Positions 1 to 64,000 of a stretch of 64,000 nt of DNA are shown here, in pieces. The position numbers were made by a program, and so were the translations under genes. Under the pieces are notes generated by a model. The model was not told the DNA's origin. It worked only from the letters and a program-made list of their open reading frames with translations, and did not search any database. Within the stretch, counting starts at the first letter, position 1. Each line of letters opens with the position of its first letter. Origin of the DNA: Paludibacteraceae bacterium (GTDB lineage: Bacteria; Bacteroidota; Bacteroidia; Bacteroidales; Paludibacteraceae); NCBI GenBank assembly GCA_024401435.1, contig JAKSLB010000001.1, forward strand, positions 62,001 through 126,000, written 5' to 3'.

Positions 1-2969
1 CCATCAATAGAAACGCCATCTAAATATACCTTTTTTGTTGACGACGAGACACCACCTTCCAACTGAATTTCCTTAAGTGAAAGTTTACTCTGGTAGGATA
101 TATCATCAACATGTAAAACGCTTGAATTACTATTCAAAGTAGATGATATTTTACCACCCTCAAATGCAATACTATCTGTTACATATGCAGTTATCTTTTC
201 AGAATAAATCTCAGTATTCATTATAAATGCATTAGTCACATGTCCCATGATATAATCACCACCAATGGTCATATTAGAATTCTCTATACGAAGAGTTTGA
301 AGATTCGGGTCGTTATACAAATCATCATATATGTCACTAACTATTGTTGAAGAAATAGTCAAACTATTTAAGCTATCTAACACAATCGGAGAAGGTCTGT
401 CAGACTCTTCTGTAATGTTCTTTATCACACAATTGACAAGTGACAACGAATCAGAATTCGACAAGACAATCGGAGCATCGCTAAATTCACAGTTTTTTGC
501 AACAACTACGCTTCCTTCTCCCCCTTCAACAGCACTCATTACATTTCGCATGTACAATCCATCCAACTCAATCTTGAGTGGTTCACCATAACTATTGAAT
601 AAATACGTATTGATAGACATAGAATCGCCATCCATTATCGTAAGGTTTTCCTTCGGATTACTTTCTGCACCCGCTTCTGCATTTGCAGGATAACCGCCAA
701 TCACTTTTATTGGAGCGTTTACTCTATAATTTCCATATCCATAAGTTAACAATGGGGTGTAATTTCCTGCTGCCACATGGAATACGGTATTTCCTATCAC
801 ATTAGGAATACATTTCGCGAATGTCTCAGCACTCATGGCATTATCCCATGAACTTCCCGTTCCATCACCAGAACCATTCTCTTTCACATAGTATTCTCCC
901 AATTCATAAGGCTTTACAAACGTATATACAGTGCTTAATTCTGTTGTAAATTCAGTTCCTCCATTGTGGTAATAGGCTATGGCAACAAAGTTGTTGTACT
1001 CTCCCTCTCCAAGCTGCGAAAAAGGCACAGAAATTTCAACATTTCCCACTTCAGAATAAGTTTTGGTAACTGTTTTCAAATACTTAACGGCAGACTGAGG
1101 ATTACCCATGGTCTCATATAATTCCACATCTACATCACAATGATCTCTCACATACACACTAACGATTACATCATCACCCTCTTTTCTTACATCATTGATG
1201 ACTGGAACTATAAAGTCGGATTCTTTATAGCCAGTGGCATTCTCTATTGCCTTACCCTTTGCATTCCCGTAAAACAAATTTTTTGAGATATATGAATTGA
1301 TGTCTTCCAAGACATCTCCCTTCTCGTTATTTCCAATATGGTTTTCAAGTACATGCACCAAAAGCCTATTGTTATAGCCACTGCCGGCATTGACTCCATA
1401 TCCTTTGTTCGGAATTGGAGTACCATCTTTGGTAACGCCAATATAGTTATGTGAAACGACGGCATCTTGAGTAGAGCTTCCCGGACAAACAATGACACCA
1501 TCTCCTCCATTGAAACCTATTACATTAGCATCGTCAAACGAAGCGGGAGACATGCTTAATCCGACACCGCCAGAATTTTTCAAATTGACACCACATCCGT
1601 CATTTCCCAAATCATTATATGACTCATCAGTACCGATATAATTTCCTTCAAGGACAACTGAATTGACAGTTGACATTTTTATTCCGTCACCTTTGTTCCC
1701 AGAAATGACATTGTTCTTGGCAATAAATTTATCCGCATTGGCATACACTCCCATTCCATTACCATAAGCCTTACCATCAGGACCAACACCAATATGGTTG
1801 TCAATTAATTCTAATGTATTAGCAGGAAAACGATAATCATTAATAGAGTAGATACCTTGAACTGTGTTCCCTATAATATAGGATTCTTTGATAGTATGAT
1901 AACCATTATTATAAGAATAACCATAAGCACCATTCTTAAGTATGGAACCTGTCATCGTAACATTCACAGCATTCGTACCATTTAACGACAAACAGGTTGA
2001 GTTACCATTTTGGTTGTCAATCGTCGTATTTTCAACCTCTACATTTTTCAAATCTCCTAATACAACACCAGAGCCAACTATTTCAGATGATTTCAATACA
2101 AATGAACCTTTTTTTTCCACATCTATACGTGAAAATTTTGACTTCTCAATCAATAGTTTTCCAGCTAATTCACTCACATACAAAGGAACACCTTGTGCTG
2201 TCACATCTGTTAATTTTCCATCTCCCAATTTACCATTATACAACGAGCCTTCCACACGAGACAAGGCAACGTCTGTCATTTCCAAATTTTTGATATATGG
2301 ATTAGAACTCTTAAATACATTTCCTGTAATATTTTCGAATTTTGTTTCTGCTATAGTGACATTCTCCGCCGTATCAATAACGATTGGGAATACCAAATCC
2401 TCTGTAATGTTCTTTATCGTAGATGACAAAATAGTTAGATTCTCAACATCATCAAAAACAATCGGAGCATTATCAAACACACAATCAACAACGGTCACTT
2501 CATTACCTTCAGTACCCTCAAAAGTTTCTATGGCATTCATGACGTTTTTCATCTCTAATCCTTCAAGATAAATATTCAATGCATCCATAGTGGAACTTCT
2601 TCTAAACAAATAGGATTGAACACCCAAGTCTGAAGCATCTATAGTAGAATAAGTACCTGGTACTCTTTCAGCTCCAGTTTTAGCATCCGAAGGATAACCT
2701 CCAATAATACGAATATCAGAATTCAAATAAAATCCAGCATAACCATAAGTTAACATCGGTTTATAATTACCTTCAGCCAAATAGAACGTCGTTCCATCCG
2801 GAACTAATCTACAGGTTTCAGTGAATTCTTCTCCACTCATAGCATTCTCCCAAGAAGAACCATCGCTAGTACCATCAACTTTCACATAATAATCTTTTGA
2901 GAAAGAAAGGCTTAGGAACAAAGAATGTAAAATCCCTATAAGGATGACAATAATACTTTTAGTCTTCAT
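1..2969 (-). CDS. Secreted right-handed beta-helix protein, two tandem modules (3' end beyond window)
   Basis: The frame is open from an ATG at 2969 to the left edge, so at least 989 residues are visible and the C-terminus is missing. Residues 1-24 form a signal peptide (basic start MKTK, then a hydrophobic stretch). Residues 26-45 (YYVKVDGTSDGSSWENAM) begin a module of short repeating beta strands with many N, G and V/I positions, typical of parallel beta-helix (pectate-lyase-like) proteins. About residue 690 a second module starts with YYVKENGSGDGTGSSWDNAM and repeats the same order, including a shared LTYGY and IGGYP segment. The protein is probably exported and surface-bound or extracellular; the sorting signal, if any, lies outside the window. 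No enzymatic residues were identified, so ligand or substrate is unknown. A TAAATTTG element (3037-3030) lies about 60 bp upstream. Confidence 0.85.
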   Translation of the reverse strand, partial: MKTKSIIVILIGILHSLFLSLSFSKDYYVKVDGTSDGSSWENAMSGEEFTETCRLVPDGTTFYLAEGNYKPMLTYGYAGFYLNSDIRIIGGYPSDAKTGAERVPGTYSTIDASDLGVQSYLFRRSSTMDALNIYLEGLEMKNVMNAIETFEGTEGNEVTVVDCVFDNAPIVFDDVENLTILSSTIKNITEDLVFPIVIDTAENVTIAETKFENITGNVFKSSNPYIKNLEMTDVALSRVEGSLYNGKLGDGKLTDVTAQGVPLYVSELAGKLLIEKSKFSRIDVEKKGSFVLKSSEIVGSGVVLGDLKNVEVENTTIDNQNGNSTCLSLNGTNAVNVTMTGSILKNGAYGYSYNNGYHTIKESYIIGNTVQGIYSINDYRFPANTLELIDNHIGVGPDGKAYGNGMGVYANADKFIAKNNVISGNKGDGIKMSTVNSVVLEGNYIGTDESYNDLGNDGCGVNLKNSGGVGLSMSPASFDDANVIGFNGGDGVIVCPGSSTQDAVVSHNYIGVTKDGTPIPNKGYGVNAGSGYNNRLLVHVLENHIGNNEKGDVLEDINSYISKNLFYGNAKGKAIENATGYKESDFIVPVINDVRKEGDDVIVSVYVRDHCDVDVELYETMGNPQSAVKYLKTVTKTYSEVGNVEISVPFSQLGEGEYNNFVAIAYYHNGGTEFTTELSTVYTFVKPYELGEYYVKENGSGDGTGSSWDNAMSAETFAKCIPNVIGNTVFHVAAGNYTPLLTYGYGNYRVNAPIKVIGGYPANAEAGAESNPKENLTIMDGDSMSINTYLFNSYGEPLKIELDGLYMRNVMSAVEGGEGSVVVAKNCEFSDAPIVLSNSDSLSLVNCVIKNITEESDRPSPIVLDSLNSLTISSTIVSDIYDDLYNDPNLQTLRIENSNMTIGGDYIMGHVTNAFIMNTEIYSEKITAYVTDSIAFEGGKISSTLNSNSSVLHVDDISYQSKLSLKEIQLEGGVSSSTKKVYLDGVSID

Positions 2970-3397
2970 TCAATTGAATAGTATTTGTTATAAAATGACG
3001 TTTCCGTCAAATCGTCGTATTTTTTGGTGCAAATTTAAAAAAAATAAATAAAACATCATATTTTATGCTTTTTTATAATTGCACATCATTGACATAACAG
3101 AAAATAACAAACACAAAATCAAAATCATTCAGTTGCTTAACTGATAGAAATTTCCGAACAACTTTTGGCTTATTCTATTCAACAAAATTATCTTTCAGTG
3201 TTTTTTTCTGAAGAAATTAAGCAATCATATCATAAAAACTATTGACAACCTATTCCTTTGTTTTTACTATTTTCGACGAATGCGCATAAAAGTATATTCC
3301 CAATTGAGAAGCATTTTTTTATGGATTTCAAAAACATCCAAAAGTGCAAAACAATTTGTATCTTTGCGACATATAGTAATTTAATGACAAAATACAT
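2970..3397. other. Intergenic region between divergent genes
   Basis: A 428-bp, very AT-rich gap separates the divergent beta-helix gene and coupling-protein gene. It holds a promoter-like element for each side (3030-3037 on the - strand, 3359-3366 on the + strand). I saw no open frame, tRNA or obvious repeat in the rest. Confidence 0.6.
3359..3366 (+). promoter_or_regulatory. Putative -7 promoter element of the coupling-protein gene
   Basis: TATCTTTG matches the Bacteroidetes primary sigma -7 consensus TAnnTTTG and lies 31 bp before the ATG at 3398. A clean -33 TTG is not obvious at the usual distance. Confidence 0.5.
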
Positions 3398-5284
3398 ATG
3401 GATGAGAATAGAAAAGCAATGCAGTTTATCCTGATTTTATTTTTGACAGGAATGTTTTTGATGATTACTGGTCAATGGATAATACACAACAATTTAACAG
3501 ACCATATTCCTGTTATGTCCTTTTTGAAATTCAAATCCGAATGGTTCATAAGACTATTGTATGCTATAATGGTTATATTAACCGCATATCTTACACCTGG
3601 CAAAAGGAATCAATGGGTGGCAGAAAACATCAACTATATGTTTGTTCTTATGTTCATACTAGCAGCAGGTTTTCTCATTGGATTCAGTGGAATAAAATAT
3701 TACGATCTTTTCTTTTTCCCTATTGTTTTTGCAGCTTATACAATAGTGGCATTTATCGTGATTTCAAACATAACCGATCATCGTGTAAAAGCAGACAAAA
3801 GTATTTTTGGAGTCTCAAATGAAAAGAACATTGAACGTCCTGATTTTTATTTCACCTTTGAAACAGATCAAGGAACTTTAAAAGTACACAAACCTCAACA
3901 AAATATCTATATTGACGGAGGTCCAGGGTCGGGGAAAAGTGCTAGTTGGATAAAAGGTATTATCACACAATGTGCAGAACGAAATTATGCAGGTTTTATC
4001 TATGATTGGGAAGGTGATCCCACAAAAAAAGGGTCACCCATTTTAACAAAGATTGCCTATGGCTCAATTGAGCACTATAAAAAGGCAGGAAAAAAGACGC
4101 CACAATTTGCATTTGTTAATTTTACGGATATGTTTAGAACACATCGTGTTAATGTGTTATCAGAAAAATATATCACACCTGAAATTGCCTCATTATTTAT
4201 AGACAATCTTGTCACAACATTACTCAAAAATTTAGAGCCCACATGGAAAGAAAAAATGGATTTTTGGGCGAATAATGCTGTTATATACGTTAAATCCATA
4301 GCGCTTAAATGTTATAAAGAGAGACATTTAGGAATCAATACGCTTCCTCATCTAATAACTATTTGTCTACATAACTATGACGAAGTTTTGGCTTGGCTTG
4401 AAGAAGACAAGGAAATAAGGATGAACATACAATCCATACTTACGCCATGGAGAGCAGGAGGAAATTCTGCAGGACAATTATCTGGAGTTATCTCTTCTGT
4501 CCAAACGCCAATGACCAAAATGAACAACAAATATTTATTTTGGGTTATGTCACCTAGCAAAGAAGAAGAATTAGATCTAGACATCACCAATAAAAATCAC
4601 CCAACACTTCTTTGCGTAGGAAATGCGCCAACACTAAAAGAAGCAATCACACCAGCTGTGTCATGCATTGCTTCTGTATTACTATCCCAAATGAACAATC
4701 CGGACAAACAAAACTCGGTATTCCTTGTAGACGAATTCCCTACCGTTTTATTACAAGGCATAGACGTGTTTGTCGGTACAGCAAGGAAGCATTTCGTTTC
4801 AACAATATTAGCACTTCAAGATTACAATCAAGCGAAAAGAGACTATGGAGAAAACTCCGCAAAGATTTTAAAAGCAAATTGCAGTACCCAAGCATTTGGT
4901 ATGACAGGAAATGATGAAACTGCCAACGCTGTAGAAAAACTCTTTGGTGAGCAAAAAGAATTAAACGAATCCTTCTCGCAACAAGATACAGGAGGAAATT
5001 CAAGATCCGAAACATTACAAAAAGACAAAGTTCTAAAAAGTAGGGATATTGCAGGACAATCTGCAGGACACTTCGTAGGTAAAATTGCAGATGGCAAACC
5101 ACCATTTTTCAACCTACAATTCAAACAATGTGTTTATTATTCCGAAGAGATACCTCCATTCTCAAAAAAGGTAAATACTGGTGATGAAATAAGAGACAAA
5201 GAAATAATGGAAACCATCATTGATAAAAATTACGAAAAAATTATTGATGATATAGAAAAATTATTAAGTCCCTACAAAATATAA
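3398..5284 (+). CDS. Type IV coupling protein (VirD4/TraG/MobC family)
   Basis: This 628-aa protein matches type IV coupling ATPases, which recruit relaxase-DNA or protein substrates to a type IV secretion channel at the inner membrane. Residues 1-130 contain about four membrane helices. A Walker A motif (GGPGSGKS) follows near residue 175, and a Walker B-like segment (VFLVDEFPT) near 445. The length fits the MobC/TraG family of Bacteroides elements. The gene is convergent with the tra operon, which ends 151 bp away, so it has its own promoter. A coupling protein implies a substrate, yet no relaxase is encoded in the window. The family call is firm; whether the substrate is DNA is inference. 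Confidence 0.88.
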   Translation: MDENRKAMQFILILFLTGMFLMITGQWIIHNNLTDHIPVMSFLKFKSEWFIRLLYAIMVILTAYLTPGKRNQWVAENINYMFVLMFILAAGFLIGFSGIKYYDLFFFPIVFAAYTIVAFIVISNITDHRVKADKSIFGVSNEKNIERPDFYFTFETDQGTLKVHKPQQNIYIDGGPGSGKSASWIKGIITQCAERNYAGFIYDWEGDPTKKGSPILTKIAYGSIEHYKKAGKKTPQFAFVNFTDMFRTHRVNVLSEKYITPEIASLFIDNLVTTLLKNLEPTWKEKMDFWANNAVIYVKSIALKCYKERHLGINTLPHLITICLHNYDEVLAWLEEDKEIRMNIQSILTPWRAGGNSAGQLSGVISSVQTPMTKMNNKYLFWVMSPSKEEELDLDITNKNHPTLLCVGNAPTLKEAITPAVSCIASVLLSQMNNPDKQNSVFLVDEFPTVLLQGIDVFVGTARKHFVSTILALQDYNQAKRDYGENSAKILKANCSTQAFGMTGNDETANAVEKLFGEQKELNESFSQQDTGGNSRSETLQKDKVLKSRDIAGQSAGHFVGKIADGKPPFFNLQFKQCVYYSEEIPPFSKKVNTGDEIRDKEIMETIIDKNYEKIIDDIEKLLSPYKI

Positions 5285-5355
5285 CACGCTCTAATTCTTG
5301 ACAACTCGTGAAGGTGGGGAATATGACTTGTAGAAAAAGTTGGAGATTATAACAA

Positions 5356-5401
5356 GGTCAAGTAAATTATAGAACCTGATTATCCATAATATTACTTGAC
5401 C
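5356..5401. terminator. Inverted repeat between convergent coupling-protein and traN genes
   Basis: GGTCAAGTAA at the left pairs exactly with TTACTTGACC at the right, and pairing continues inward through AT-rich bases with one bulge. It sits between two convergent gene ends. It lacks a clear U-run on either side, so a bidirectional terminator is only the simplest reading. A protein-binding palindrome is also possible. Confidence 0.4.
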
Positions 5402-5435
5402 AAATAAAATTATTGTATCTTTACTAAACCAATAA

Positions 5436-6518
5436 TTATTTCACTGATATAGCAGACATTATATCTTTATTTTTCAAATTAAAATAAAGATGTCTACCAC
5501 CATTTTTTTCGAATATTTCAATTCGAAAATATTTGTCATCAGGAATTGTAAACTTATTGAATACGAAAGGAATTGTTTGGGTGGAATTTCCATTTATGGT
5601 TGTAAAAGTATATTTAGAATCGACAAAAAGAGGAGGTGTATCAATATATTGTTGTAACTCATTTTTAGACACCTTTTTATCCATAAAGAAAAATTTCGTG
5701 AAATCAGTATCGTAATTTATAGTACTAGCATTATTCAACGTAAGAATAAAAATCATATACTTCTCCGTAACAAAAATATTGTTTATCGAAAGTGTTATTT
5801 TATTTTTTATAACACCAAGATCATATATAACTCTTTTTTCCTCCAATGTCTTTTTACAAAGATCCTGTAAATACTGATTATTATCATCTATTTTAGCAGA
5901 ATTTTTGTTCGAATCCAACTCATATATATAATGTTGTGATACACCATATGTAATAATAACATTATATTCATTCCCCTTATTATCTACAGCAAAAACATTT
6001 GATTCTTCGAAGCCAAATTGTTCTGTAGATATTTCAAGAATATTTTTAGCAGTAGATTGTTTTACAGAAAGAGACGACTCATTACCTTGTTGAAAATAGA
6101 CAACTTCCGAAGGAAATATAACAAATGCCTTATTACTTTTATTTAAGACAACATGATAATCATCCTTTCCATTACCAGCAGGATAAAATGCAGAAGGAGA
6201 GGAAGAAGAAAGTGTATCATATTTTATTTGATATGAATACATCTGTCCAGATTTATCAATAATAACCAGATTCGTTTCTTCTTCAAAATTCTCTTCCATA
6301 GCAATTACTTTCACTATATTGTTCTTTTCTTCAACAATAGAAGATTCAATATATTCAGATCCAACAGAAGTTTGTTCTACTGGATATGGAAGAACAATAT
6401 GAATAGCCTTATCAAAATTTATTTTGATGGATGCCGTATATACTTCCCTTGCATTCAAGAAAAAAGAACACAGCAAGGAAAAGAATAATATTATTATTTT
6501 TTTACAATATAAAACCAT
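5436..6518 (-). CDS. traN: TraN-like conjugative transfer protein (DUF4138)
   Basis: The 360-aa product has an N-terminal signal peptide (hydrophobic residues 8-22, cleavage near NAREVY) followed by beta-rich sequence resembling TraN of Bacteroides conjugative transposons. These start with a segment that binds or mimics a VirB9-like fold at the outer membrane. Features supporting this are the early KINFDKAIHIVLPYPV strand pair and repeated beta hairpins. It is the last gene of the tra operon, the usual place of traN after traM. Its start overlaps the preceding small gene by 17 bp. It likely forms part of the periplasmic and outer-membrane part of the T4SS. Confidence in the family is high from both position and sequence. 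Confidence 0.8.
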   Translation of the reverse strand: MVLYCKKIIILFFSLLCSFFLNAREVYTASIKINFDKAIHIVLPYPVEQTSVGSEYIESSIVEEKNNIVKVIAMEENFEEETNLVIIDKSGQMYSYQIKYDTLSSSSPSAFYPAGNGKDDYHVVLNKSNKAFVIFPSEVVYFQQGNESSLSVKQSTAKNILEISTEQFGFEESNVFAVDNKGNEYNVIITYGVSQHYIYELDSNKNSAKIDDNNQYLQDLCKKTLEEKRVIYDLGVIKNKITLSINNIFVTEKYMIFILTLNNASTINYDTDFTKFFFMDKKVSKNELQQYIDTPPLFVDSKYTFTTINGNSTQTIPFVFNKFTIPDDKYFRIEIFEKNGGRHLYFNLKNKDIMSAISVK

Positions 6519-6681
6519 TTACAATATTGATAACAAGCATTCCAATAATAGATAAAACGAATAAATAAACTGCCTTGATTTCCTTTAATTCTTTACCATT
6601 TTTTCTCTCTTGAAGAATTTTGTAAATAGAGAAAATCAGCAAAACTGCAACAATTAGCGATAAAATTAAAACAATCATCAT
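6502..6681 (-). CDS. Small two-helix membrane protein between traM and traN
   Basis: This 59-aa frame starts with an ATG that overlaps the traM stop (ATGATGA arrangement) and ends inside the start of traN, so it is translationally coupled on both sides. It begins MMIVLILSLIVAVLLIF, then has a charged loop (QERKNGKELKEIK) and a second hydrophobic helix. The product would be an inner-membrane protein. In CTnDOT-like operons the small membrane gene traL sits between traK and traM; here that space is only about 50 bp, and this gene lies one position later. I do not recognise its family. The tight overlaps argue that it is real. Confidence 0.65.
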   Translation of the reverse strand: MMIVLILSLIVAVLLIFSIYKILQERKNGKELKEIKAVYLFVLSIIGMLVINIVNGFIL

Positions 6682-7781
6682 TTTATGAAAATTTTATAAT
6701 TAGCTTTTAATGTAACTTTAACTTCTTCCACCTTACTTTTGGATATGGATTTAATAACTGAAGTAGTACCCTTAATAACATTTCCAACTGGATTAGAGGA
6801 AGGTGATGGGATATCTACATTATCAATTGCACTACTTGAGGTCTGTTTAGCTATCTGATTCTTGACATTATCTGGAAGGTTAAGCCCCTGAATAGCATCA
6901 TTATCATAGATAGTATAATTAACTTTTTCAATGTGATTTCCATACTTAATAGACGTAACGCTGATGGTCATTCTATCTTTTGAAATTTGAGCCACTCCAT
7001 AAAAAATGGTATTTTCGGGTATAATTGAATTATCAGACAATTTAATTGGCTCTAATAAACGCATCATGACAGTTGACCCAGCAGAAACAGTTTGAGTAGA
7101 ATGGATACATGCCTGAATCAAATTTTTATTAGATGAGACTTGTTTCGATGTAGATCTTTTTCTTGTACGAGACTTTGAATCTCCTGTTATCTTACCCTCC
7201 TCCTCTTCATCATATTCAGAAGAAGAAGGTCCTTCCCATGTTCCATTTAGGATTTTATCTCTTTCTATTTTTGCCAAATCACTTTCTCTTTTCTTTTTGG
7301 CCACAATGGCATCATACAAAGAATCTGCCACGCTCCTTGTTGGTTGTGATTCTTCATTGCTAACATATTTCTTTTGTCCACTTTTTTTAGTAGATGTTTT
7401 AGGTTGTTTCTTTAAAACAATTTTCTCATATAGTTCCTCTTCATTAAGCCATTGATTTTCAGAAGAATCAATATCTTGTTTAACAACAGGCTGTTCTTCA
7501 TCATCTGACGTTAAATCATCAAAGAATTTAAGATCGGAATAATCCGTATTGTTTTTTTCATATTCCTTTCTTTTTTTCTCATATCGCTCTTGGGTATAGG
7601 CATCAATTTTAGACATAGAGGAATCAGCCTCTGAGTCTGGTATGATTATAGCTGATGGATCATCAGCATCTACAGATTTCGAATTGGAAGAAAAAAAGAC
7701 AAAAGCAAACAAACACGCAAGACCAATCGGAATTGCGAATAATATTAGTTTCTTACTATCAATATCTTTAAAATCCTTCAT
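6678..7781 (-). CDS. traM: TraM-like conjugative transfer protein (VirB10-type)
   Basis: The 367-aa product has a short cytoplasmic start, one membrane helix (residues 12-29), a long charged and Ser/Lys/Glu-rich linker, and a folded C-terminal beta domain from about residue 225. This is the layout of TraM of Bacteroides elements and of VirB10-type proteins that span the periplasm and link the inner and outer membrane parts of the T4SS. The C-terminal sequence around GSTVMMRLLEPI and NTIFYGVAQI fits the TraM C-terminal domain. An upstream in-frame TTG at 7787 could add two residues, but the ATG at 7781 is the better start. It follows traK with a gap of about 50 bp. Confidence 0.83.
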   Translation of the reverse strand: MKDFKDIDSKKLILFAIPIGLACLFAFVFFSSNSKSVDADDPSAIIIPDSEADSSMSKIDAYTQERYEKKRKEYEKNNTDYSDLKFFDDLTSDDEEQPVVKQDIDSSENQWLNEEELYEKIVLKKQPKTSTKKSGQKKYVSNEESQPTRSVADSLYDAIVAKKKRESDLAKIERDKILNGTWEGPSSSEYDEEEEGKITGDSKSRTRKRSTSKQVSSNKNLIQACIHSTQTVSAGSTVMMRLLEPIKLSDNSIIPENTIFYGVAQISKDRMTISVTSIKYGNHIEKVNYTIYDNDAIQGLNLPDNVKNQIAKQTSSSAIDNVDIPSPSSNPVGNVIKGTTSVIKSISKSKVEEVKVTLKANYKIFIK

Positions 7782-7834
7782 TTTCAATATAATTTATGTG
7801 ATTTTGATAATTATTCCATTCGTACATAATAGGG

Positions 7835-8440
7835 TTATTCTTCATTTTTAACCTGTGTTATATCCCACTTGTCAATTTTCACCCCATGAACATTTTCGCG
7901 ACAACGTGCCACATCATACAAGGTAAAATTAATTTTAAGTGTTCTACTCACAGATCCCTTTGCACGATAACCTGTTTGTGTTACATAAGCAGTTCCACTC
8001 ACTGGCAATGTATTCATATCGATACTTATATCATCAACCTTAGCATTATAATGAATATTTTTTTGTTTTAAGATATTCAACATATTAAGGTCATTATATT
8101 GATTCAACAATTCTTTTCCTGATTCTCCTATCAAATTAATAGCAGTATTGATATTATCCTCATAATTATTTTCATCAAATGCATACCAAAGTTGAATAAA
8201 TGTCTTAACATGATTTTCATATTCATAGACTCTCATATAAGATGCCTGAACAGATTGTGATTCGTATGCATTTCCTTTCGTGTCAATCACCAGAACATTT
8301 TGTTGAAGTTCATTAACTTGATTAATAAGTCTATTAATAACAAAAGCGAAAGCCACACTAACAATAAAAATACTCACTAATGTCATAATGGTGTTTCTTT
8401 TCACCATTTTATTTAAATTATCTAAGTTATGTAATTCCAT
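7835..8440 (-). CDS. traK: TraK-like conjugative transfer protein (VirB8-type)
   Basis: The 201-aa product begins with about 17 cytoplasmic residues, then one membrane helix (residues 18-36), then a periplasmic domain of mixed alpha/beta sequence. This is the topology of VirB8-type assembly factors. Sequence features such as the early LDNLNKMVKRN stretch and the VRVYEYENHVKTFIQLWYAF-like region match TraK of Bacteroides conjugative transposons. Its ATG shares a base with the traJ stop codon (TAATG), so the two are translationally coupled. VirB8-type proteins nucleate the inner-membrane complex and contact most other subunits. Confidence 0.88.
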   Translation of the reverse strand: MELHNLDNLNKMVKRNTIMTLVSIFIVSVAFAFVINRLINQVNELQQNVLVIDTKGNAYESQSVQASYMRVYEYENHVKTFIQLWYAFDENNYEDNINTAINLIGESGKELLNQYNDLNMLNILKQKNIHYNAKVDDISIDMNTLPVSGTAYVTQTGYRAKGSVSRTLKINFTLYDVARCRENVHGVKIDKWDITQVKNEE

Positions 8441-9456
8441 TATTTCTGTGAATTATCATTTTTTTTAATAATATCATTACTTGATTGAGCAGAATTTGCA
8501 GCAGCAGATGCTGACATAGAAGCACCTCCAATAACAAGTCCTGCAGCTGCGGTAGTTGCACCAAAAATACTTGAGAAAATTTGACCAGCATCTCCTTGAC
8601 CAACAATTTTTGAAGTTAACCAGAATGCAGCGATATAACAAATTAAAATGACCATATCCATAATCATTGTTTCATTAGACTGAGGTGTACTACCAGATAA
8701 GAACATAGCAAGAACTGAATCAAGAATATTATCAAGAATATTTAATGTAGTAATTGTCAAGAGAGAATTCAACAATGTGGAAAACCAAGCTTCTATTTGT
8801 TTTTTAAAACATGGAAGAATTGCAAAAGCAAACGCCAAAGGTCCCAATATAACAAGGATTTTACTTACCACAACAACCACTCCCTTGATAATAGCACCCA
8901 CCAACATTGTAAGAAACTCAACTACCAGATGAAGAGTCATTGCTACAGGTGCATTCCAATAGTTTGCAATTTCTTTCCAAGCATCTGTTATAGATTCTTT
9001 AATTTGCGAAAAAGTGCTTTTTTCTTCTTGTGATATGTTGTTTTGCTCCTCTAAAGTTTCTATCTGTTTTACAGTCTCCATATGACTTTTTGCATTCGTG
9101 GTCAACGTCTGTAAATTCTTAGCATACGATGGCAAATTAGCTGGTTCTGTTGCTGCATTGATAACTTCAACCGTTCCAACTATCACCTGCGAAATAGGCA
9201 AATATAGCGTGATCATGATAATGATTGCCAAACAGCGACCTATTTCCCTATAATCAGGGAATTCTCCTTTACTACCACCCACAAAAGAGAAAAATCCATT
9301 TTTTAAATAGTTATAAGCCATGTTACATACAAACAATAATGCTGCCAACGACATAGCCACTATGGAAATTTGACTTATCAAAGTGACTGTAGCACTATCA
9401 ATAATTGACAAATTACCCAACCAAACCTTTTCTGTAATATTACTAAGCAAAACCAT
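8440..9456 (-). CDS. traJ: TraJ-like polytopic membrane protein (VirB6-type)
   Basis: The 338-aa product has an N-terminal helix region, a hydrophobic pair (about 20-45 and 80-105), a coiled hydrophilic loop rich in E and Q, and a run of four to five membrane helices from about 175 to 300. The C-terminus is Gly/Ala/Ser-rich. This is the arrangement of TraJ of Bacteroides elements, the VirB6-like channel component of the inner membrane. It lies between traI-like and traK as in CTnDOT. Start is an ATG at 9456, three bases from the preceding stop. Confidence 0.87.
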   Translation of the reverse strand: MVLLSNITEKVWLGNLSIIDSATVTLISQISIVAMSLAALLFVCNMAYNYLKNGFFSFVGGSKGEFPDYREIGRCLAIIIMITLYLPISQVIVGTVEVINAATEPANLPSYAKNLQTLTTNAKSHMETVKQIETLEEQNNISQEEKSTFSQIKESITDAWKEIANYWNAPVAMTLHLVVEFLTMLVGAIIKGVVVVVSKILVILGPLAFAFAILPCFKKQIEAWFSTLLNSLLTITTLNILDNILDSVLAMFLSGSTPQSNETMIMDMVILICYIAAFWLTSKIVGQGDAGQIFSSIFGATTAAAGLVIGGASMSASAAANSAQSSNDIIKKNDNSQK

Positions 9457-9458
9457 TT

Positions 9459-10031
9459 TTAATATCTTTTAGTACCAATAAAAGAAGGACAAGTATTATA
9501 ATTTTGTTCAATGTATTTGTCTTTAACCTGATTTACATTTTTATTATCCAACCATTCCTTTAAATTTCTCATTTTCTCAACAGTCAAACCAAGACTAGTT
9601 ACAATCATATCAATAGCACTAATTCTATCAGACTCATCCATTGTGACAAGATTAGTTTGAACAATCACTTTCGAAACAATTTCTTTATCATAAGCCAAAG
9701 ACATAACAATCATTTGTAATTCCAACATTTTGAAATTAGGAACATCTCTTGAAGCTTTAATGGAGTTTGCCAACTCCGTTGAAGCCTTAACGACGTCTAC
9801 CAATAAAGTTGAAATTTGAGAAACTGTCTGCATCGTTTTTAATGCATTTGCACCCTTTTGACATTTTTCCAATTCAATTCTATATTCCTCCATTGAAGAT
9901 GTATAATCAACAATTGTATTGTTAATTAATTGAAGTGCCTCTAAGGCTGGGTTTGTTGTTGCCATTTGTGCTTTACACGTTGCAGACAACATTAAAGATG
10001 TCAATAGAAATAAAAAAAATCTTTTCCCCAT
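9459..10031 (-). CDS. TraI-like periplasmic T4SS protein
   Basis: The 190-aa product has a clear signal peptide (MGKRFFLFLLTSLMLSATCKA, cleavage before QMATT) and is otherwise helical and hydrophilic. Its place directly before traJ is that of traI (DUF4141) in Bacteroides conjugative transposons, a VirB5-like secreted subunit. The helical content with regularly spaced leucines fits that role. It is shorter than typical TraI and sequence similarity is not clear by eye, so the name rests mainly on gene order and topology. Confidence 0.6.
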   Translation of the reverse strand: MGKRFFLFLLTSLMLSATCKAQMATTNPALEALQLINNTIVDYTSSMEEYRIELEKCQKGANALKTMQTVSQISTLLVDVVKASTELANSIKASRDVPNFKMLELQMIVMSLAYDKEIVSKVIVQTNLVTMDESDRISAIDMIVTSLGLTVEKMRNLKEWLDNKNVNQVKDKYIEQNYNTCPSFIGTKRY

Positions 10032-10051
10032 CGCAATAATAATTTCGAAAT

Positions 10052-10309
10052 TTATTTAAATAATATCACTGAAAATATAACAGCCACTATCCAACCTATA
10101 AGAAGCTCTTTCCCATGAGGTTTGCCAGTAGCAAGCGACCAAACGACATAAATTAAACCAATAGCTAATATTGCACAAGCAATATATTGACCACTTTCAG
10201 TTATTGAACTACTATCAGCATCAAGATCATTTTTAAGGGTGTTTAGCCCCTGGCTGGCAAGGGTATAGCCTGATTTCCCCTTTGCAAGTAATATCTGAAG
10301 GACCATCAT
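10052..10309 (-). CDS. Second TraE-like (DUF4134-type) small membrane protein
   Basis: The 85-aa product has two hydrophobic helices. Its C-terminal half (GKELLIGWIVAVI) closely matches the TraE-like protein encoded at 13185-13469 (AKEYLIGWIIAVV). The two are paralogues in one operon. TraE/DUF4134 proteins resemble VirB2-type pilin subunits: small, with two membrane helices around a short loop. Unlike the first copy it has no clear cleavable signal peptide. The start codon overlaps the stop of the VirB4-like gene (ATGATGA). It may be a second pilin or a minor subunit. Confidence 0.72.
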   Translation of the reverse strand: MMVLQILLAKGKSGYTLASQGLNTLKNDLDADSSSITESGQYIACAILAIGLIYVVWSLATGKPHGKELLIGWIVAVIFSVILFK

Positions 10310-12867
10310 TTTTCTTCTCTTTTTTGATTTATATATTTATTAATTGCCGCATACGTACTACCTGTCTCCTTGATTAATTCTCTAATACGTACGATTGTAC
10401 TTTGACGAGAATCAAAAGCCACAGCAGCTTCTGGAGAAACTTCATTTCGGAAAATATAAGGATGTTTTCCTAGTTTACAAAAGAACTCTCTCCAATGATC
10501 TGAACGTTGCAAAGATTTTATCATTTCTATTTCCGCATCAGAAAATGACAGCATGTTTTGCAATTCTGGAAGATTATCCTGATGTTTACTATGATCCAAA
10601 ATAATTTTAGTATCTGTATTGATAAGAATTGAATCTCGAATTAATTGAGGAGCAGATTTTAAGAACATAACATTCTGAGCCGCAAGTGCTATTTCTCCCT
10701 CTTTTTTACGGAACGTTCTGTATAAATAACCAATAAACACACCAAACTTCTCATCCATAAGGAAATCTAGAGCTTCATCGATAATCAATGTTTTAGCGAT
10801 ACCTTCACGATGTTTAATTTTACCAATAACCAATTGCAAAACAATAATAACAATTAGCGGGAAATAATTCTTTTTACAAACACCTTCCATATCAAAACAA
10901 AGGAGTGTATCATTGACCACGTCAATGTTTTCTTTCGCATTTAAAAGATGTTTAAGGTCACCTGTAGTATATGGTTCCAATAAAATTTGAATTTCCTTAT
11001 AATCTATCTTCTTCTTTTCGTATTCTTCTATTTCATTTTGATATAATGTGAGGAAATCAGAATATTCAATCAATGTCGGAAATATTTTATTCTTATTTAC
11101 GTATTCGTAAAAATTCTTAATACTTCTATCAAGGAAAGCTTTTTCTGTATTATTCATCTGTTCCTTTCCTTTCCATATGTAAGAGATAATAGACGAAATG
11201 GTGTCAATATTATCATTGACACTCTCTTTGTCTTCACCCATATAAAGATAATCTCCATCTTTATTTTTATCACAAAGGAATGGATTAAAGCAAAATTCGG
11301 ATGTTTTATTTGAATCGAAATATTTACCTCCATTTAAATTAATCATGGATCGATAAGATCCACCAATATCAATTATTACAACATCTCTTTTGGCATGAAT
11401 AGATTGTAACACATAATTATTCACCAAAAATGATTTTCCACTACCAGAAGGACCAAAAACAAGTCTATTTCTATTCTCAATGTTTTTCATGTCCTTATCC
11501 CACATATCAACAAGGACAGGAGTGCCAAACCTATCCTGGAACAAGAATCCTTCTGCACTTGTCATATACATATTTTCTTTTTGTATATAACATAATGCCT
11601 GAGTGGTCGTATTTACAAAGTATCGATAGACAGAAGCTGCATTACCCGGCATACTACAAAAGAAAAGATTTGCATTTTCTTCATTTTCCGTATAACAATT
11701 AGCATGATTCATTTTAATGAATCCCTGTTTTGCCATAGAAATCTTTTTCTGTAGCATATCATAATCCGTATCAGAAACAATAACATTTAAAGAAGTCCGC
11801 GCAGTTTGATATCCATGGTGCTGTACTGTATCAATAAATGCTTGTTGTTCCTGTTGTTTAATCTTAGCAGGAGGATAAAAATTAGCGAGGAAATTCAATG
11901 AGGTCTTTTCTGTATTGATGGCAGAAACCACATTGTCATTATCCGTAATTTCTATTATAACATTTAAAATATGATCAAATGGCAATCCAAGACCTAATGG
12001 ATAAACCATTGAAGCCTTTGAACGAATGTTCTCAGGCATTTCAATATTAGAATTTAAAATCTTTCCCGTTTGTGGTGTGGAAAGATAATCTAGTTTACTA
12101 CCTTCTTCTATAAGTGTAAGAACCTGAACATATTTATTTCCAATCATTAAATTCCCATTTGTAGTTGAAATAGGATCTAACGACTCTTTTGATGCATCCT
12201 CCGTTGGCGTTGAAAATGTTTGACTCATATAGTCATACACAGCATTATTCAATGATTGCGAATGCATTTTTTTTACAGTGAAAAAGGAGATAGAAGCTAA
12301 TGCATTTTCAAAATTAATCAAAGTGGTTTCTATTTCCTTTTTCCGTTTAACAATATCTTTAAAAGGCTGTACAAATGGCACTCTAGGTTTTTTAGTTAAT
12401 GTGGTTTCTGAAGTTCTTTTATTATCTGAATTACGAAATGTAATATAGATATTTGAATAACTTTTCAATATATCTTTATTGGCACAATGCTTATAATTTG
12501 CATTAACCAAGACATTATCACTAAACTGATTATTTGTATAATTTCCTGTATAATAAAAATTTTGCTGATGAAAAACGCTCCCAGCTGGTAACATTTTAAG
12601 CAGTCCCTCTAATTGTGTATGTATTTGTTCTGCATCAGAATCCGACAAGGTAAAAACTTCTGGAAGGAATATATTATAACCTATAGTAATATCTCCATTT
12701 CCATTGACAATCATATTATCATCAATAAATTGGATAGGCATAACATCCGATAAATCCGTCGCATTTTCGCTGAGAATACTCGTTTGTTTAGACATAAATG
12801 ATATAAGTAATATTATTAAACCTATACCCAAAAATGCTACCACCAATATGACAATGATGTTACTCAT
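10306..12867 (-). CDS. traG: TraG-like conjugation ATPase (VirB4-type)
   Basis: This 853-aa protein is the VirB4-type ATPase that powers T4SS assembly and substrate movement. One N-terminal membrane helix (residues 4-24) is followed by a long N-domain, then a P-loop near residue 480 (GPSGSGKS) and a Walker B segment (TLIIDEALDF) near 700. The C-terminal part includes SLQRSDHWREFFCKLG, typical of the family. Family members run 800-900 residues, so the gene is full length. The start overlaps the end of traF by 8 bp and the stop overlaps the next gene by 4 bp. The name follows Bacteroides tra nomenclature and is unrelated to the VirD4-type 'TraG' of other plasmids. Confidence 0.93.
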   Translation of the reverse strand: MSNIIVILVVAFLGIGLIILLISFMSKQTSILSENATDLSDVMPIQFIDDNMIVNGNGDITIGYNIFLPEVFTLSDSDAEQIHTQLEGLLKMLPAGSVFHQQNFYYTGNYTNNQFSDNVLVNANYKHCANKDILKSYSNIYITFRNSDNKRTSETTLTKKPRVPFVQPFKDIVKRKKEIETTLINFENALASISFFTVKKMHSQSLNNAVYDYMSQTFSTPTEDASKESLDPISTTNGNLMIGNKYVQVLTLIEEGSKLDYLSTPQTGKILNSNIEMPENIRSKASMVYPLGLGLPFDHILNVIIEITDNDNVVSAINTEKTSLNFLANFYPPAKIKQQEQQAFIDTVQHHGYQTARTSLNVIVSDTDYDMLQKKISMAKQGFIKMNHANCYTENEENANLFFCSMPGNAASVYRYFVNTTTQALCYIQKENMYMTSAEGFLFQDRFGTPVLVDMWDKDMKNIENRNRLVFGPSGSGKSFLVNNYVLQSIHAKRDVVIIDIGGSYRSMINLNGGKYFDSNKTSEFCFNPFLCDKNKDGDYLYMGEDKESVNDNIDTISSIISYIWKGKEQMNNTEKAFLDRSIKNFYEYVNKNKIFPTLIEYSDFLTLYQNEIEEYEKKKIDYKEIQILLEPYTTGDLKHLLNAKENIDVVNDTLLCFDMEGVCKKNYFPLIVIIVLQLVIGKIKHREGIAKTLIIDEALDFLMDEKFGVFIGYLYRTFRKKEGEIALAAQNVMFLKSAPQLIRDSILINTDTKIILDHSKHQDNLPELQNMLSFSDAEIEMIKSLQRSDHWREFFCKLGKHPYIFRNEVSPEAAVAFDSRQSTIVRIRELIKETGSTYAAINKYINQKREEK

Positions 12868-13180
12868 GCTTTAGTAATATATATTTAAAAAAACAATTTT
12901 TATCTATGATCTTTAACGGAGTGTGATCTTTAACAAGTTTACTTTCTATATAATTGTTGTTACCATTCTTATAGGCTAATCTCATTTTAGCAAACACATA
13001 TGTAAATGTAACAACTAAAAAGAATATCGTAAGAACAATTATTATAGGACTACAACTTGCAAATATCTCTATTACAATAATAATTGCTCCCGAGACACAA
13101 ACAGAAAGAAATTGTAAAGAAGACAGACCGAAAAATTTTATCGGTCTGTTCAATTTCTTCTGTGTACTTAACGATTCCAT
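12860..13180 (-). CDS. traF: TraF-like membrane protein (DUF4133)
   Basis: The 106-aa product has a basic N-terminus (NRPIKFFGLSSLQ), then two adjacent membrane helices (residues 22-40 and 45-65), then a basic C-terminal tail. That is the DUF4133/TraF layout of Bacteroides conjugative transposons, VirB3-like, including the RPIxFxGL motif near the start. It lies between TraE and the VirB4-type ATPase, overlaps the latter by 8 bp, and is 4 bp from traE. VirB3-type proteins help VirB4 and the pilin work at the inner membrane. Confidence 0.85.
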   Translation of the reverse strand: MESLSTQKKLNRPIKFFGLSSLQFLSVCVSGAIIIVIEIFASCSPIIIVLTIFFLVVTFTYVFAKMRLAYKNGNNNYIESKLVKDHTPLKIIDKNCFFKYILLKHE

Positions 13181-13184
13181 TCAA

Positions 13185-13469
13185 TTAAAATCCTGTAATC
13201 ACAGCTTTTGCTATCAAACAAACAACAACTGCAATAATCCAACCAATAAGATACTCTTTCGCACGTTGTGATGATGTTGCTAATGCATAAATAACAAATA
13301 TCAAAGCAACACCTAATACTGCAGCAACAACGTATTGTGCCATTGTAACTACTGCAGAAGAAGCATCTTTTACTTGATTATTCATATCACTTACAGAACC
13401 AATCTTTAGTTGTGCATTTGCCATAGCTACAGCCATAACGGATGAACATGTTAAAAAAAATTTTTTCAT
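13185..13469 (-). CDS. traE: TraE-like pilin-type protein (DUF4134)
   Basis: The 94-aa product starts with a signal peptide (MKKFFLTCSSVMAVAMANA, cleavage before QLKIG) and then has two membrane helices joined by a short loop with SSQRAKEYL. This is the DUF4134/TraE layout of Bacteroides elements, compared with VirB2 pilins. It heads the compact part of the operon, followed by traF after 4 bp. A 343-bp gap separates it from a further TraE-like gene upstream, and I saw no strong separate promoter in that gap. Confidence 0.85.
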   Translation of the reverse strand: MKKFFLTCSSVMAVAMANAQLKIGSVSDMNNQVKDASSAVVTMAQYVVAAVLGVALIFVIYALATSSQRAKEYLIGWIIAVVVCLIAKAVITGF

Positions 13470-13812
13470 TTTTCTTTCTTATTTAAAATTATGTTAATTA
13501 GTTTCTTGTCTATAATTTTTATGATGTACAACCTACACGGAATAAAATCATCATTATTTACACCTTTATCCTATCATCTTTTAGTTTATAATCACCTAAT
13601 GCATTGAAATTGTTATTCCATGATGTTTCTTCTTCATACATAAACAATTTTTATCTATTCAATAAAATTTCCTACTGCATCATTCTCTTTAACATCCTAA
13701 CCAATAACATTTCGTTCAGTTTTATCCTTGTAATACTTGTCTAACATATAAATCTAAAAGATAAAAAAGAAAAGACATTGTCAACAAAAGGATATATATA
13801 ACTCTTTTACCA
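13470..13812. other. Gap within the tra cluster holding only short frames
   Basis: The 343 bp between the two TraE-type genes contain no convincing gene. On the - strand there are only short frames of 16 and 27 codons (starts near 13740 and 13632) that look somewhat gene-like but are interrupted and shifted relative to each other. They could be the remains of a decayed small gene, or chance. Confidence 0.35.
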
Positions 13813-14064
13813 CTATTCCAATAGAGCCCATATACCTAAAAAAACAAGTAATGCAATAAAAAATGTTATCAAAGATGAACGACCCTCATTGGGAGAAGTT
13901 ACCAATTTTCGAACAACGTATAATCCGTAAAAACAGAAACCAATTCCGACAATAATCTCACCAATATCTTTGTAAGAAGTAAACAACGAACTCCATTGTC
14001 CAGAAAATCCTGCAGTAGGACTACATTTAGTCAAATCGGTTGTTAACAATATTAAATTCATCAT
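13813..14064 (-). CDS. Third TraE-like small membrane protein, first gene of the tra cluster
   Basis: The 83-aa product has two hydrophobic helices separated by a loop with SPNEGRSSL. The outline (GLYVV, short polar loop, hydrophobic C-terminus) parallels the two TraE-like proteins of this cluster, though residue identity is lower. A TTG at 14085 would give a longer protein, but it lies inside the promoter element TATCTTTG (14090-14083), so the ATG at 14064 is the likely start. It may be a pilin-like or accessory membrane subunit. A conserved Cys (LTKCSP) lies in the N-terminal segment. Confidence 0.6.
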   Translation of the reverse strand: MMNLILLTTDLTKCSPTAGFSGQWSSLFTSYKDIGEIIVGIGFCFYGLYVVRKLVTSPNEGRSSLITFFIALLVFLGIWALLE

Positions 14065-14082
14065 TCCCGTTTTTTTATTTTG

Positions 14083-14109
14083 CAAAGATAGAAAATTTTC
14101 ATTTCACAA
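14083..14109 (-). promoter_or_regulatory. Promoter of the tra operon
   Basis: Read on the - strand, TTG (14109-14107), 16 bp, then TATCTTTG (14090-14083) matches the Bacteroidetes TTG/TAnnTTTG promoter. It lies 18 bp before the ATG at 14064. Confidence 0.6.
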
Positions 14110-14170
14110 TGTATTTGTCAACCATTTTATTACTTATCAACACTCATTGTTCTGTTTTTTTTTATTCCTT

Positions 14171-14201
14171 TTGTTAAAGTCACGGATGTTTTTTATATTT
14201 G
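14171..14201 (+). promoter_or_regulatory. Promoter of the two-gene + strand unit
   Basis: TTG at 14171-14173 and TATATTTG at 14194-14201 with 20 bp between them match the Bacteroidetes promoter form. The first gene starts 25 bp later. This promoter is back-to-back with the tra promoter. Confidence 0.55.
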
Positions 14202-14226
14202 TATTATAAATTAAATACTTGATATT

Positions 14227-14784
14227 ATGATAGACTTAAAAACTGGCAAAATCGTCATCAACGAACAAAAGGGTTGGGTGCTTGAACCTGGAATGAAATG
14301 GGAAGATTTAAAAAAATCTAATATATATGTCAATGGTCCAATTCATGAAAATTATAGACTTCATCCAGAATGGCAAGGGGCATTTTTTGAGCACATAGAT
14401 ATAGATGGATTTGATATGAGTGTAGATGTTAATGTTGACACGAATGGTTATATTCATAAAATTTTCATTTATCATCCAGATGCTCACAATCAATGTCTTT
14501 CAAAAGAAGAAGCCTATAAGTTCAAAGCATTTCATGACGAGTTCATATCCCATCAAATTGGAAACCAACTTAAGGGATCTGGCGAAATATGGTTGGATTA
14601 CGACTGGGGGTCCATCACCTCTGAAATCAATTTAATGCATGATTCTATTGTTGATATTATTATAAGATTTAACACATATCCTATTCGAGTGGCAAAAGGA
14701 GAAATAAAACCTGTTACTCAAGAGGATATTGATAATTATTATAAAAAATTACAAAGTAGACTTAAATCAAATTTACAAGAATAA
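14227..14784 (+). CDS. Uncharacterised protein next to tra operon
   Basis: I do not recognise this 185-aa protein. It has no signal peptide or membrane helix, so it is probably cytoplasmic. It is acidic and aromatic-rich, with a conspicuous opening LEPGMKWEDLKKSN, a predicted mixed beta/alpha fold and a charged C-terminal helix. The size, single-domain nature and aromatic content are like small immunity-type proteins, but nothing specific supports that. It is transcribed divergently from the tra operon and is 46 bp upstream of a 518-aa gene, with which it shares a promoter and terminator. Confidence 0.65.
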   Translation: MIDLKTGKIVINEQKGWVLEPGMKWEDLKKSNIYVNGPIHENYRLHPEWQGAFFEHIDIDGFDMSVDVNVDTNGYIHKIFIYHPDAHNQCLSKEEAYKFKAFHDEFISHQIGNQLKGSGEIWLDYDWGSITSEINLMHDSIVDIIIRFNTYPIRVAKGEIKPVTQEDIDNYYKKLQSRLKSNLQE

Positions 14785-14830
14785 ATAGTTATATAAGCGA
14801 AGTGTCACATTAAAATAGAATGAACTATAT

Positions 14831-16387
14831 ATGACATATGTTTTACACCAAAAGGAGGGGAAAAAAGCTTTACTGAACGAAGTGTCTTCAAAGCAAATGG
14901 GTGACGAGCTAAAATGCAACTCATTTTTCGAGAATTCATCTCTCACCTTGTCAGAACAAGCATTTAATTGGCAAGGGATGGACGCTTATCCGTTAATGGA
15001 TAAATACGAAAATGTAAAGTTAGACAAAGGCACTCTTTTGGGATGCCTTGTAATTCCAGATGGAACAGATTCGAACGGCTATAAAAGAGGAAGTTATTAT
15101 TTCCCGATAACGGAAGAAATTCAAAAGTTACTTGACAAGCCTGATTTTACAGCCAACGAGTTATGCGAAAAACTTCAGATTAAGCCATGGAAAAATCCAT
15201 CAACCAAGGAATATGAATACAAAAATCACGTAGCCGTATTTCGAACCTCATGTGACATTGAAGTGGCAAGAGGCAATACTCTGGCCAATCCACACTATGG
15301 AGAAGGAAATTGGGAACAGATATATATTCCAACTGACAACACCCATTTTCCAGCGAATATTGAGGTCAACACAAATGTCGAGGCTAATGAGAAATCTCCA
15401 CTTCAACTTGTAGAAATGAAGACATTAGTTCGGAATAATCTCTCCGACATGGAATTCGGGCAAAAAATTGATGATAAACACGAGTATGCCTTAACTCAAA
15501 GAAACCTTTGCTGTTATCTTAAAGTAAAAGCAGATTTACTTCAAGTTGCTCAAAACAGTCAAGATCAAGCCATATCAGACAAGGCGAAAGGACTTTTACC
15601 TTTACTTGAAACACACATAGAAAAATATAACAAATTTTTTGCTTCAAATGATATAAATTTAGAGACAACCTATGATTCTTTATCCAACTATTTGAACATT
15701 AAGGTGAATTCACTTGAAGGAGAAAACACGCTATTTCTTGCCGATGAAAAAAAGGAGTCGGAAATAAAGAATTTTACGGATAATATTTTTGAAAAAGTAA
15801 ATACAGATCTTCATAAAGAAGAAAGTCAGAGACAGATTGATGTGAAAGAATTGAAAGATGCATTTGATGTTCATCAATTAAACACAAAGCATATTCAGAC
15901 AGAACAAATTGACTATACGAAATCAGTTGATTATGGCAATGTTAAGTCTGTCACAGTTGTTGCAAAAGATGGGTCTCCACAAGTTCAACCGATAAATAAG
16001 TTTTTTTCACCAGTTGATGGTTCTATGGATTTTAATCTTTCTAATGGCAAACTATCTCCTCTCGTTCAAATTGAAGGAGACGAAGCGAAATCCAAAATAC
16101 TTGCACAAGGCAAACTGCTTCTTCCTATACAAGAGCAATCCCGTCAACAGCTGATTCAAAATTTAAAAGACTCTGGTTTTAATGTCACAAATGGTTTATT
16201 GTCTCAACTTGCGGGAGGCATTAAAGATGGAAGCAATACAACTTTGAAACTTGATAAGGATCTTAATAGACTGCTAATGGTATCGCCCAATAAGAATATA
16301 ATACCATTATTTACCAAGGGTCCAAAGCAGTTAAATGTGCTGACACAATCTCTTAACACAAAAGCAGTTCCCTTTTTGAAACCATAA
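14831..16387 (+). CDS. Uncharacterised cytoplasmic protein, 518 aa
   Basis: I do not recognise this protein. It lacks a signal peptide and membrane helix. Residues 1-180 look globular, with a GCLVIPDGTD and a VARGNTLANPHYGEGNWEQI segment. The second is a Gly/Asn-rich loop reminiscent of substrate-binding loops, but no catalytic family can be named. Residues 190-370 are rich in helical, charged sequence. The C-terminal 150 residues contain repeated short segments around LSPLVQIEGDEAKSK and LLPIQEQSRQQL, somewhat like the DUF3945-type repeats of Bacteroides mobile elements; this is a weak impression. It ends just before a strong terminator. Confidence 0.65.
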   Translation: MTYVLHQKEGKKALLNEVSSKQMGDELKCNSFFENSSLTLSEQAFNWQGMDAYPLMDKYENVKLDKGTLLGCLVIPDGTDSNGYKRGSYYFPITEEIQKLLDKPDFTANELCEKLQIKPWKNPSTKEYEYKNHVAVFRTSCDIEVARGNTLANPHYGEGNWEQIYIPTDNTHFPANIEVNTNVEANEKSPLQLVEMKTLVRNNLSDMEFGQKIDDKHEYALTQRNLCCYLKVKADLLQVAQNSQDQAISDKAKGLLPLLETHIEKYNKFFASNDINLETTYDSLSNYLNIKVNSLEGENTLFLADEKKESEIKNFTDNIFEKVNTDLHKEESQRQIDVKELKDAFDVHQLNTKHIQTEQIDYTKSVDYGNVKSVTVVAKDGSPQVQPINKFFSPVDGSMDFNLSNGKLSPLVQIEGDEAKSKILAQGKLLLPIQEQSRQQLIQNLKDSGFNVTNGLLSQLAGGIKDGSNTTLKLDKDLNRLLMVSPNKNIIPLFTKGPKQLNVLTQSLNTKAVPFLKP

Positions 16388-16404
16388 TAGAACAATAATA
16401 GTGA

Positions 16405-16440
16405 GGGGTCTTACACATAATGTATAAGACCCTTTTTTTT
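16405..16440 (+). terminator. Rho-independent terminator of the 14.2-16.4 kb unit
   Basis: GGGTCTTACA and TGTATAAGACCC form a stem of about 12 bp with one mismatch, followed by eight T. It lies 18 bp after the stop codon. Confidence 0.85.
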
Positions 16441-16540
16441 ATCTCTTATTTCAACTAAACAATTACTCACTCCAGAACGTTCTAAATCAGAGTGAGTTCA
16501 ACAAAGTCTTAAACAAAAAGTATCTGAATTCCTTAAAAAC

Positions 16541-16576
16541 AAGTTTCCCAAAGTATTTTTATACTTTGGGAAACTT
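16541..16576 (-). terminator. Hairpin terminator of the giant surface-protein gene
   Basis: AAGTTTCCCAAAGTAT and its exact reverse complement form a 16-bp perfect stem with a 4-nt loop. In - strand sense it follows the giant gene by about 65 bp and is followed by GTTTTT. It may serve both convergent units. Confidence 0.75.
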
Positions 16577-16641
16577 ATATATAAAGACTTCAAATAAAAT
16601 TAGCAAAAGAGATTACCAATACTAATACGAGTTTTAGGAGA

Positions 16642-19600
16642 TTATTGTTTAATTATCTTAAATGTTTTACCATTTACCTTAAGTAAATAAACACCCAAAT
16701 CATACTTTCTCATATCAATAGATGTTTCTTTATTACCGAACAATGTTTGTAACATTATTCCAGAAGCATCATAAAGGAACAATTCTGCATCATCTTCAGT
16801 ATAGACATATAACCAATCCTTAACAGGATTAGGATATATATATACATTGTCGTTATAAGTAATAACCTCTTCATCATCAGAATCAATAAAGAAGTTTCCT
16901 TCCATCTTCATATTTTTAACAGAAGCTTCATTTATAGTCAATTTACAGAATGTAGTATCAGTACAACCCTTATCATTTTCCACAATCAATCGTACATTAT
17001 AATCACCTTTATTATAGAAATAACATATTGGATTTTCTCTATGAGAATATAATCCATAAGGATCGGCTGTATACTGAGTATTTAAAGGATCAATAAGATT
17101 CCAATCGAAAGTTTTCACAGAATCTGTTCTATTATAGAACTTAACAAGGTCTCCCTGTTGAATTTGGACAGATTCATTTGCGTTGTACACATTATCATTA
17201 ACTTCAAAATCAAAATCAGCTTTAATAGTAGAGACTTTAACATTGACTGATATAGAAGAAGAAAGGTTGTGTTTTGTCGAGATTCTTGTAATATGGAGCA
17301 TAAATGGTTCTTTAACATTCTTCAAATAAACACCATATTTTGTTTGAGTTGTATCATTAACCTCTTTACCACTTTGAGCATCAACCATTAATCCTTCATA
17401 ACCAGAATAGATATACGTGAATTCGGATTCATTGTCTGTCACATGAGTTTTATCATCATAACATCTGACATAGACATCATTACCAGGACAAGTATTATCT
17501 TTCAAGACGATATCCTCTGTATAAATTACAGGATCAGGAATAGTATGAATAACAAAAGTATCCGATGTATCTTTCGTACACATTGTAGTTAGGACAAAAC
17601 GTACTTTTTTACTATAATTTGGATCATTTGCTGGAATTGTAATTACATATCTTCCCTCATCATCAACATTTGAAATTTCAGTACCTATATATTCATCAGA
17701 ATAAGAATCATCAAATAACATCCATCGAGCAGTGACAGGAACAGTAGGATTTGAAGCAGTCACAAACAAAGTAACCTCAGCATCTTTACGGACATCGATA
17801 TAATTATCTGAGAAAGTCATATTATGATCCATGTAATAAGCGGTATCAATAATAGTTGATACTTGACCAATAGTAGAAGGTTCAACGACTTGAATCGTCA
17901 AGACATTACTAATACATGAATACATACCAGATTGAGTAATACGTCTAAACTCGGTTGTTGATTCAAGATTAGAAGGTTGATAATTCTTGTCTGTTGCATT
18001 ATCAATATTGACGAAATCATTTGTATACTGATTTCTATATTGCCATTGATAAGTATATGTTCCAGTTGCACCATCACATTGAGAAGCATTAATTGTTGGA
18101 ACATCAGACAAAGGACAAGCCAGATTTATACCATTTATATAAATACGACCACCTGAAATTGGTAAGATGCGTTCACCATCTGTACAAACAGTATTTTTTT
18201 GAATATAAAATTTCCGATAACGGAATTCATCAGATAGATAGTTAAATGTATCTGTACCATATTTAAGAATATTCGTTGAACTATTACTATTATCAACTAA
18301 AGAATAATCTTTCAAAACTTCAGAAGAAGCAGTACAATTATATTGCACCAATTCACTTGAATCATTTAAGATTGTGGTGACTGACAAGCCAATTTCTGAT
18401 TGATAATCAACTGAAACTTTTTCTTTTACTTTAATTTTTAAATCATAAGATGTAGATATATTACGATCTTCGGATATTCTTGTTATCGTAAGAGTAAACG
18501 ATTCTTGCACATTTTTCAAACGAACACCATTTTTTGTCTTTTTATTATCCTCTATATACCAATTTGTACCATCATCAATCATAGTGCCATCATATCCAGA
18601 ATAAGTATAAGTAAATTCCGAATTACTATTAGATTCATGAGCCGGAGAATCAAAACATCTAACAAAGATATCCTCTCCTGGACAAACATTGTCATTGACA
18701 ACAATATCTTCTTCCAAAATGATTGGATCATCGATAGTGTGAATGGTGAATGGATCAAGAGTGTCGCTTTTGCATGGTGTAACAGCAATAAAACGAACAG
18801 ACTTGATAGAATTTGGTTCACCTGCAGGCACAGTCAACTTAAATGAACCATCCTCAGATCGCAAACATTTTTGTGTTTCGACATATTCTTTATTTTCATA
18901 AATCATCCATCTACCCAAAACTGAAGAATTCTCATTGTTAGCTGTAACAGATAATTCAACACTCAACCCCCTATTAACATCAACATAGTTGTCAAGATAT
19001 GTCAACTTATGTGCATCATAATAAGCAGTATCTATATTAGCAGTGACGTTTCCAATTACAGATGGAGTAGCTATCTTAATTGTTACGACATTACTAATGC
19101 ATGAATACATACCAGAGTAGGTGATTCGTCGAAAATCAGTTGTCGTAGCAAGAGAAGAATAGGTCAAACTCTTTTCTGTAGCACCTTCAATATTAACAAA
19201 ATCATTCGTATAGTTATTGCGATACTGCCATTGATACGTATATGATCCCTCACCACCAACAACGTTAGTGGCAATTATTGTCGGAACAGGAGTATTTGGA
19301 CAAACGAGACTATCACCATCCACATAAATTCTACCACCAGAAATAGGGAATATTCTATTTGCATATGCACAAATATCAGTTCTTCGAATATAAATAGTCG
19401 TAAAATGGAATTGGTCTGATGAATACGCGAATGTATCAGCTCCATGTTTCATCATAGGCAATTCGCCATCTCCTTCAAATGTATAATTTTGAAGGACATT
19501 TTCAAATGCTGTACAATAAGTTTGTACGATATCACTACTATCATTAAGTATTGTTGTAATAGTCATACCCAACTCTGATGAGTAATCAATAGAATCATTT

Positions 19601-22600
19601 TTATTACCAACAAGTTTGATAACATTAGATTCGTGACCAGCACAACCATTATTTGTTATACGTTTAACATATAATGTATCATCTAGTATGATATCAAGGC
19701 TTGTAGAAGGATTATTCAAAAGAGTATATTCTGAACCATCAGTAGATGTTTGCCAACTGAATTTGAAATTCTTATGGTATTGTGTTAATTCAACAGAATC
19801 ACCAACAATAGTAATCTCTTCACCATTACATCCAATTGGATTTTCGCAAGAAACAACGTTATTATCCGGATTAATTTCTGTTGCCAAATAAGCTGTAAAT
19901 GGTAAAATATGATAACAATCAACCACATTACGTTTATTCATTTGAACCAAATTAAACTTATGATATGGTTCTGAGAAACCATTCACATTTACAACGTAAG
20001 AGGAACCATCTGGTTCATATTGCAATTTTGCAAGGTAAGGTACCGAAGTGCTAAGATTCTTACGATATTGATATAATGCATCAATATCAAAGTTTTCTTC
20101 ATCAACCACATAGAATACATATTCTTGCATTTTAGCGACATGAGCAGAATCGGTTGGATCAAGAGCAGGTAAATTAACACTAAACTTCTGATTAGCACAT
20201 ACTCTATCATTGATTTGAAGCGAATCAATAAATGATTCTTCTCTTACTGCAACAAGATAAGATAATGACGTATCACTTTCACATAAATCATTAACGATTC
20301 TTCTAAAATAAGTATTAGTCTTTATATTAGAATAAGAAAGGGTCGAAGATGTAGCATTCGGCTCATCAAAATAATTGATATCATCATAAGAATATTGCCA
20401 TTGATAAAACTTATCTCCTGTACCACCATATACATCACAAGAAAGGATGAAATCAGAATTATAGCATAATGTATCAATCATAGTAATATCAGATTGAGAT
20501 AGGACAGGAAGGGAATCCAAAGAGAAGAATGTGGTATCTGTAAGACATCCTGTTTGTAAATCAGTTCCAATAATACCATATTGTAAAACATCAAATTCAT
20601 TTGTTCTCGTAAGAGTTTTTGAGAATATACCTGTTTGTTCCCAACTTGTAGTTCCATCAGGATCAATTACAAACCACATATAGTTGTAATTTTCCTTGTC
20701 GGTAACTTCAACAGTAACTCTTTGTGATTCACATGAATCTTTCAATTGATAGATAGAAGGAGCAGTAGTAGATGGGAATAAAACCATTTCCATAACATTA
20801 CTATAAGCAGAGCCGCATTCATAATCTACATATACAGCTCTAACAGAAAGTTTTCTACTTGTACTCCTATCAACATTATGAAGGATCAATATAGCATTAG
20901 GATCAACTGTCGTTTGAGAATAAACTGGAGAATATAAAGTTTGGAATTCTTCTCCATCTATAGAATACTCCCAACCAATTTTATATAAGAAATCTTCCGC
21001 ACCAGATTTACCACCAGTTGGCATTGTAGTAGTAATTAATGGCATTTGCTCATATTCACAGAAATTTTTCTTTATACTACTATCTGCAAAGCAAATAGAG
21101 CCTGGTTGAATAGCATCATAATGATTTAGAAGTAATGTATCAGAATATACAACTCTACCAAACTCATTTGTAGCCAATCTTCTAACATATTGAGCAGGAT
21201 AAATAGCAGCTTGGTTAATAAGTGCATTATCAAGATCACTACTTGTTGCATTCGTAATATTTATCCAAGTTGTTTTATTAGGAGACAACTGCCATGAATA
21301 GGTAAAATTACCCGTACTACCAGTAGCGGCTTGAAGATTTTCCAAAAGTTCATAACTCTTATCCATACATATGGTTTGTCCTTTAAAAATAAGACCTCCT
21401 TTACTTGCAGGATATATTGTCAAAGGAACTTTATGACTTTTTCCCTTACAACCCGTTTGTTCATCATAGATTTGCAAATATAGATCTTGATAATATGGCA
21501 AATCTTCGATTGTAACAAATCTCATATTTGCAAGAGTATCTGTTGATTCTTGATCTCCGAACCAATAGTAATCCCAACCTTGTTTATTATAAACTATCTT
21601 AATATCATCTCCTTCTTCAATACCATCAGTAACTTCTTCATTATCCTTCAAATTGATCATCACAAACAAAGAATCATGGACATCTTCAATAGCGATTGCT
21701 TTTTGTGATATGACATTACTTGAAATAGAAGAGCATCCATCATTAATGGTAAAACGTATAGAATAATTTTTATCTACATCGTCAATTGCATAATTATGTG
21801 GATATATAGAAGAAGAAGTATAATCACTAGAAATTATAGATTTCCAATCAACCGCATTATTACCAATTCCTTCTGCTTGTTCAAATGAAGTAATCAAACT
21901 ATTTCCATATTTCAAAGCACCGAAATTAGAATTAATCCATGCCTCTTCAACTGTTTCAGTTAAAGAAAGATTAATTTTTGCTCCAGTTGAATGAGGACAA
22001 TAAACTTGTTGATCACATTCAAGTGTACCAGCAATATCAAGAATAGATTTAGAATTAACAGATGACAAAGTAGGTACAACATATACTGTTAGTGTATCAG
22101 AATTAGCTGTTTTAATACCACCAAATTGGTCTGTACTATAAGTCCTTCTATAAATTTGATAGATATCATCTTTCCCCGACATATTGTTCATCACAAGGGA
22201 ACATGTATCCATATTAACAGTCATAGTTGCTATACTATCCAATGATTCTGTTTTCAATCTATACTCTTTGTCATCTTTAATATAAAACCACATATAAGAT
22301 AAATTCAAACCAGATGGAGCGTCACCATAATTTGAAATTCTACCTATTGAACTTCCACTACATACCCATGCAACCTGTTCGTTTACTTTAGGGAATCTAT
22401 CAAATTCAATTTTGCCTCCATTAAGTTTTGAAAAAACATTAATAGTAACTAACAAGCGATTATCACTCAAACATCCTTGCTGATTTAATTTCCTTACATA
22501 GTATAAAGTTTTGGCATATAACTTTTCTGTTACAAAAGCTTCGTCTCCTTTTGTTGTATCTAATGGTGTATAACCATCATTCTTATACCACACATAAGAG

Positions 22601-25600
22601 AAGTTTGGATCTGTTCCATAAATGTATGCCATATCACCTTCTTCAACACCTATTGGTGCTGAAACGTCAGCTGAATCTATAACGACCTCTTCACAGACAA
22701 AGAATGTTTTAGCATTTGAAATTACTGACATCTTACACGTTTCATCTGTAGCAACACGTCTGTAAAGAGAATTTGCATACATATTATAACTATTGCTGTT
22801 TGGAAGATAATCTGGACCTGTTTGACCATCTATTTTTTCCCATGTCTCACCACTATCTGTTGATTTTTCCCAAGTATATGAATAAGATCCAGATCCCTTA
22901 GAAGCCGATTGCATATTTTTAATGGCCACATACGAACCATAGCATGTAACCTCATCCGTACCATCAATTTCTCCTGGCTCTATAGCATCGTAAACATCAA
23001 TGCTTACAATATTAGATAGGACACTAGGACCTGGATAACCCACACTGGAAACTTTCGCATAAAATTCTGTTGTCTCTTTTAACCCACTAATATTAATAAT
23101 CGCATCATCATCAAATTCAAAATTGAAGATGTCACCTCCTTTTTTCAAAAGAGCAAAACCTTGCATAGATTTTGTCTTATAATACCAATCGACAACATAC
23201 TCTCCTGTTCCTCCAGAAATATTTTGAATACGAACATCATATTTATCTTGTGAATTAGAACAAATTGTTTTAGGAGAAGATGTGTAGACGTAATTTATTG
23301 TTAATTTATCATACAAAGTATAAGAATACGAAATCACATCACTTTTACATCCTGCTGGATTAACAGAATAAACATTTAAGACATGTGTGCCAGCCTCATA
23401 AAAAGACTTTAGCTCTCCTGCAGTCTCATTCGGTAAAATATCTTCTGATTTATTAAAGGAGACTGGATTTCCTGACGCATTCTTTTCTGGAGTACTATAC
23501 CAAAAATACGTATTCTTCACATCTGAAGGAATAGAAAATTGTAAAGTTTCCATATCATCAGATATAACCTTATCACTTAACATTATGATATCATTCGCAG
23601 AGAAAGAACCTGAATTATTAATAGAAATTAATACATAATTAGAAGAATTCTGTTGATTGTTACACTGATCTGTCACAACACATCTAATCATTGTATTTTC
23701 AGTTATTTCATCTTTAACCCAATGAAGTATATTTTCATCACTTCCAGAAATCTTATTTGTATTAACTATTTCGCTCCATTCTGAATTACCAGTTTTTATT
23801 TCCCACTGATATGTGACATCATTAATATCACCTTCCTCTGTGTTTAACGAATTTTCAAAAACCAAATCGACAGCATCACCTTTACATACGAATATCGTCT
23901 GAGTGTGTGAACCATCTTCTTTAGTTACATATACATTATAGTTAGGAAGTGTTTTATAACCATTTACAACAATCTCATTTGACAATATACTTACCGATTT
24001 AGTTGATGCATTAGGCGAATAGGTAAGTTTACATGCATATACATAATCATTACCTGTAGCATCTGGTGTCACTTCCAAAGTAGAGGTTGTTGCTTTTGAA
24101 ATAGTTGCCCACGAAGATGAGGTTGAAAGACGTTTCATCCATTGATATGCTACTTCTTTTCCTGTCAAATCAGCATTATCATATTGAGGTAATTGCTCCA
24201 TTGTCAAAACAGTAGAAGTTGATGCACATTTAGAAATTTCGCCTTCATTCGTGATTAAGAAATCAGAGGTAAAACCTTGATTAACACGTATAGTACCACA
24301 ATACATTTTTGATTCACAAGTCTTGGCGGTTGTTAGTTCTTTAATACGCTGTACGCAATAACCTATTTCACCTGTTTTAGCCACTTCCTCCGAAATAACA
24401 AATGTATAATCAATACCACTTGTCGTTTTCGCTCTGGAATCAACCTTTTCGCCATTTAGATAAAAGAGATCCTTATCCATATTTATGTCATCATCATGTA
24501 TCGAAACTGGATAAGATGTATTACCATCAACTAAAGAGAAAACTTCGGGTTCAACAGTCAACTGATCTGACTCTATTTCAAGTGAAGGATTAACCTTTAT
24601 AAGAGAAGGAATGTATTCATAAAAATAAATCTCATTATTACAAGTATTATCTAAAACCTTCAACTTGAAATATGTATCCTGCAAAAGAGAGCCAACGCTC
24701 AAACTTCCTTGTTGACCATTAGATCCTGGTTCTTCACTATATGTTTTGTTATCCAACGATCTATACCATTGATAATTGTATTTTCCCGAACCACCTGATA
24801 TAGAAGATGGATCCAATATAAATGCAACAGATTCTCCATAACATATCGTATTCTCAGAAACCTTAAGTGCCGATTCTAATACTTTTATATTATCTTTTGT
24901 GGTAATAATCACATTTTCTGTTATCTTATCTTTACATGATTTGTGATTAGTTTCCAATGATATAGTATATTTTTCATCAGGTTTATCAAATAAAAGATTT
25001 ATGGCAGATGAACTTTCTTCTAGTATTACATTATCTTTCAACCATGTGTACTCAAGATTGTCTGATGTCTCTGATCTTTTTAAGGACACCGTATTACCTG
25101 CACATATTGTATACTCATTATCTTTAACTTTTTCAGCTCCAGTCACGACAAGATTCGTTTCTGTTAATTTTTTCTGAATAATGTTTTGATCTAAATTTTT
25201 AATCAAGGTTGGAGAAGAACATCCATCAACAACCCTTGCAGCATAAAATGGAACATAATCATCTCCAATATTGTCTGGTATCTGAATGTCAACAGAATAA
25301 GACTCAGACAATACTTCTTTGTTAGCATCAAGGAAATAATAACTCTCATCAATAGAATGATCCTTGAACAGTACCGTAACATTACCTCCTTCTAAAATAC
25401 AATCTGAATATTGTAAATCTTCAGGTTTAACGGTCAAATCTTTCCCTACAATTACATTAACCTCATTCGTTGATGTAACCTTCGAGTTACAAAATTCTCT
25501 TGATGTTGTTATAACTGCATTTTTTGTTAATTTTTGATTATTGCTTTTAACAAGTTTTGAAGATTCATCATCAGGATAATAGATGGTATATTCTATATTA

Positions 25601-28020
25601 CCAAGTTGCTCATCTGCCTTATACTGGGTTGAAAATTCCCCATCCTGTTGTACCTTCAAATAAACCATATCTCCGTAACAGATATCAACACTCTTACTAG
25701 AATAAGTTTCTTCATCCTTACTTACAAGCATTTGAAGTACTGGCTCTTTATAAACTTTTACGTTTATAAACGAACTACTTAATTCCATATATTGACTGTC
25801 ATCTAACTGAGAAACTGATCTAACCGTTCTTCGGATATATAAATCACCTGTCACATTCATACTTCCTTCATTCAAAGAAGGCGATGTTAAATCAGAAGTT
25901 CCTATTTGAGTCCATCGAATTCCATTTTCAGAAAATTCCCATATATACAAATATGGACCTTCCCCATTGTTGTAACCACCACTTACTGTTCCACCATCAA
26001 AAGATGGTAGTGAAGAACCCTCACAAACATAAACCGTATTAGTATTTGAGTCATAATTATTCGAATATTCTCTATTAACGAAAATTGCATTACCATCAAG
26101 TGGATTTGCAAGCGATACGTTTATTTTAATTGGATTACTACTACAACCAGTATACTTGTCTATTTTCTTAATCATTACAGAATTTTCACCATTCATAACA
26201 ATAACATCGTATAGTGTTGCTGCAGGAATCTGTGTGGTTGTATACGACAAAGGCGTCTGTTTATAAGTACCATCACCATTAGCCATATATAAAACATAAT
26301 CATATTTAGCAACGTCATCAATATTTGTAACAGTAAAACCTATCTTCGCATCTTTTTTGGCTTCTATATAAAAAGAATAATCGGAATTGTCCTCTTTATA
26401 ACCACAATTTTCAATTGTAATTTCTTTAAAGATTAACGAAGGACTTTCATTTACAGATATTGTAGCTTTATTAGAGGAAACACTTGTACCACATCCATCT
26501 GTTACTGTAACATAATAAGACACAGATGATGTCATATTCTCCGAAATAGGCAGAATTTTATCTTTATCACTTAATAGAATGTCTTCGTCTATATTACTTA
26601 CAAAATGCCATGAATAGTCAAAATCATTATTTGATCCATAACAATACACACCATTATCGTCTAATGAAGTTTTTACCTCCATAGTACCATTATAAATGCC
26701 CTTACAGATTTGTGTAGCACCTAAGATCTTAAAATTGGATTCTTGTATTGATGTATACGGAGAAACAACGACATAAGACATAAAATCTTTGGAAGAACCT
26801 ATCGATTCAGCACGGATTACTTTCCCAAAAGCGTGTGACTTGACAACCTGTCTAAAATATGTTGTTTGTGTTATCTTATTATTATTAATACACAAATCAG
26901 GATTAAGGGTGTCTACATTTAAATTTTCTTTATATTCATTCCATGTTAAACAATTGTACGAATACTCCCATCCATAACTATATTTATAATAATCTCTATA
27001 TTGATTATAATCTATATCTGTCAGCTTAACTCCTGCAATTCTTGTAGTATTTGCATCTCCACAAGATGGAGTTTTAGTAGAAGTTGAATGACACACGTAT
27101 GTTACCTTATCCTTTTCAAGATTAGAACGTAAATCACCCAACTTTAATGCAGGAACGACAACAAAACTAAGAGGTTCAGAACTGCATGAATAGCTATAAA
27201 GATTATTTGTACGCGTTATTTTTAATTTATCATTATCACTAAGGACATTGGACAAATGATTCCTATTTATCTCACAACCAAAATTCCTCGTACTCTGTTT
27301 AATTTCAGTTTTTGAAATCGTTTTTCCATTCACGTCAAATGTAATAAATTGAGCACCATTTCTTGTGTATACATTTGGAGACTCTTCATCTATAATGTTT
27401 ATTTTCCAATCAAGATCATTATAGATAGCATACGTAGGATCATTTTCCGTACCAACATTTACATTATCCGCTTTAATTTCACCAGCATCACAATTAAACA
27501 AGTAAACTTTAAATGTTTTTGTCATCGTAAGATATCTATCCATTCCTTCATCGAATTGGGCATGAACATTTAGCGTTGCTGTAATAACTATAGGATCTAA
27601 ATCATAAGATAAATTAGTTATCGAAAACTCATTTGCAATTGATTGATTAGTCTCACATTTTATTGAATATGAGTCAAATATATGAGTTTGATATTTAGAA
27701 TGATCTTCTTTCGGCGTTTCCCATAAATATGTAACTCCATTAAAAGTAGCTTCAACTCTGTATGTCATTGTAAGACTTTTAGTAAAATCATGGTGGTCAC
27801 TCAAGAAAACCTTATACCATCCCGTACTAATCTTCCATTCTGGAAATGTGCATGTAAAAGACAACTTATCGTTTACTTCAAAAACATCTTCTGTTTTATT
27901 TGTAAAAAATTGAAAATTCCCCGTCTGATAAAGTTCATTATTAATAACAGCAAACGAATTTGCAACGACGCCAAGTAAAATCCCTAATATAAAAACTATT
28001 TTTTTCATACAATTACTCAT
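16642..28020 (-). CDS. Giant T9SS-exported surface protein with Ig/PKD-like repeats
   Basis: The 3792-aa product has a signal peptide (MKKIVFILGILLGVVANSFA). It then has a long series of Ig/PKD-like beta domains recognisable by repeated YxWQ or YTWEKS strands, GGSGxY turns and paired Cys. Near the C-terminus lies a PKD-like domain (FDWNL, DYNVRLIVEN). The last 80 residues form a T9SS sorting domain (YIYPNPVKDWLYVY, LYDASGI, YDLGVYLLKV). This places it on the cell surface or outside, probably as an adhesin like SprB-type proteins. About 390 residues are repeated in tandem: the segment beginning near 19592 recurs near 18413 and ends near 17220. It overlaps the preceding lipoprotein gene by 8 bp. 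An ATG at 28008 (MKKIVF) is an equally good start. Confidence 0.88.
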   Translation of the reverse strand: MSNCMKKIVFILGILLGVVANSFAVINNELYQTGNFQFFTNKTEDVFEVNDKLSFTCTFPEWKISTGWYKVFLSDHHDFTKSLTMTYRVEATFNGVTYLWETPKEDHSKYQTHIFDSYSIKCETNQSIANEFSITNLSYDLDPIVITATLNVHAQFDEGMDRYLTMTKTFKVYLFNCDAGEIKADNVNVGTENDPTYAIYNDLDWKINIIDEESPNVYTRNGAQFITFDVNGKTISKTEIKQSTRNFGCEINRNHLSNVLSDNDKLKITRTNNLYSYSCSSEPLSFVVVPALKLGDLRSNLEKDKVTYVCHSTSTKTPSCGDANTTRIAGVKLTDIDYNQYRDYYKYSYGWEYSYNCLTWNEYKENLNVDTLNPDLCINNNKITQTTYFRQVVKSHAFGKVIRAESIGSSKDFMSYVVVSPYTSIQESNFKILGATQICKGIYNGTMEVKTSLDDNGVYCYGSNNDFDYSWHFVSNIDEDILLSDKDKILPISENMTSSVSYYVTVTDGCGTSVSSNKATISVNESPSLIFKEITIENCGYKEDNSDYSFYIEAKKDAKIGFTVTNIDDVAKYDYVLYMANGDGTYKQTPLSYTTTQIPAATLYDVIVMNGENSVMIKKIDKYTGCSSNPIKINVSLANPLDGNAIFVNREYSNNYDSNTNTVYVCEGSSLPSFDGGTVSGGYNNGEGPYLYIWEFSENGIRWTQIGTSDLTSPSLNEGSMNVTGDLYIRRTVRSVSQLDDSQYMELSSSFINVKVYKEPVLQMLVSKDEETYSSKSVDICYGDMVYLKVQQDGEFSTQYKADEQLGNIEYTIYYPDDESSKLVKSNNQKLTKNAVITTSREFCNSKVTSTNEVNVIVGKDLTVKPEDLQYSDCILEGGNVTVLFKDHSIDESYYFLDANKEVLSESYSVDIQIPDNIGDDYVPFYAARVVDGCSSPTLIKNLDQNIIQKKLTETNLVVTGAEKVKDNEYTICAGNTVSLKRSETSDNLEYTWLKDNVILEESSSAINLLFDKPDEKYTISLETNHKSCKDKITENVIITTKDNIKVLESALKVSENTICYGESVAFILDPSSISGGSGKYNYQWYRSLDNKTYSEEPGSNGQQGSLSVGSLLQDTYFKLKVLDNTCNNEIYFYEYIPSLIKVNPSLEIESDQLTVEPEVFSLVDGNTSYPVSIHDDDINMDKDLFYLNGEKVDSRAKTTSGIDYTFVISEEVAKTGEIGYCVQRIKELTTAKTCESKMYCGTIRVNQGFTSDFLITNEGEISKCASTSTVLTMEQLPQYDNADLTGKEVAYQWMKRLSTSSSWATISKATTSTLEVTPDATGNDYVYACKLTYSPNASTKSVSILSNEIVVNGYKTLPNYNVYVTKEDGSHTQTIFVCKGDAVDLVFENSLNTEEGDINDVTYQWEIKTGNSEWSEIVNTNKISGSDENILHWVKDEITENTMIRCVVTDQCNNQQNSSNYVLISINNSGSFSANDIIMLSDKVISDDMETLQFSIPSDVKNTYFWYSTPEKNASGNPVSFNKSEDILPNETAGELKSFYEAGTHVLNVYSVNPAGCKSDVISYSYTLYDKLTINYVYTSSPKTICSNSQDKYDVRIQNISGGTGEYVVDWYYKTKSMQGFALLKKGGDIFNFEFDDDAIINISGLKETTEFYAKVSSVGYPGPSVLSNIVSIDVYDAIEPGEIDGTDEVTCYGSYVAIKNMQSASKGSGSYSYTWEKSTDSGETWEKIDGQTGPDYLPNSNSYNMYANSLYRRVATDETCKMSVISNAKTFFVCEEVVIDSADVSAPIGVEEGDMAYIYGTDPNFSYVWYKNDGYTPLDTTKGDEAFVTEKLYAKTLYYVRKLNQQGCLSDNRLLVTINVFSKLNGGKIEFDRFPKVNEQVAWVCSGSSIGRISNYGDAPSGLNLSYMWFYIKDDKEYRLKTESLDSIATMTVNMDTCSLVMNNMSGKDDIYQIYRRTYSTDQFGGIKTANSDTLTVYVVPTLSSVNSKSILDIAGTLECDQQVYCPHSTGAKINLSLTETVEEAWINSNFGALKYGNSLITSFEQAEGIGNNAVDWKSIISSDYTSSSIYPHNYAIDDVDKNYSIRFTINDGCSSISSNVISQKAIAIEDVHDSLFVMINLKDNEEVTDGIEEGDDIKIVYNKQGWDYYWFGDQESTDTLANMRFVTIEDLPYYQDLYLQIYDEQTGCKGKSHKVPLTIYPASKGGLIFKGQTICMDKSYELLENLQAATGSTGNFTYSWQLSPNKTTWINITNATSSDLDNALINQAAIYPAQYVRRLATNEFGRVVYSDTLLLNHYDAIQPGSICFADSSIKKNFCEYEQMPLITTTMPTGGKSGAEDFLYKIGWEYSIDGEEFQTLYSPVYSQTTVDPNAILILHNVDRSTSRKLSVRAVYVDYECGSAYSNVMEMVLFPSTTAPSIYQLKDSCESQRVTVEVTDKENYNYMWFVIDPDGTTSWEQTGIFSKTLTRTNEFDVLQYGIIGTDLQTGCLTDTTFFSLDSLPVLSQSDITMIDTLCYNSDFILSCDVYGGTGDKFYQWQYSYDDINYFDEPNATSSTLSYSNIKTNTYFRRIVNDLCESDTSLSYLVAVREESFIDSLQINDRVCANQKFSVNLPALDPTDSAHVAKMQEYVFYVVDEENFDIDALYQYRKNLSTSVPYLAKLQYEPDGSSYVVNVNGFSEPYHKFNLVQMNKRNVVDCYHILPFTAYLATEINPDNNVVSCENPIGCNGEEITIVGDSVELTQYHKNFKFSWQTSTDGSEYTLLNNPSTSLDIILDDTLYVKRITNNGCAGHESNVIKLVGNKNDSIDYSSELGMTITTILNDSSDIVQTYCTAFENVLQNYTFEGDGELPMMKHGADTFAYSSDQFHFTTIYIRRTDICAYANRIFPISGGRIYVDGDSLVCPNTPVPTIIATNVVGGEGSYTYQWQYRNNYTNDFVNIEGATEKSLTYSSLATTTDFRRITYSGMYSCISNVVTIKIATPSVIGNVTANIDTAYYDAHKLTYLDNYVDVNRGLSVELSVTANNENSSVLGRWMIYENKEYVETQKCLRSEDGSFKLTVPAGEPNSIKSVRFIAVTPCKSDTLDPFTIHTIDDPIILEEDIVVNDNVCPGEDIFVRCFDSPAHESNSNSEFTYTYSGYDGTMIDDGTNWYIEDNKKTKNGVRLKNVQESFTLTITRISEDRNISTSYDLKIKVKEKVSVDYQSEIGLSVTTILNDSSELVQYNCTASSEVLKDYSLVDNSNSSTNILKYGTDTFNYLSDEFRYRKFYIQKNTVCTDGERILPISGGRIYINGINLACPLSDVPTINASQCDGATGTYTYQWQYRNQYTNDFVNIDNATDKNYQPSNLESTTEFRRITQSGMYSCISNVLTIQVVEPSTIGQVSTIIDTAYYMDHNMTFSDNYIDVRKDAEVTLFVTASNPTVPVTARWMLFDDSYSDEYIGTEISNVDDEGRYVITIPANDPNYSKKVRFVLTTMCTKDTSDTFVIHTIPDPVIYTEDIVLKDNTCPGNDVYVRCYDDKTHVTDNESEFTYIYSGYEGLMVDAQSGKEVNDTTQTKYGVYLKNVKEPFMLHITRISTKHNLSSSISVNVKVSTIKADFDFEVNDNVYNANESVQIQQGDLVKFYNRTDSVKTFDWNLIDPLNTQYTADPYGLYSHRENPICYFYNKGDYNVRLIVENDKGCTDTTFCKLTINEASVKNMKMEGNFFIDSDDEEVITYNDNVYIYPNPVKDWLYVYTEDDAELFLYDASGIMLQTLFGNKETSIDMRKYDLGVYLLKVNGKTFKIIKQ
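17220..19592 (-). repeat. Tandem duplication of about 1.18 kb inside the giant gene
   Basis: Two consecutive units, about 19592-18413 and 18412-17220, encode homologous segments of about 393 residues. Both open with a DY-SE-G--TTILNDSS segment, pass through an ISGGRIY segment and a TYQWQYRN-YTNDFVNI segment, and end with a CPG-D--VRC block and KVKV or NVKVS. The copies have diverged to roughly half identical residues by eye, so the duplication is old and under selection for protein sequence. Confidence 0.85.
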
Positions 28021-28879
28021 TTACGTTAACCTTTAATTCTGTCCAATAAGACCAACAATTCCACTTATCCTTACATCTAGCATAAATCGTGTGTTTTCCT
28101 GGATATTGGAAAGCATGATTTATCGTTGATAATTTAGTTCCTGTAATATATGTACCATTATATGCAGCTTTACCAATAGCTATACAAGTATCAGCACCAC
28201 TTGGATTCTCAAGTTCGTATCCACCAACATTCATAACTTGACCATCAATATTGTATTCATAGAGCAAAGGAACATCTTCATCAATAGTAGTTAAAACAAT
28301 CTGTTTCGCCATTGGTTGATCAGGAATATCAACCATTTCAATTTTCACCTCCGGTTTTTCATTTCCGTGTATACAAATAAACAAATTTGCCATTCCTTCT
28401 TTACCTATTTTGTTCTTTACCTTTAAATACATACGAATTTCCGATTGATATCCATAAGAACGATGGGATTTGTGGTATTCTAAGGTACTCTCATCTAATG
28501 TTGTATTTTCTTTTATCACAAACCTATTATTATTCTTATCACAAACAATCGACAAATGTTCAGGATTAATCTCCAATGGATCTTTACCTTCTAATATATA
28601 ATATTCGTTTTCTATATAAGAACTTCCAATGCATATGATTTCATACTCAAAATCGCTGACATCTCCATATTGATCCTGGAAATCATAATAAACAGAAATC
28701 TCTTCACCCCATCCTATATTCACCACAAGATATTTCTCGTCATTTATTGTTGTATCCGTAGGAGTATGAAGTAATATAACAGGTTTTTCCCCGTATTTTT
28801 CAAAATAATCTTCGCGTGAATCACATGATACAAGTATCAATGCCATATATGCGAGTAATACAAAACAAAAATTTCTCAT
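28013..28879 (-). CDS. Lipoprotein between TraO-like and giant surface protein
   Basis: The 288-aa product has a lipoprotein signal (lipobox LVSC, mature start CDSREDY). The rest is beta-rich, with two probable Ig-like domains, the second ending in GKHTIYARCKDKWNCWSYW. It is probably anchored to the outer membrane. It sits between a TraO-like gene (4-bp gap) and the giant gene (8-bp overlap), so the three are almost surely cotranscribed. A role in anchoring or displaying the giant protein is plausible from this order, but not shown. I do not recognise the family. Confidence 0.78.
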   Translation of the reverse strand: MRNFCFVLLAYMALILVSCDSREDYFEKYGEKPVILLHTPTDTTINDEKYLVVNIGWGEEISVYYDFQDQYGDVSDFEYEIICIGSSYIENEYYILEGKDPLEINPEHLSIVCDKNNNRFVIKENTTLDESTLEYHKSHRSYGYQSEIRMYLKVKNKIGKEGMANLFICIHGNEKPEVKIEMVDIPDQPMAKQIVLTTIDEDVPLLYEYNIDGQVMNVGGYELENPSGADTCIAIGKAAYNGTYITGTKLSTINHAFQYPGKHTIYARCKDKWNCWSYWTELKVNVNE

Positions 28880-28883
28880 GTTT

Positions 28884-29423
28884 TTAAAAATTAAATCTTA
28901 ACGAAAGTGAAAAATTAGGTTTAAAATATGTGTATCCCTCTCCTGTAAGGAAATATTGTTGTGCTTTTACCGCAAGCGATATAAAATTATTGCAGAAAAA
29001 TTCTGCATTACCTCCCACATTTATTCCATAGACGATAATCGTTTTTTCCAAATCTATCACATTGGATGACCATCTATCCGCACCCACACAACCTGCTCCA
29101 CTAACATGAATATACAACCAATTTATCGGTCTCCATGCAGCAAAGTCTACTCCGATACCTAACAATGCCAAATTGTAAAAATCTGTTTTTCCAAACACTG
29201 CCCTCTCTTGATCTATTTCAACAGCGAGCGCTGTCTTTGTATTGAAATAATGATCATATGTAATACCATATGCAATCTTGTTTTTAGTCCCTTTCCCTAC
29301 TCGTAGCCCTATTTGATTACTACCCTTTACGTGTCTCAAACCAAATTTTTCGACATCCTGCGAATACGCATTTACCGAAAACAAGAAGAAGAACACAACA
29401 ATTGTTTTTAAAATCTTAACCAT
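28884..29423 (-). CDS. TraO-like outer-membrane protein
   Basis: The 179-aa product has a signal peptide (cleavage after NAYS, before QDVEKFG) and amphipathic beta strands ending in a C-terminal aromatic residue (SLSLRFNF), as expected for a small outer-membrane barrel. The layout recalls TraO of Bacteroides conjugative transposons: an early G-QIGLRVG strand, an LALLGIGVDF strand, a VSGAG loop, and a final LSLRF strand. TraO is an outer-membrane part of the conjugation apparatus. In CTnDOT it follows traN; here it heads a separate operon 15 kb away, upstream of a lipoprotein and a giant surface protein. The family match was judged by eye. Confidence 0.6.
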   Translation of the reverse strand: MVKILKTIVVFFFLFSVNAYSQDVEKFGLRHVKGSNQIGLRVGKGTKNKIAYGITYDHYFNTKTALAVEIDQERAVFGKTDFYNLALLGIGVDFAAWRPINWLYIHVSGAGCVGADRWSSNVIDLEKTIIVYGINVGGNAEFFCNNFISLAVKAQQYFLTGEGYTYFKPNFSLSLRFNF

Positions 29424-29673
29424 ATAAGCGAATTATATTTTACTTTCTTTTATTTTTTATATGAAATTTTATTCATTCTAAACATCAAAATCACCTTAGA
29501 ACTTCTTGTTGAATTCTCAAGAAATTCTTATATTCCGTCCCATTTCTCACTTCAACGTCACAATAGTAACACACACTTTCCCTTTTTCTTTCAGTTTATA
29601 TACATTTAAACTTTTATAAAACATAAAAATACTCGTCATTATGCAATAAAAAGACCAAAATATTTTAAAATCG

Positions 29674-29706
29674 CAAAGTTACTAAATTTCATCATAACGC
29701 ACACAA
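29674..29706 (-). promoter_or_regulatory. Promoter of the TraO-like/lipoprotein/giant unit
   Basis: On the - strand TTG (29706-29704), 22 bp, then TAACTTTG (29681-29674) fits the Bacteroidetes promoter consensus. The first ATG is at 29423. Confidence 0.5.
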
Positions 29707-29803
29707 AAATTTAGTTAAAATTTGAATTGACTATAAAAAACGCAAAAACGCCTTCTTCTAATGACAAATTGTGTTCGTATAAAAAATATAATAGATAATA
29801 TAC

Positions 29804-29811
29804 TATCTTTG
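29804..29811 (+). promoter_or_regulatory. -7 element of the C_GCAxxG_C_C gene
   Basis: TATCTTTG lies 22 bp before the ATG at 29834 and matches TAnnTTTG exactly. Confidence 0.55.
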
Positions 29812-29833
29812 TACAACTAAAAACAATCGAGAA

Positions 29834-30313
29834 ATGGATAATAAAGAAGAAAGAATTGCACGTGCAGTTGAGTTATTCAAAAGCGGGTATAACTGTTCGC
29901 AATCCGTAGTAGCGGCATTTGCTGATATGTATGGATTAACAGAAGAACAAGCCTTAAAGGTTTCTGCCTCTTTTGGTGGTGGAATCGGACGAATGAGAGA
30001 AACTTGTGGAGCTGCTTGCGGAATGTTTATTTTAGCAGGTTTACAATATGGTTCGACCGATCCTAAAGATGCAGCAGGCAAAGGAGAAAATTATCGTATC
30101 GTACAAGAATTAGCAGAAAAGTTCAAAGTCGCTAACGGATTCTTGAAATGCCGTGACTTATTAGGTTTAGACAAAGATACCAAAGAAAGCCACCAACCAG
30201 CAGAACGCAATGCAAACTACTATGCAAAACGGCCCTGTGCTCAAATCGTAGAGGAAGCTGCAAAAATTTGGGCAGAGGAAATGGAGAAAAGAAATCAACC
30301 TTTTTCTAAATAG
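29834..30313 (+). CDS. C_GCAxxG_C_C family redox protein
   Basis: The 159-aa product has the family's defining cysteines in order: NCSQSV near residue 20, then FGGGIGRMRETCGAACGMF near residue 45-60 (C-GxxCG pattern), then CRDLLG near 100 and RPCAQIV near 135. It has no signal peptide. Members are predicted redox-active or metal-binding cytoplasmic proteins, often near redox or metal genes. Biochemical function is not established. It has its own promoter and a shared terminator with the convergent nuclease gene. Confidence 0.9.
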   Translation: MDNKEERIARAVELFKSGYNCSQSVVAAFADMYGLTEEQALKVSASFGGGIGRMRETCGAACGMFILAGLQYGSTDPKDAAGKGENYRIVQELAEKFKVANGFLKCRDLLGLDKDTKESHQPAERNANYYAKRPCAQIVEEAAKIWAEEMEKRNQPFSK

Positions 30314-30338
30314 AAAAAGTTGATAACAATATAAAGGC

Positions 30339-30367
30339 AGAAAGAGCGAACATAACTCGCCCTTTCT
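30339..30367. terminator. Hairpin between convergent genes
   Basis: AGAAAGAGCGA and TCGCCCTTTCT form an 11-bp stem with one mismatch around a 7-nt loop, followed by ACTTTTATAA. It is placed between two convergent genes and may stop transcription from both. Confidence 0.6.
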
Positions 30368-30388
30368 ACTTTTATAAATTTATAAACA

Positions 30389-31297
30389 TTACAGCTTATC
30401 AACTTCATCGACAGGCAATCCGGTTATTTGTGAAATAGTCTTGATATCCATCTTCATCGTTTTCAGTTTTTTGGCTATTTCCAAATTCGTCTCTCTTTCT
30501 CCTTCTGCACGACCTTTCTGAAAACCAACAATTTCTCCTTCAGTTCGTCCTTCACTCTTATAGTTCTCAATCGTGTCATTTTGTGTCATGATAGCATCCA
30601 CATGAGCGAAATACTCTTTGCGCTCCGTTTCATTCATGTTCGAGATACGCAGTTTCTCGCGTGCCTCCTGTAACCCAGGCGCAGTGGCATCCTGTGCTAT
30701 CACGCCATTCTTCAGAAAGGACATCCACTCCTCAATTGGAGTCTTAGCCACGTCATTGAACTGGTTCACCCGAATCAGATAATACTCTGGGAAGACATCG
30801 TTCTTCACCAAGTGAACACGCTCCTCACCCTCGATGAACTCTCGTTCTCGCTTTCGTACATTCAGTATGTCATCTTGAAATACTCCCCTAAAGACGGTCT
30901 GTCCGTGGTAAAGGAAATCTTTCCCCAATCCAAGATCGAAGTAAAGAATGTTGATGGAATAAATCTTCTTCACGTTTTTGTAAGACTCACCCAAACTGAT
31001 GTGTTCCGTGATCGCCTTGCTCGTCCCATAAAGGATGCGCTGCATAAAGTAGAGATCTCTCGACAACTGAACCTCGATGATAAAAATCTCTTCATTCTCA
31101 TCCTTTACCATCAAGTCTACGCGGTTGAACTTGTCTGTGATGAACTGCTGGTTACTTTCACTCTCCAGCACCTCCATAATCTCGATGTCATGGTTTAACA
31201 GCACCTTGAACAGGCCTTCAAGGATGCCAAAATTGGCTTTATCTCTGAGCAAACGTTTAATCGCCCAATCAAACCTTACAATATCAGAATCTTTCAT
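30389..31297 (-). CDS. Rpn-family PD-(D/E)XK nuclease (transposase-like)
   Basis: This 302-aa protein matches the Rpn/PD-(D/E)XK nuclease transposase family. The core motif is present: RVDLMVKDENEE (Asp) followed by IFIIEVQLS (Glu-x-Gln) near residues 55-75. A helical region with EGRTEGEIVGFQKGRAEGER and a small C-terminal domain (ITGLPVDEVDKL) follow, as is typical. E. coli Rpn proteins promote RecA-independent recombination and cut DNA. The gene is less AT-rich and uses more C- and G-ending codons than its neighbours, suggesting it came from elsewhere. No inverted repeats mark it as a complete insertion sequence. Confidence 0.9.
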   Translation of the reverse strand: MKDSDIVRFDWAIKRLLRDKANFGILEGLFKVLLNHDIEIMEVLESESNQQFITDKFNRVDLMVKDENEEIFIIEVQLSRDLYFMQRILYGTSKAITEHISLGESYKNVKKIYSINILYFDLGLGKDFLYHGQTVFRGVFQDDILNVRKREREFIEGEERVHLVKNDVFPEYYLIRVNQFNDVAKTPIEEWMSFLKNGVIAQDATAPGLQEAREKLRISNMNETERKEYFAHVDAIMTQNDTIENYKSEGRTEGEIVGFQKGRAEGERETNLEIAKKLKTMKMDIKTISQITGLPVDEVDKL

Positions 31298-31431
31298 GTT
31301 GATAGTTTATTTAGTTCTGCAAAGATATGTTTTTTATTGAAAACCAAGAAAAAAGTTGGGATTATACACAAGGTACAATCCCAACCAGAAAAAAGTAGTG
31401 GCCATAATAGCCATCGCCTATATTATCAACA

Positions 31432-31725
31432 TCATACAGTCTGTTCAATGTTCCATACGAAAGCACGAACACCTACTTCTTCATTCCTCAAATCAAGCTT
31501 ATGTATGGTTTCTAGAAGTACATCCAACTTATCGTCTTCGACGACAGTAATCACAACAGAGTTCATTTCAGGCCATGTGTGAGTACCTCTATGAGGTTGT
31601 CCATCAACAGAGCCTCTTCCTTGTACTTGTTCAAAAAAGGTAAAGCCTCTGATACCTAATTTGTCTAACATATATTCAACACGTTCTGTATTGGCTTGGT
31701 TGAATACGATCATAACTGATTTCAT
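31432..31725 (-). CDS. PII-like small protein of the efflux operon
   Basis: The 97-aa product has an alternating beta/alpha pattern of ferredoxin-like fold type. It starts MKSVMIVFNQANTERVEYML and has a loop GRGSVDGQPHRG before a VVITVVEDDKLDVLL strand-helix. This is how PII-like proteins found beside RND efflux genes in Bacteroidetes look. PII family proteins sense small molecules through the T-loop; the ligand here is unknown. It is 12 bp downstream of the RND gene, last in the operon, so a role in modulating the pump is likely. Confidence 0.75.
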   Translation of the reverse strand: MKSVMIVFNQANTERVEYMLDKLGIRGFTFFEQVQGRGSVDGQPHRGTHTWPEMNSVVITVVEDDKLDVLLETIHKLDLRNEEVGVRAFVWNIEQTV

Positions 31726-31737
31726 ATCTATTACCTT

Positions 31738-34700
31738 TTATTTTTTATCAATACTAATCTTTTCTGATGAAGCTACCTTCTTTTTACTACCTTCTGTATT
31801 TATATCCATGAAGATATATTGAGAACGTGTTTCTGCTTCCTTATCTCTCTCTCCGTGTTTAGACATAATACCATACAAGACTGGTACAACAACCAATGTC
31901 ACAATGGTAGAAACCAACAAACCGCCAATTACGACGATACCCATTGGTACCCACATCTCGGATCCATCAGAAGTTGACAATGCCATAGGCAACATACCTA
32001 AGATAGTTGTCATAGCCGTCATCAATACCGGACGAAGACGAGACTGACCAGACAAAGCGATTGCCTCATTCAACTCATATCCACGGTCACGCATCAAATT
32101 GATGTAGTCCACCAACACGATACCATTCTTCACCACAATACCAACCAACATGATACAACCTAAGGCTCCAATCATATCCAAAGATGTACTTGTGAAGAAC
32201 AATGCCCAAATCACACCAGAGAAGGCAAATGGAACCGCCATCATGATGATGAATGGTTTTGCATAAGATTCGAACTGAGATGCCATTACCACGTATACCA
32301 AGATAACAATGATTAAAAGCAACAATCCCATATCTTGGAATGACTCTTGTTGGTCTTCATAACTACCACCCAATACAACAGACACACCATTAGGTTTTTC
32401 AATTTGTGGCAATACGTTATCAATTGCGACAGCCAACTCACCCAATGAAGTATTAAATGGAGTAACTTCCACTTTCAAGTAACGTTGACGACTCTTACGT
32501 TCAATCTCTGGTGGTCCCCAATATTCCTCAACAGACGCAATCTCACTTAATTTCACCAAACCTGTAGAAGTTGGCAATGTCAAGTCTTCGATAGCATCGA
32601 TAGAGTTACGGTTTTCCTCTTCCAAACGAACTAAGATATCGTATTCATCACCATCTTCTTTCAAATAACCGCAAGCCATACCATTCACACGGTTACGGAC
32701 ATAAGTAGCAACCACAGCAGAAGTCAAGCCATGACGAGCTGCCTTTTCCTTATCAACTACAATCTTCAACTCAGGGCGGTCATCATCACGACTGATATCA
32801 ATATTACGAGCGATATCACGCGTTTTAGGATCGTTCTGTAATAATTGTTTTACCTGAGCTGCGTATGCACTTGTTACATCGAAGTCATAACCATATATTT
32901 CGACATCAACTGTACTTTGACCACCCATACCTCCACCAGAAGAAATAGCCACTTTATAGTCAGCTACCTCTGGATAAGAGGCAATCTCCTGACGAAGTAC
33001 TTCGGCAATTTCTGTGATAGAACGTTCACGAGTATATTTCTTACCTGCATTAAAACGCATTTGAATCGTATTATTTCTTGTTGATGAGAACAATGCTGAA
33101 ATACCAGCAGCATCATTAGAACCACATGTGGTAGAGATGTTCTTTGTTTCAGGAACCAAATCAAAGAATCTCTTCTCTAACATACGAGCAAACTTAGCCG
33201 TTTCCTCTACACGAGTACCTTGCAACAATTCAACATCTACAGTCAAACGACCATTATCTGGAACAGCCATAAAATCCGTTCCAATACGACCTGTCAAAGC
33301 AGGAATTAAGGAAACAAAGAAGAAAGCAACTACGAACAACATCGTTAGAGCTCTATGAGATAAGCACCAACGAAGAACATTAGCATAGAAAGCATCCAAC
33401 TTATCCAATGCTTTTACTACCGTATTCTCATAAGAGAGTGTTTTTGTATCCTTTTGTTCTTTAACAAGATGACCTTCTGCATCCAATTTGACGCTCTTAG
33501 CTTTCAATACCTTTGAACAAAGCATTGGTACCAAGGAGATAGCCACTGCTGTTGATGTACAACATACGATTGTTACAATCCAACCCAACTCTTTGAACAT
33601 CACACCAGCAATACCTGTCAACATAGTCAACGGAACGAATACGGCAACGATTACCAAAGTAGTAGCAATTACGGATACCCATACCTCATTCGTACCATAA
33701 ATAGCAGCTTCACGTGGATTAGATCCTCGTTCAATATGGGTAGTAATATTTTCCAATACCACAATAGCATCATCCACCACCATACCGACCGCTATGGAAA
33801 GAGAACAAAGTGAAATAATGTTCAATGAGCTATCTACAAATAACAAATAAAGGAATGCTACCAACAAAGAAATTGGAATAGTCAAACCAATAATGATACT
33901 CGCACGCCATTTACCCAAGAAGAACAACACGACCAAAACCACGAAACCGACAGCATAAAGTACTGATTCCTCCAAAGAATTGATGGCATTGACAATTTCT
34001 GTTGATGAGTCATAAATTTCACGGAATTGGATATCTGCAGGAAGTGATTTTTGAATTTTTTCTAATTCTTTGTGAATATCCTTACAAATTTGTACCGTAT
34101 TGGCACCCGTTTGTTTAGAGATAATCAAACGAACAGCTTCTTCACCATTCATCTTCTCATCCAACGTCATATCCTTGATGGTATCACGAACAGTAGCAAT
34201 ATCACGTACATAGATTTGTTTTCCGTCTGGAGTAGTTGACACAACAATATTAGCCAATTCAGAACTTTCCAAATATTCACTACGAACTTGTAATGCATAT
34301 TGTTCCTTCTTCATCTTCACATTACCAGAAGACAAGTTAAGATTATTACCTGAAATAGCATTACCCACCGTTTCCAATGTGATACTATAGGCATCCAACT
34401 GTTTTTGGTTGATGTCTATGTAAACATAACGATCAGGTTCACCAGACATACTAACGTTACCCACACCATCCACACGGCTTAACTGAGGAATCACCTCATC
34501 GTTCATGATTTTTTCCAATCCAGGATAACTCTCTTTTGCTTGAACAGCGAACTGGATAATTGGCATTGATGAACTATTGAACTTGATGATATATGGGTTA
34601 GAAGCACCACTTGGAAGGTTATCTTTCGCCATATCCACATACGATCGAATATCATTCATCACTTCATCCAAGTTACCACCCCATTCAAATTCAAGAGCCA

Positions 34701-34971
34701 CCAATGAAAGGTTATCCTTTGAAGTAGAGGTTAACTCATCCAATCCATCGACTGAGTTCAATGCATTTTCCATATACTTGGTAACATTTGTCTCCACCTC
34801 ACTTGCATTAGCACCCGGATAAGCACACATTACAGCCACAAAAGGAGGGTCGATTTCAGGATATTGGTCGATTGGCAGTTTGATGTATGCAAACACACCC
34901 ATCAACATCACGGCCACGAAAATCAAAATAGAAGTGACCGGTTTATTAATCGCGGTTTTATAAATACTCAT
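31738..34971 (-). CDS. RND multidrug efflux pump, inner-membrane subunit (AcrB/HAE1 type)
   Basis: The 1077-aa product is a full-length RND transporter. It has the N-terminal helix (KPVTSILIFVAVMLMGVFAY), two large periplasmic loops and two blocks of membrane helices. The proton-relay residues of the HAE1 type are present: VGMVVDDAIVVLENI (paired Asp) in TM4 and VGIVVKNGIVLVDYIN (Lys) in TM10. It would take up drugs or lipophilic compounds from the periplasm and pass them to the TolC-like channel. The operon order is regulator, TolC, adaptor, RND, PII-like. The substrate cannot be told from sequence. Confidence 0.95.
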   Translation of the reverse strand: MSIYKTAINKPVTSILIFVAVMLMGVFAYIKLPIDQYPEIDPPFVAVMCAYPGANASEVETNVTKYMENALNSVDGLDELTSTSKDNLSLVALEFEWGGNLDEVMNDIRSYVDMAKDNLPSGASNPYIIKFNSSSMPIIQFAVQAKESYPGLEKIMNDEVIPQLSRVDGVGNVSMSGEPDRYVYIDINQKQLDAYSITLETVGNAISGNNLNLSSGNVKMKKEQYALQVRSEYLESSELANIVVSTTPDGKQIYVRDIATVRDTIKDMTLDEKMNGEEAVRLIISKQTGANTVQICKDIHKELEKIQKSLPADIQFREIYDSSTEIVNAINSLEESVLYAVGFVVLVVLFFLGKWRASIIIGLTIPISLLVAFLYLLFVDSSLNIISLCSLSIAVGMVVDDAIVVLENITTHIERGSNPREAAIYGTNEVWVSVIATTLVIVAVFVPLTMLTGIAGVMFKELGWIVTIVCCTSTAVAISLVPMLCSKVLKAKSVKLDAEGHLVKEQKDTKTLSYENTVVKALDKLDAFYANVLRWCLSHRALTMLFVVAFFFVSLIPALTGRIGTDFMAVPDNGRLTVDVELLQGTRVEETAKFARMLEKRFFDLVPETKNISTTCGSNDAAGISALFSSTRNNTIQMRFNAGKKYTRERSITEIAEVLRQEIASYPEVADYKVAISSGGGMGGQSTVDVEIYGYDFDVTSAYAAQVKQLLQNDPKTRDIARNIDISRDDDRPELKIVVDKEKAARHGLTSAVVATYVRNRVNGMACGYLKEDGDEYDILVRLEEENRNSIDAIEDLTLPTSTGLVKLSEIASVEEYWGPPEIERKSRQRYLKVEVTPFNTSLGELAVAIDNVLPQIEKPNGVSVVLGGSYEDQQESFQDMGLLLLIIVILVYVVMASQFESYAKPFIIMMAVPFAFSGVIWALFFTSTSLDMIGALGCIMLVGIVVKNGIVLVDYINLMRDRGYELNEAIALSGQSRLRPVLMTAMTTILGMLPMALSTSDGSEMWVPMGIVVIGGLLVSTIVTLVVVPVLYGIMSKHGERDKEAETRSQYIFMDINTEGSKKKVASSEKISIDKK

Positions 34972-35015
34972 TTTTTCTTTTTTTTAAGTCAAATTATAAA
35001 TCTTCAACGAAGGTC

Positions 35016-36206
35016 TTATTTCTTCAAAGATTTTGAACTATCAGCTTTTTCTTCTATTGTCTTAACAGCTACAGTATCAACAAGTATCTTTCCTGTTGAC
35101 TCAACATTTGCGGCAGAATCTCCATTTTCAGATTTTGCAGCAGCTTCTTGTTCGTATGTTGTATTTAAAACCTGAACTTCAACGCCATCGATTAAACTTG
35201 CTTGACCTTGAATAACAACTTCTTGTCCTTCGTATACATCCTCAGCAAATACTTCAATGTATTTATTGAAACGTTGTCCGATTTCTACAGAAACACGTTT
35301 AGCAACACCTTTGTCATTTAAGAACAAATAACGCTCATTAGAACCTGGCAATTTCATTACTGATTGATAAGGAACAGCCACAACTTTCTCTTTACCAACT
35401 GGTACTGTTGTATGAACATACATACCAGGACGTAATTTCATACTTCCATTAGGAATTCTAACCTTACATTGAAAGGTGTGAGTACCTGCATCAATAGTAG
35501 GATAAATTGTTTCGATAGTAGCAGGGAAAGTCATATCAGGATAAATATCAGAAATGATATTTAACTTCATTCCAGTTTTAATCTTAGGGAAATAAGCTTC
35601 TGGTACATTAATAATCACTTTCAAAAGGTTCAATTGCACAACCGTCAAGATAGGTCTTGCACCATTATACAACTCGCCATTTTCATAATTACGAGCAGAA
35701 ACGACTCCTGGGAAGGTAGCCTTAAAGAAAGTGTTGGTTTGTAAGAACTCCAATTGTTCCTTTGCTTGATCGTAACCTAATTTTGTTTGGTCATAAACTT
35801 GTTGAGTTACATTACCACCAGCCAACAAAGCATCCATACGTTTCATCTCAGTTTCAAGATTGGATACTTGAAGCTTTGCTTGCTTCAATTGTGTTTGATC
35901 CATGCGAACCAACAACTCACCCGTTGAAACACGATCACCCACATCCTTATATCTCTTTTCGATAATACCAGTTAATGAAGGAGAAACATTCATTGTTTCA
36001 TAACCTTCAAGAACAGCGGTACATTCCACTTCACGGTCGATTTCCTGTTTGATAACAGGTTCCGTACGAACTTTTACCACTTTCTTTTCTTCCGTTGTTT
36101 GCTCATCAGCATTTTTCTTCTGATCGTCGCCACCACAACTTGTCGAAATATTGGCCAAAGCAAGAGCCATAACTGCAGCCCAGCCCAATCTTACTAGTTT
36201 TTTCAT
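35016..36206 (-). CDS. RND periplasmic adaptor lipoprotein (membrane-fusion protein)
   Basis: The 396-aa product has a lipobox (ISTSC, Cys23) and is probably anchored to the inner membrane. It shows the adaptor layout: a beta-barrel start (ECTAVLEGYETMNVSPSLTG), a lipoyl-like half with GDRVSTGELLVRMD, a coiled-coil helical hairpin (residues about 105-140), then the second lipoyl half and a beta barrel (FPGVVSARNYENGELYN onward). It bridges the RND pump and the TolC-like channel. It is 44 bp from the RND gene. Confidence 0.94.
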   Translation of the reverse strand: MKKLVRLGWAAVMALALANISTSCGGDDQKKNADEQTTEEKKVVKVRTEPVIKQEIDREVECTAVLEGYETMNVSPSLTGIIEKRYKDVGDRVSTGELLVRMDQTQLKQAKLQVSNLETEMKRMDALLAGGNVTQQVYDQTKLGYDQAKEQLEFLQTNTFFKATFPGVVSARNYENGELYNGARPILTVVQLNLLKVIINVPEAYFPKIKTGMKLNIISDIYPDMTFPATIETIYPTIDAGTHTFQCKVRIPNGSMKLRPGMYVHTTVPVGKEKVVAVPYQSVMKLPGSNERYLFLNDKGVAKRVSVEIGQRFNKYIEVFAEDVYEGQEVVIQGQASLIDGVEVQVLNTTYEQEAAAKSENGDSAANVESTGKILVDTVAVKTIEEKADSSKSLKK

Positions 36207-36240
36207 TTGTATTGTGAATTTTAATTATTATCGAAATTAT

Positions 36241-37683
36241 TTATTTGTTCAACAGCACCTTCAAATCAACATAAGCGGTAATCATATCCATAAGTGCCGT
36301 AATATAAGTTTTTTGCGCATTAAGCAATTCCGTACTCGATGTGGTCAATTGCATACTAGAAATCGTACCATATTTGAACTTCTCGGTATTGCTATTGAAT
36401 ACGCGTTGCATCACGTCAATATTATTTGACTGATTCTCATAGTTCTCGTAAGCGGATATCAAATTATAACGCAATTGTTTCTCTTGGATGCCCAATTGTA
36501 GTTCTGTGTCCTCCAATTCATTGAGCGCTTTCGCATAATCCAATTTAGCACTGCGAACATCAGCCCAACGGGTTCCGCTTGACCAAATTGGCACAGACAA
36601 CTTGAATCCTACGGTGTTCTTAGGAGAGCCGCTAAACGCATCCAACATAGTCTCGATTTGGTCATCGGCATTCACATACTTATGATCCGCATAATTATAG
36701 AAAGCCGTCAATGAAGGAATATAAGCCGACTTGCTAAGGCTTACCTGTTTCTCAGACATTTCTGTGCTTTTAACCTTTATTTTATAATCATAATTGTTAT
36801 TCAAGTCCAATTCTGAATTCAACAAAGAGAGGATTGAACCAGGATTCACAAGTTCCTCCAAAGATTGGGTAAGGACAATCTCCTGATCAGCTGGAACACC
36901 TATCATTGTACGGATGGTATTGTACAATACCTCTATTACTCTTTTAGAGGTGTTGATGCCACTTTTTAGAGCAGCCACTTGAATTGAGATTTGGTCTGCA
37001 TCGTTTTGCTCGGCGACACCAGCTTTCACAGCGTTCAAGGTCATATTGTACATTCTGTCCATATTCTCAAGGTTTCTCTCCAACAACTGCACCGTTGTTT
37101 GTTGAGCTAGAATGTTTACATAAGAAGTCTCAATATTGGACAAGATGGTTTGATCAATCTTTCCGACAGTCAACGAGGACAACTCCTTAGCCATTTTAGC
37201 CACCTTAACGCCGACAATCTGCGCTCCGCTTATCGTAGCGTTGACATTTATTCCCCAATTGAGCATGGAAGGCATATCTGTCTTACCAGATCCTGACGAT
37301 GCTTTCGGAGCTGCGGTCGTATTAGATGCGCTCACAGAGGTATCTTTCGCAGAAAGAGCACCATTCGAGCCACCTCCCGTCATCATGGAAAAATCCCTTT
37401 GATATCCACACATATTAGAATATGTAGCATCACCGTTCACCTGCGGCAACATGCTTGCAATAGCCTTCCAACGAGCGGCTTCGGACTTTTGTACGTCATA
37501 CGAAGCGTTCTTGATCGTACGATTGTGTTCCAAAGCATACTTTTTTGCCTCTTCCAACGACAACTCCAATTTAAAGTTCTCCTGTGCGACCGCAACAGAA
37601 TCGACGGTCTGAGCGAATGCGGGTGTGCCTAACGCCAACGAAAGCACCAACATACATTCTGTTTTTTTTAACACACTTTTCAT
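36241..37683 (-). CDS. TolC-family outer-membrane efflux protein
   Basis: The 480-aa product has a signal peptide (cleavage after TPAFA) and two homologous halves of long helices with amphipathic strands, the TolC pattern. The opening LELSLEEAKKYALEHNRTIK is typical of the family, as is the internal repeat KLSVPIWSSGTRWADVRSAKLDYAKA. It forms the outer-membrane channel for the RND pump. It follows the TetR-type gene and precedes the adaptor gene at 34 bp. Confidence 0.94.
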   Translation of the reverse strand: MKSVLKKTECMLVLSLALGTPAFAQTVDSVAVAQENFKLELSLEEAKKYALEHNRTIKNASYDVQKSEAARWKAIASMLPQVNGDATYSNMCGYQRDFSMMTGGGSNGALSAKDTSVSASNTTAAPKASSGSGKTDMPSMLNWGINVNATISGAQIVGVKVAKMAKELSSLTVGKIDQTILSNIETSYVNILAQQTTVQLLERNLENMDRMYNMTLNAVKAGVAEQNDADQISIQVAALKSGINTSKRVIEVLYNTIRTMIGVPADQEIVLTQSLEELVNPGSILSLLNSELDLNNNYDYKIKVKSTEMSEKQVSLSKSAYIPSLTAFYNYADHKYVNADDQIETMLDAFSGSPKNTVGFKLSVPIWSSGTRWADVRSAKLDYAKALNELEDTELQLGIQEKQLRYNLISAYENYENQSNNIDVMQRVFNSNTEKFKYGTISSMQLTTSSTELLNAQKTYITALMDMITAYVDLKVLLNK

Positions 37684-37729
37684 TGTTTATTTATTAATTT
37701 ATTTATTTTTCATTCTACAAACAAGCTAT

Positions 37730-38365
37730 TCACACCATTTCAATATACTCTGTGATTAACTTCATTCCTTTTTCAGTCGCCGTACCCCTAAAATAGATTG
37801 AACACAACATACGTAACACATCTTTAGGAGAAACCGATGAATAATCATAGGATTCCTTATCTCTCAGCGAACTAATCATGCCATAATAAACGATTGCCAA
37901 AACCTCAGAGGATAAAGTAGGGATGATGTAACCATCCTCTTGAGACTTATGAATCAACTCGGAAAATTGAGCTATTTGAGCAGGACGATTCAGTTTGTTT
38001 TGCTTGATTTTTTCAGGGAACAATGTTTCAACATCTGCAACGAAACGTAAATTAATCTTATTTAGTTTCATAAAACCCGCTTGAAACATTCTAAGTAAAA
38101 ACACAAATGAGTTTTCTGATGTCCTCTCTATGGCTGCTCGTTGCTCATCATTCTCCCTCTTAAACAATGCCAAACATTCGGACACCAACTCCTCTTTATC
38201 AGCAAATTGCTCATAAATCGTTCGTTTAGATACAGAGAGTGATGCTGCGATTTTATCCATCGTAACCATTTTTATTCCTTCTGACAAGAATAATTCCAAT
38301 GCACCTTTCGTAATTTTTTCTCTGTTTTCTAAACTCATAATTTTCTGTTCTTTTTCAACTTTCAT
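37730..38365 (-). CDS. TetR/AcrR-family regulator of the efflux operon
   Basis: The 211-aa product has an N-terminal helix-turn-helix (MDKIAASLSVSKRTIYEQFADKEELVSE) and a helical ligand-binding half. It is the first gene of the efflux operon, 46 bp before the TolC gene, so it probably represses its own operon. A second ATG at 38338 (MSLENREKITKG) would remove nine residues and is equally plausible. The promoter element TATATTTG lies 45-53 bp upstream of the longer start. Confidence 0.9.
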   Translation of the reverse strand: MKVEKEQKIMSLENREKITKGALELFLSEGIKMVTMDKIAASLSVSKRTIYEQFADKEELVSECLALFKRENDEQRAAIERTSENSFVFLLRMFQAGFMKLNKINLRFVADVETLFPEKIKQNKLNRPAQIAQFSELIHKSQEDGYIIPTLSSEVLAIVYYGMISSLRDKESYDYSSVSPKDVLRMLCSIYFRGTATEKGMKLITEYIEMV

Positions 38366-38410
38366 AGAAAAATCTGTTCAAGGGATACCTATGCAGTTTA
38401 AAATAGATTG

Positions 38411-38418
38411 CAAATATA
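38411..38418 (-). promoter_or_regulatory. -7 element of the efflux operon
   Basis: TATATTTG on the - strand matches TAnnTTTG and is the best promoter candidate upstream of the TetR-type gene. Confidence 0.45.
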
Positions 38419-38622
38419 CACAAAACAGGGATAGAAAACTAAAAAAACGAAAATAGTTTTTATGGTTTTTATATTATTTAACATATTTTTTTGGCAGAAA
38501 AAAATTAAAAAATATACGATTGAGGAAGCACACATACAGTACTCGCCCTACTTCTTCATTCCTATCAGCAATCCGTCTGACAAAATATTCAAATTCACCA
38601 CAACGCAATTTATAGAAATCTC

Positions 38623-38630
38623 TATATTTG
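38623..38630 (+). promoter_or_regulatory. -7 element of the WYL-regulator gene
   Basis: TATATTTG lies 17 bp before the ATG at 38648, so the untranslated leader would be very short. Confidence 0.45.
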
Positions 38631-38647
38631 TATCATAAAAAAAAGTT

Positions 38648-39574
38648 ATGGCTAAAATATCATATTTCGTTCGATACGCAATCATTGTAAAAGAATTAAG
38701 GCGCGGAGAGAAAACATACGACGAATTACGTTACGCTATTATACAAAATGATTCAATGGATCTTAGTGAATATTCACAACGTACATTACAACGTGACATC
38801 AAAGAAATTGAAGAAATATTCGGACTAGTCATCAAATGTGACAAAGAAGGTTTTTACCAATTGGAAAAGGAGGAATCGTTTTTGTCTACCGAAAATTTTG
38901 AATTATTGGAACAATTCGATTTTCTACAAACCATCAAAACAGCCGAAAACTATTCAGACTATCTACTACCTGAAAAATCAGATTCTGTTGGTTCTTGTTG
39001 GAAAGCAGAATTGTTAAAAGCTTGCAAAGCGCAAAATGCCGTCAAATTCAACTATCAATCTCCTTGGAGTGGTCCTTCATCAAACAGAACACTCAATCCA
39101 TACGGGTTGAAAGAATTTGGACATAAATGGTATGTAATCGGTGAAGATGCTGAGAAAAAGAAATTGAGAGTCTTTTCTTTAGACCGAATAACCGATATGA
39201 AAGTGATAAAAGAAAGACATTTCATGAGAGATCCCGAATTTAACATACGAGAATATTATAAAGATTCGTACGGAATCTACCGACCTTCTGAAGATGAGGA
39301 GATGAAAGCTATCGACATTGAATTGTGGGCAGACGAACAATACGGGCAAATACTGGAGAAGAGTCCGTTGCATAGCAGTCAAACATGTAAAAAACTAGAA
39401 TACGGATATGAAATAAAATTACATGTATATCCCGCATGGGATTTCACACAAAAATTATTAACTATTGCAGACAGAGTACGAGTTGTCAGTCCCCTTGAAT
39501 ATAGAGAAGAATTAAAAGAAACACTAATGGCTTTATGGGGTGATTATGATTCAGAAGAAGAGATAGAAGACTAA
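38648..39574 (+). CDS. WYL-domain transcriptional regulator
   Basis: The 308-aa product has an N-terminal winged helix-turn-helix (YDELRYAIIQ, YSQRTLQRDIKEIEEIFG). A WYL domain follows at about residues 120-200 (NPYGLKEFGHKWYVIGEDAEKKKLRVFSLDRI), with the typical W-Y-V and the RVFSLDRI strand, and then a C-terminal WCX-like region. WYL regulators often respond to nucleic acids or nucleotides and control DNA-repair or defence genes. The next gene downstream encodes a DNA glycosylase-like protein, but a long leader with its own promoter separates the two. Confidence 0.92.
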   Translation: MAKISYFVRYAIIVKELRRGEKTYDELRYAIIQNDSMDLSEYSQRTLQRDIKEIEEIFGLVIKCDKEGFYQLEKEESFLSTENFELLEQFDFLQTIKTAENYSDYLLPEKSDSVGSCWKAELLKACKAQNAVKFNYQSPWSGPSSNRTLNPYGLKEFGHKWYVIGEDAEKKKLRVFSLDRITDMKVIKERHFMRDPEFNIREYYKDSYGIYRPSEDEEMKAIDIELWADEQYGQILEKSPLHSSQTCKKLEYGYEIKLHVYPAWDFTQKLLTIADRVRVVSPLEYREELKETLMALWGDYDSEEEIED

Positions 39575-39758
39575 ATCAACAATATATAACACACAAAAAA
39601 TTCCAACTATTTTTTTTGAACGACATAGTTTGTCGCTATCAACTTTAATTTTGTTCACGTTATTTAAAAGAAATAACCGAATGAAACTAAAAAGTCATTC
39701 GTCAATTGAAAAAGTATAAAAAAAAGGAAACAAAGTTTCACGTCTAATTTTATTTTCT

Positions 39759-39766
39759 ATATCTTT
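39759..39766 (+). promoter_or_regulatory. -7 element before the leader of the HhH-GPD gene
   Basis: TATCTTTG matches the Bacteroidetes TAnnTTTG consensus. Transcription would start near 39773, well upstream of the folded region. Confidence 0.5.
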
Positions 39767-39883
39767 GAATCGCACGATAAAAAGTGCAAAATCAAAAATT
39801 TAAATTAAACATTATAAAATTTAAAACAAACAAAAGAATAGAAAAGTAAAAGTTAAGACATATTATTAGTTGCATTGGTATTC

Positions 39884-40027
39884 ATCCGAAACCGACCAAA
39901 TTTTAGATATACACCACAGTGCACAATGACAAGCTAATGTCCGTTAGGCGTGAGCTTTGTTTCTTGTGGTGTGGGTTCTTGGTCGGACCTCGGATAAGGA
40001 AATCAAGGTTCGCGCCAAGTTTTTTTT
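39884..40027 (+). ncRNA. Putative structured leader RNA or small RNA with terminator-like end
   Basis: Bases 39884-39889 pair with 39990-39995 (ATCCGA/TCGGAT), 39892-39899 with 39979-39986 (CCGACCAA/TTGGTCGG), and 39911-39918 with 39965-39972 (ACACCACA/TGTGGTGT). Inside, 39931-39935 pair with 39953-39957 (AAGCT/AGCTT). The bases of the second stem's 3' strand (CTTGG at 39978-39982) can instead pair with CCAAG at 40015-40019, which is followed by T8. Two exclusive folds, one terminator-like, are the design of an attenuator or riboswitch. I could not match it to a known family. It may equally be a free small RNA. Confidence 0.55.
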
Positions 40028-40163
40028 GTTTAATTAATTAAACTATAAGAACTGACAAAAACCGATAATGGGAAGATGGGCAACCAAAAGTAGAGCATGA
40101 AACTCTATTACTCATTTCTCAACCAAGATTACAATAAAAATTAATTTATTAATATTATAAAAT

Positions 40164-40928
40164 ATGGAAAAAGAAAATTTTATAAATATCCTAGAAGATT
40201 ACCTAGGAGGAGTAGAGTCACTAGAAAATTACGGTGACCTCGGCAAAAAGGTACTTGATCGTAAAGCAGGTAAGGAATTCTCTTTTGACGAACATCTTAA
40301 GGGCATGGTCTACGCCTTACTTACAAACCAGACTCAATGGTCCAGAATCGAACCTAATATCGAAAAGATTAATGCGCTTTTCTTTAATTTCAATACCGAA
40401 AAAGTAAAAGCAACAGATTATCTCTATTTCGAGAAAGGATTACGAGATCTGAAATGCGGGAACATCTCCATTCACAAACAAATGGAAACCCTACACGAGA
40501 ATATAAAGACGATGGAGAAACTCGCAGCAAAATATGGGTCAATAGACAAATATGTCACCTCAAAGAGCGCTTATTTTATCGTCAAGGAGCTCTCTAACAA
40601 CAATTCTGAACACAAACTGAAATGTATGGGAGAGGCATTAGTTTGGGAATATCTAAGAAATGTTGGTATTGATGGTGTAAAACCTGACACACATTTAAGA
40701 AGATTTCTCAGTTCCGATAGAATGGGCAATGGTTCATCCCCATTGGCAACAGAAGATGAGGTTATTGAACAAGCAAACCAATTAGTCAAGTCTACAGGCA
40801 AAGAGTTATGGGAAATAGATGATATCATTTGGGAGTATTGTGCTGATGGCTATGAAGAAATCTGTACGGATGACCCTTTATGCGAAGAATGTGTTATCAG
40901 TGAATTCTGTCACAAACACAAAAAATAA
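40164..40928 (+). CDS. HhH-GPD/endonuclease III-like protein with Fe-S cluster
   Basis: The 254-aa product resembles HhH-GPD DNA glycosylases. It has a helical core, a KPDTHLRRFL segment matching the VDTHV motif with the catalytic Asp, and a C-terminal cysteine cluster CTDDPLCEECVISEFC (C-x5-C-x2-C-x5-C) that would bind a 4Fe-4S cluster. The EndoIII spacing is C-x6-C-x2-C-x5-C, so the first gap is one shorter. The lysine that makes EndoIII a lyase is not evident in the matching helix-hairpin-helix region, where CMGEALVWEYLRNVG stands. It could be a monofunctional glycosylase or a related DNA-binding protein. It sits behind a long structured leader and ends in a strong terminator. Confidence 0.8.
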   Translation: MEKENFINILEDYLGGVESLENYGDLGKKVLDRKAGKEFSFDEHLKGMVYALLTNQTQWSRIEPNIEKINALFFNFNTEKVKATDYLYFEKGLRDLKCGNISIHKQMETLHENIKTMEKLAAKYGSIDKYVTSKSAYFIVKELSNNNSEHKLKCMGEALVWEYLRNVGIDGVKPDTHLRRFLSSDRMGNGSSPLATEDEVIEQANQLVKSTGKELWEIDDIIWEYCADGYEEICTDDPLCEECVISEFCHKHKK

Positions 40929-40951
40929 AGGGCTAATTTCTCGATAGAATG

Positions 40952-40987
40952 AAACAGGACTGAATATCGTTTTCAGTCCTGTTTTTT
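40952..40987 (+). terminator. Terminator of the HhH-GPD gene
   Basis: CAGGACTGAA pairs exactly with TTCAGTCCTG across a 7-nt loop and is followed by T7. It lies 24 bp after the stop codon. Confidence 0.92.
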
Positions 40988-41003
40988 TATTGATAATGCT
41001 ATA

Positions 41004-41036
41004 AAGAAATGGGACAAATTTCCTTTGTCCCATTTC
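41004..41036 (-). terminator. Hairpin after the small lipoprotein gene
   Basis: AGAAATGGGACAAA and its exact complement form a 14-bp stem with a 5-nt loop. In - strand sense it follows the lipoprotein gene by 22 bp. The U-run is weak (TTTATAG). Confidence 0.7.
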
Positions 41037-41058
41037 TTGTACGTATAGAACTATATCA

Positions 41059-41523
41059 TTACAGAATGATACAGATTTTAAAGAACATATCTTGAATACC
41101 CTCTATATTCTCAGGTTGTCCACCATCAAGATCTTGTAGTATGAATGTTATCTTACCTATTTCCCAATCGAAACGAAGGTTTTCAGCCCAAGTATCATTC
41201 TCTGCACCACTATAGTAAGGTATAGTATATGGTAGCATATTCCAACGACCATCTTCATAATAATAAACGATGGCTGCACCATAAGTATCTACATCTTTTG
41301 TAAGATCACTACAATCAACTGTGGCATAATAATAGTTATAATCTGATGCCCAAACCCAATCTCTTGCCGTAATAGTACATTCGTGAGTAATTGTGGCTGC
41401 CACCTCTTTTGTAATCTCATTCACCACTGTTTCATGAACAACCTCTCTTTTACAACTTGAAAACAAGCATGCAAATAATAGAGTAAAAATGGGCAATAAT
41501 AATTTTCTTGTATTCATAAGCAT
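41059..41523 (-). CDS. Small lipoprotein
   Basis: The 154-aa product has a lipobox (LFSSC), with mature sequence starting CKREVVHETVV. The mature part is beta-rich and aromatic (WASDYNYYYATVD, IVYYYEDGRWNMLPY). It is probably outer-membrane anchored. I do not recognise the family. It is 93 bp downstream of the start side of an upstream promoter-like CAAAAATA (TATTTTTG on the - strand, 41557-41550) and has its own terminator, so it is likely monocistronic, separate from the giant gene located after it in coordinate order. Confidence 0.7.
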   Translation of the reverse strand: MLMNTRKLLLPIFTLLFACLFSSCKREVVHETVVNEITKEVAATITHECTITARDWVWASDYNYYYATVDCSDLTKDVDTYGAAIVYYYEDGRWNMLPYTIPYYSGAENDTWAENLRFDWEIGKITFILQDLDGGQPENIEGIQDMFFKICIIL

Positions 41524-41615
41524 TAATTTTTGTTTCTTTCTTTATATCTCAAAAATACAAATAAATTTTCATTCTTTTAGAAAAATAATACGTTCCACCT
41601 ATTTTTATCGACGAA

Positions 41616-44600
41616 TCATCTTCCTATAAATCCGAACACCTTTCCATAGGATACTATTTGACAGACTGCTGTTTCTTCATTTGCCAACACAACTTGGCAA
41701 ACATAGCATCCTTGTGGTATTCTAAAATCGTTCTGAATTTGTACCGTAGAGGTTTGATACATTATCACTCCATTTAATGTGTAGACATACAAATGGGCAC
41801 CTTCCAAATCTTTTTCACTAACGCCTTCTACATAAATGGTTGCATGTCCACCGTCTGCATACGCAGAGGCTGCCCAAATAGAGAATGGAACTGGCAACAA
41901 ACCGTGTTGTTTACCACATATATAAGATTCTTCACCATCTTTCATAGTGACCATCAATGAATAAACACCACCTTTGCCTGAAACATCTTTATAAGATGGA
42001 TCATTAGCTCCATTTATTTCATAACCATCTTTGTACCATTGATATGATGTAAACTTGTTATCAGAATCCTCACAATAAATGACATTTCCATATACATTCT
42101 TCACATATTGAGAATCCATACCTACAGTAAGACTTGTCATAACCATCTTACTCTTTCCTTCTTCTCCGAAGAACTGTACATAAACAGTATATTTACCTGG
42201 TGCTGCTGTGGTAGGCATTGGAATTGTCAAACTTCCTTCATCCTCAACTATATCTCCCTCATAGGTTTCAAATCCTTGTTCCATTCCCTTCTTATCAAAC
42301 ATAACAGCATACGAGGATACAATTCCTTCTGTTACTTTATAGTTCACAACAAACTCGTCTGATGAGCAGAAACGGCTACCAATAATTTTATCTCCCTTAT
42401 ATAATGTCGTACCACCACTGATTGAAAGAATTTCAAAATCCACATCTCTTCCTCGAGCATATAAATGAAGACGAACCACACTATCACATCCTGAAACAGA
42501 AGTTAATTGCAAATCATAATCATTATCTCCCAACACAGCTGGTTCAACATCAAATCCATTCTTTTGATACCTTGTTCCCATTACAACTGTATCATACAAT
42601 GTAACCAAACCAACAGGATTAACAGTAATAGAAATAGAAAGAATGGAATCACAACCATAAACCGTACTCAATGTATCATAGAAGACACCTCCACCTATCA
42701 ATGACTTACCTCGCCAAATATATTCACCTCCACAGGTTGAAACATATTCACGATCTGCAATGGCATTTTCATAGATTGTCAAATTCACATTAATAATAGA
42801 ATCACAACCATGTATGGAAGTCATCACCACTGATGTATCGGAATCGATTTCAAATCCATTCCAATGAAGTGGTAAATCTTGGCGACATGACACTAAATCA
42901 ACCGTTGTTTCTGTACGACCGTATATAGTCAGATTCAAGTCACAAATACTATCGCAACCTAATTGAGAGGTTAAAGTATCAGAATAGATACCACTCTTAC
43001 GGAAGATCTTTCCATGCCAATTATAGGAGCTACAAGCCTCAACCGAATCTTCAGAATGAACCGTATTCAAGATATTTAGCATAACTACCACCATTGAATC
43101 CTGACCTAATTCATTCTTGAAATTAAATATGGATTTTTCTCTTTTCAACAAGTTTCCGTTCCATTCATAAGGCAAATCGTTTTCACACACCGTGAATCGA
43201 AGTGTATCAACTGATGCAGAAGTTGGTAAAATTACCAAATCCAATGTGACAATAGAATCACATCCATAAACCGTCGACAATGTTTGTGTGTAGGTTCCAG
43301 ACTCCTCGTATAACTCTTCATTCCACTCATAGAATGCAATAGCAGTATCAGCGAATGAAGATCGTTTTGGTTCACTAACAGTCAAATGAAGTGTTACAAT
43401 GGAATCACATCCCCATCTGTTTACAAATGACTGTTGATAATCTCCTGAAACCGTATACGTAGAATCATTCCACTCATAAGAACCACATGTTACTTCTTCT
43501 AATTCAATATGAGAAGATGGATTCTTAATCAGATGAATGGAAACAACAGAGTCACATCCCGCGCTATTCACGATAGTCAGAATGGTATCACCATAAACTT
43601 GATGACCATTCCATGTTGCAAACTCATCATTGTCACAAATCACCAATGTGTCCTCCGAATGAGTTGGCGTATTGACAACCAAATGAAGTTCCACAATAGA
43701 ATCACAACCTGTCACTTGAGAAGTGAGTTGTTGTTTATAAATTCCACTTTCAGAATAAAGCGTTCCATTGAGAGAATAGATGCCACATGTTGTATCATAC
43801 AAAACAGTTGTATGAATTGGATGAATATTCAAATTCAATGTCACTGTAGAGTCACAACCTTTCATATTTGGAATCACAAGAACCGTATCACCCACAATTT
43901 CATGTCCTTCCCATTTATAAGGTAATTCATTTGCACAAATATTAATCTTTTCGTAACCCGACGTAGGAGTTAAAATAGTCAAATTCAAACGAATGATTGA
44001 GTCACAGCCTGTCACTTTAGATACAAATCGTTGATCATAAATACCTGTTTCTGTATAACTAAAGTCATTCAAGATATATCGTTCACAAGCCACTGCATAG
44101 ATGTTTTCAATCTGAACAGGAAGGATATTCATGGTAAATGCCACAATCGTATCACATCCATTTTCACCAGCTGTAGACAACAATGTATCTCGATCTATTT
44201 CATAGCCATGCCATACATAAGGTAATTGATCACGGCACAAACTGATCGTGTCTTTTAGATATACAGGCTGATGAATTGTCAAATGCAACTGTAAGATTGA
44301 ATCACAACCTGTCACAGATGATGTCAATTGTTGTTCGTAAACACCGGTTTCCGTATAGGTGACTCCATTGTAAGTCAAACTACCACAAGCAGTGTCATAT
44401 ACGGTCTCCCTTACAACCGGCACAAGATTCATTTTCAAAGTAACGATAGAATCACAACCAAGATGATTTTCCAAGGTTATGGTCGTATCATGTGTCATTG
44501 CGAATCCGTTCCATTCATAAGGTAATTGTTGGATACATACAGAAACTGTATCTGTCTTCTTAGATGGTTGTAATATGGTCAAATGCAACTGCAAAATAGA

Positions 44601-47600
44601 ATCACAGCCAGTCACAAGGGAAGTCAATTTTTGTTCGTAAACTCCACTTTGTCTGTAAACAAGACCATTCAACGAATAGACAGTACATGCCGTATCATAC
44701 AATTCACTTCTTACAGATGGAATTGGTAATACTTTAATGGTAACGAATGAATCACAACCCATACTATTTTGTATGGTTACGATCGTATCACGATAAATAT
44801 CGATATCGTTCCATTTAACTGGTAACATTTGAGAACATGCATAAATGCTATCCTCTGCATAAGTTGGTTGAAGTATTGTCAAATGTAAATACAATACGGA
44901 ATCACAACCAGTTGTATGAGATGTGAAGTTTTGTTTGTATTCACCACTTTGCGTATAGGAAACACCATTCAACATATATCTGACACATGCTGTATCATAT
45001 AGATGTTCTGCAGCTTCTGGCAACAATTCGAATTTAAATGTCACTACAGAATCGCAACCAGCTACATTTTGAATAGTTAAAATAGTATCACCTTCAATTC
45101 TATTTCCTTCCCAAAGATATGGTAACTGAGAAGGACAAATCTGAATATTCTCAATGGATTCCGTTGGTTGATGAATGGTCAAATGAATATTTAAAATAGA
45201 ATCACAGCCCGATACAACTGATGTCAATTTTTGTTCGTACACTCCACTCGTAGTATAGGTTTCACCATTTATCGTGTAACTTCCACATGCTGTGTCGTAC
45301 AAATCTTCAACAATGTATGGTAAGACTGTCAATTTCAAATCTACTATAGAATCGCAACCACCTACACTATTCAATAGAATTGTCGTATCATTCATCATCT
45401 CAAAGCCATTCCACAAGTATGGTAATTGAGAAGGGCAGACTGTTATCGATTCACTTCCATAAGTTGGTTCCAACCTATTCACTTTTAATGTTACAATGGA
45501 ATCACAACCATTTGGTCCGACAAGAGTAACAACGGTATCTCCCATTACCTCCATACCATTCCAACTATAAGGCAATTGAGAAGGGCAAATTGCAATGCTA
45601 TCCTCTACCGAAACTGGTTGTGAAATCAATAGATTCAATATTAAAAGAGAATCGCAACCTGTTGCTTCCGATACAAAACGTTGCTCATACACACCTGATG
45701 CAGTATATGTCTCTCCATTGAGAACATAACTTACACAAGCTGTATCATACAAAGTTTCTGTGATGACAGGAAGAATAGACAATGACAAGTGAACAATGGA
45801 ATCACAACCGAAACGATTCTGCAAGGTTACTGTCGTATCGCCCAATGCATCCAAGCCATTCCAACGATATGGTAATTGTTTTTCACAAACATTCATTATG
45901 ACAGTATCACGCGATGGCTGAGAAACAATCAAATGTAACTCAACAATCGAATCACAACCAGTCACCTGTGAAGTAAACTTTTGTTGATAAACGCCAGAAG
46001 TAGAATAGACCTCACCATTCCATGAATAAGTAACGCAAGCTGTATCCTCAATGGTTGTCATAATCGTCGGCAACACTGTCAACTTTAATCCGACCGCAGA
46101 ATCACAACCCATACTGTTTGTATAATGAATGATGGTATCCTTCATCATCTCAAATCCATTCCAAGTATATGGCAATTCACTTTCACATACAGAAACTGAG
46201 TCATATTGAATGGCACTATTCAACAAAGTCAAATGCAAAGTAATAATAGAATCACACTCTCCTTCTCCATTGTTTACATAATAAACTGCAGACGTTGTAT
46301 TTTCGGTATAAGTGACACCATCACGCCATACAAAAGAATCACAAGCGATTACTGTCTCTACTTTAAACAATGAACTGTCAACAAAGACTGTCATATATAC
46401 AGCACCCTTAGAAGCCGACTCTCCACTATGTGTGAATTCGACGTTATGCCAACGATATGGGAAATCTTGTGGGCAAAGGATCGTGTCAATAGACATAGCG
46501 AAAGAATCTTCTCCAATATGAATATCACGACTTACCTCATAAAGAACAGAATCGATCATTTGATTACCCTTTGTATCGGTTGCTGAATAATAAATCAGCA
46601 GTGTCGGTTGTTCAAATGCGTCTAATTGGAATGTTGCACCTTCAAACTTCTGCATAGAGGATTTGTCATTACCATATTGAATCAGCAAATCTTCCGTTGC
46701 ATCACAATTATCAGAAATATGATCAGTCACATCGGTCAAAGGAACATTGAAAGAGACTTTTCCGTCTGAGGCTGTTACTTTATGTTTTCTATTTTGATAA
46801 GAAATGCCCAATTCATCAACCTCTGGTGCCTTACGGTCAATCACAGTAACAACCTGATGCATAGTCGAACCATTGGTAACCGAATATTCACCACCATCAG
46901 AAGCTAAGATTCCGACAGACCACACAATCGAATCCCCATCTTCAAACTCATAATAATCATCTCTCAAAGCCTTCTTGAATCCTGCATTGTTAATGTTATA
47001 TTCACAAATCGTATCGACAAACTCATTAGAACAGTGATCGTCAAATTCAGGCATAAAATCACGCAACCTAATGCGAGCTTTACATCCTTCACCTGCTTCG
47101 AAAATCAAATCCTTTTCCCCGCCATCCACAAGTTCTATATGATGAACCGAATTTGTCACATAAACCGTAGTATCCGGACAATAACCATCAGGAGTATTCA
47201 CAATATATGTATAGATATAATTATCATAACCACTTAATGGCATATTCCTTTGTCTTTCTGTCCACGTTCTCAGTGTATCATTCTCATACCATTGAATAAC
47301 AGTATGTGTACCTAAAGAACTTGAACCATAACCAAACGTGTAAGATTCCATGTTTTTACAACCTGTGTAATAAACAGTATCTTTACTATTCTTCACATTC
47401 GAATGAATTGTAAGGTGCATATTAATAATGGAATCACATTTCCCTTCTCCATTGTCCAAGCGATAAACAATATCGTACGAACTACCTCCTCGGTACTTTA
47501 TGTTGTTTCGCCACCTAAAGGTGTCAGCACAAACCACCAACGTATCCATACGGACATAAGAACTATCGTATTGGAGTGTCAAATAAGCAGCACCCACAAC

Positions 47601-50600
47601 AGCCGATTGATTACCTGACTCAAAAGTATGCCCATGCCACTCAATGTTCGAATCGTCTACACAAATCATGGAATCACGTACTACAGCATACAACTCACCA
47701 TTCTTCTCAGAAGCACGTTCTATGGAATATGTTGTTGGACAAACAGCCGACTCATTACCCGACTCATCTGCCACTTTCCACCATAAGGTCTTTGCCTCTT
47801 GAGTATATACGTTCAACTGGAAATCCAAATTTTCAGCAGTAACAAACGAAGTTCCATCTTCACTCACATAAAGCGACAACTCTTCTGAATAATTATCAGA
47901 AGCAGCAGACAAAACATCAGAAGGAAGAACAGTAAACTCAACTCTTCCTGAAATAGAATCTGAAACAGGTTGTATTCTCTTATTCAAAGAAATATTATCA
48001 CAATTCAAAACTGGCGCTACACTATCTCTACCCATAATGAAAATGAGTGTAAAGACACTATCGCACGTACCTATATTTGGCACATGATATTCAACGACCG
48101 TTGTATCCTCTGAATACGTTTTGCCATCACGCCAGACTATCGGTTCTTGTGACAGCATCTTTTCCACTTTAAAGAAGGAACTATCTACATAAAGTGTAAG
48201 ATGAGCAGCACCTACAACAGCAGATTCTCCACTAGTAACAAATGAATGTCCATGCCATTCAAACGGCATATCACCTGCACAAACAATCGTATCACGTACA
48301 ATGGAATATAGTACACCGTCTTTTTCTGTAGAACGTTCGATTGCAAAGGTTACAGGACAAACTTCTGACTCATTCTCTGCCTCATCTACCACCTTCCACC
48401 AGAATGTCTTTTCAGGATTAGTATAAGCATTCAAAGAATAGTCTTGAGAAACAAACTCACGCCATATATCACCATCCTCACTGATATAAGCCAATAAATT
48501 AGTACTATGATCATCTGATGCATTGTTCAACACAGATGATAAATCAAGTTGAGTTGTCACAACTCCATTTATGGAATCTACCAAAGGTTTTACGCGGTCG
48601 TTCTGGAACAAGTTATCACAAACCAAAATTGGTGCAACCGTATCAGCATTGTTAACATAGATTAATGTGTAAACACTATCACAACCACTTGCATTTGCAA
48701 CGTGATACTCTCTTACAATTGTATCTCTTAAATAGACAACGCCGTCTCGCCATACATAAGGTGCTTTCTGCATGATATTCTCCTCCTTGTAGAAAGAACT
48801 ATCCACATGAATGGTAAATGGATCACCTTCAATAACGATTGATTGTCCATCATAAGTAAATTCCTCTCCATGCCATACAATCGGCAACTCACCCATACAA
48901 ACCGTAGTATCACTTAAATTCCGAACATAAACCAAGGTAAAGACACTATCACAATCATTCAAATTTGCCACATGGAAATCTTTTACAATAGTGTCGTTTG
49001 TATATGTATAGCCATCACGCCAAACATATGGTTTGGATGAAACTACAGAATCTGTCTGATAAAACGAACTATCCGCATAGACAGTCAAGTAGGCTGCCAT
49101 CACCTCTGCCGATTCCCCATTTTGTGCGAATGTATGTCCATGCCATTCAAATGGGAATTCATTCGCGCAGATAAACGTATCTCTCACAATTGAATACCAA
49201 TTGCCATTTACCTCAGTTCCTTTTCTAATGGAATAAGTGACAGAAAGGACATCTGACATATTTCCATTTTGATCAGCAGCTTTCCACCACAACACCTTTG
49301 ACGTGTCACTAAAGACATTCAAATCATATGGATGTGGCGTGTACAAGGTATAATCCGTTTCATTCTCACTAACATACAATGTGATCTCTCCAGTACAATT
49401 ATCCGTTGCAACAACAGTAGGTTGGAACGAAACGATTCCATTAACAGAATCTTGAACATCCAAATAGTTGATTCGCACAATGTGTTCCAAATCCCATACT
49501 GGAGCACTTTCATCCACCACATAAAGTATCAATTCAGATTCAGAAACCTCCTCCACATACTCATCTTCACTACTATAAACTCGTGCTTTCCAACGAATAT
49601 GAGTTTGGTTTTGAATGTCCGTCAATGTAGGATTCAAAGAAACATCCATCCACTCACCATCATTCACTTGATAATAGTATGAAATCGACGTATATGCTGA
49701 GCAATAATCAACAGAAGGTAGCAATGTGGAAAGATCCAATTGACTATATAGACAAGAATTGTCTGCAACCAAAGTAATACTATCAGTAGCAATATTGACA
49801 ACAAGATGCGTGGTAGGTTTTATCGTAAATAAAACACTATCAGGACACAAACCATTCTTGACAGATGACACAAAATAATAATGTTGTTCTTCATTCGGAA
49901 CCACCAACTCATAAGAAGTACCTGTACCTAAAAGAGACCCATTTTCATCCACCCATTTATAAGAGGTTCTATCAGACTCTTTTGGTTCAAAAGAAAAAGT
50001 GACAGAACTACCTGCACATCCTTTTTTCTCCTTATCAGACAATTGAAGAGAAGAAATATCCATTGGTTGATAGACAGTGAGATCTAACATCATAATAGTA
50101 TCGCTATTAACACCTCCGAACAATGTATCTCTTGGATCGGTAGTACTTTCGGTATACGTCACTCCATCTATCCAAACAAAAGGTTGTCCACAAGAAACGT
50201 GAACATCTGGTCTTTTTACATATTCAGGTTGATATTCAAACGCACCCATATCCACAGAAGTTTCACGAATACGTCGATTCCCCTCTATATCTGTTGTGAT
50301 TTCATCATCTAAATAAGAATTCTTTCCTTTATTAATACATGGTGAACCTTTTGGTAAACTATAATCAGCATTAAACCCAGGATCCTTATCAATATTACCA
50401 TTTCTGTCATTTTTAGCTACTTCTCCTTTTACACATGAATTATAAACAGATGGTTTACCTGTGTTCGGATTCATAAAGCATTTATCACTATTTGCATTAT
50501 TGTAAATAATACAATTCTGAATCTTGCAACCATCACCAGAAGCATCAATAGCATAACGTGTTCTATGAGTTCCTTGAAAATTGTCGGTTATCGTACAATT

Positions 50601-51224
50601 TATCAACGTTCCTCCACTCATTTTCACAAGCGGAACATTCGTAGAGGAAACACTGTTTCCCGTGAGCAACATATTCACAAGTTTTCCTGATGAAGTAAGA
50701 TAAACAACTCCAACTAATTCCCGATCACTTGTGTTATTCATCACCTTTCCGCCAATCACCGTACCAGCGACATTCAAAACAGCACCGTCACTACTATTGA
50801 TGATAGCAGATTTATAATCCATGACAAGAGTTGCATCAGAATTAACGTTCACAAAATGCGAATATACATTCTGTGAATTACTCTTTTTGTTATTCGCATC
50901 AAGCGTTACATTCAATAAAGTTAATGTATAACCCCCATTTACCGTTATTCCGACGCTTTCATAGCTTCCGTTTTCTTTATTTTTGACAATACTATATCCC
51001 CCATCGGACATAATGGTCAAATTTCTTGCTATACTTATATGAGATTCTATATTTACGTTGCTTGTTAAATACAACGTATCACCTGATGCTGCAGCATTAA
51101 CAGCCTGATCTAAATTAGCATACGAAGCGTTTGTATTTCCAACTGTCAATCTGTTTGCAAAAGCAGAAAGCGACAATACAACACACAACGCAGACAGAAA
51201 AAACTTTTTATGCAACTTTGTCAT
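41616..51224 (-). CDS. Giant repetitive surface protein with GCDS repeats and beta-helix N-terminus
   Basis: The 3202-aa product starts at ATG 51224 (MTKLHKKFFLSALC, a good signal peptide; an upstream ATG at 51266 would spoil it). Residues 30-340 form a right-handed beta-helix ending in the GAFEYQP block of 'choice-of-anchor Q' proteins. Several copies of a roughly 180-residue module follow (ENESEVCPVTFAIERS, PFEWHGHSF, VWRDGKTY, CDSVFTL). Then comes a long run of about 40-residue half-repeats, each ending in GCDSI-x-LHLTI. In the middle section two types alternate: CPSQLPYLWNG and DTACGSYTLNGETYT-SGVYEQ. The last 90 residues (LYVYTLNGVIMYQT, IPQGCYVCQV) resemble, loosely, a T9SS sorting domain. 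It is probably surface-exposed; function is likely adhesion or structural. Confidence 0.85.
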   Translation of the reverse strand: MTKLHKKFFLSALCVVLSLSAFANRLTVGNTNASYANLDQAVNAAASGDTLYLTSNVNIESHISIARNLTIMSDGGYSIVKNKENGSYESVGITVNGGYTLTLLNVTLDANNKKSNSQNVYSHFVNVNSDATLVMDYKSAIINSSDGAVLNVAGTVIGGKVMNNTSDRELVGVVYLTSSGKLVNMLLTGNSVSSTNVPLVKMSGGTLINCTITDNFQGTHRTRYAIDASGDGCKIQNCIIYNNANSDKCFMNPNTGKPSVYNSCVKGEVAKNDRNGNIDKDPGFNADYSLPKGSPCINKGKNSYLDDEITTDIEGNRRIRETSVDMGAFEYQPEYVKRPDVHVSCGQPFVWIDGVTYTESTTDPRDTLFGGVNSDTIMMLDLTVYQPMDISSLQLSDKEKKGCAGSSVTFSFEPKESDRTSYKWVDENGSLLGTGTSYELVVPNEEQHYYFVSSVKNGLCPDSVLFTIKPTTHLVVNIATDSITLVADNSCLYSQLDLSTLLPSVDYCSAYTSISYYYQVNDGEWMDVSLNPTLTDIQNQTHIRWKARVYSSEDEYVEEVSESELILYVVDESAPVWDLEHIVRINYLDVQDSVNGIVSFQPTVVATDNCTGEITLYVSENETDYTLYTPHPYDLNVFSDTSKVLWWKAADQNGNMSDVLSVTYSIRKGTEVNGNWYSIVRDTFICANEFPFEWHGHTFAQNGESAEVMAAYLTVYADSSFYQTDSVVSSKPYVWRDGYTYTNDTIVKDFHVANLNDCDSVFTLVYVRNLSDTTVCMGELPIVWHGEEFTYDGQSIVIEGDPFTIHVDSSFYKEENIMQKAPYVWRDGVVYLRDTIVREYHVANASGCDSVYTLIYVNNADTVAPILVCDNLFQNDRVKPLVDSINGVVTTQLDLSSVLNNASDDHSTNLLAYISEDGDIWREFVSQDYSLNAYTNPEKTFWWKVVDEAENESEVCPVTFAIERSTEKDGVLYSIVRDTIVCAGDMPFEWHGHSFVTSGESAVVGAAHLTLYVDSSFFKVEKMLSQEPIVWRDGKTYSEDTTVVEYHVPNIGTCDSVFTLIFIMGRDSVAPVLNCDNISLNKRIQPVSDSISGRVEFTVLPSDVLSAASDNYSEELSLYVSEDGTSFVTAENLDFQLNVYTQEAKTLWWKVADESGNESAVCPTTYSIERASEKNGELYAVVRDSMICVDDSNIEWHGHTFESGNQSAVVGAAYLTLQYDSSYVRMDTLVVCADTFRWRNNIKYRGGSSYDIVYRLDNGEGKCDSIINMHLTIHSNVKNSKDTVYYTGCKNMESYTFGYGSSSLGTHTVIQWYENDTLRTWTERQRNMPLSGYDNYIYTYIVNTPDGYCPDTTVYVTNSVHHIELVDGGEKDLIFEAGEGCKARIRLRDFMPEFDDHCSNEFVDTICEYNINNAGFKKALRDDYYEFEDGDSIVWSVGILASDGGEYSVTNGSTMHQVVTVIDRKAPEVDELGISYQNRKHKVTASDGKVSFNVPLTDVTDHISDNCDATEDLLIQYGNDKSSMQKFEGATFQLDAFEQPTLLIYYSATDTKGNQMIDSVLYEVSRDIHIGEDSFAMSIDTILCPQDFPYRWHNVEFTHSGESASKGAVYMTVFVDSSLFKVETVIACDSFVWRDGVTYTENTTSAVYYVNNGEGECDSIITLHLTLLNSAIQYDSVSVCESELPYTWNGFEMMKDTIIHYTNSMGCDSAVGLKLTVLPTIMTTIEDTACVTYSWNGEVYSTSGVYQQKFTSQVTGCDSIVELHLIVSQPSRDTVIMNVCEKQLPYRWNGLDALGDTTVTLQNRFGCDSIVHLSLSILPVITETLYDTACVSYVLNGETYTASGVYEQRFVSEATGCDSLLILNLLISQPVSVEDSIAICPSQLPYSWNGMEVMGDTVVTLVGPNGCDSIVTLKVNRLEPTYGSESITVCPSQLPYLWNGFEMMNDTTILLNSVGGCDSIVDLKLTVLPYIVEDLYDTACGSYTINGETYTTSGVYEQKLTSVVSGCDSILNIHLTIHQPTESIENIQICPSQLPYLWEGNRIEGDTILTIQNVAGCDSVVTFKFELLPEAAEHLYDTACVRYMLNGVSYTQSGEYKQNFTSHTTGCDSVLYLHLTILQPTYAEDSIYACSQMLPVKWNDIDIYRDTIVTIQNSMGCDSFVTIKVLPIPSVRSELYDTACTVYSLNGLVYRQSGVYEQKLTSLVTGCDSILQLHLTILQPSKKTDTVSVCIQQLPYEWNGFAMTHDTTITLENHLGCDSIVTLKMNLVPVVRETVYDTACGSLTYNGVTYTETGVYEQQLTSSVTGCDSILQLHLTIHQPVYLKDTISLCRDQLPYVWHGYEIDRDTLLSTAGENGCDTIVAFTMNILPVQIENIYAVACERYILNDFSYTETGIYDQRFVSKVTGCDSIIRLNLTILTPTSGYEKINICANELPYKWEGHEIVGDTVLVIPNMKGCDSTVTLNLNIHPIHTTVLYDTTCGIYSLNGTLYSESGIYKQQLTSQVTGCDSIVELHLVVNTPTHSEDTLVICDNDEFATWNGHQVYGDTILTIVNSAGCDSVVSIHLIKNPSSHIELEEVTCGSYEWNDSTYTVSGDYQQSFVNRWGCDSIVTLHLTVSEPKRSSFADTAIAFYEWNEELYEESGTYTQTLSTVYGCDSIVTLDLVILPTSASVDTLRFTVCENDLPYEWNGNLLKREKSIFNFKNELGQDSMVVVMLNILNTVHSEDSVEACSSYNWHGKIFRKSGIYSDTLTSQLGCDSICDLNLTIYGRTETTVDLVSCRQDLPLHWNGFEIDSDTSVVMTSIHGCDSIINVNLTIYENAIADREYVSTCGGEYIWRGKSLIGGGVFYDTLSTVYGCDSILSISITVNPVGLVTLYDTVVMGTRYQKNGFDVEPAVLGDNDYDLQLTSVSGCDSVVRLHLYARGRDVDFEILSISGGTTLYKGDKIIGSRFCSSDEFVVNYKVTEGIVSSYAVMFDKKGMEQGFETYEGDIVEDEGSLTIPMPTTAAPGKYTVYVQFFGEEGKSKMVMTSLTVGMDSQYVKNVYGNVIYCEDSDNKFTSYQWYKDGYEINGANDPSYKDVSGKGGVYSLMVTMKDGEESYICGKQHGLLPVPFSIWAASAYADGGHATIYVEGVSEKDLEGAHLYVYTLNGVIMYQTSTVQIQNDFRIPQGCYVCQVVLANEETAVCQIVSYGKVFGFIGR
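42700..46300 (-). repeat. Array of alternating GCDS half-repeats within the giant gene
   Basis: At least two dozen half-repeats of about 120 bp follow each other. Each encodes a segment ending GCDSIV-L-L, and most end in LP or QP. Types A (CPSQLPY-WNGFEM) and B (DTAC-SY-LNG--YT-SGVYEQ-LTS--TGCDS) alternate, so the true period is about 80 residues (240 bp). The DNA is similar but not identical between units. Boundaries are approximate. Confidence 0.85.
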
Positions 51225-51889
51225 AACTAACAATATGTCTTTATTTAAAATTTTGACAATCAGCAATTAATGCTTCATAATAATTGTCAAAAGAAAAAAA
51301 TCGTACTAAGTGTAATTAACTAAATAACAAACAAAAATAGCAAATAATCTTTAAATTGTGTTAATCTACGACAAAATATTTACAAATATTGGTGTCCGCT
51401 AAACAAGAAAAGGCATACCAAAATAATCTGCAATGCCAGTAAATATGGCGTTGCAGATTCTTTTTTTGAACTCCAAGCCCCTAATCGAACAACGAGAGTT
51501 GAATCAATATGCGATTTTTTTGCAAATGGGACACCGTCGCCCCCTTGTAGAGACGCAATATTTTGCGTCTCTATGTCTCGAAGAACCCCATAGGGGTTCC
51601 ATATCAGTAGAATAATGGATTTGTATCCCCGTCCACACAACCCCAGAGGGGTTGCACATAACATAGAATGCGATTATTATGTATTATTAATTATATAATT
51701 CATTTTTTTTGCAAAAAATTAAACACATAAAAAGTTTAGCGGACACCAATAATTTACAAAAGCGATATGGTATTGCATAAAAAAAGAATATCGTAACTTA
51801 CAAAATTGCTACACATTTTTGTAAGAATTACCAAAGATGGTAACTGTTCAATGAAGGGGATTGTAAAGGAATAATAAAGTAAAAATAGG
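51225..51889. other. Intergenic region containing a MITE-like element
   Basis: 665 bp separate the divergent giant gene and the radical-SAM-associated lipoprotein gene. Most is the repeat element at 51387-51751 described separately. The remainder is AT-rich, with a TATTTTTG element for the giant gene on the - strand (51339-51332). No real gene is present. Confidence 0.7.
51387..51751. mobile_element. MITE-like element, 365 bp, 18-bp TIRs, 9-bp target duplication
   Basis: TATTGGTGTCCGCTAAAC at the left end (51387-51404) is exactly the reverse complement of the right end (51734-51751). ATTTACAAA occurs immediately outside both ends (51378-51386 and 51752-51760), a perfect 9-bp target-site duplication. 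The interior has no transposase, so it would depend on one supplied elsewhere. Inside are a hairpin near 51422-51460 (AATCTGCAA/TTGCAGATT), a palindrome GAGACGCAA-TATT-TTGCGTCTC (about 51551-51572), and GGGGTT repeats shared with 53309-53500. Small frames inside look like translation of repeats, not genes. Confidence 0.85.
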
Positions 51890-52360
51890 ATGAATTTATT
51901 TAATCGTTTTTTTTCTAAGCATATCAATCGCGTTATCCAATCGATTATCCGATTAGTACTTGGCACGTTGGGTGTTCTTGATTTTTCTGGGTGCGGGGCC
52001 ATGTATGGTACTCCATCCGCTGATTTTGAAATGGTTGGTAAGGTGACGAATGAGAAAACTGAGCCTCTTTCTGAAGTGGAGGTGATTGCGGCTGATGTCG
52101 AACATGATGCGCTAATTTGTGAGAAGGTTGTGTCCATTACCAACAAAACAGGGAATTATAGAGTATCGGAGGATTTATATGATCTATGGGGAAAAAATGG
52201 CGGATACTTATTCCGTTTCGTCGGTGATACAAATTTGTATGAACCATTCGATACCATTATTTTAGAAAAAAATTTGCATTTTGAGGATGAAGATGGATGG
52301 TACAAAGGCAGAACCTCTGTGACCGTAAATGTCACACTGAAAAGTAAACAAGGAGAGTGA
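51890..52360 (+). CDS. Radical SAM-associated putative lipoprotein
   Basis: The 156-aa product starts with a hydrophobic segment and a Cys in a lipobox-like setting (LDFSGCG), followed by MYGTPSADFEMVGKVTNEK. This matches the family of small Bacteroidetes lipoproteins encoded beside a dedicated radical SAM maturase. The later segments fit: VSITNKTGNYRVSEDL, DTIILEKNLHF, DGWYKGRTSVTVNVTLK (an Ig-like, carboxypeptidase-regulatory-type fold). In the usual arrangement the radical SAM gene follows immediately; here only fragments follow. The protein may therefore no longer be modified, or the maturase may be elsewhere. Confidence 0.8.
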   Translation: MNLFNRFFSKHINRVIQSIIRLVLGTLGVLDFSGCGAMYGTPSADFEMVGKVTNEKTEPLSEVEVIAADVEHDALICEKVVSITNKTGNYRVSEDLYDLWGKNGGYLFRFVGDTNLYEPFDTIILEKNLHFEDEDGWYKGRTSVTVNVTLKSKQGE

Positions 52361-52361
52361 T

Positions 52362-52542
52362 ATGCGAAAATCACGAATAATTCGCAAAATCTCCCTGCTT
52401 TTGAACAAATACAGATCCATCTGAGGAAATATATGCCTATTACAAAAAGAGTTATAGTTTGGATGAGTTAAAAAATTTGAGAAATTGGAATGAAAAAAGT
52501 ATGACAATATTTATTGCAACGAATCTCCATACAAGCGAATAA
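52362..52542 (+). pseudogene. Probable remnant of the partner radical SAM gene
   Basis: One base after the lipoprotein stop, an ATG (52362) opens a 20-codon frame with basic, Leu-rich sequence (MRKSRIIRKISLLLNKYRSI, stop at 52422). That is how the radical SAM partner genes of this family begin. From 52414 a different frame runs as DPSEEIYAYYKKSYSLDELK and on to 52542, like the helical end of a protein. The middle, with the CxxxCxxC site, is missing. This suggests a large internal deletion. The last 30 bp overlap the end of the lipoprotein gene on the other strand, so the final residues may be chance. Confidence 0.5.
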
Positions 52543-53113
52543 TATCATCATAAAGAGCCAAATGATTGCGCTCCATATAGAACTCAAACTGAGCATCTTC
52601 AATTTTCTTGTCAATCAACCCTATATAATCATCCATTGATCCGTCCTCTCTAATCATAGCAAGTGCCCCCGGACGTGTGAGGTAAAGGCATAAACGATTG
52701 TCTACAAATTTTATATAGAAATAAGTTGCATACGCATCACAAACCAAATGGGTATTCTCCACAAACATGATAGCGGGATGATTCGTTAGTTCATAATGTC
52801 CATAAGCTCTAACGAAAGAGACACCTGGCTCTGGTGTTTCTATATAATAGACAGTATCATTCATAAAGAAAAGGGAACCATCGGAAATACGTTTTTCCAA
52901 ATTCTCTTGCATTTTCGTCTTTAAGAATGGCATAAGAGACGCCAAAGGATCTGCTTGATTATAGACAAGTTGGCAATTGATATTCGTCACCTTCCATCCT
53001 CCCAAGATATCCTCTTTCAGCACTTCATTGTCAGCGACACCTGTAATTTCTCCCTTTTCACAAGAGGAAAACAATAAAATTAATGGTAAAACGAAAAGTG
53101 CAAGTCGTTTCAT
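52511..53113 (-). CDS. Lipoprotein, possibly lipocalin-like
   Basis: The 200-aa product has a lipobox (LFSSC, mature start CEKGEITG). The mature part opens LKEDILGGWKVTNINCQ, where GGW is typical of lipocalin-like Bacteroidetes lipoproteins. Beta strands follow (SLFFMNDTVYYIE, FVRAYGHYEL), then a helical C-terminus (IDKKIEDAQFEFYMERNHLALYDDIIRLYG). It is probably outer-membrane anchored. The precise family and ligand are unknown. It is bounded by repeat DNA at its 5' side and by the radical SAM remnant at its 3' side. Confidence 0.7.
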   Translation of the reverse strand: MKRLALFVLPLILLFSSCEKGEITGVADNEVLKEDILGGWKVTNINCQLVYNQADPLASLMPFLKTKMQENLEKRISDGSLFFMNDTVYYIETPEPGVSFVRAYGHYELTNHPAIMFVENTHLVCDAYATYFYIKFVDNRLCLYLTRPGALAMIREDGSMDDYIGLIDKKIEDAQFEFYMERNHLALYDDIIRLYGDSLQ

Positions 53114-53308
53114 AAAGCAGTTTTGAAGGGTTTAGCCCAATTATGTTTTTATTTAAAAAAGAAAAATGTTTCTCAGTTTTTAGTAACAGAAAACTCATTA
53201 TGTTTTCCTTTGGCGACAAAGTTAATATTTTTCTGATGACTGGAACGATAAACAGAATAAATTTCAACAAACAACAGGTTTTATCTCATAAACAGAAGGA
53301 ACTATTAC

Positions 53309-53500
53309 TGTCCGCTAAACGCAAAAATAAAATTATATTACACCGAACCCGTTCAAAATGTGCAACCTCGCTGGGGTTCAGATCCGAAATCCTATTTCCT
53401 TTTGTGCCATACAGGAAACCCCGGAGGGGTTCTATATCTGTAGAAGAATAGATTCGTAACATGCACACATAACCCCAGAGGGGTTGCACAATAAATACAA
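53309..53500. repeat. Truncated relative of the MITE-like element
   Basis: TGTCCGCTAAAC at 53309-53320 is the inner part of the left terminal repeat of the element at 51387. About 100 bp further on lies a block very like the end of that element: GGAGGGGTTCTATATCTGTAG and CCCCAGAGGGGTTGCACA, each with a counterpart at 51590-51660. The right terminal repeat is not seen. It also contains a GCTGGGGTTC motif in inverted relation to the others. Confidence 0.7.
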
Positions 53501-53544
53501 TGTGTTTATCTTAGGCATGATTCATTAAATCACCCATAATAAAA

Positions 53545-53576
53545 AAATAACCGAAGAATAACATCTTCGGTTATTT
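53545..53576 (-). terminator. prfB: Terminator of the prfB unit
   Basis: AAATAACCGAAGA and TCTTCGGTTATTT form a 13-bp perfect stem with a 6-nt loop; on the - strand it is followed by T-rich sequence. It lies 26 bp after the prfB stop. Confidence 0.88.
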
Positions 53577-53601
53577 CGTCCTTATAATAATTCAATCTAA
53601 A

Positions 53602-54715
53602 TTAATCAGCACCGCCGAACTCCATCAAATAAGCTTTAATGAAGTCATCCAAATCACCATCCATCACAGCTTGCACATTGGATGTTTGATAATCTGTACG
53701 ATGATCTTTCACACGACGATCATCGAAAACATAACTACGGATTTGAGATCCCCATTCAATCTTCTTCTTACCTGCCTCTATCTTAGCAGTCTCTGCGCGA
53801 CGTTTTTCCAACTCTATCTCATACAATTGGGACTTCAATAAGCGAAGAGCATTCTCCTTGTTTTTAGGTTGATCTCTTGTTTCCGTATTCTCGATCACAA
53901 TTTCATCATCTTGGTCTGTCAAGACATTGTGAAATTTATAATGCAAACGGACACCAGACTCAACCTTGTTGACATTTTGTCCTCCAGCTCCACTAGAACG
54001 GAATGTATCCCAAGACAATCCAGCAGGATTGATTTCAATTTCAATAGAATCGTCTACCAAAGGAACAACGAAGACTGAGGTAAACGATGTCATTCTCTTT
54101 CCTTGCGCATTAAATGGAGAGACACGGACTAAACGATGAACGCCATTTTCACTCTTCAAATAACCATACGCATAGTCACCTTCCACCTTAATCGTCACAG
54201 ATTTGATTCCAGCTTCATCACCTTCCAACAAGTTGGCGATTTCCGTTTTATATCCTTTAGCTTCACACCAACGCAAATACATACGCATCAACATGTCACC
54301 CCAATCTTGAGCCTCCGTACCACCAGCACCCGCTACAATTTTGAGTACAGCGCCCATCTTATCCTCCTCTTTACGAAGCATATTTTGGAGTTCTAACTTT
54401 TCAATCACTGAAATTGCGTGATCATATGCTGCATCTACTTCAGCTTCTGAGACTGCCTCTTCTTTGAAGAAATCGAAGGAAAGTTGCAACTCATCAGCTG
54501 CCGCTTTCACCTCCTTATAACCATCCACCCAACGTTTCAGGTCTTTAATTTTCTTCATCTGCTTCTCAGCACTCTTTTGGTCATCCCAAAAGCCCGGTGC
54601 TTGCGTATGCAATTCCTCTTCCTCGATTTGAACTAACTTTGCATCAACGTCAAAGATACCTCCTCAACGCATCCTCGCGTTCCAACACACTCTTTAGTTG
54701 GTCTATTGTTATCAT
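53602..54715 (-). CDS. prfB: Peptide chain release factor 2, with programmed +1 frameshift
   Basis: RF2 ends translation at UAA and UGA codons. The gene starts at ATG 54715 (MITIDQLKSVLEREDALRRYL), and after 21 codons meets an in-frame TGA at 54652-54650. The context AGG-AGG-TAT-CTT-TGA-C is the classic RF2 frameshift site, with a Shine-Dalgarno-like AGGAGG before CTT-TGA. Skipping one base (54652) continues as DVDAKLVQIEEEEL to the end, giving 370 residues. The GGQ motif (SSGAGGQNVNK) and the SPF anticodon-like motif (VRVSPFNAQG) are present. Low RF2 promotes frameshifting, so the factor regulates its own level. The gene is 13 bp after the SPFH gene. Confidence 0.95.
54647..54669 (-). promoter_or_regulatory. 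prfB: RF2 programmed frameshift site
   Basis: On the - strand the AGGAGG (around 54660-54667), TAT, slippery CTT and TGA-C occur in the spacing known from other prfB genes. Reading resumes in the +1 frame at GAC (54651-54649). Confidence 0.93.
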
Positions 54716-54728
54716 ATCTAATTTATTA

Positions 54729-55643
54729 TTATTTTAAACCAATAATTGGAGCAGCACCTTTATCACCCATCATATAAGTTGGCAATTTACCATCCCATTT
54801 TTCAATGGCATACTGACGAACTAACAACTCATTAAGTGACATGGCAACAACACGATTATAATATGCCTCACCATCACCCTTTATCTTTAAAGCGTTAGCT
54901 TCTCCTTGTGCTCTTGCTATTTCAATCTTTGCGTTAGCTTCTGCTTCCTTCACTTTATTCTCTGCTTTCAAGGCATTCTGAACAGCTTCGTTCTTTGCAT
55001 TAATAGCCTCTGCCAATGAATTTGGAGGAGTAATCTGAGATGTAAACTCTTCTACAAGGAAGCCCTCATTAGACAAAGAAATTTCCAAACGTTTTCTTAC
55101 TTCATTTTCAAATTCACCACGATTAGCCATCAAGTAATCAGATGTGTATTGATTCGCACACGTACGATATGCTTCATAAATACATGTACGAATATATCCC
55201 TCCTCTATCTCTTTCAAAGATTTTCTATACTTAACAAAAACTTGAATGGACTTATCTGGATCCAATTGATAAGCAATGGTTGGATCCATTGTAAATGTAC
55301 TTGCATCTTTTGCGTTCACTGAAAAAGCCTCATACGTCTTTCTTTGTACATAAACAGGATACTGGAATATATTTTGTGTAATCGGGTTATACCAAACCCA
55401 TCCCTTACAAGTTCCAATCACACCTCCTCTTTTATCCGAATCACTTGACCATTTATAAAAACGAATACCAACTGATCCTGAATCAATAGTCGTACAACAA
55501 TTTGCAAATACGATGATCAATAAAAATAAAATACCAACAGGTAATGCAAAACGACGTAATTTCTCCTCTATACTTTTTCCGACTTTTTCCGATGTGTGAT
55601 TTTGATTGAATTGATCATTAAAAGAACTATTATTACGTGCCAT
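54729..55643 (-). CDS. SPFH/prohibitin-family membrane protein
   Basis: The 304-aa product has one membrane helix at about residues 33-53, then the SPFH domain (TIDSGSVGIRFYKW, FSVNAKDASTFTMDPTIAY). A long charged coiled-coil follows (KNEAVQNALKAENKVKEAEANAKIE), with the Ala/Glu-rich EANAKIEIARAQGEA stretch typical of stomatin/prohibitin proteins. These form large rings at membranes and help control proteases and membrane organisation. It lies 25 bp downstream of the acyl-CoA ligase and 13 bp upstream of prfB, so the three form one unit. Confidence 0.88.
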   Translation of the reverse strand: MARNNSSFNDQFNQNHTSEKVGKSIEEKLRRFALPVGILFLLIIVFANCCTTIDSGSVGIRFYKWSSDSDKRGGVIGTCKGWVWYNPITQNIFQYPVYVQRKTYEAFSVNAKDASTFTMDPTIAYQLDPDKSIQVFVKYRKSLKEIEEGYIRTCIYEAYRTCANQYTSDYLMANRGEFENEVRKRLEISLSNEGFLVEEFTSQITPPNSLAEAINAKNEAVQNALKAENKVKEAEANAKIEIARAQGEANALKIKGDGEAYYNRVVAMSLNELLVRQYAIEKWDGKLPTYMMGDKGAAPIIGLK

Positions 55644-55668
55644 ATTACAAAAATTTATTATTTATTTA

Positions 55669-57477
55669 CTATAAATACATCTCTTCAATTTCTTTTTCAT
55701 AATGATGAGAGATAACTTTACGTTTCAACTTTAAGGTTAAAGTCAATTCATCATTTTCCGGTGTGAATGGGCGAGCAAGCAATGTGAACCTCTTCACCTG
55801 TTCGTAAGCTGCCAAATCCCCTTGTAATTGTTGTATGCGTCCTTCATAAAAGGAAATTATCTTTTCATTTTTCAAAAGATCTTCCATCGTTTCATATTTA
55901 ATCTTCGCAGTTTCAGCATAGGCTTCAAGAGTAGCATAGGCAGGGACAATCAACGCAGAAACATATTTGCGTTGATCAGCAATGATAGCAGCTTGCTCTA
56001 TGTATTTATCCACAATTAATTTACTCTCTACTTGTTGCGGAGCCACATATTTTCCATTGGATGTTTTGAAAAGTTCTTTGATACGTTCACGAATTACCAA
56101 GCGACCTTCTTTTGTCAAATAACCAGCATCACCCGTACGGAACCATCCATCAATAAATCCTGTCTCATTCGCTTCAGGTTTGTTATAATAACCTTCGGTA
56201 ATAGTCTTACCACGAAGTAAAATCTCATCATTTTCTCCTATCTTCACCTCAACTTCTGGCATTATATCACCAGCAGAGTGAATTTCATATTTTTCATTAT
56301 ATGGATTATAACAAGAGACGGTTGCCGTAGATTCTGTCAAACCATATCCCACACAGATATTAAACCCAACGCTATGCAAGAAAACATTCACATCATCAGA
56401 CAAGGCAGCACCTGCGGTTGGGAAAAACAAACCTCTATCCAATCCAATCACCTTTTTCAATAGTTTGAAAAGCGTTTTCTTGTAGAATAGATATTGTAAA
56501 TTCAATCCCAATGGAGCTTGTTTTCCATATCGTTTATATTCAAGATTTCTCTTTTCTCCAATCTTCACGGCATGTTTCATCAACTTTTTCATTAATGGAG
56601 AGAATGAATCAATCTTATCATTGACACCCATGTAAATCTTTTCCCAAAAACGAGGAACAGCGCACATCATCGTAGGACGGACTTCCTTCAATACTTGTTG
56701 TATCATTTTCGGATTTTTGTTGACCGCTACCACCACATTCTTATACATACAGAAATAGGTCCACGCACGTTCAAAGATATGACTGAGTGGTAAAAATGAC
56801 AATGATAAATCCTTGTCATTCACATTGGTCAAACGTATATCATGAATTCTAAAGGCTTGTTGATAATTAGATTGACGTAAAATAACGCCTTTAGGCTCAC
56901 CCGTCGTACCAGAAGTATAAATCAAGGTTGTCAAATCATTTAATGACAAGCGATTCTGTCGTTCAGCCAGTTCGGCATCCGCAGTTTTTGACTCCTCACC
57001 ATGTTTCTTAAAATCTTCAAAAGAGATAGCAGCATCATTACCCCCTAACTGAATAGAAGGATCGATAGCAATCACTTTTTTCAAATATTGTGAATTTTGA
57101 AGTACCTCAATCGAACGATCATATTGATACTGTTCGCCAGCAAATATCAAACTTATCTGAGCATCATTTACAATGTACTCTACCTGAGAAGAAGATGAAG
57201 TAGCATACAAAGGAACAGTCGTTGCACGGATTGCCTGGCATGCTAAATCAACCGCAATAATTTCAACCATGTTCTGAGAAAATATTGCGATACGATCCTC
57301 TTCTTTCACGCCCATCTCTATTAAAGAATGAGCTATCACCTTTATCTGTTGAGCCAATTCACCCCACGAAATATCCTTCCATTTTGCATCTGTCTCATCC
57401 TTATACTTCAAGACAGGTCTGTCAGCAAATTCCTTTGCTTTTTGAAATGCTATTTTTCCTAAATGGTCACAAGTCAT
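55669..57477 (-). CDS. Long-chain acyl-CoA synthetase (AMP-binding)
   Basis: The 602-aa product is an ANL-family ligase. The P-loop motif is LTTLIYTSGTTGEPKGVIL (about residue 185), followed by GYGLTESTATVSCYNP and the core RTGDAGYL and IKELFKTSNGKYV motifs near residue 480. It activates long-chain fatty acids to acyl-CoA through acyl-AMP. The subtype resembles FadD15-like bacterial and plant-type long-chain ligases. It lies 100 bp downstream of rnc in a lipid-linked neighbourhood. Confidence 0.93.
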   Translation of the reverse strand: MTCDHLGKIAFQKAKEFADRPVLKYKDETDAKWKDISWGELAQQIKVIAHSLIEMGVKEEDRIAIFSQNMVEIIAVDLACQAIRATTVPLYATSSSSQVEYIVNDAQISLIFAGEQYQYDRSIEVLQNSQYLKKVIAIDPSIQLGGNDAAISFEDFKKHGEESKTADAELAERQNRLSLNDLTTLIYTSGTTGEPKGVILRQSNYQQAFRIHDIRLTNVNDKDLSLSFLPLSHIFERAWTYFCMYKNVVVAVNKNPKMIQQVLKEVRPTMMCAVPRFWEKIYMGVNDKIDSFSPLMKKLMKHAVKIGEKRNLEYKRYGKQAPLGLNLQYLFYKKTLFKLLKKVIGLDRGLFFPTAGAALSDDVNVFLHSVGFNICVGYGLTESTATVSCYNPYNEKYEIHSAGDIMPEVEVKIGENDEILLRGKTITEGYYNKPEANETGFIDGWFRTGDAGYLTKEGRLVIRERIKELFKTSNGKYVAPQQVESKLIVDKYIEQAAIIADQRKYVSALIVPAYATLEAYAETAKIKYETMEDLLKNEKIISFYEGRIQQLQGDLAAYEQVKRFTLLARPFTPENDELTLTLKLKRKVISHHYEKEIEEMYL

Positions 57478-57577
57478 ATTCTTCTACTTTTTGGGTATTG
57501 AGGGATAACTTTTCAGTTGAACACCTTCAAATTATGTTACGTTTCCACTCTACCAGTTTCGACATACGAAACAATAA

Positions 57578-58345
57578 TTATGAGTTTTTTATTAAAGTCT
57601 CAAACAAATCTTTATCTGAGTTAATTCTATTCAAAGCTTTTTTGGCAGCCTCTTGATGCGAACTTCTTTTTGAATAGCCGACACCTTCCGCCACAGCAAA
57701 ATCGTTGACTAACACTTTAGATTTAAAAACAATATTATTGTCACGATCTCTCTGTTCTGAATAAGTGTCAAAATCAACATTCACCTTATACTTATGTCCC
57801 CATTCAATCAAGCGTGATTTGAAATTTTGCTCAACCACAGCCAACGAAGGAATATCCAAATAAGATTGAAAGACAACTTCCTTCATAAATTTAAGAACGT
57901 AAGAATAACCTTTATCCAAATAGATGGCACCAATCAAAGCCTCAAAAGCATTGCCATAAACATTTACATTGTGAGAATGAACCAACCGTGGCACCACCAT
58001 CATTTTGTCCATACCCATATCCACTGCCAATTTATTTAACGTTTCTCGTTGTACGATTTTGGAGCGCAAACTGGTCAGATATCCCTCTCCCTTTGATGGA
58101 AAAAGTTTATACAAAACGTCTGACACAACAGCTTCCAGAACCGCATCACCAAGATACTCCAATCGCTCGTTATTTAATTTATGGCCTTGATCATCCTTAA
58201 CACAAGAAGATTTATGAAGGAGTGCCAATTCGTAATACTCCATATTATCAGGAGCGAAATTCATCATTTTCTCCAACATAAAATAAGGCTCTTTATGAGC
58301 AACATGAAAGAGCCTTATCTTTTTAAGTATAGTCCGTAAGAACAC
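57578..58345 (-). CDS. rnc: Ribonuclease III
   Basis: The 255-aa product has the RNase III signature NERLEYLGDAVLEAVVSD and the second acidic site (EALIGAIYLD), then a C-terminal double-stranded RNA-binding domain (NFKSRLIEWGHKYKVNVDF, HQEAAKKALNRI). It processes rRNA and other double-stranded RNAs. The GTG start at 58345 shares one base with the fabF stop (TAGTG). The resulting N-terminus (LRTILKKIRLFH) fits the Bacteroidetes family, so I prefer it to the ATG at 58279. A perfect 12-bp hairpin lies inside the first codons (see separate entry). Confidence 0.93.
   Translation of the reverse strand: MFLRTILKKIRLFHVAHKEPYFMLEKMMNFAPDNMEYYELALLHKSSCVKDDQGHKLNNERLEYLGDAVLEAVVSDVLYKLFPSKGEGYLTSLRSKIVQRETLNKLAVDMGMDKMMVVPRLVHSHNVNVYGNAFEALIGAIYLDKGYSYVLKFMKEVVFQSYLDIPSLAVVEQNFKSRLIEWGHKYKVNVDFDTYSEQRDRDNNIVFKSKVLVNDFAVAEGVGYSKRSSHQEAAKKALNRINSDKDLFETLIKNS
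58283..58318 (-). promoter_or_regulatory. rnc: Hairpin in the first codons of rnc, possible autoregulatory site
   Basis: ATAAGGCTCTTT and AAAGAGCCTTAT form a perfect 12-bp stem with a 12-nt loop in the mRNA, beginning nine codons into rnc, and followed in the transcript by TTTTATG. RNase III from several bacteria cuts its own message near the 5' end. The site could be such a target, or a weak terminator between fabF and rnc if translation starts at 58279. Confidence 0.5.
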
Positions 58346-59604
58346 TAACCTTCAAACTTTTTAAATATTATTGTCGCATTATGACCTCCAAATCCGAACG
58401 TATTAGACATGGCCGCACGTACTAAACGCTTCTGAGAAACATTGAAGGTATAATTTAGCGAATAATCTATATTAGGATCAACATCATCCTCTTTATGATT
58501 AATTGTTGGAGGTACTTCATTATGAACAATTGATAAGATAGATGCAATTGCTTCAATCGCACCCGTTGCACCCATCAAATGACCTGTCATAGATTTTGTG
58601 GAACTGATATTCAACTTTTTAGCAGATTCTCCAAAGACTCCTTGAATAGCCTTTATTTCAGAAGGATCCCCATTAGGCGTTGAAGTTCCATGTATATTTA
58701 TGTAATCAATGTCATCAACTGTTAACCCTGCATCTTTTAATGCATTACGCATCACCAACATGGCACCTAAGCCATCTGGATGTGTTGCTGTCATATGATA
58801 TGCATCAGCAGAAGCAGCAACACCAGCTACCTCCGCATAAATGTGAGCACCACGTTTTATCGCATGGTCATAATCTTCCAAAATCAAACATCCTGCACCT
58901 TCGCCCAACACGAAACCATCTCTAGATCCACTTAATGGACGCGATGCTGTTTGATACTCATCATTACGAGTAGACAATGCTCTCATTGCATTAAATCCAC
59001 CAATTCCGCTGGTTGAGATAGGAGCTTCTGCACCACCTGTAATCATAATATCCGCTCTTCCTAAACGAATTTGATCACAAGCAAGACTGATAGCATGCGT
59101 CGATGAAGCACAAGCAGAGACAACTCCAAAATTTGGACCTCTGAAACTATACTGCATCGATATATGTCCGGCTGCCATATTCGCAATCATTCGCGTAATA
59201 AAGAATGGATTAAAACGAGGCATATCAGGATTTTGTAGAAAGTCGGCAATATCACGTTCATACGACATAATACCACCTATTCCTGATGCAAAAATAACAC
59301 CTGCACGATCTAAGTCGATTGAGTCCAACTGAATAGCTGAATTCTCAATAGCCTCTTTTGCTACTACCATAGCAAACTGAACATATCTGTCTAATTTTCG
59401 TGCCTCTTTATGGTCAAAAAATTCTTCAGGATTATAACCCTTTACTTCACAGGCAAACTGTGTCTTAAACTTAGATGCGTCAAAAAGAGTAATGAGACCG
59501 GCGCCACTTACTCCCTTAAGTAAATTATCCCAGTATTCTGAAACATTATTACCAATGGGAGTAATCGCACCCAGTCCCGTTACTACAACTCTTCGTAAGT
59601 TCAT
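58345..59604 (-). CDS. fabF: 3-oxoacyl-ACP synthase II (KAS II)
   Basis: The 419-aa product has the FabF active-site Cys (VVSACASSTHA), the first His in NIHGTSTPNGDPSE and the second in KSMTGHLMGATGAIEA. It condenses malonyl-ACP with acyl-ACP in fatty-acid synthesis in the cytoplasm. The GTG/TAG junction with rnc and the 10-bp gap to acpP show one operon, acpP-fabF-rnc, as in other Bacteroidetes. Confidence 0.97.
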   Translation of the reverse strand: MNLRRVVVTGLGAITPIGNNVSEYWDNLLKGVSGAGLITLFDASKFKTQFACEVKGYNPEEFFDHKEARKLDRYVQFAMVVAKEAIENSAIQLDSIDLDRAGVIFASGIGGIMSYERDIADFLQNPDMPRFNPFFITRMIANMAAGHISMQYSFRGPNFGVVSACASSTHAISLACDQIRLGRADIMITGGAEAPISTSGIGGFNAMRALSTRNDEYQTASRPLSGSRDGFVLGEGAGCLILEDYDHAIKRGAHIYAEVAGVAASADAYHMTATHPDGLGAMLVMRNALKDAGLTVDDIDYINIHGTSTPNGDPSEIKAIQGVFGESAKKLNISSTKSMTGHLMGATGAIEAIASILSIVHNEVPPTINHKEDDVDPNIDYSLNYTFNVSQKRLVRAAMSNTFGFGGHNATIIFKKFEG

Positions 59605-59614
59605 AAATAAACTA

Positions 59615-59851
59615 CTATTTCAAGCTGTTTTCAATGTGTTCAATAGCTTCTCCGACAGTAGAAATTTTTTGAGCTTGGTCATCTGAAATCTGTACACCAA
59701 ATTCTCTTTCAAAATCCATAATCAATTCAACTGTGTCAAGTGAATCTGCGCCTAAATCATTTGTAAAACTTGCTTCTGGAGTTACTTCTGATTCTGGAAC
59801 ACCCAACTTCTCAACGATAAGCTCTTTTACTTTTGCTGCTACGTCTGACAT
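59615..59851 (-). CDS. acpP: Acyl carrier protein
   Basis: The 78-aa acidic product has the phosphopantetheine site [16 protein letters not shown] (the Ser). It carries growing acyl chains for FabF and others. It is the first gene of the acpP-fabF-rnc operon and is divergent from purN, sharing a 197-bp upstream region. Confidence 0.97.
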
Positions 59852-59893
59852 AATCTTAATTTTTAGTTAATAATTTAAGTACAAATTTTTTAT

Positions 59894-59901
59894 TAATTTT
59901 G
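59894..59901 (+). promoter_or_regulatory. Possible -7 element of purN
   Basis: TAATTTTG fits TAnnTTTG and lies in the shared acpP/purN upstream region, about 150 bp before the purN ATG. No -33 TTG is obvious, so this is weak. Confidence 0.25.
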
Positions 59902-60048
59902 CGGTGCAAAGGAACAAATTTTTGACGATATAGAATAATATTTGTCAAGAAAAATTCTTTAAAACTGCACACTATCAGAATATTGTGCAAATTATTAACA
60001 ATTATTAACATTTTATAACAATTATAACTTACTGAATATCAGACACAT

Positions 60049-60621
60049 ATGACAACAAAGAAAAAAATCATACTATTTGCTTCTGGTTCTGGCTCAAATG
60101 CTGAGAATATTATTACTTATTTTGCTAAGAATAAAGAAGTTACATTCCCTTGCATACTCTCCAACAAGGAAGATGCTTATGTTAAGGTAAGAGCTAAAAA
60201 ATTGGGCGTTCCCTTCAAATATTTCACAAAAGAGGAGTGGAAAGGTGGTGAAATCCTTCAATTTTTAAAAAATGAGAAAGCAGATTTAATCGTCTTAGCT
60301 GGTTTCCTTTTAAAAGTTCCAGAAGATATGATCAAAGCCTTCCCTAATAAAATTATCAATATTCATCCCTCTTTACTTCCTAAACATGGCGGGAAGGGAA
60401 TGTACGGAATGCACGTGCATGAAGCTGTAGTGGAAGCGAAAGAAAGAGAGAGCGGTATCAGCATTCATTATGTAAATGAAAACCTTGACGAGGGTGCTAT
60501 CATATTTCAAGCTAAATGCGAAGTAAAACCTACTGATACTCCAGAAGATGTAGCTCATAACGTACATGAATTGGAATATCAATATTTCCCTCAAATAATC
60601 GAAAGTTTATTGGAAAAATAA
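60049..60621 (+). CDS. purN: Phosphoribosylglycinamide formyltransferase
   Basis: The 190-aa product transfers a formyl group from 10-formyl-THF to GAR in purine synthesis. It has the N-terminal ASGSGSNAENII phosphate loop, the active-site NIHPSLLPKHGGKGMYG (Asn, His) and the SIHYVNENLDEGAII segment with the catalytic Asp. Length is usual for PurN. It is single-gene, divergent from acpP. Confidence 0.96.
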   Translation: MTTKKKIILFASGSGSNAENIITYFAKNKEVTFPCILSNKEDAYVKVRAKKLGVPFKYFTKEEWKGGEILQFLKNEKADLIVLAGFLLKVPEDMIKAFPNKIINIHPSLLPKHGGKGMYGMHVHEAVVEAKERESGISIHYVNENLDEGAIIFQAKCEVKPTDTPEDVAHNVHELEYQYFPQIIESLLEK

Positions 60622-60630
60622 ATTCGGAAT

Positions 60631-60674
60631 TTCGACTTCGTTGGATGATGAACTACTATTCCGACGAAGTCGAA
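60631..60674. terminator. Hairpin between convergent purN and xerD
   Basis: TTCGACTTCGTTGG and CCGACGAAGTCGAA form a 14-bp stem with one mismatch, with A-rich bases after it on the + strand, i.e. U-rich bases before it on the - strand. It lies between two gene ends. The absence of a U-run in the + direction makes it weak. Confidence 0.5.
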
Positions 60675-60688
60675 AAAAACGAATACGT

Positions 60689-61603
60689 TTATTCCTCTCT
60701 ATTTCTTGGATGAAATTGTATCACCTCTTCTCTAAGTCGTTGCATATCAATATGTGAATAGATTTCTGTCGTTAAGATCGACTCATGTCCCAACATCTCT
60801 TGTATAGCACGCAAATTTGCACCGCCTTCCAACAAATGAGTGGCAAAAGAGTGTCTAAATGTATGAGGACTAATTTCTTTTAGTACATTTGCCTTTTCGG
60901 CATGCTCCTTAACAATGTAAAAAATCATTACACGTGTCAACTTCTTTCCTCTCCTATTAAGAAATAAGAAATCTTCGTTTCCTTTCTCTATGACAAGATG
61001 ATTCCTATCTTTTATCCAATTTTGGATTTCATGGATGGCTTTTGGAGAAATAGGCACCAATCGTTGTTTGTTTCCCTTTCCAACAACAGAGATGTATTCT
61101 TCTTGCAAAAAAAGATTAGAGATTTTTAAATTAACTAATTCAGAAACACGTAAGCCACAACTATATAATGTTTCTAATATAGCTCGATTGCGATGACCTA
61201 ACGGATCTGACAAATCAACAGAGTTTATTATAGCATTAATCTCGTCTAATGTAAGTACGTTGGGTAAATGTCTAGGCAGTTTAGGAGAAGAAATTAATTC
61301 AGTAGGATCTATTTCAATAAGGTTTTCAGCTAATAAAAATTTATAAAAGGATTTAATTCCTGAAATGATTCGCGCTTGTGAACGTTGAGCAATACCAATT
61401 TCAGAAATATCAATTAGAAAATCCTGTAATACCTCACTACTTGCCTCAAGATATGAAATATGAGCGTCAGAAAGGTAATCTATAAGCTTCGATAAATCTT
61501 CCAAGTAGGAAAGTTCAGTATTTTCAGAGAATGAACGCTCCAACATAAGATATGACTTATATTGGGCTATGACAGGATCTTCTAAATATTTATCAGCATT
61601 CAT
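60689..61603 (-). CDS. xerD: Tyrosine recombinase XerD/XerC type
   Basis: The 304-aa product has an N-terminal SAM-like DNA-binding domain and a C-terminal catalytic domain. The active residues are seen: Arg in CGLRVSELV, Lys in VGKGNKQRLVPI, H-x-x-R in SPHTFRHSFATHLLEGG, His in MLGHESILTTEIYSH, Tyr in the same block. The housekeeping role is resolving chromosome dimers at dif. It is 11 bp overlapped with aroQ, the arrangement seen in other Bacteroidetes, so it is probably core and not a phage integrase. Confidence 0.9.
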   Translation of the reverse strand: MNADKYLEDPVIAQYKSYLMLERSFSENTELSYLEDLSKLIDYLSDAHISYLEASSEVLQDFLIDISEIGIAQRSQARIISGIKSFYKFLLAENLIEIDPTELISSPKLPRHLPNVLTLDEINAIINSVDLSDPLGHRNRAILETLYSCGLRVSELVNLKISNLFLQEEYISVVGKGNKQRLVPISPKAIHEIQNWIKDRNHLVIEKGNEDFLFLNRRGKKLTRVMIFYIVKEHAEKANVLKEISPHTFRHSFATHLLEGGANLRAIQEMLGHESILTTEIYSHIDMQRLREEVIQFHPRNREE

Positions 61604-62042
61604 TATCTTGATGCTGCTTATTAATCTGGATTAAAGCTTCTAGAGCTAAGCGATAGGAGTCGAGTCCAAATCCTAATATACAACCAAAACAAGCTGGAGT
61701 AAGATAGGAATGATGACGTATTTCTTCTCGTTTATGAGTATTAGAGATATGTACTTCCACAACAGGACATTTAATAGCACGAATGGCATCGGCTATGGCT
61801 AAGGATGTATGTGTGTAAGCACCAGCATTTAAAATGATTCCGTCTGAGATAAATCCTGTTTCTTGTATAACATTAATCAATTCTCCTTCAACATTTGACT
61901 GGTAATAAGAGATGTTAACATCTGGATATTTCTCTTTAAGAATATCAAAATACTCTTCAAAAGATTGTGAACCATAAATAGTTGGTTCTCGTTTGCCCAA
62001 CAAATTTAAATTGGGACCATTAATAATCATTATATTCAACAC
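61593..62042 (-). CDS. aroQ: 3-dehydroquinate dehydratase, type II
   Basis: The 149-aa product catalyses dehydroquinate to dehydroshikimate in the shikimate pathway. The motifs NGPNLNLLGKREPTIYG (with catalytic Tyr and Arg), NAGAYTHTSLAI (Asn, His) and VEVHISN are all present. The frame opens with GTG at 62042; an ATG at 62030 would start at MIINGPN and lose four residues. The GTG start fits the usual length better. It overlaps xerD by 11 bp. Confidence 0.95.
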   Translation of the reverse strand: MLNIMIINGPNLNLLGKREPTIYGSQSFEEYFDILKEKYPDVNISYYQSNVEGELINVIQETGFISDGIILNAGAYTHTSLAIADAIRAIKCPVVEVHISNTHKREEIRHHSYLTPACFGCILGFGLDSYRLALEALIQINKQHQDNEC

Positions 62043-62125
62043 AGCAAGTCAATTTATAAAACTTCAAATGAAGTTCGATGTAATAATAATATCATAATTG
62101 AATTCAAGTCCAAAGATAAGTGTTA

Positions 62126-62905
62126 TCAATCAAATAAATACTCAACTTCTTTAAAATAATACTTTTTTCTTTCACCTTTATCTGTTAATAGGACTAATTT
62201 CCCATCCGCCTGAACGGTTTCTATTGTAGCATAAAAAGAACCTTTCTCATCTGAGAAAGGAGATAAAACAGAATATCGATAAAGATACTGTAAATATTGG
62301 TTTGACAAAGAATCATATTCTTCCATATGATGTAATTTATCTACCTCATGAAGAATAGAATCACGAAGAAGTATAAGGATTTCTTCTTTCGTATAAGTCA
62401 TTTGAGGATTTATGTTTCTAAGAGAGATCGGGTTCGGCAAAAATGCTGGAAATGTAACTTCATCAACATTAAGCCCAACTCCAACAATAGAATTAGAAAT
62501 GGAAGAACCCATTAAAAAGTTTTCTATAAGAATACCTGCAAGTTTGGAATTCTTATAATAAATATCGTTTGGCCATTTGATTGTAAAAAAGGAAGCTTGT
62601 GCAGGGAAGAGAGATCGTAATACTTTTACAATTGCTATTGATATTGCTTTTGATATGTAAAATTGATCTCTGATTTCAACAAAATCGGGATATAAAAGCA
62701 AGCTGAATAAAAGGTTCATATCTTTCTCCGAATGCCACTTATTTCCAACCTGACCTCTTCCTGAAGATTGGAATCGGCAAGAGACGACGAATCCATTTGA
62801 CAATGAATTAGAAGATGAATCTAACAATGATCTTAAAAAATCATTCGTTGAAGGAATCTCGTCTAACTGTAATATATTATCAATGGTTTTATATAAGGAT
62901 TCCAC
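62126..62905 (-). CDS. birA: Biotin--[acetyl-CoA-carboxylase] ligase
   Basis: The 259-aa product attaches biotin to the biotin carrier protein. The catalytic motif GRGQVGNKWHSEKDMNLLFS and the IKWPNDIYYKNSKLAGILIEN block are intact. There is no N-terminal helix-turn-helix, so it is a group I enzyme and not a biotin-operon repressor. It starts with GTG. It lies 83 bp upstream of aroQ. Confidence 0.93.
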   Translation of the reverse strand: MESLYKTIDNILQLDEIPSTNDFLRSLLDSSSNSLSNGFVVSCRFQSSGRGQVGNKWHSEKDMNLLFSLLLYPDFVEIRDQFYISKAISIAIVKVLRSLFPAQASFFTIKWPNDIYYKNSKLAGILIENFLMGSSISNSIVGVGLNVDEVTFPAFLPNPISLRNINPQMTYTKEEILILLRDSILHEVDKLHHMEEYDSLSNQYLQYLYRYSVLSPFSDEKGSFYATIETVQADGKLVLLTDKGERKKYYFKEVEYLFD

Positions 62906-62935
62906 GATTCAATAGAAAGAATTTAAAACAAAGAA

Positions 62936-62961
62936 AGAGGAATGGTTAAATCCATTCCTCT
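62936..62961 (-). terminator. Terminator of the PorP/SprF-type gene
   Basis: GAGGAATGG and CCATTCCTC form a 9-bp stem with a 6-nt loop. In - strand direction it is followed by TTTCTTTGTTTT. It lies about 60 bp after the PorP-type stop and 30 bp before birA. Confidence 0.72.
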
Positions 62962-63020
62962 TCATTTATATAACTAACAAACACATATTACAAAACACAA
63001 GAAAGTCCCCAGGGGATGTA

Positions 63021-64000
63021 TTAACGACAGAAATGTTTAGTTACACACCAAGTATATCCAAGCATCACCTCATGAGAACCTCCATTCTGGCGGTTGAAAG
63101 AAGTTAAGCCAACTTGATAAGCATAACCAACATGGAATCCTTTGAATCGAATACCTCCCATAGCATAAAATGCAAGAGGAGCAGGACTATAATCACTATC
63201 ATCCAAAGTATGACGATAGGAAGCCTGTAACCAATATGAGAAATCCTCATTTGACGGAATAGTTTGCATAAACTTCAAGTTGATATCTAACTGACGATCA
63301 CCATTGACATCAAACTTGAACATAGCAGCAGGTTCTAAAGTCATATTATTGACAAAGTCAAAATCATATCCTAAAAAGCCATAACCCGACAAAGGTCTAA
63401 TTGGCTCATCGAGACCCATTTCAGTATATTCCGTAGGAATTAAATTACTCATAGAATAACCTAAAAAGAAATTATCCCATAAGAAATAAAGACCTGCATT
63501 GGCATTAAAATAAATACCCTTATCCATACCCTCGTTTCCAAGAACATTATCAAGTGTTCCATAAGTGTCAACCAAATAATTATCGAAATTAAAGTGATTA
63601 ACCATCATAGAAAGACCGAATGATAATTGACGTTGAATGGAACGTTGTTTCATAACATAACGGTCATTCTGCGTTAATGGAATATGATATGCGAAAGTAA
63701 CCTCACCTCCCTGACGATATGAATAACCATTCTTATCATTATAGAAATAAGCACCAATACCCACATTATTTAAGATACGTGTACGCGCACTTAAAGTTTG
63801 TGTCATAGGATGATCATCGATACCAGTCCATTGAAACTTACCTGTCAACATTAAATGTGTACAACGTTCAGCACCAGCAACAGCAGGATTCACCAAATAA
63901 TAATTGAAATGGTATTGATCGCATACTATTTCTTCTTGTGCAAACGCAGAAGAAACAGCTGTCAAAGCGAAAGCTAATATCCATCCAATTCTACTCCAAA
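63021..64000 (-). CDS. PorP/SprF-type T9SS outer-membrane protein (5' end outside window)
   Basis: The reading frame runs from the edge without a start codon in view, through a signal peptide (ILAFALTAVSSAFA, then QEEIVCDQYH). The mature protein has the PorP/SprF look: FNYYLVNPAVAGAERCTHL at the N-terminus, then beta strands of a barrel (FQWTGIDDHPMTQTLSARTR, GIGAYFYNDKNG), and a C-terminal aromatic strand. PorP/SprF proteins belong to the outer-membrane part of the type IX secretion system and help display secreted proteins, which links to the two giant proteins in this window. A frame beginning at TTG 63965 is only an internal part of the signal peptide. Confidence 0.88.
   Translation of the reverse strand, partial: WSRIGWILAFALTAVSSAFAQEEIVCDQYHFNYYLVNPAVAGAERCTHLMLTGKFQWTGIDDHPMTQTLSARTRILNNVGIGAYFYNDKNGYSYRQGGEVTFAYHIPLTQNDRYVMKQRSIQRQLSFGLSMMVNHFNFDNYLVDTYGTLDNVLGNEGMDKGIYFNANAGLYFLWDNFFLGYSMSNLIPTEYTEMGLDEPIRPLSGYGFLGYDFDFVNNMTLEPAAMFKFDVNGDRQLDINLKFMQTIPSNEDFSYWLQASYRHTLDDSDYSPAPLAFYAMGGIRFKGFHVGYAYQVGLTSFNRQNGGSHEVMLGYTWCVTKHFCR

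Follow-up and report, generated by a model that had tools for sequence, protein, structure and literature searches.

The locus and its genes

The window (the whole stretch of DNA analysed, 64,000 nucleotides in length) contains a gene for a VirD4-type coupling protein, a nine-gene tra operon, two genes termed p185 and p518, and a group of three genes that encode a TraO-like protein (BARREL), a lipoprotein (LIPO) and a very large protein (GIANT) (Table 1). This layout was given in the original prediction, and all of its open reading frames are in place. VirB4, further Tra core proteins and a coupling protein, as expected of a conjugative T4SS, are found in the window by Pfam. TraN and TraM are the VirB9-like and VirB10-like components. 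The small TraE-, TraF-, TraI- and TraK-like genes, including the 190-aa gene in the TraI position and the 201-aa TraK-like gene, have no Pfam match above cut-off. There is no traO after traN in this operon. The window VirB4 displays 59% identity to that of contig G021:C51 and 24–31% to the remaining matches; the coupling protein is 56% identical, over nearly its full length, to that of the same contig, which bears a PF03432 relaxase. A transposase gene is found at 30389-31297. Promoter-like sequences were located with the Bacteroidetes-type -33/-7 motif; the window has six matches where five are expected by chance, and therefore the two listed are only suggestive.

Table 1. Features of the locus, with positions in the window
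Feature	Position	Strand	Basis or remark
VirD4-type coupling protein (T4CP), 628 aa	3398..5284	+	PF12696 (TraG-D_C) 58 bits, PF02534 56 bits
Nine-gene tra operon	13469->5436	-	Pfam on four larger genes
TraN (DUF4138), 360 aa, last tra operon gene	5436..6518	-	PF13595 177 bits
TraM	6678..7787	-	PF12508 (Transposon_TraM) 132 bits
TraK-like by position, 201 aa	7835..8440	-	phmmer homologues, same place in other T4SS operons
TraJ/VirB6-like	8440..9456	-	PF04610 (TrbL/TraJ) 28.6 bits, cut-off 25.9
190-aa gene, TraI position	9459..10031	-	operon position; G021:C51 homologue E 2e-13
85-aa small gene, TraE/DUF4134-like	10052..10309	-	DUF4134 E 0.04 only
VirB4 ATPase (TraG of Bacteroides elements)	10306..12867	-	PF19044 (P-loop_TraG/VirB4) 250 bits
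TraF/VirB3-like, 106 aa	12860..13180	-	position; DUF4133 E 0.02, VirB3 E 0.08, both below cut-off
TraE/VirB2-like, 94 aa, first tra operon gene	13185..13469	-	T4SS_pilin E 0.0025, DUF4134 E 0.048, both below cut-off
Bacteroidetes-type -33/-7 promoter-like match	14170..14201	+	25 bp before 185-aa gene
p185, candidate immunity gene, 185 aa	14227..14784	+	directly upstream of p518
p518, candidate T4SS effector, 518 aa	14831..16387	+	N-terminal TNT-type NADase-like domain
GIANT, predicted T9SS cargo, 3792 aa	16642..28020	-	PF18962 and one Ig_7 domain
LIPO, lipoprotein, 288 aa	28013..28879	-	lipobox, Cys19
BARREL, divergent TraO, 179 aa	28884..29423	-	family profile vs canonical TraO
Bacteroidetes-type promoter-like match	29674..29707	-	upstream of TraO-LIPO-GIANT operon

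A gap of 4 bp separates BARREL from LIPO, and LIPO and GIANT overlap by 8 bp, which makes a three-gene operon plausible. The lipobox cysteine of LIPO is invariant across 26 aligned homologues. A comparison of LIPO with the PDB gave only weak Ig/cytokine-receptor-like matches (best E 0.006); PKD_4 is just above cut-off in the distant LIPO of G179, and weaker PKD/Y_Y_Y matches are found in that of G096.

GIANT carries a Por_Secre_tail domain (PF18962, 34.1 bits, cut-off 27) and an Ig_7 domain (PF19081, 33.2 bits). The features of a T9SS type A cargo are present: the sorting domain is C-terminal, and the T9SS core protein SprA is found in the host (SprA_N, E 6e-155, in the window's own genome) and in all 16 genomes of the genus. 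GIANT may be an adhesin. In relatives, large proteins of about 900-3600 aa are found in the same run, with the exceptions of G013 (contig end) and G012:C160. T9SS tails were detected in 16 of the 22 giant-family tails of alignment A9 (E<=0.05), which leaves out the frame-broken fragments G004:C58 and G014:C56 and giants cut by the end of a stretch or contig. Other giant surface proteins, of 2857 and 3216 aa, flank the locus, and a single adjacency alone therefore means little.

A divergent TraO and its distribution

In tra operons of Bacteroides elements, TraO is normally encoded directly after traN. The window TraO is found 22 kb from the tra operon, in an operon of its own; in the relatives G020, G022 and G054, its homologue does follow traN directly. 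The proposal that the 179-aa protein is TraO-like was borne out when the BARREL family profile was compared with canonical TraO (hhalign 98.2%, E 4e-14). Against PF10626 the window protein alone reaches 22.2 bits, below the cut-off of 25, in a match to its final 49 aa, and PF10626 is matched by all 24 aligned family members at E<=0.5 (best 3.2e-10); OMP_b-brl is matched by 14 of the 24 at the same threshold. This alignment (A1) covers 24 of 27 places, as both G034 copies and G009 were masked by an opposing open reading frame in gene calling. By profile comparison, then, the protein is a divergent TraO, with weak support from the single sequence and strong support from the family.

Over 150 whole genomes, PF10626 lists 30 places at E<=0.01: 12 canonical TraOs, all 12 adjoining TraN, 17 TraOs of the BARREL type (five above cut-off and 12 below) and one other. 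Ten of the 27 BARREL places are absent from this listing, and no match was obtained in 14 control genomes. Because the model is near-specific to TraOs in this search, a generic OmpA-like barrel is disfavoured. Comparison of BARREL with the PDB gave weak OmpG matches (best E 0.001). The BARREL-type proteins, here termed cassette TraOs, share with TraO of Bacteroides conjugative transposons the profile family (PF10626) and the TraN partner in T4SS operons. They differ in that they form a separate tree group (SH-aLRT 99) and often lie away from the tra operon, with a lipoprotein and a giant T9SS protein as their partners.

BARREL homologues are present at 27 places in 24 of the 150 related genomes. 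Every BARREL run includes a lipoprotein of the same family, and nearly all adjoin a large protein, in most cases with a T9SS tail. TraN homologues are found in 35 of the 150 genomes and VirB4 in 30, of which 21 have BARREL and the other nine all have canonical TraO (VirB4/TraO co-occurrence, Fisher p 1e-15, without kinship correction). In nine of the 21 genomes having both, by hand count, BARREL is within 30 kb of VirB4 (binomial p 7e-11, without kinship correction); in 12 the two are on different contigs. All p values given here are inflated by kinship. Neighbourhoods were mapped in 10 of 20 listed genomes (G000, G021, G096, G179, G254, G277, G345, G364, G417 and G429). Two further genera and another family have the cassette TraO inside T4SS operons. 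In that family (G179) there is one run, VirB4-TraJ-TraK-TraN-TraM-311aa-TraO-giant(1180 aa)-LIPO, drawn in reverse orientation and with the TraM/TraN order as mapped; its 1180-aa giant has a Por_Secre_tail of 53 bits. The gene order anticipated next to tra genes thus recurs in relatives. Wide occurrence of the giant operon apart from tra genes, which would have spoken against the link, is mostly not seen. The exceptions are G003, G062 and G081, three of the 24 BARREL genomes, which have no VirB4, and G050, which has LIPO and a giant but neither a BARREL homologue nor VirB4. In G062 and G081 a TraN homologue adjoins TraO, LIPO and the giant. The G003 assembly is 88% complete. In G034 (genus g20) the cassette adjoins the T6SS genes for TssD and VgrG, and genes for YidC, CPSase or fumarase are near the T4SS loci of G000:C2, G002 and G007.

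A predicted toxin pair and the relaxases

The two genes between the tra and giant operons had been called unknown; they look like a toxin gene and an immunity gene. The p518 profile (alignment A7) has a sole match in the PDB up to E 10, 6xtd_A (E 3.8e-9). This structure is described as a domain of a T6SS Rhs effector, a Serratia NADase (PMC10539506). Residues Q48, Y53, D57 and Q116, found in 13/13 aligned p518 proteins, and Q163, found in 12/13 including that of the window, align with Gln1354, Tyr1359, Asp1363, Gln1408 and Gln1452 of the Serratia enzyme, whose described essential residues include Gln, Phe1386 and Arg1418 (PMC10539506). At the position of Phe1386, seven of the 13 have Phe and six Tyr, and at that of Arg1418 seven have Arg and six Lys; the window protein has Tyr and Lys. 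The Pfam TNT model is not listed for these 13 at E<=0.5, and neither p185 nor p518 has a match above cut-off in Pfam or NCBIfam. PDB comparison of the C-terminal part of p518, about 330 aa, and of p185 gave nothing usable. With a profile of the C-terminal half (A6), no fusion to other toxin domains was found; this part occurs only with the same N-terminal domain, so p518 lacks the modularity seen among known T4SS effectors. No signal peptide was seen by eye in p185.

There are 27 p518 genes among the 150 genomes, all in the window's genus, and p185 is directly upstream in 25 cases. Alignments A3, A6 and A7 contain 13 of the 27, and A4 contains 12 p185 genes; for the others only profile scores were used. 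In 19 of the 27 cases p518 is <=4.4 kb from T4SS core genes or from a giant cassette, and in eight it is beside neither; this linkage test used gene positions entered by hand and an estimated chance fraction (60 kb of 3.3 Mb). p518 accompanies the PF12696 coupling protein in 10 of the 11 genomes of the genus that encode one, and is found in none of the five that do not (Fisher p 0.0014, without kinship correction); the 11 include G014, whose coupling protein shares a contig with a relaxase. G011 has p518, the coupling protein and TraN (contig end), with no VirB4 or BARREL match. The T4SS and the cassette occur without p518, and without a PF12696 coupling protein, in seven genomes (G002, G004, G006, G013, G020, G022 and G054). 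On the homology and the pairing, p518 and p185 look like a predicted NAD-destroying toxin and its likely immunity gene.

It had been proposed that the giant protein serves DNA transfer or another T4SS function. The link to the T4SS stands, but DNA transfer by the window locus is not supported by its gene content: PF03432 and PF01076 relaxases are both absent from the window's 242-kb contig. In the window's genome PF03432 is found only on another contig, C134, and PF01076 is not found. Of the 14 genomes of the genus that have a T4SS, nine lack PF03432; PF01076 was found in none of the 15 genomes of the genus that were searched for it. Elsewhere, the cassette, a relaxase and a coupling protein share a contig (G012:C160 and G034:C25), and in G014 and G051 the relaxase and coupling protein are on the contig of their VirB4.

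A possible contact-dependent delivery system

In this gut Bacteroidales locus the predicted toxin is positioned between the T4SS and the giant operon, suggesting a contact-dependent delivery device. We give an even chance to the reading that the TraO-lipoprotein-giant operon is an outer-membrane/cell-contact module of certain Bacteroidales T4SSs, with the window system probably a toxin injector; elsewhere the module apparently also occurs in conjugative elements. The module would serve T4SSs whose VirB4s come from more than one lineage. The T9SS would export GIANT and anchor it, so that it could grip a neighbouring cell, and the TraO barrel, with the help of LIPO, would dock the adhesin, or else an exit pore, onto the T4SS ring in the outer membrane (TraN/TraM). 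The coupling protein may recruit p518, which after translocation would destroy NAD in the target by means of its N-terminal TNT-type domain, and p185 would shield the producer. More tentatively, the whole may be a hybrid weapon, where a T9SS giant adhesin captures the target and a TraO-tied T4SS injects an NADase, the grip module having been swapped between conjugative and toxin-delivering T4SSs.

Perhaps the locus is instead a conjugative DNA-transfer system or its relic, in which the giant keeps mating pairs stable in the manner of enterococcal PrgB and p518/p185 is a passenger. The closeness of the window VirB4 and coupling protein to those of relaxase-bearing G021:C51 is consistent with this, as are G012:C160, where the T4SS, LIPO, TraO, a giant C-terminus, a topoisomerase-like protein (by eye), the coupling protein and a relaxase lie on one contig, and G034:C25, where VirB4 accompanies relaxase, coupling protein and cassette. 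However, the lack of PF03432 and PF01076 on the window contig, the nine genus genomes with a T4SS and no PF03432, the seven with T4SS and cassette but no PF12696 coupling protein, and the YidC, CPSase or fumarase neighbours make a mating role rather unlikely. It is unlikely also that p518 is a real toxin that leaves by a T6SS or is kept inside as a toxin-antitoxin module: 6XTD does come from a T6SS effector (PMC10539506) and T6SS genes adjoin the G034 cassette, but p518 tracks the coupling protein and mostly adjoins T4SS or giant genes.

The seven genomes without a detected PF12696 coupling protein, and G062 and G081 with TraN, TraO, LIPO and giant but no VirB4 match, could also point to a T4SS core that acts without coupling protein or relaxase in DNA uptake or in assembly of a surface structure built by the giant and TraO. 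This is improbable, as it leaves unexplained the p518 association and the genomes that have the coupling protein, that of the window included. A coincidental neighbourhood, with a T4SS, an unrelated outer-membrane protein/lipoprotein/adhesin operon and a free-standing toxin-antitoxin pair gathered in variable regions, is more improbable still. The other giant surface proteins and the transposase nearby would suit it, as would the separate contigs of cassette and T4SS in 12 of 21 genomes, but the TraO identity, the VirB4/TraO complementarity (30/30) and the shared runs found in different genera and families argue against it.

The proposed injector can be compared with known systems. The antibacterial X-T4SS of Xanthomonas and Stenotrophomonas likewise has a T4SS with a coupling protein, and toxins that resemble p518 in the lack of a signal peptide, the extra C-terminal part and the adjacent immunity-like gene. 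The window T4SS is of another phylum and another T4SS subtype, has one toxin type only and includes a T9SS surface protein; it is known from genes alone, whereas killing is a feature of the X-T4SS, and no XVIPCD-like C-terminal domain shared across different toxins was found. Enterococcal pCF10 likewise encodes a large surface adhesin, PrgB (aggregation substance), alongside its T4SS; PrgB is Gram-positive and cell-wall-anchored, whereas GIANT is Gram-negative and T9SS-tailed, and is operonic with an outer-membrane component of the T4SS. Giant T9SS adhesins such as SprB are surface proteins of several thousand residues with Ig-like domains. GIANT resembles them in size, T9SS tail and Ig-like domain; it is co-encoded with TraO and not with PorP/SprF-type partners. 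With TNT-type NADases (TNT; Serratia Rhs1, PDB 6XTD), p518 shares a homologous domain and most catalytic residues; this domain is N-terminal in a stand-alone protein of 480-520 aa, and that of Rhs1 is C-terminal.

In a recent T4SS review, surface adhesins are described as the substitute for pili in Gram-positive systems, and 'Bacteroid' does not appear in its main text (PMC12857230). If the reading above is true, a Gram-negative T4SS would have a giant adhesin of its own, and TraO would gain a function. The T6SS is the known contact weapon of this phylum, to which a possible antibacterial T4SS would be added. The hybrid weapon, if real, is not known to have been described: it would have two secretion systems in series, with T9SS grip and T4SS injection. 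TraO-giant docking and coupling protein-effector binding are direct predictions, and the cassette may serve as a marker by which gut metagenomes can be searched for such systems.

TraO homologue and composition of the cassette

The original prediction described a coupling protein, a tra operon and, beyond two further genes, a three-gene operon (here the cassette) encoding a TraO-like protein, a lipoprotein and a giant protein, and every one of these genes occupies the coordinates assigned to it. Pfam models recognize the coupling protein, TraN (DUF4138), TraM, TraJ and VirB4, and a T9SS sorting tail plus an Ig-like domain in the giant protein. SprA, a core T9SS component, is present in 16/16 genomes of the genus. 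The window takes up 64 kb of contig G000:C1 (242 kb; G, C and L numbers denote genomes, contigs and stretches of DNA) in a Bacteroidales genome of 3.8 Mb and 204 contigs. The same TraO homologue is carried by 16 named MAGs assigned to Paludibacteraceae or Bacteroidales; several of these came from gut samples of yak, buffalo, goat, sheep and horse.

Positions of the window locus and of neighbouring features
Feature	Sequence	Position	Strand	Length (aa)
Cassette TraO	window	28884-29423	-	179
Cassette lipoprotein	window	28013-28879	-	288
Giant protein	window	16642-28020	-	3792
Candidate immunity gene p185	window	14227-14784	+	
Candidate NADase effector p518	window	14831-16387	+	
VirD4-type coupling protein	window	3398-5284	+	
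tra operon	window	13469-5436	-	
PDDEXK_2-family transposase	window	30389-31297	-	
Surface protein	window, into L071	1-2969	-	2857
Second giant protein	window	41616-51266	-	3216
Coiled-coil-like and YadA-head/Peptidase_S74 proteins	G179, L223	9314-13286		527, 741
Cassette after T6SS cassette	genus g20, L078 into L050 (G034:C22)	9993-15000		
Cassette after T6SS cassette	G081:C27 (L062/L061)			
Protein between cassette and coupling protein	G096:C1 (L074/L233)	~38361-44822		2153

Taken alone, the 179-aa protein matches the TraO model PF10626 weakly (22.2 bits, cut-off 25). At the family level its predicted likeness to TraO is borne out: an alignment of 24 homologues, compared by hhalign with an alignment of 12 canonical TraOs adjoining TraN in relatives, gives a probability of 98.2% and E 4e-14 over 147 columns. 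When the 24 homologues are scanned singly at E<=0.5, all match PF10626, and 14 match the general model OMP_b-brl. Across 150 whole genomes at E<=0.01, PF10626 finds 30 places, of which 12 are canonical TraOs, 17 are cassette proteins (five exceeding the cut-off) and one is neither. Thus, the model does not match any barrel indiscriminately. These matches leave out 10 of the 27 cassette TraO places. In the reverse search, which covered 393 genomes from the order, the profile of the 24 homologues recovers both canonical TraOs and new cassettes. In a tree, 43 proteins split into 26 cassette TraOs and 17 conjugative-type TraOs (SH-aLRT 99).

Cassette TraOs occur at 27 places in 24 of the 150 related genomes, and the lipoprotein is also found in 24 of the 150. 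A lipoprotein homologue shares the gene run with TraO at all 27 places, in some of them 3′ of the giant gene; that of G096 was recognized by profile. These runs also encode large proteins that resemble the giant family or bear T9SS-like tails; the exceptions are G013, where the run is at a contig end and a giant gene is on a separate contig beside the T4SS, and G012:C160, where a giant gene is upstream of the T4SS and none is downstream. The lipoprotein and giant genes are also present in G050, which shows no match to cassette TraO or VirB4. Three genomes (G000, G012 and G034) have two cassette TraOs each, matched in G000 and G012 by two VirB4 genes; in G009, two VirB4 matches go with a single cassette TraO.

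Other features flank the locus. The PDDEXK_2-family transposase beside the three-gene operon is a sign of local mobility. The 2857-aa surface protein adjoining the coupling protein appears by eye to have helix repeats and a T9SS-like tail. The second giant protein shows an Ig_7 match of 21 bits, under the cut-off, and no T9SS tail at E<=0.1.

Association with the type IV secretion system

VirB4 was found in 30 of the 150 genomes; 21 of these have the cassette TraO and the other nine all have canonical TraO, and therefore every VirB4 genome of this sample has a TraO of one kind or the other. Co-occurrence of VirB4 and cassette TraO gives a Fisher p of 1e-15, and the two genes lie within 30 kb of each other in 9/21 genomes (p 7e-11), both values being calculated over related, non-independent genomes. 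In 12/21 they are on separate contigs. The cassette TraO gene is immediately 3′ of traN in the T4SS operon of G020, G022 and G054. In G179, from another family, a single run on one strand encodes VirB4, TraJ, TraK, TraN, TraM, a 311-aa protein, the cassette TraO, a giant protein of 1180 aa (Por_Secre_tail 53 bits, plus PKD and Ig domains) and the lipoprotein. A 62-kb contig of a third family (G096) unites cassette, T4SS and coupling protein, and in a fourth family (G417) the cassette is on a contig of 15 kb. Cassette TraO without VirB4 is seen in G003 (88% complete), G062 and G081, the latter two having a TraN homologue within the run. With TraO in 30/30 VirB4 genomes and joint runs in relatives, the proposed link of cassette to T4SS is now supported well beyond the evidence on which it was first made. 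Downstream of the G179 cassette, the 527-aa and 741-aa proteins are a further adhesin-like pair.

The window VirB4 shares 59% identity with that of G021:C51 and 24–31% with the remaining matches. In a VirB4 tree with long branches, it groups with G021:C51 and G179, distant from other T4SSs of its own genus, and the cassette T4SSs do not form one clade. Judged from these sequences, the cassette accompanies more than one T4SS lineage. The window's genome has a second T4SS on C2, beside YidC, and a second cassette on C144, both of the nearest relatives' type. Accordingly, coupling protein, T4SS, p185/p518 and cassette seem to have reached the window locus together, by import. G021:C51 has a relaxase and a coupling protein 56% identical to that of the window, and therefore the ancestor of the locus was probably conjugative. 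No PF03432 relaxase was found on the window's contig and no PF01076 match in its genome.

In eight genomes (L157–L159, L161–L165), a solitary gene for a coupling protein of 886–978 aa occupies one conserved chromosomal site. The scan of L157 shows a YWFCY N-terminus in this protein, whose gene is flanked by BamA/UppS and by aromatic-lyase/FabG/LolA-like genes. Part of this gene block is directly 3′ of traN in G009.

The candidate effector p518

The two genes between the tra operon and the three-gene operon encode p185 and p518. Searched against the PDB to E 10, the N-terminal profile of p518 gives a single match, 6xtd_A (E 3.8e-9). PMC10539506 identifies 6XTD as the C-terminal domain of Rhs1, a Serratia effector; the domain is a TNT-type NADase, accompanied by its immunity protein. 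By alignment and residue spacing, p518 Q48, Y53, D57 and Q116 (each 13/13) correspond to Gln1354, Tyr1359, Asp1363 and Gln1408, and Q163 (12/13) to Gln1452. The position of the essential Phe1386 is F in seven and Y in six of 13 sequences (Tyr in the window), and that of the essential Arg1418 is R in seven and K in six (Lys in the window). Pfam models gave no TNT-type NADase match to p518, and its C-terminal part gave nothing usable against solved structures.

The 27 p518 genes are in 10/16 genus genomes, and none was found in the other 134 of the 150. p185 is immediately upstream in 25/27; the two p518 genes without it are both ∼700 bp or less from contig ends. T4SS core genes or the giant cassette lie within 4.4 kb in 19/27 and not in eight. 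A PF12696 coupling protein is present in 11/16 genus genomes; p518 is in 10 of these 11 and in 0/5 without it (p 0.0014). Because the window's genome otherwise groups with p518-less genomes, its locus adds a separate instance in which p518 accompanies the coupling protein. In antibacterial T4SSs, VirD4 and a C-terminal domain recruit toxins, each with an immunity protein, according to the portions available of PMC6759196 and PMC10989847.

Proposed function of the module

Beyond gene content, we infer that the giant protein would be exported to the surface by the T9SS and joined to the T4SS ring via TraO and the lipoprotein; upon contact, the coupling protein would pass p518 into the channel. 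Among the literature matches listed (titles and abstract openings, with most subscription papers outside the scope), no description was found of a T4SS in which TraO is linked with a T9SS protein, or of an antibacterial T4SS in Bacteroidota. The part available of a T4SS review (PMC12857230) presents adhesins as a Gram-positive feature.

Other secretion genes and possible toxins are found near cassettes. In genus g20 (G034:C22 and G081:C27), the TraN/lipoprotein/TraO/giant cassette follows a T6SS cassette, which in G034 encodes TssD/Hcp (PDB 9qwl, E 3e-63), VgrG (PDB 8gra, E 3e-103) and a 1.5-kaa protein, PAAR/effector-like by eye. A T6SS, too, may make use of this contact module. In the 2153-aa protein of G096, the C-terminal 545 aa are similar to 8fjp (E 1.4e-6), the Rhs-like salivary gland surface protein 1; this is possibly a second toxin type beside such a T4SS.

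That the giant protein is a mating adhesin, acting in DNA transfer as the original prediction allowed, is a serious rival to a role in delivery of p518, since a relaxase and a coupling protein share the cassette contigs G012:C160 and G034:C25. The putative function of the T4SS-cassette module in effector delivery is plausible. Conjugative elements seem to be served by the module as well, and it may be cargo-neutral.
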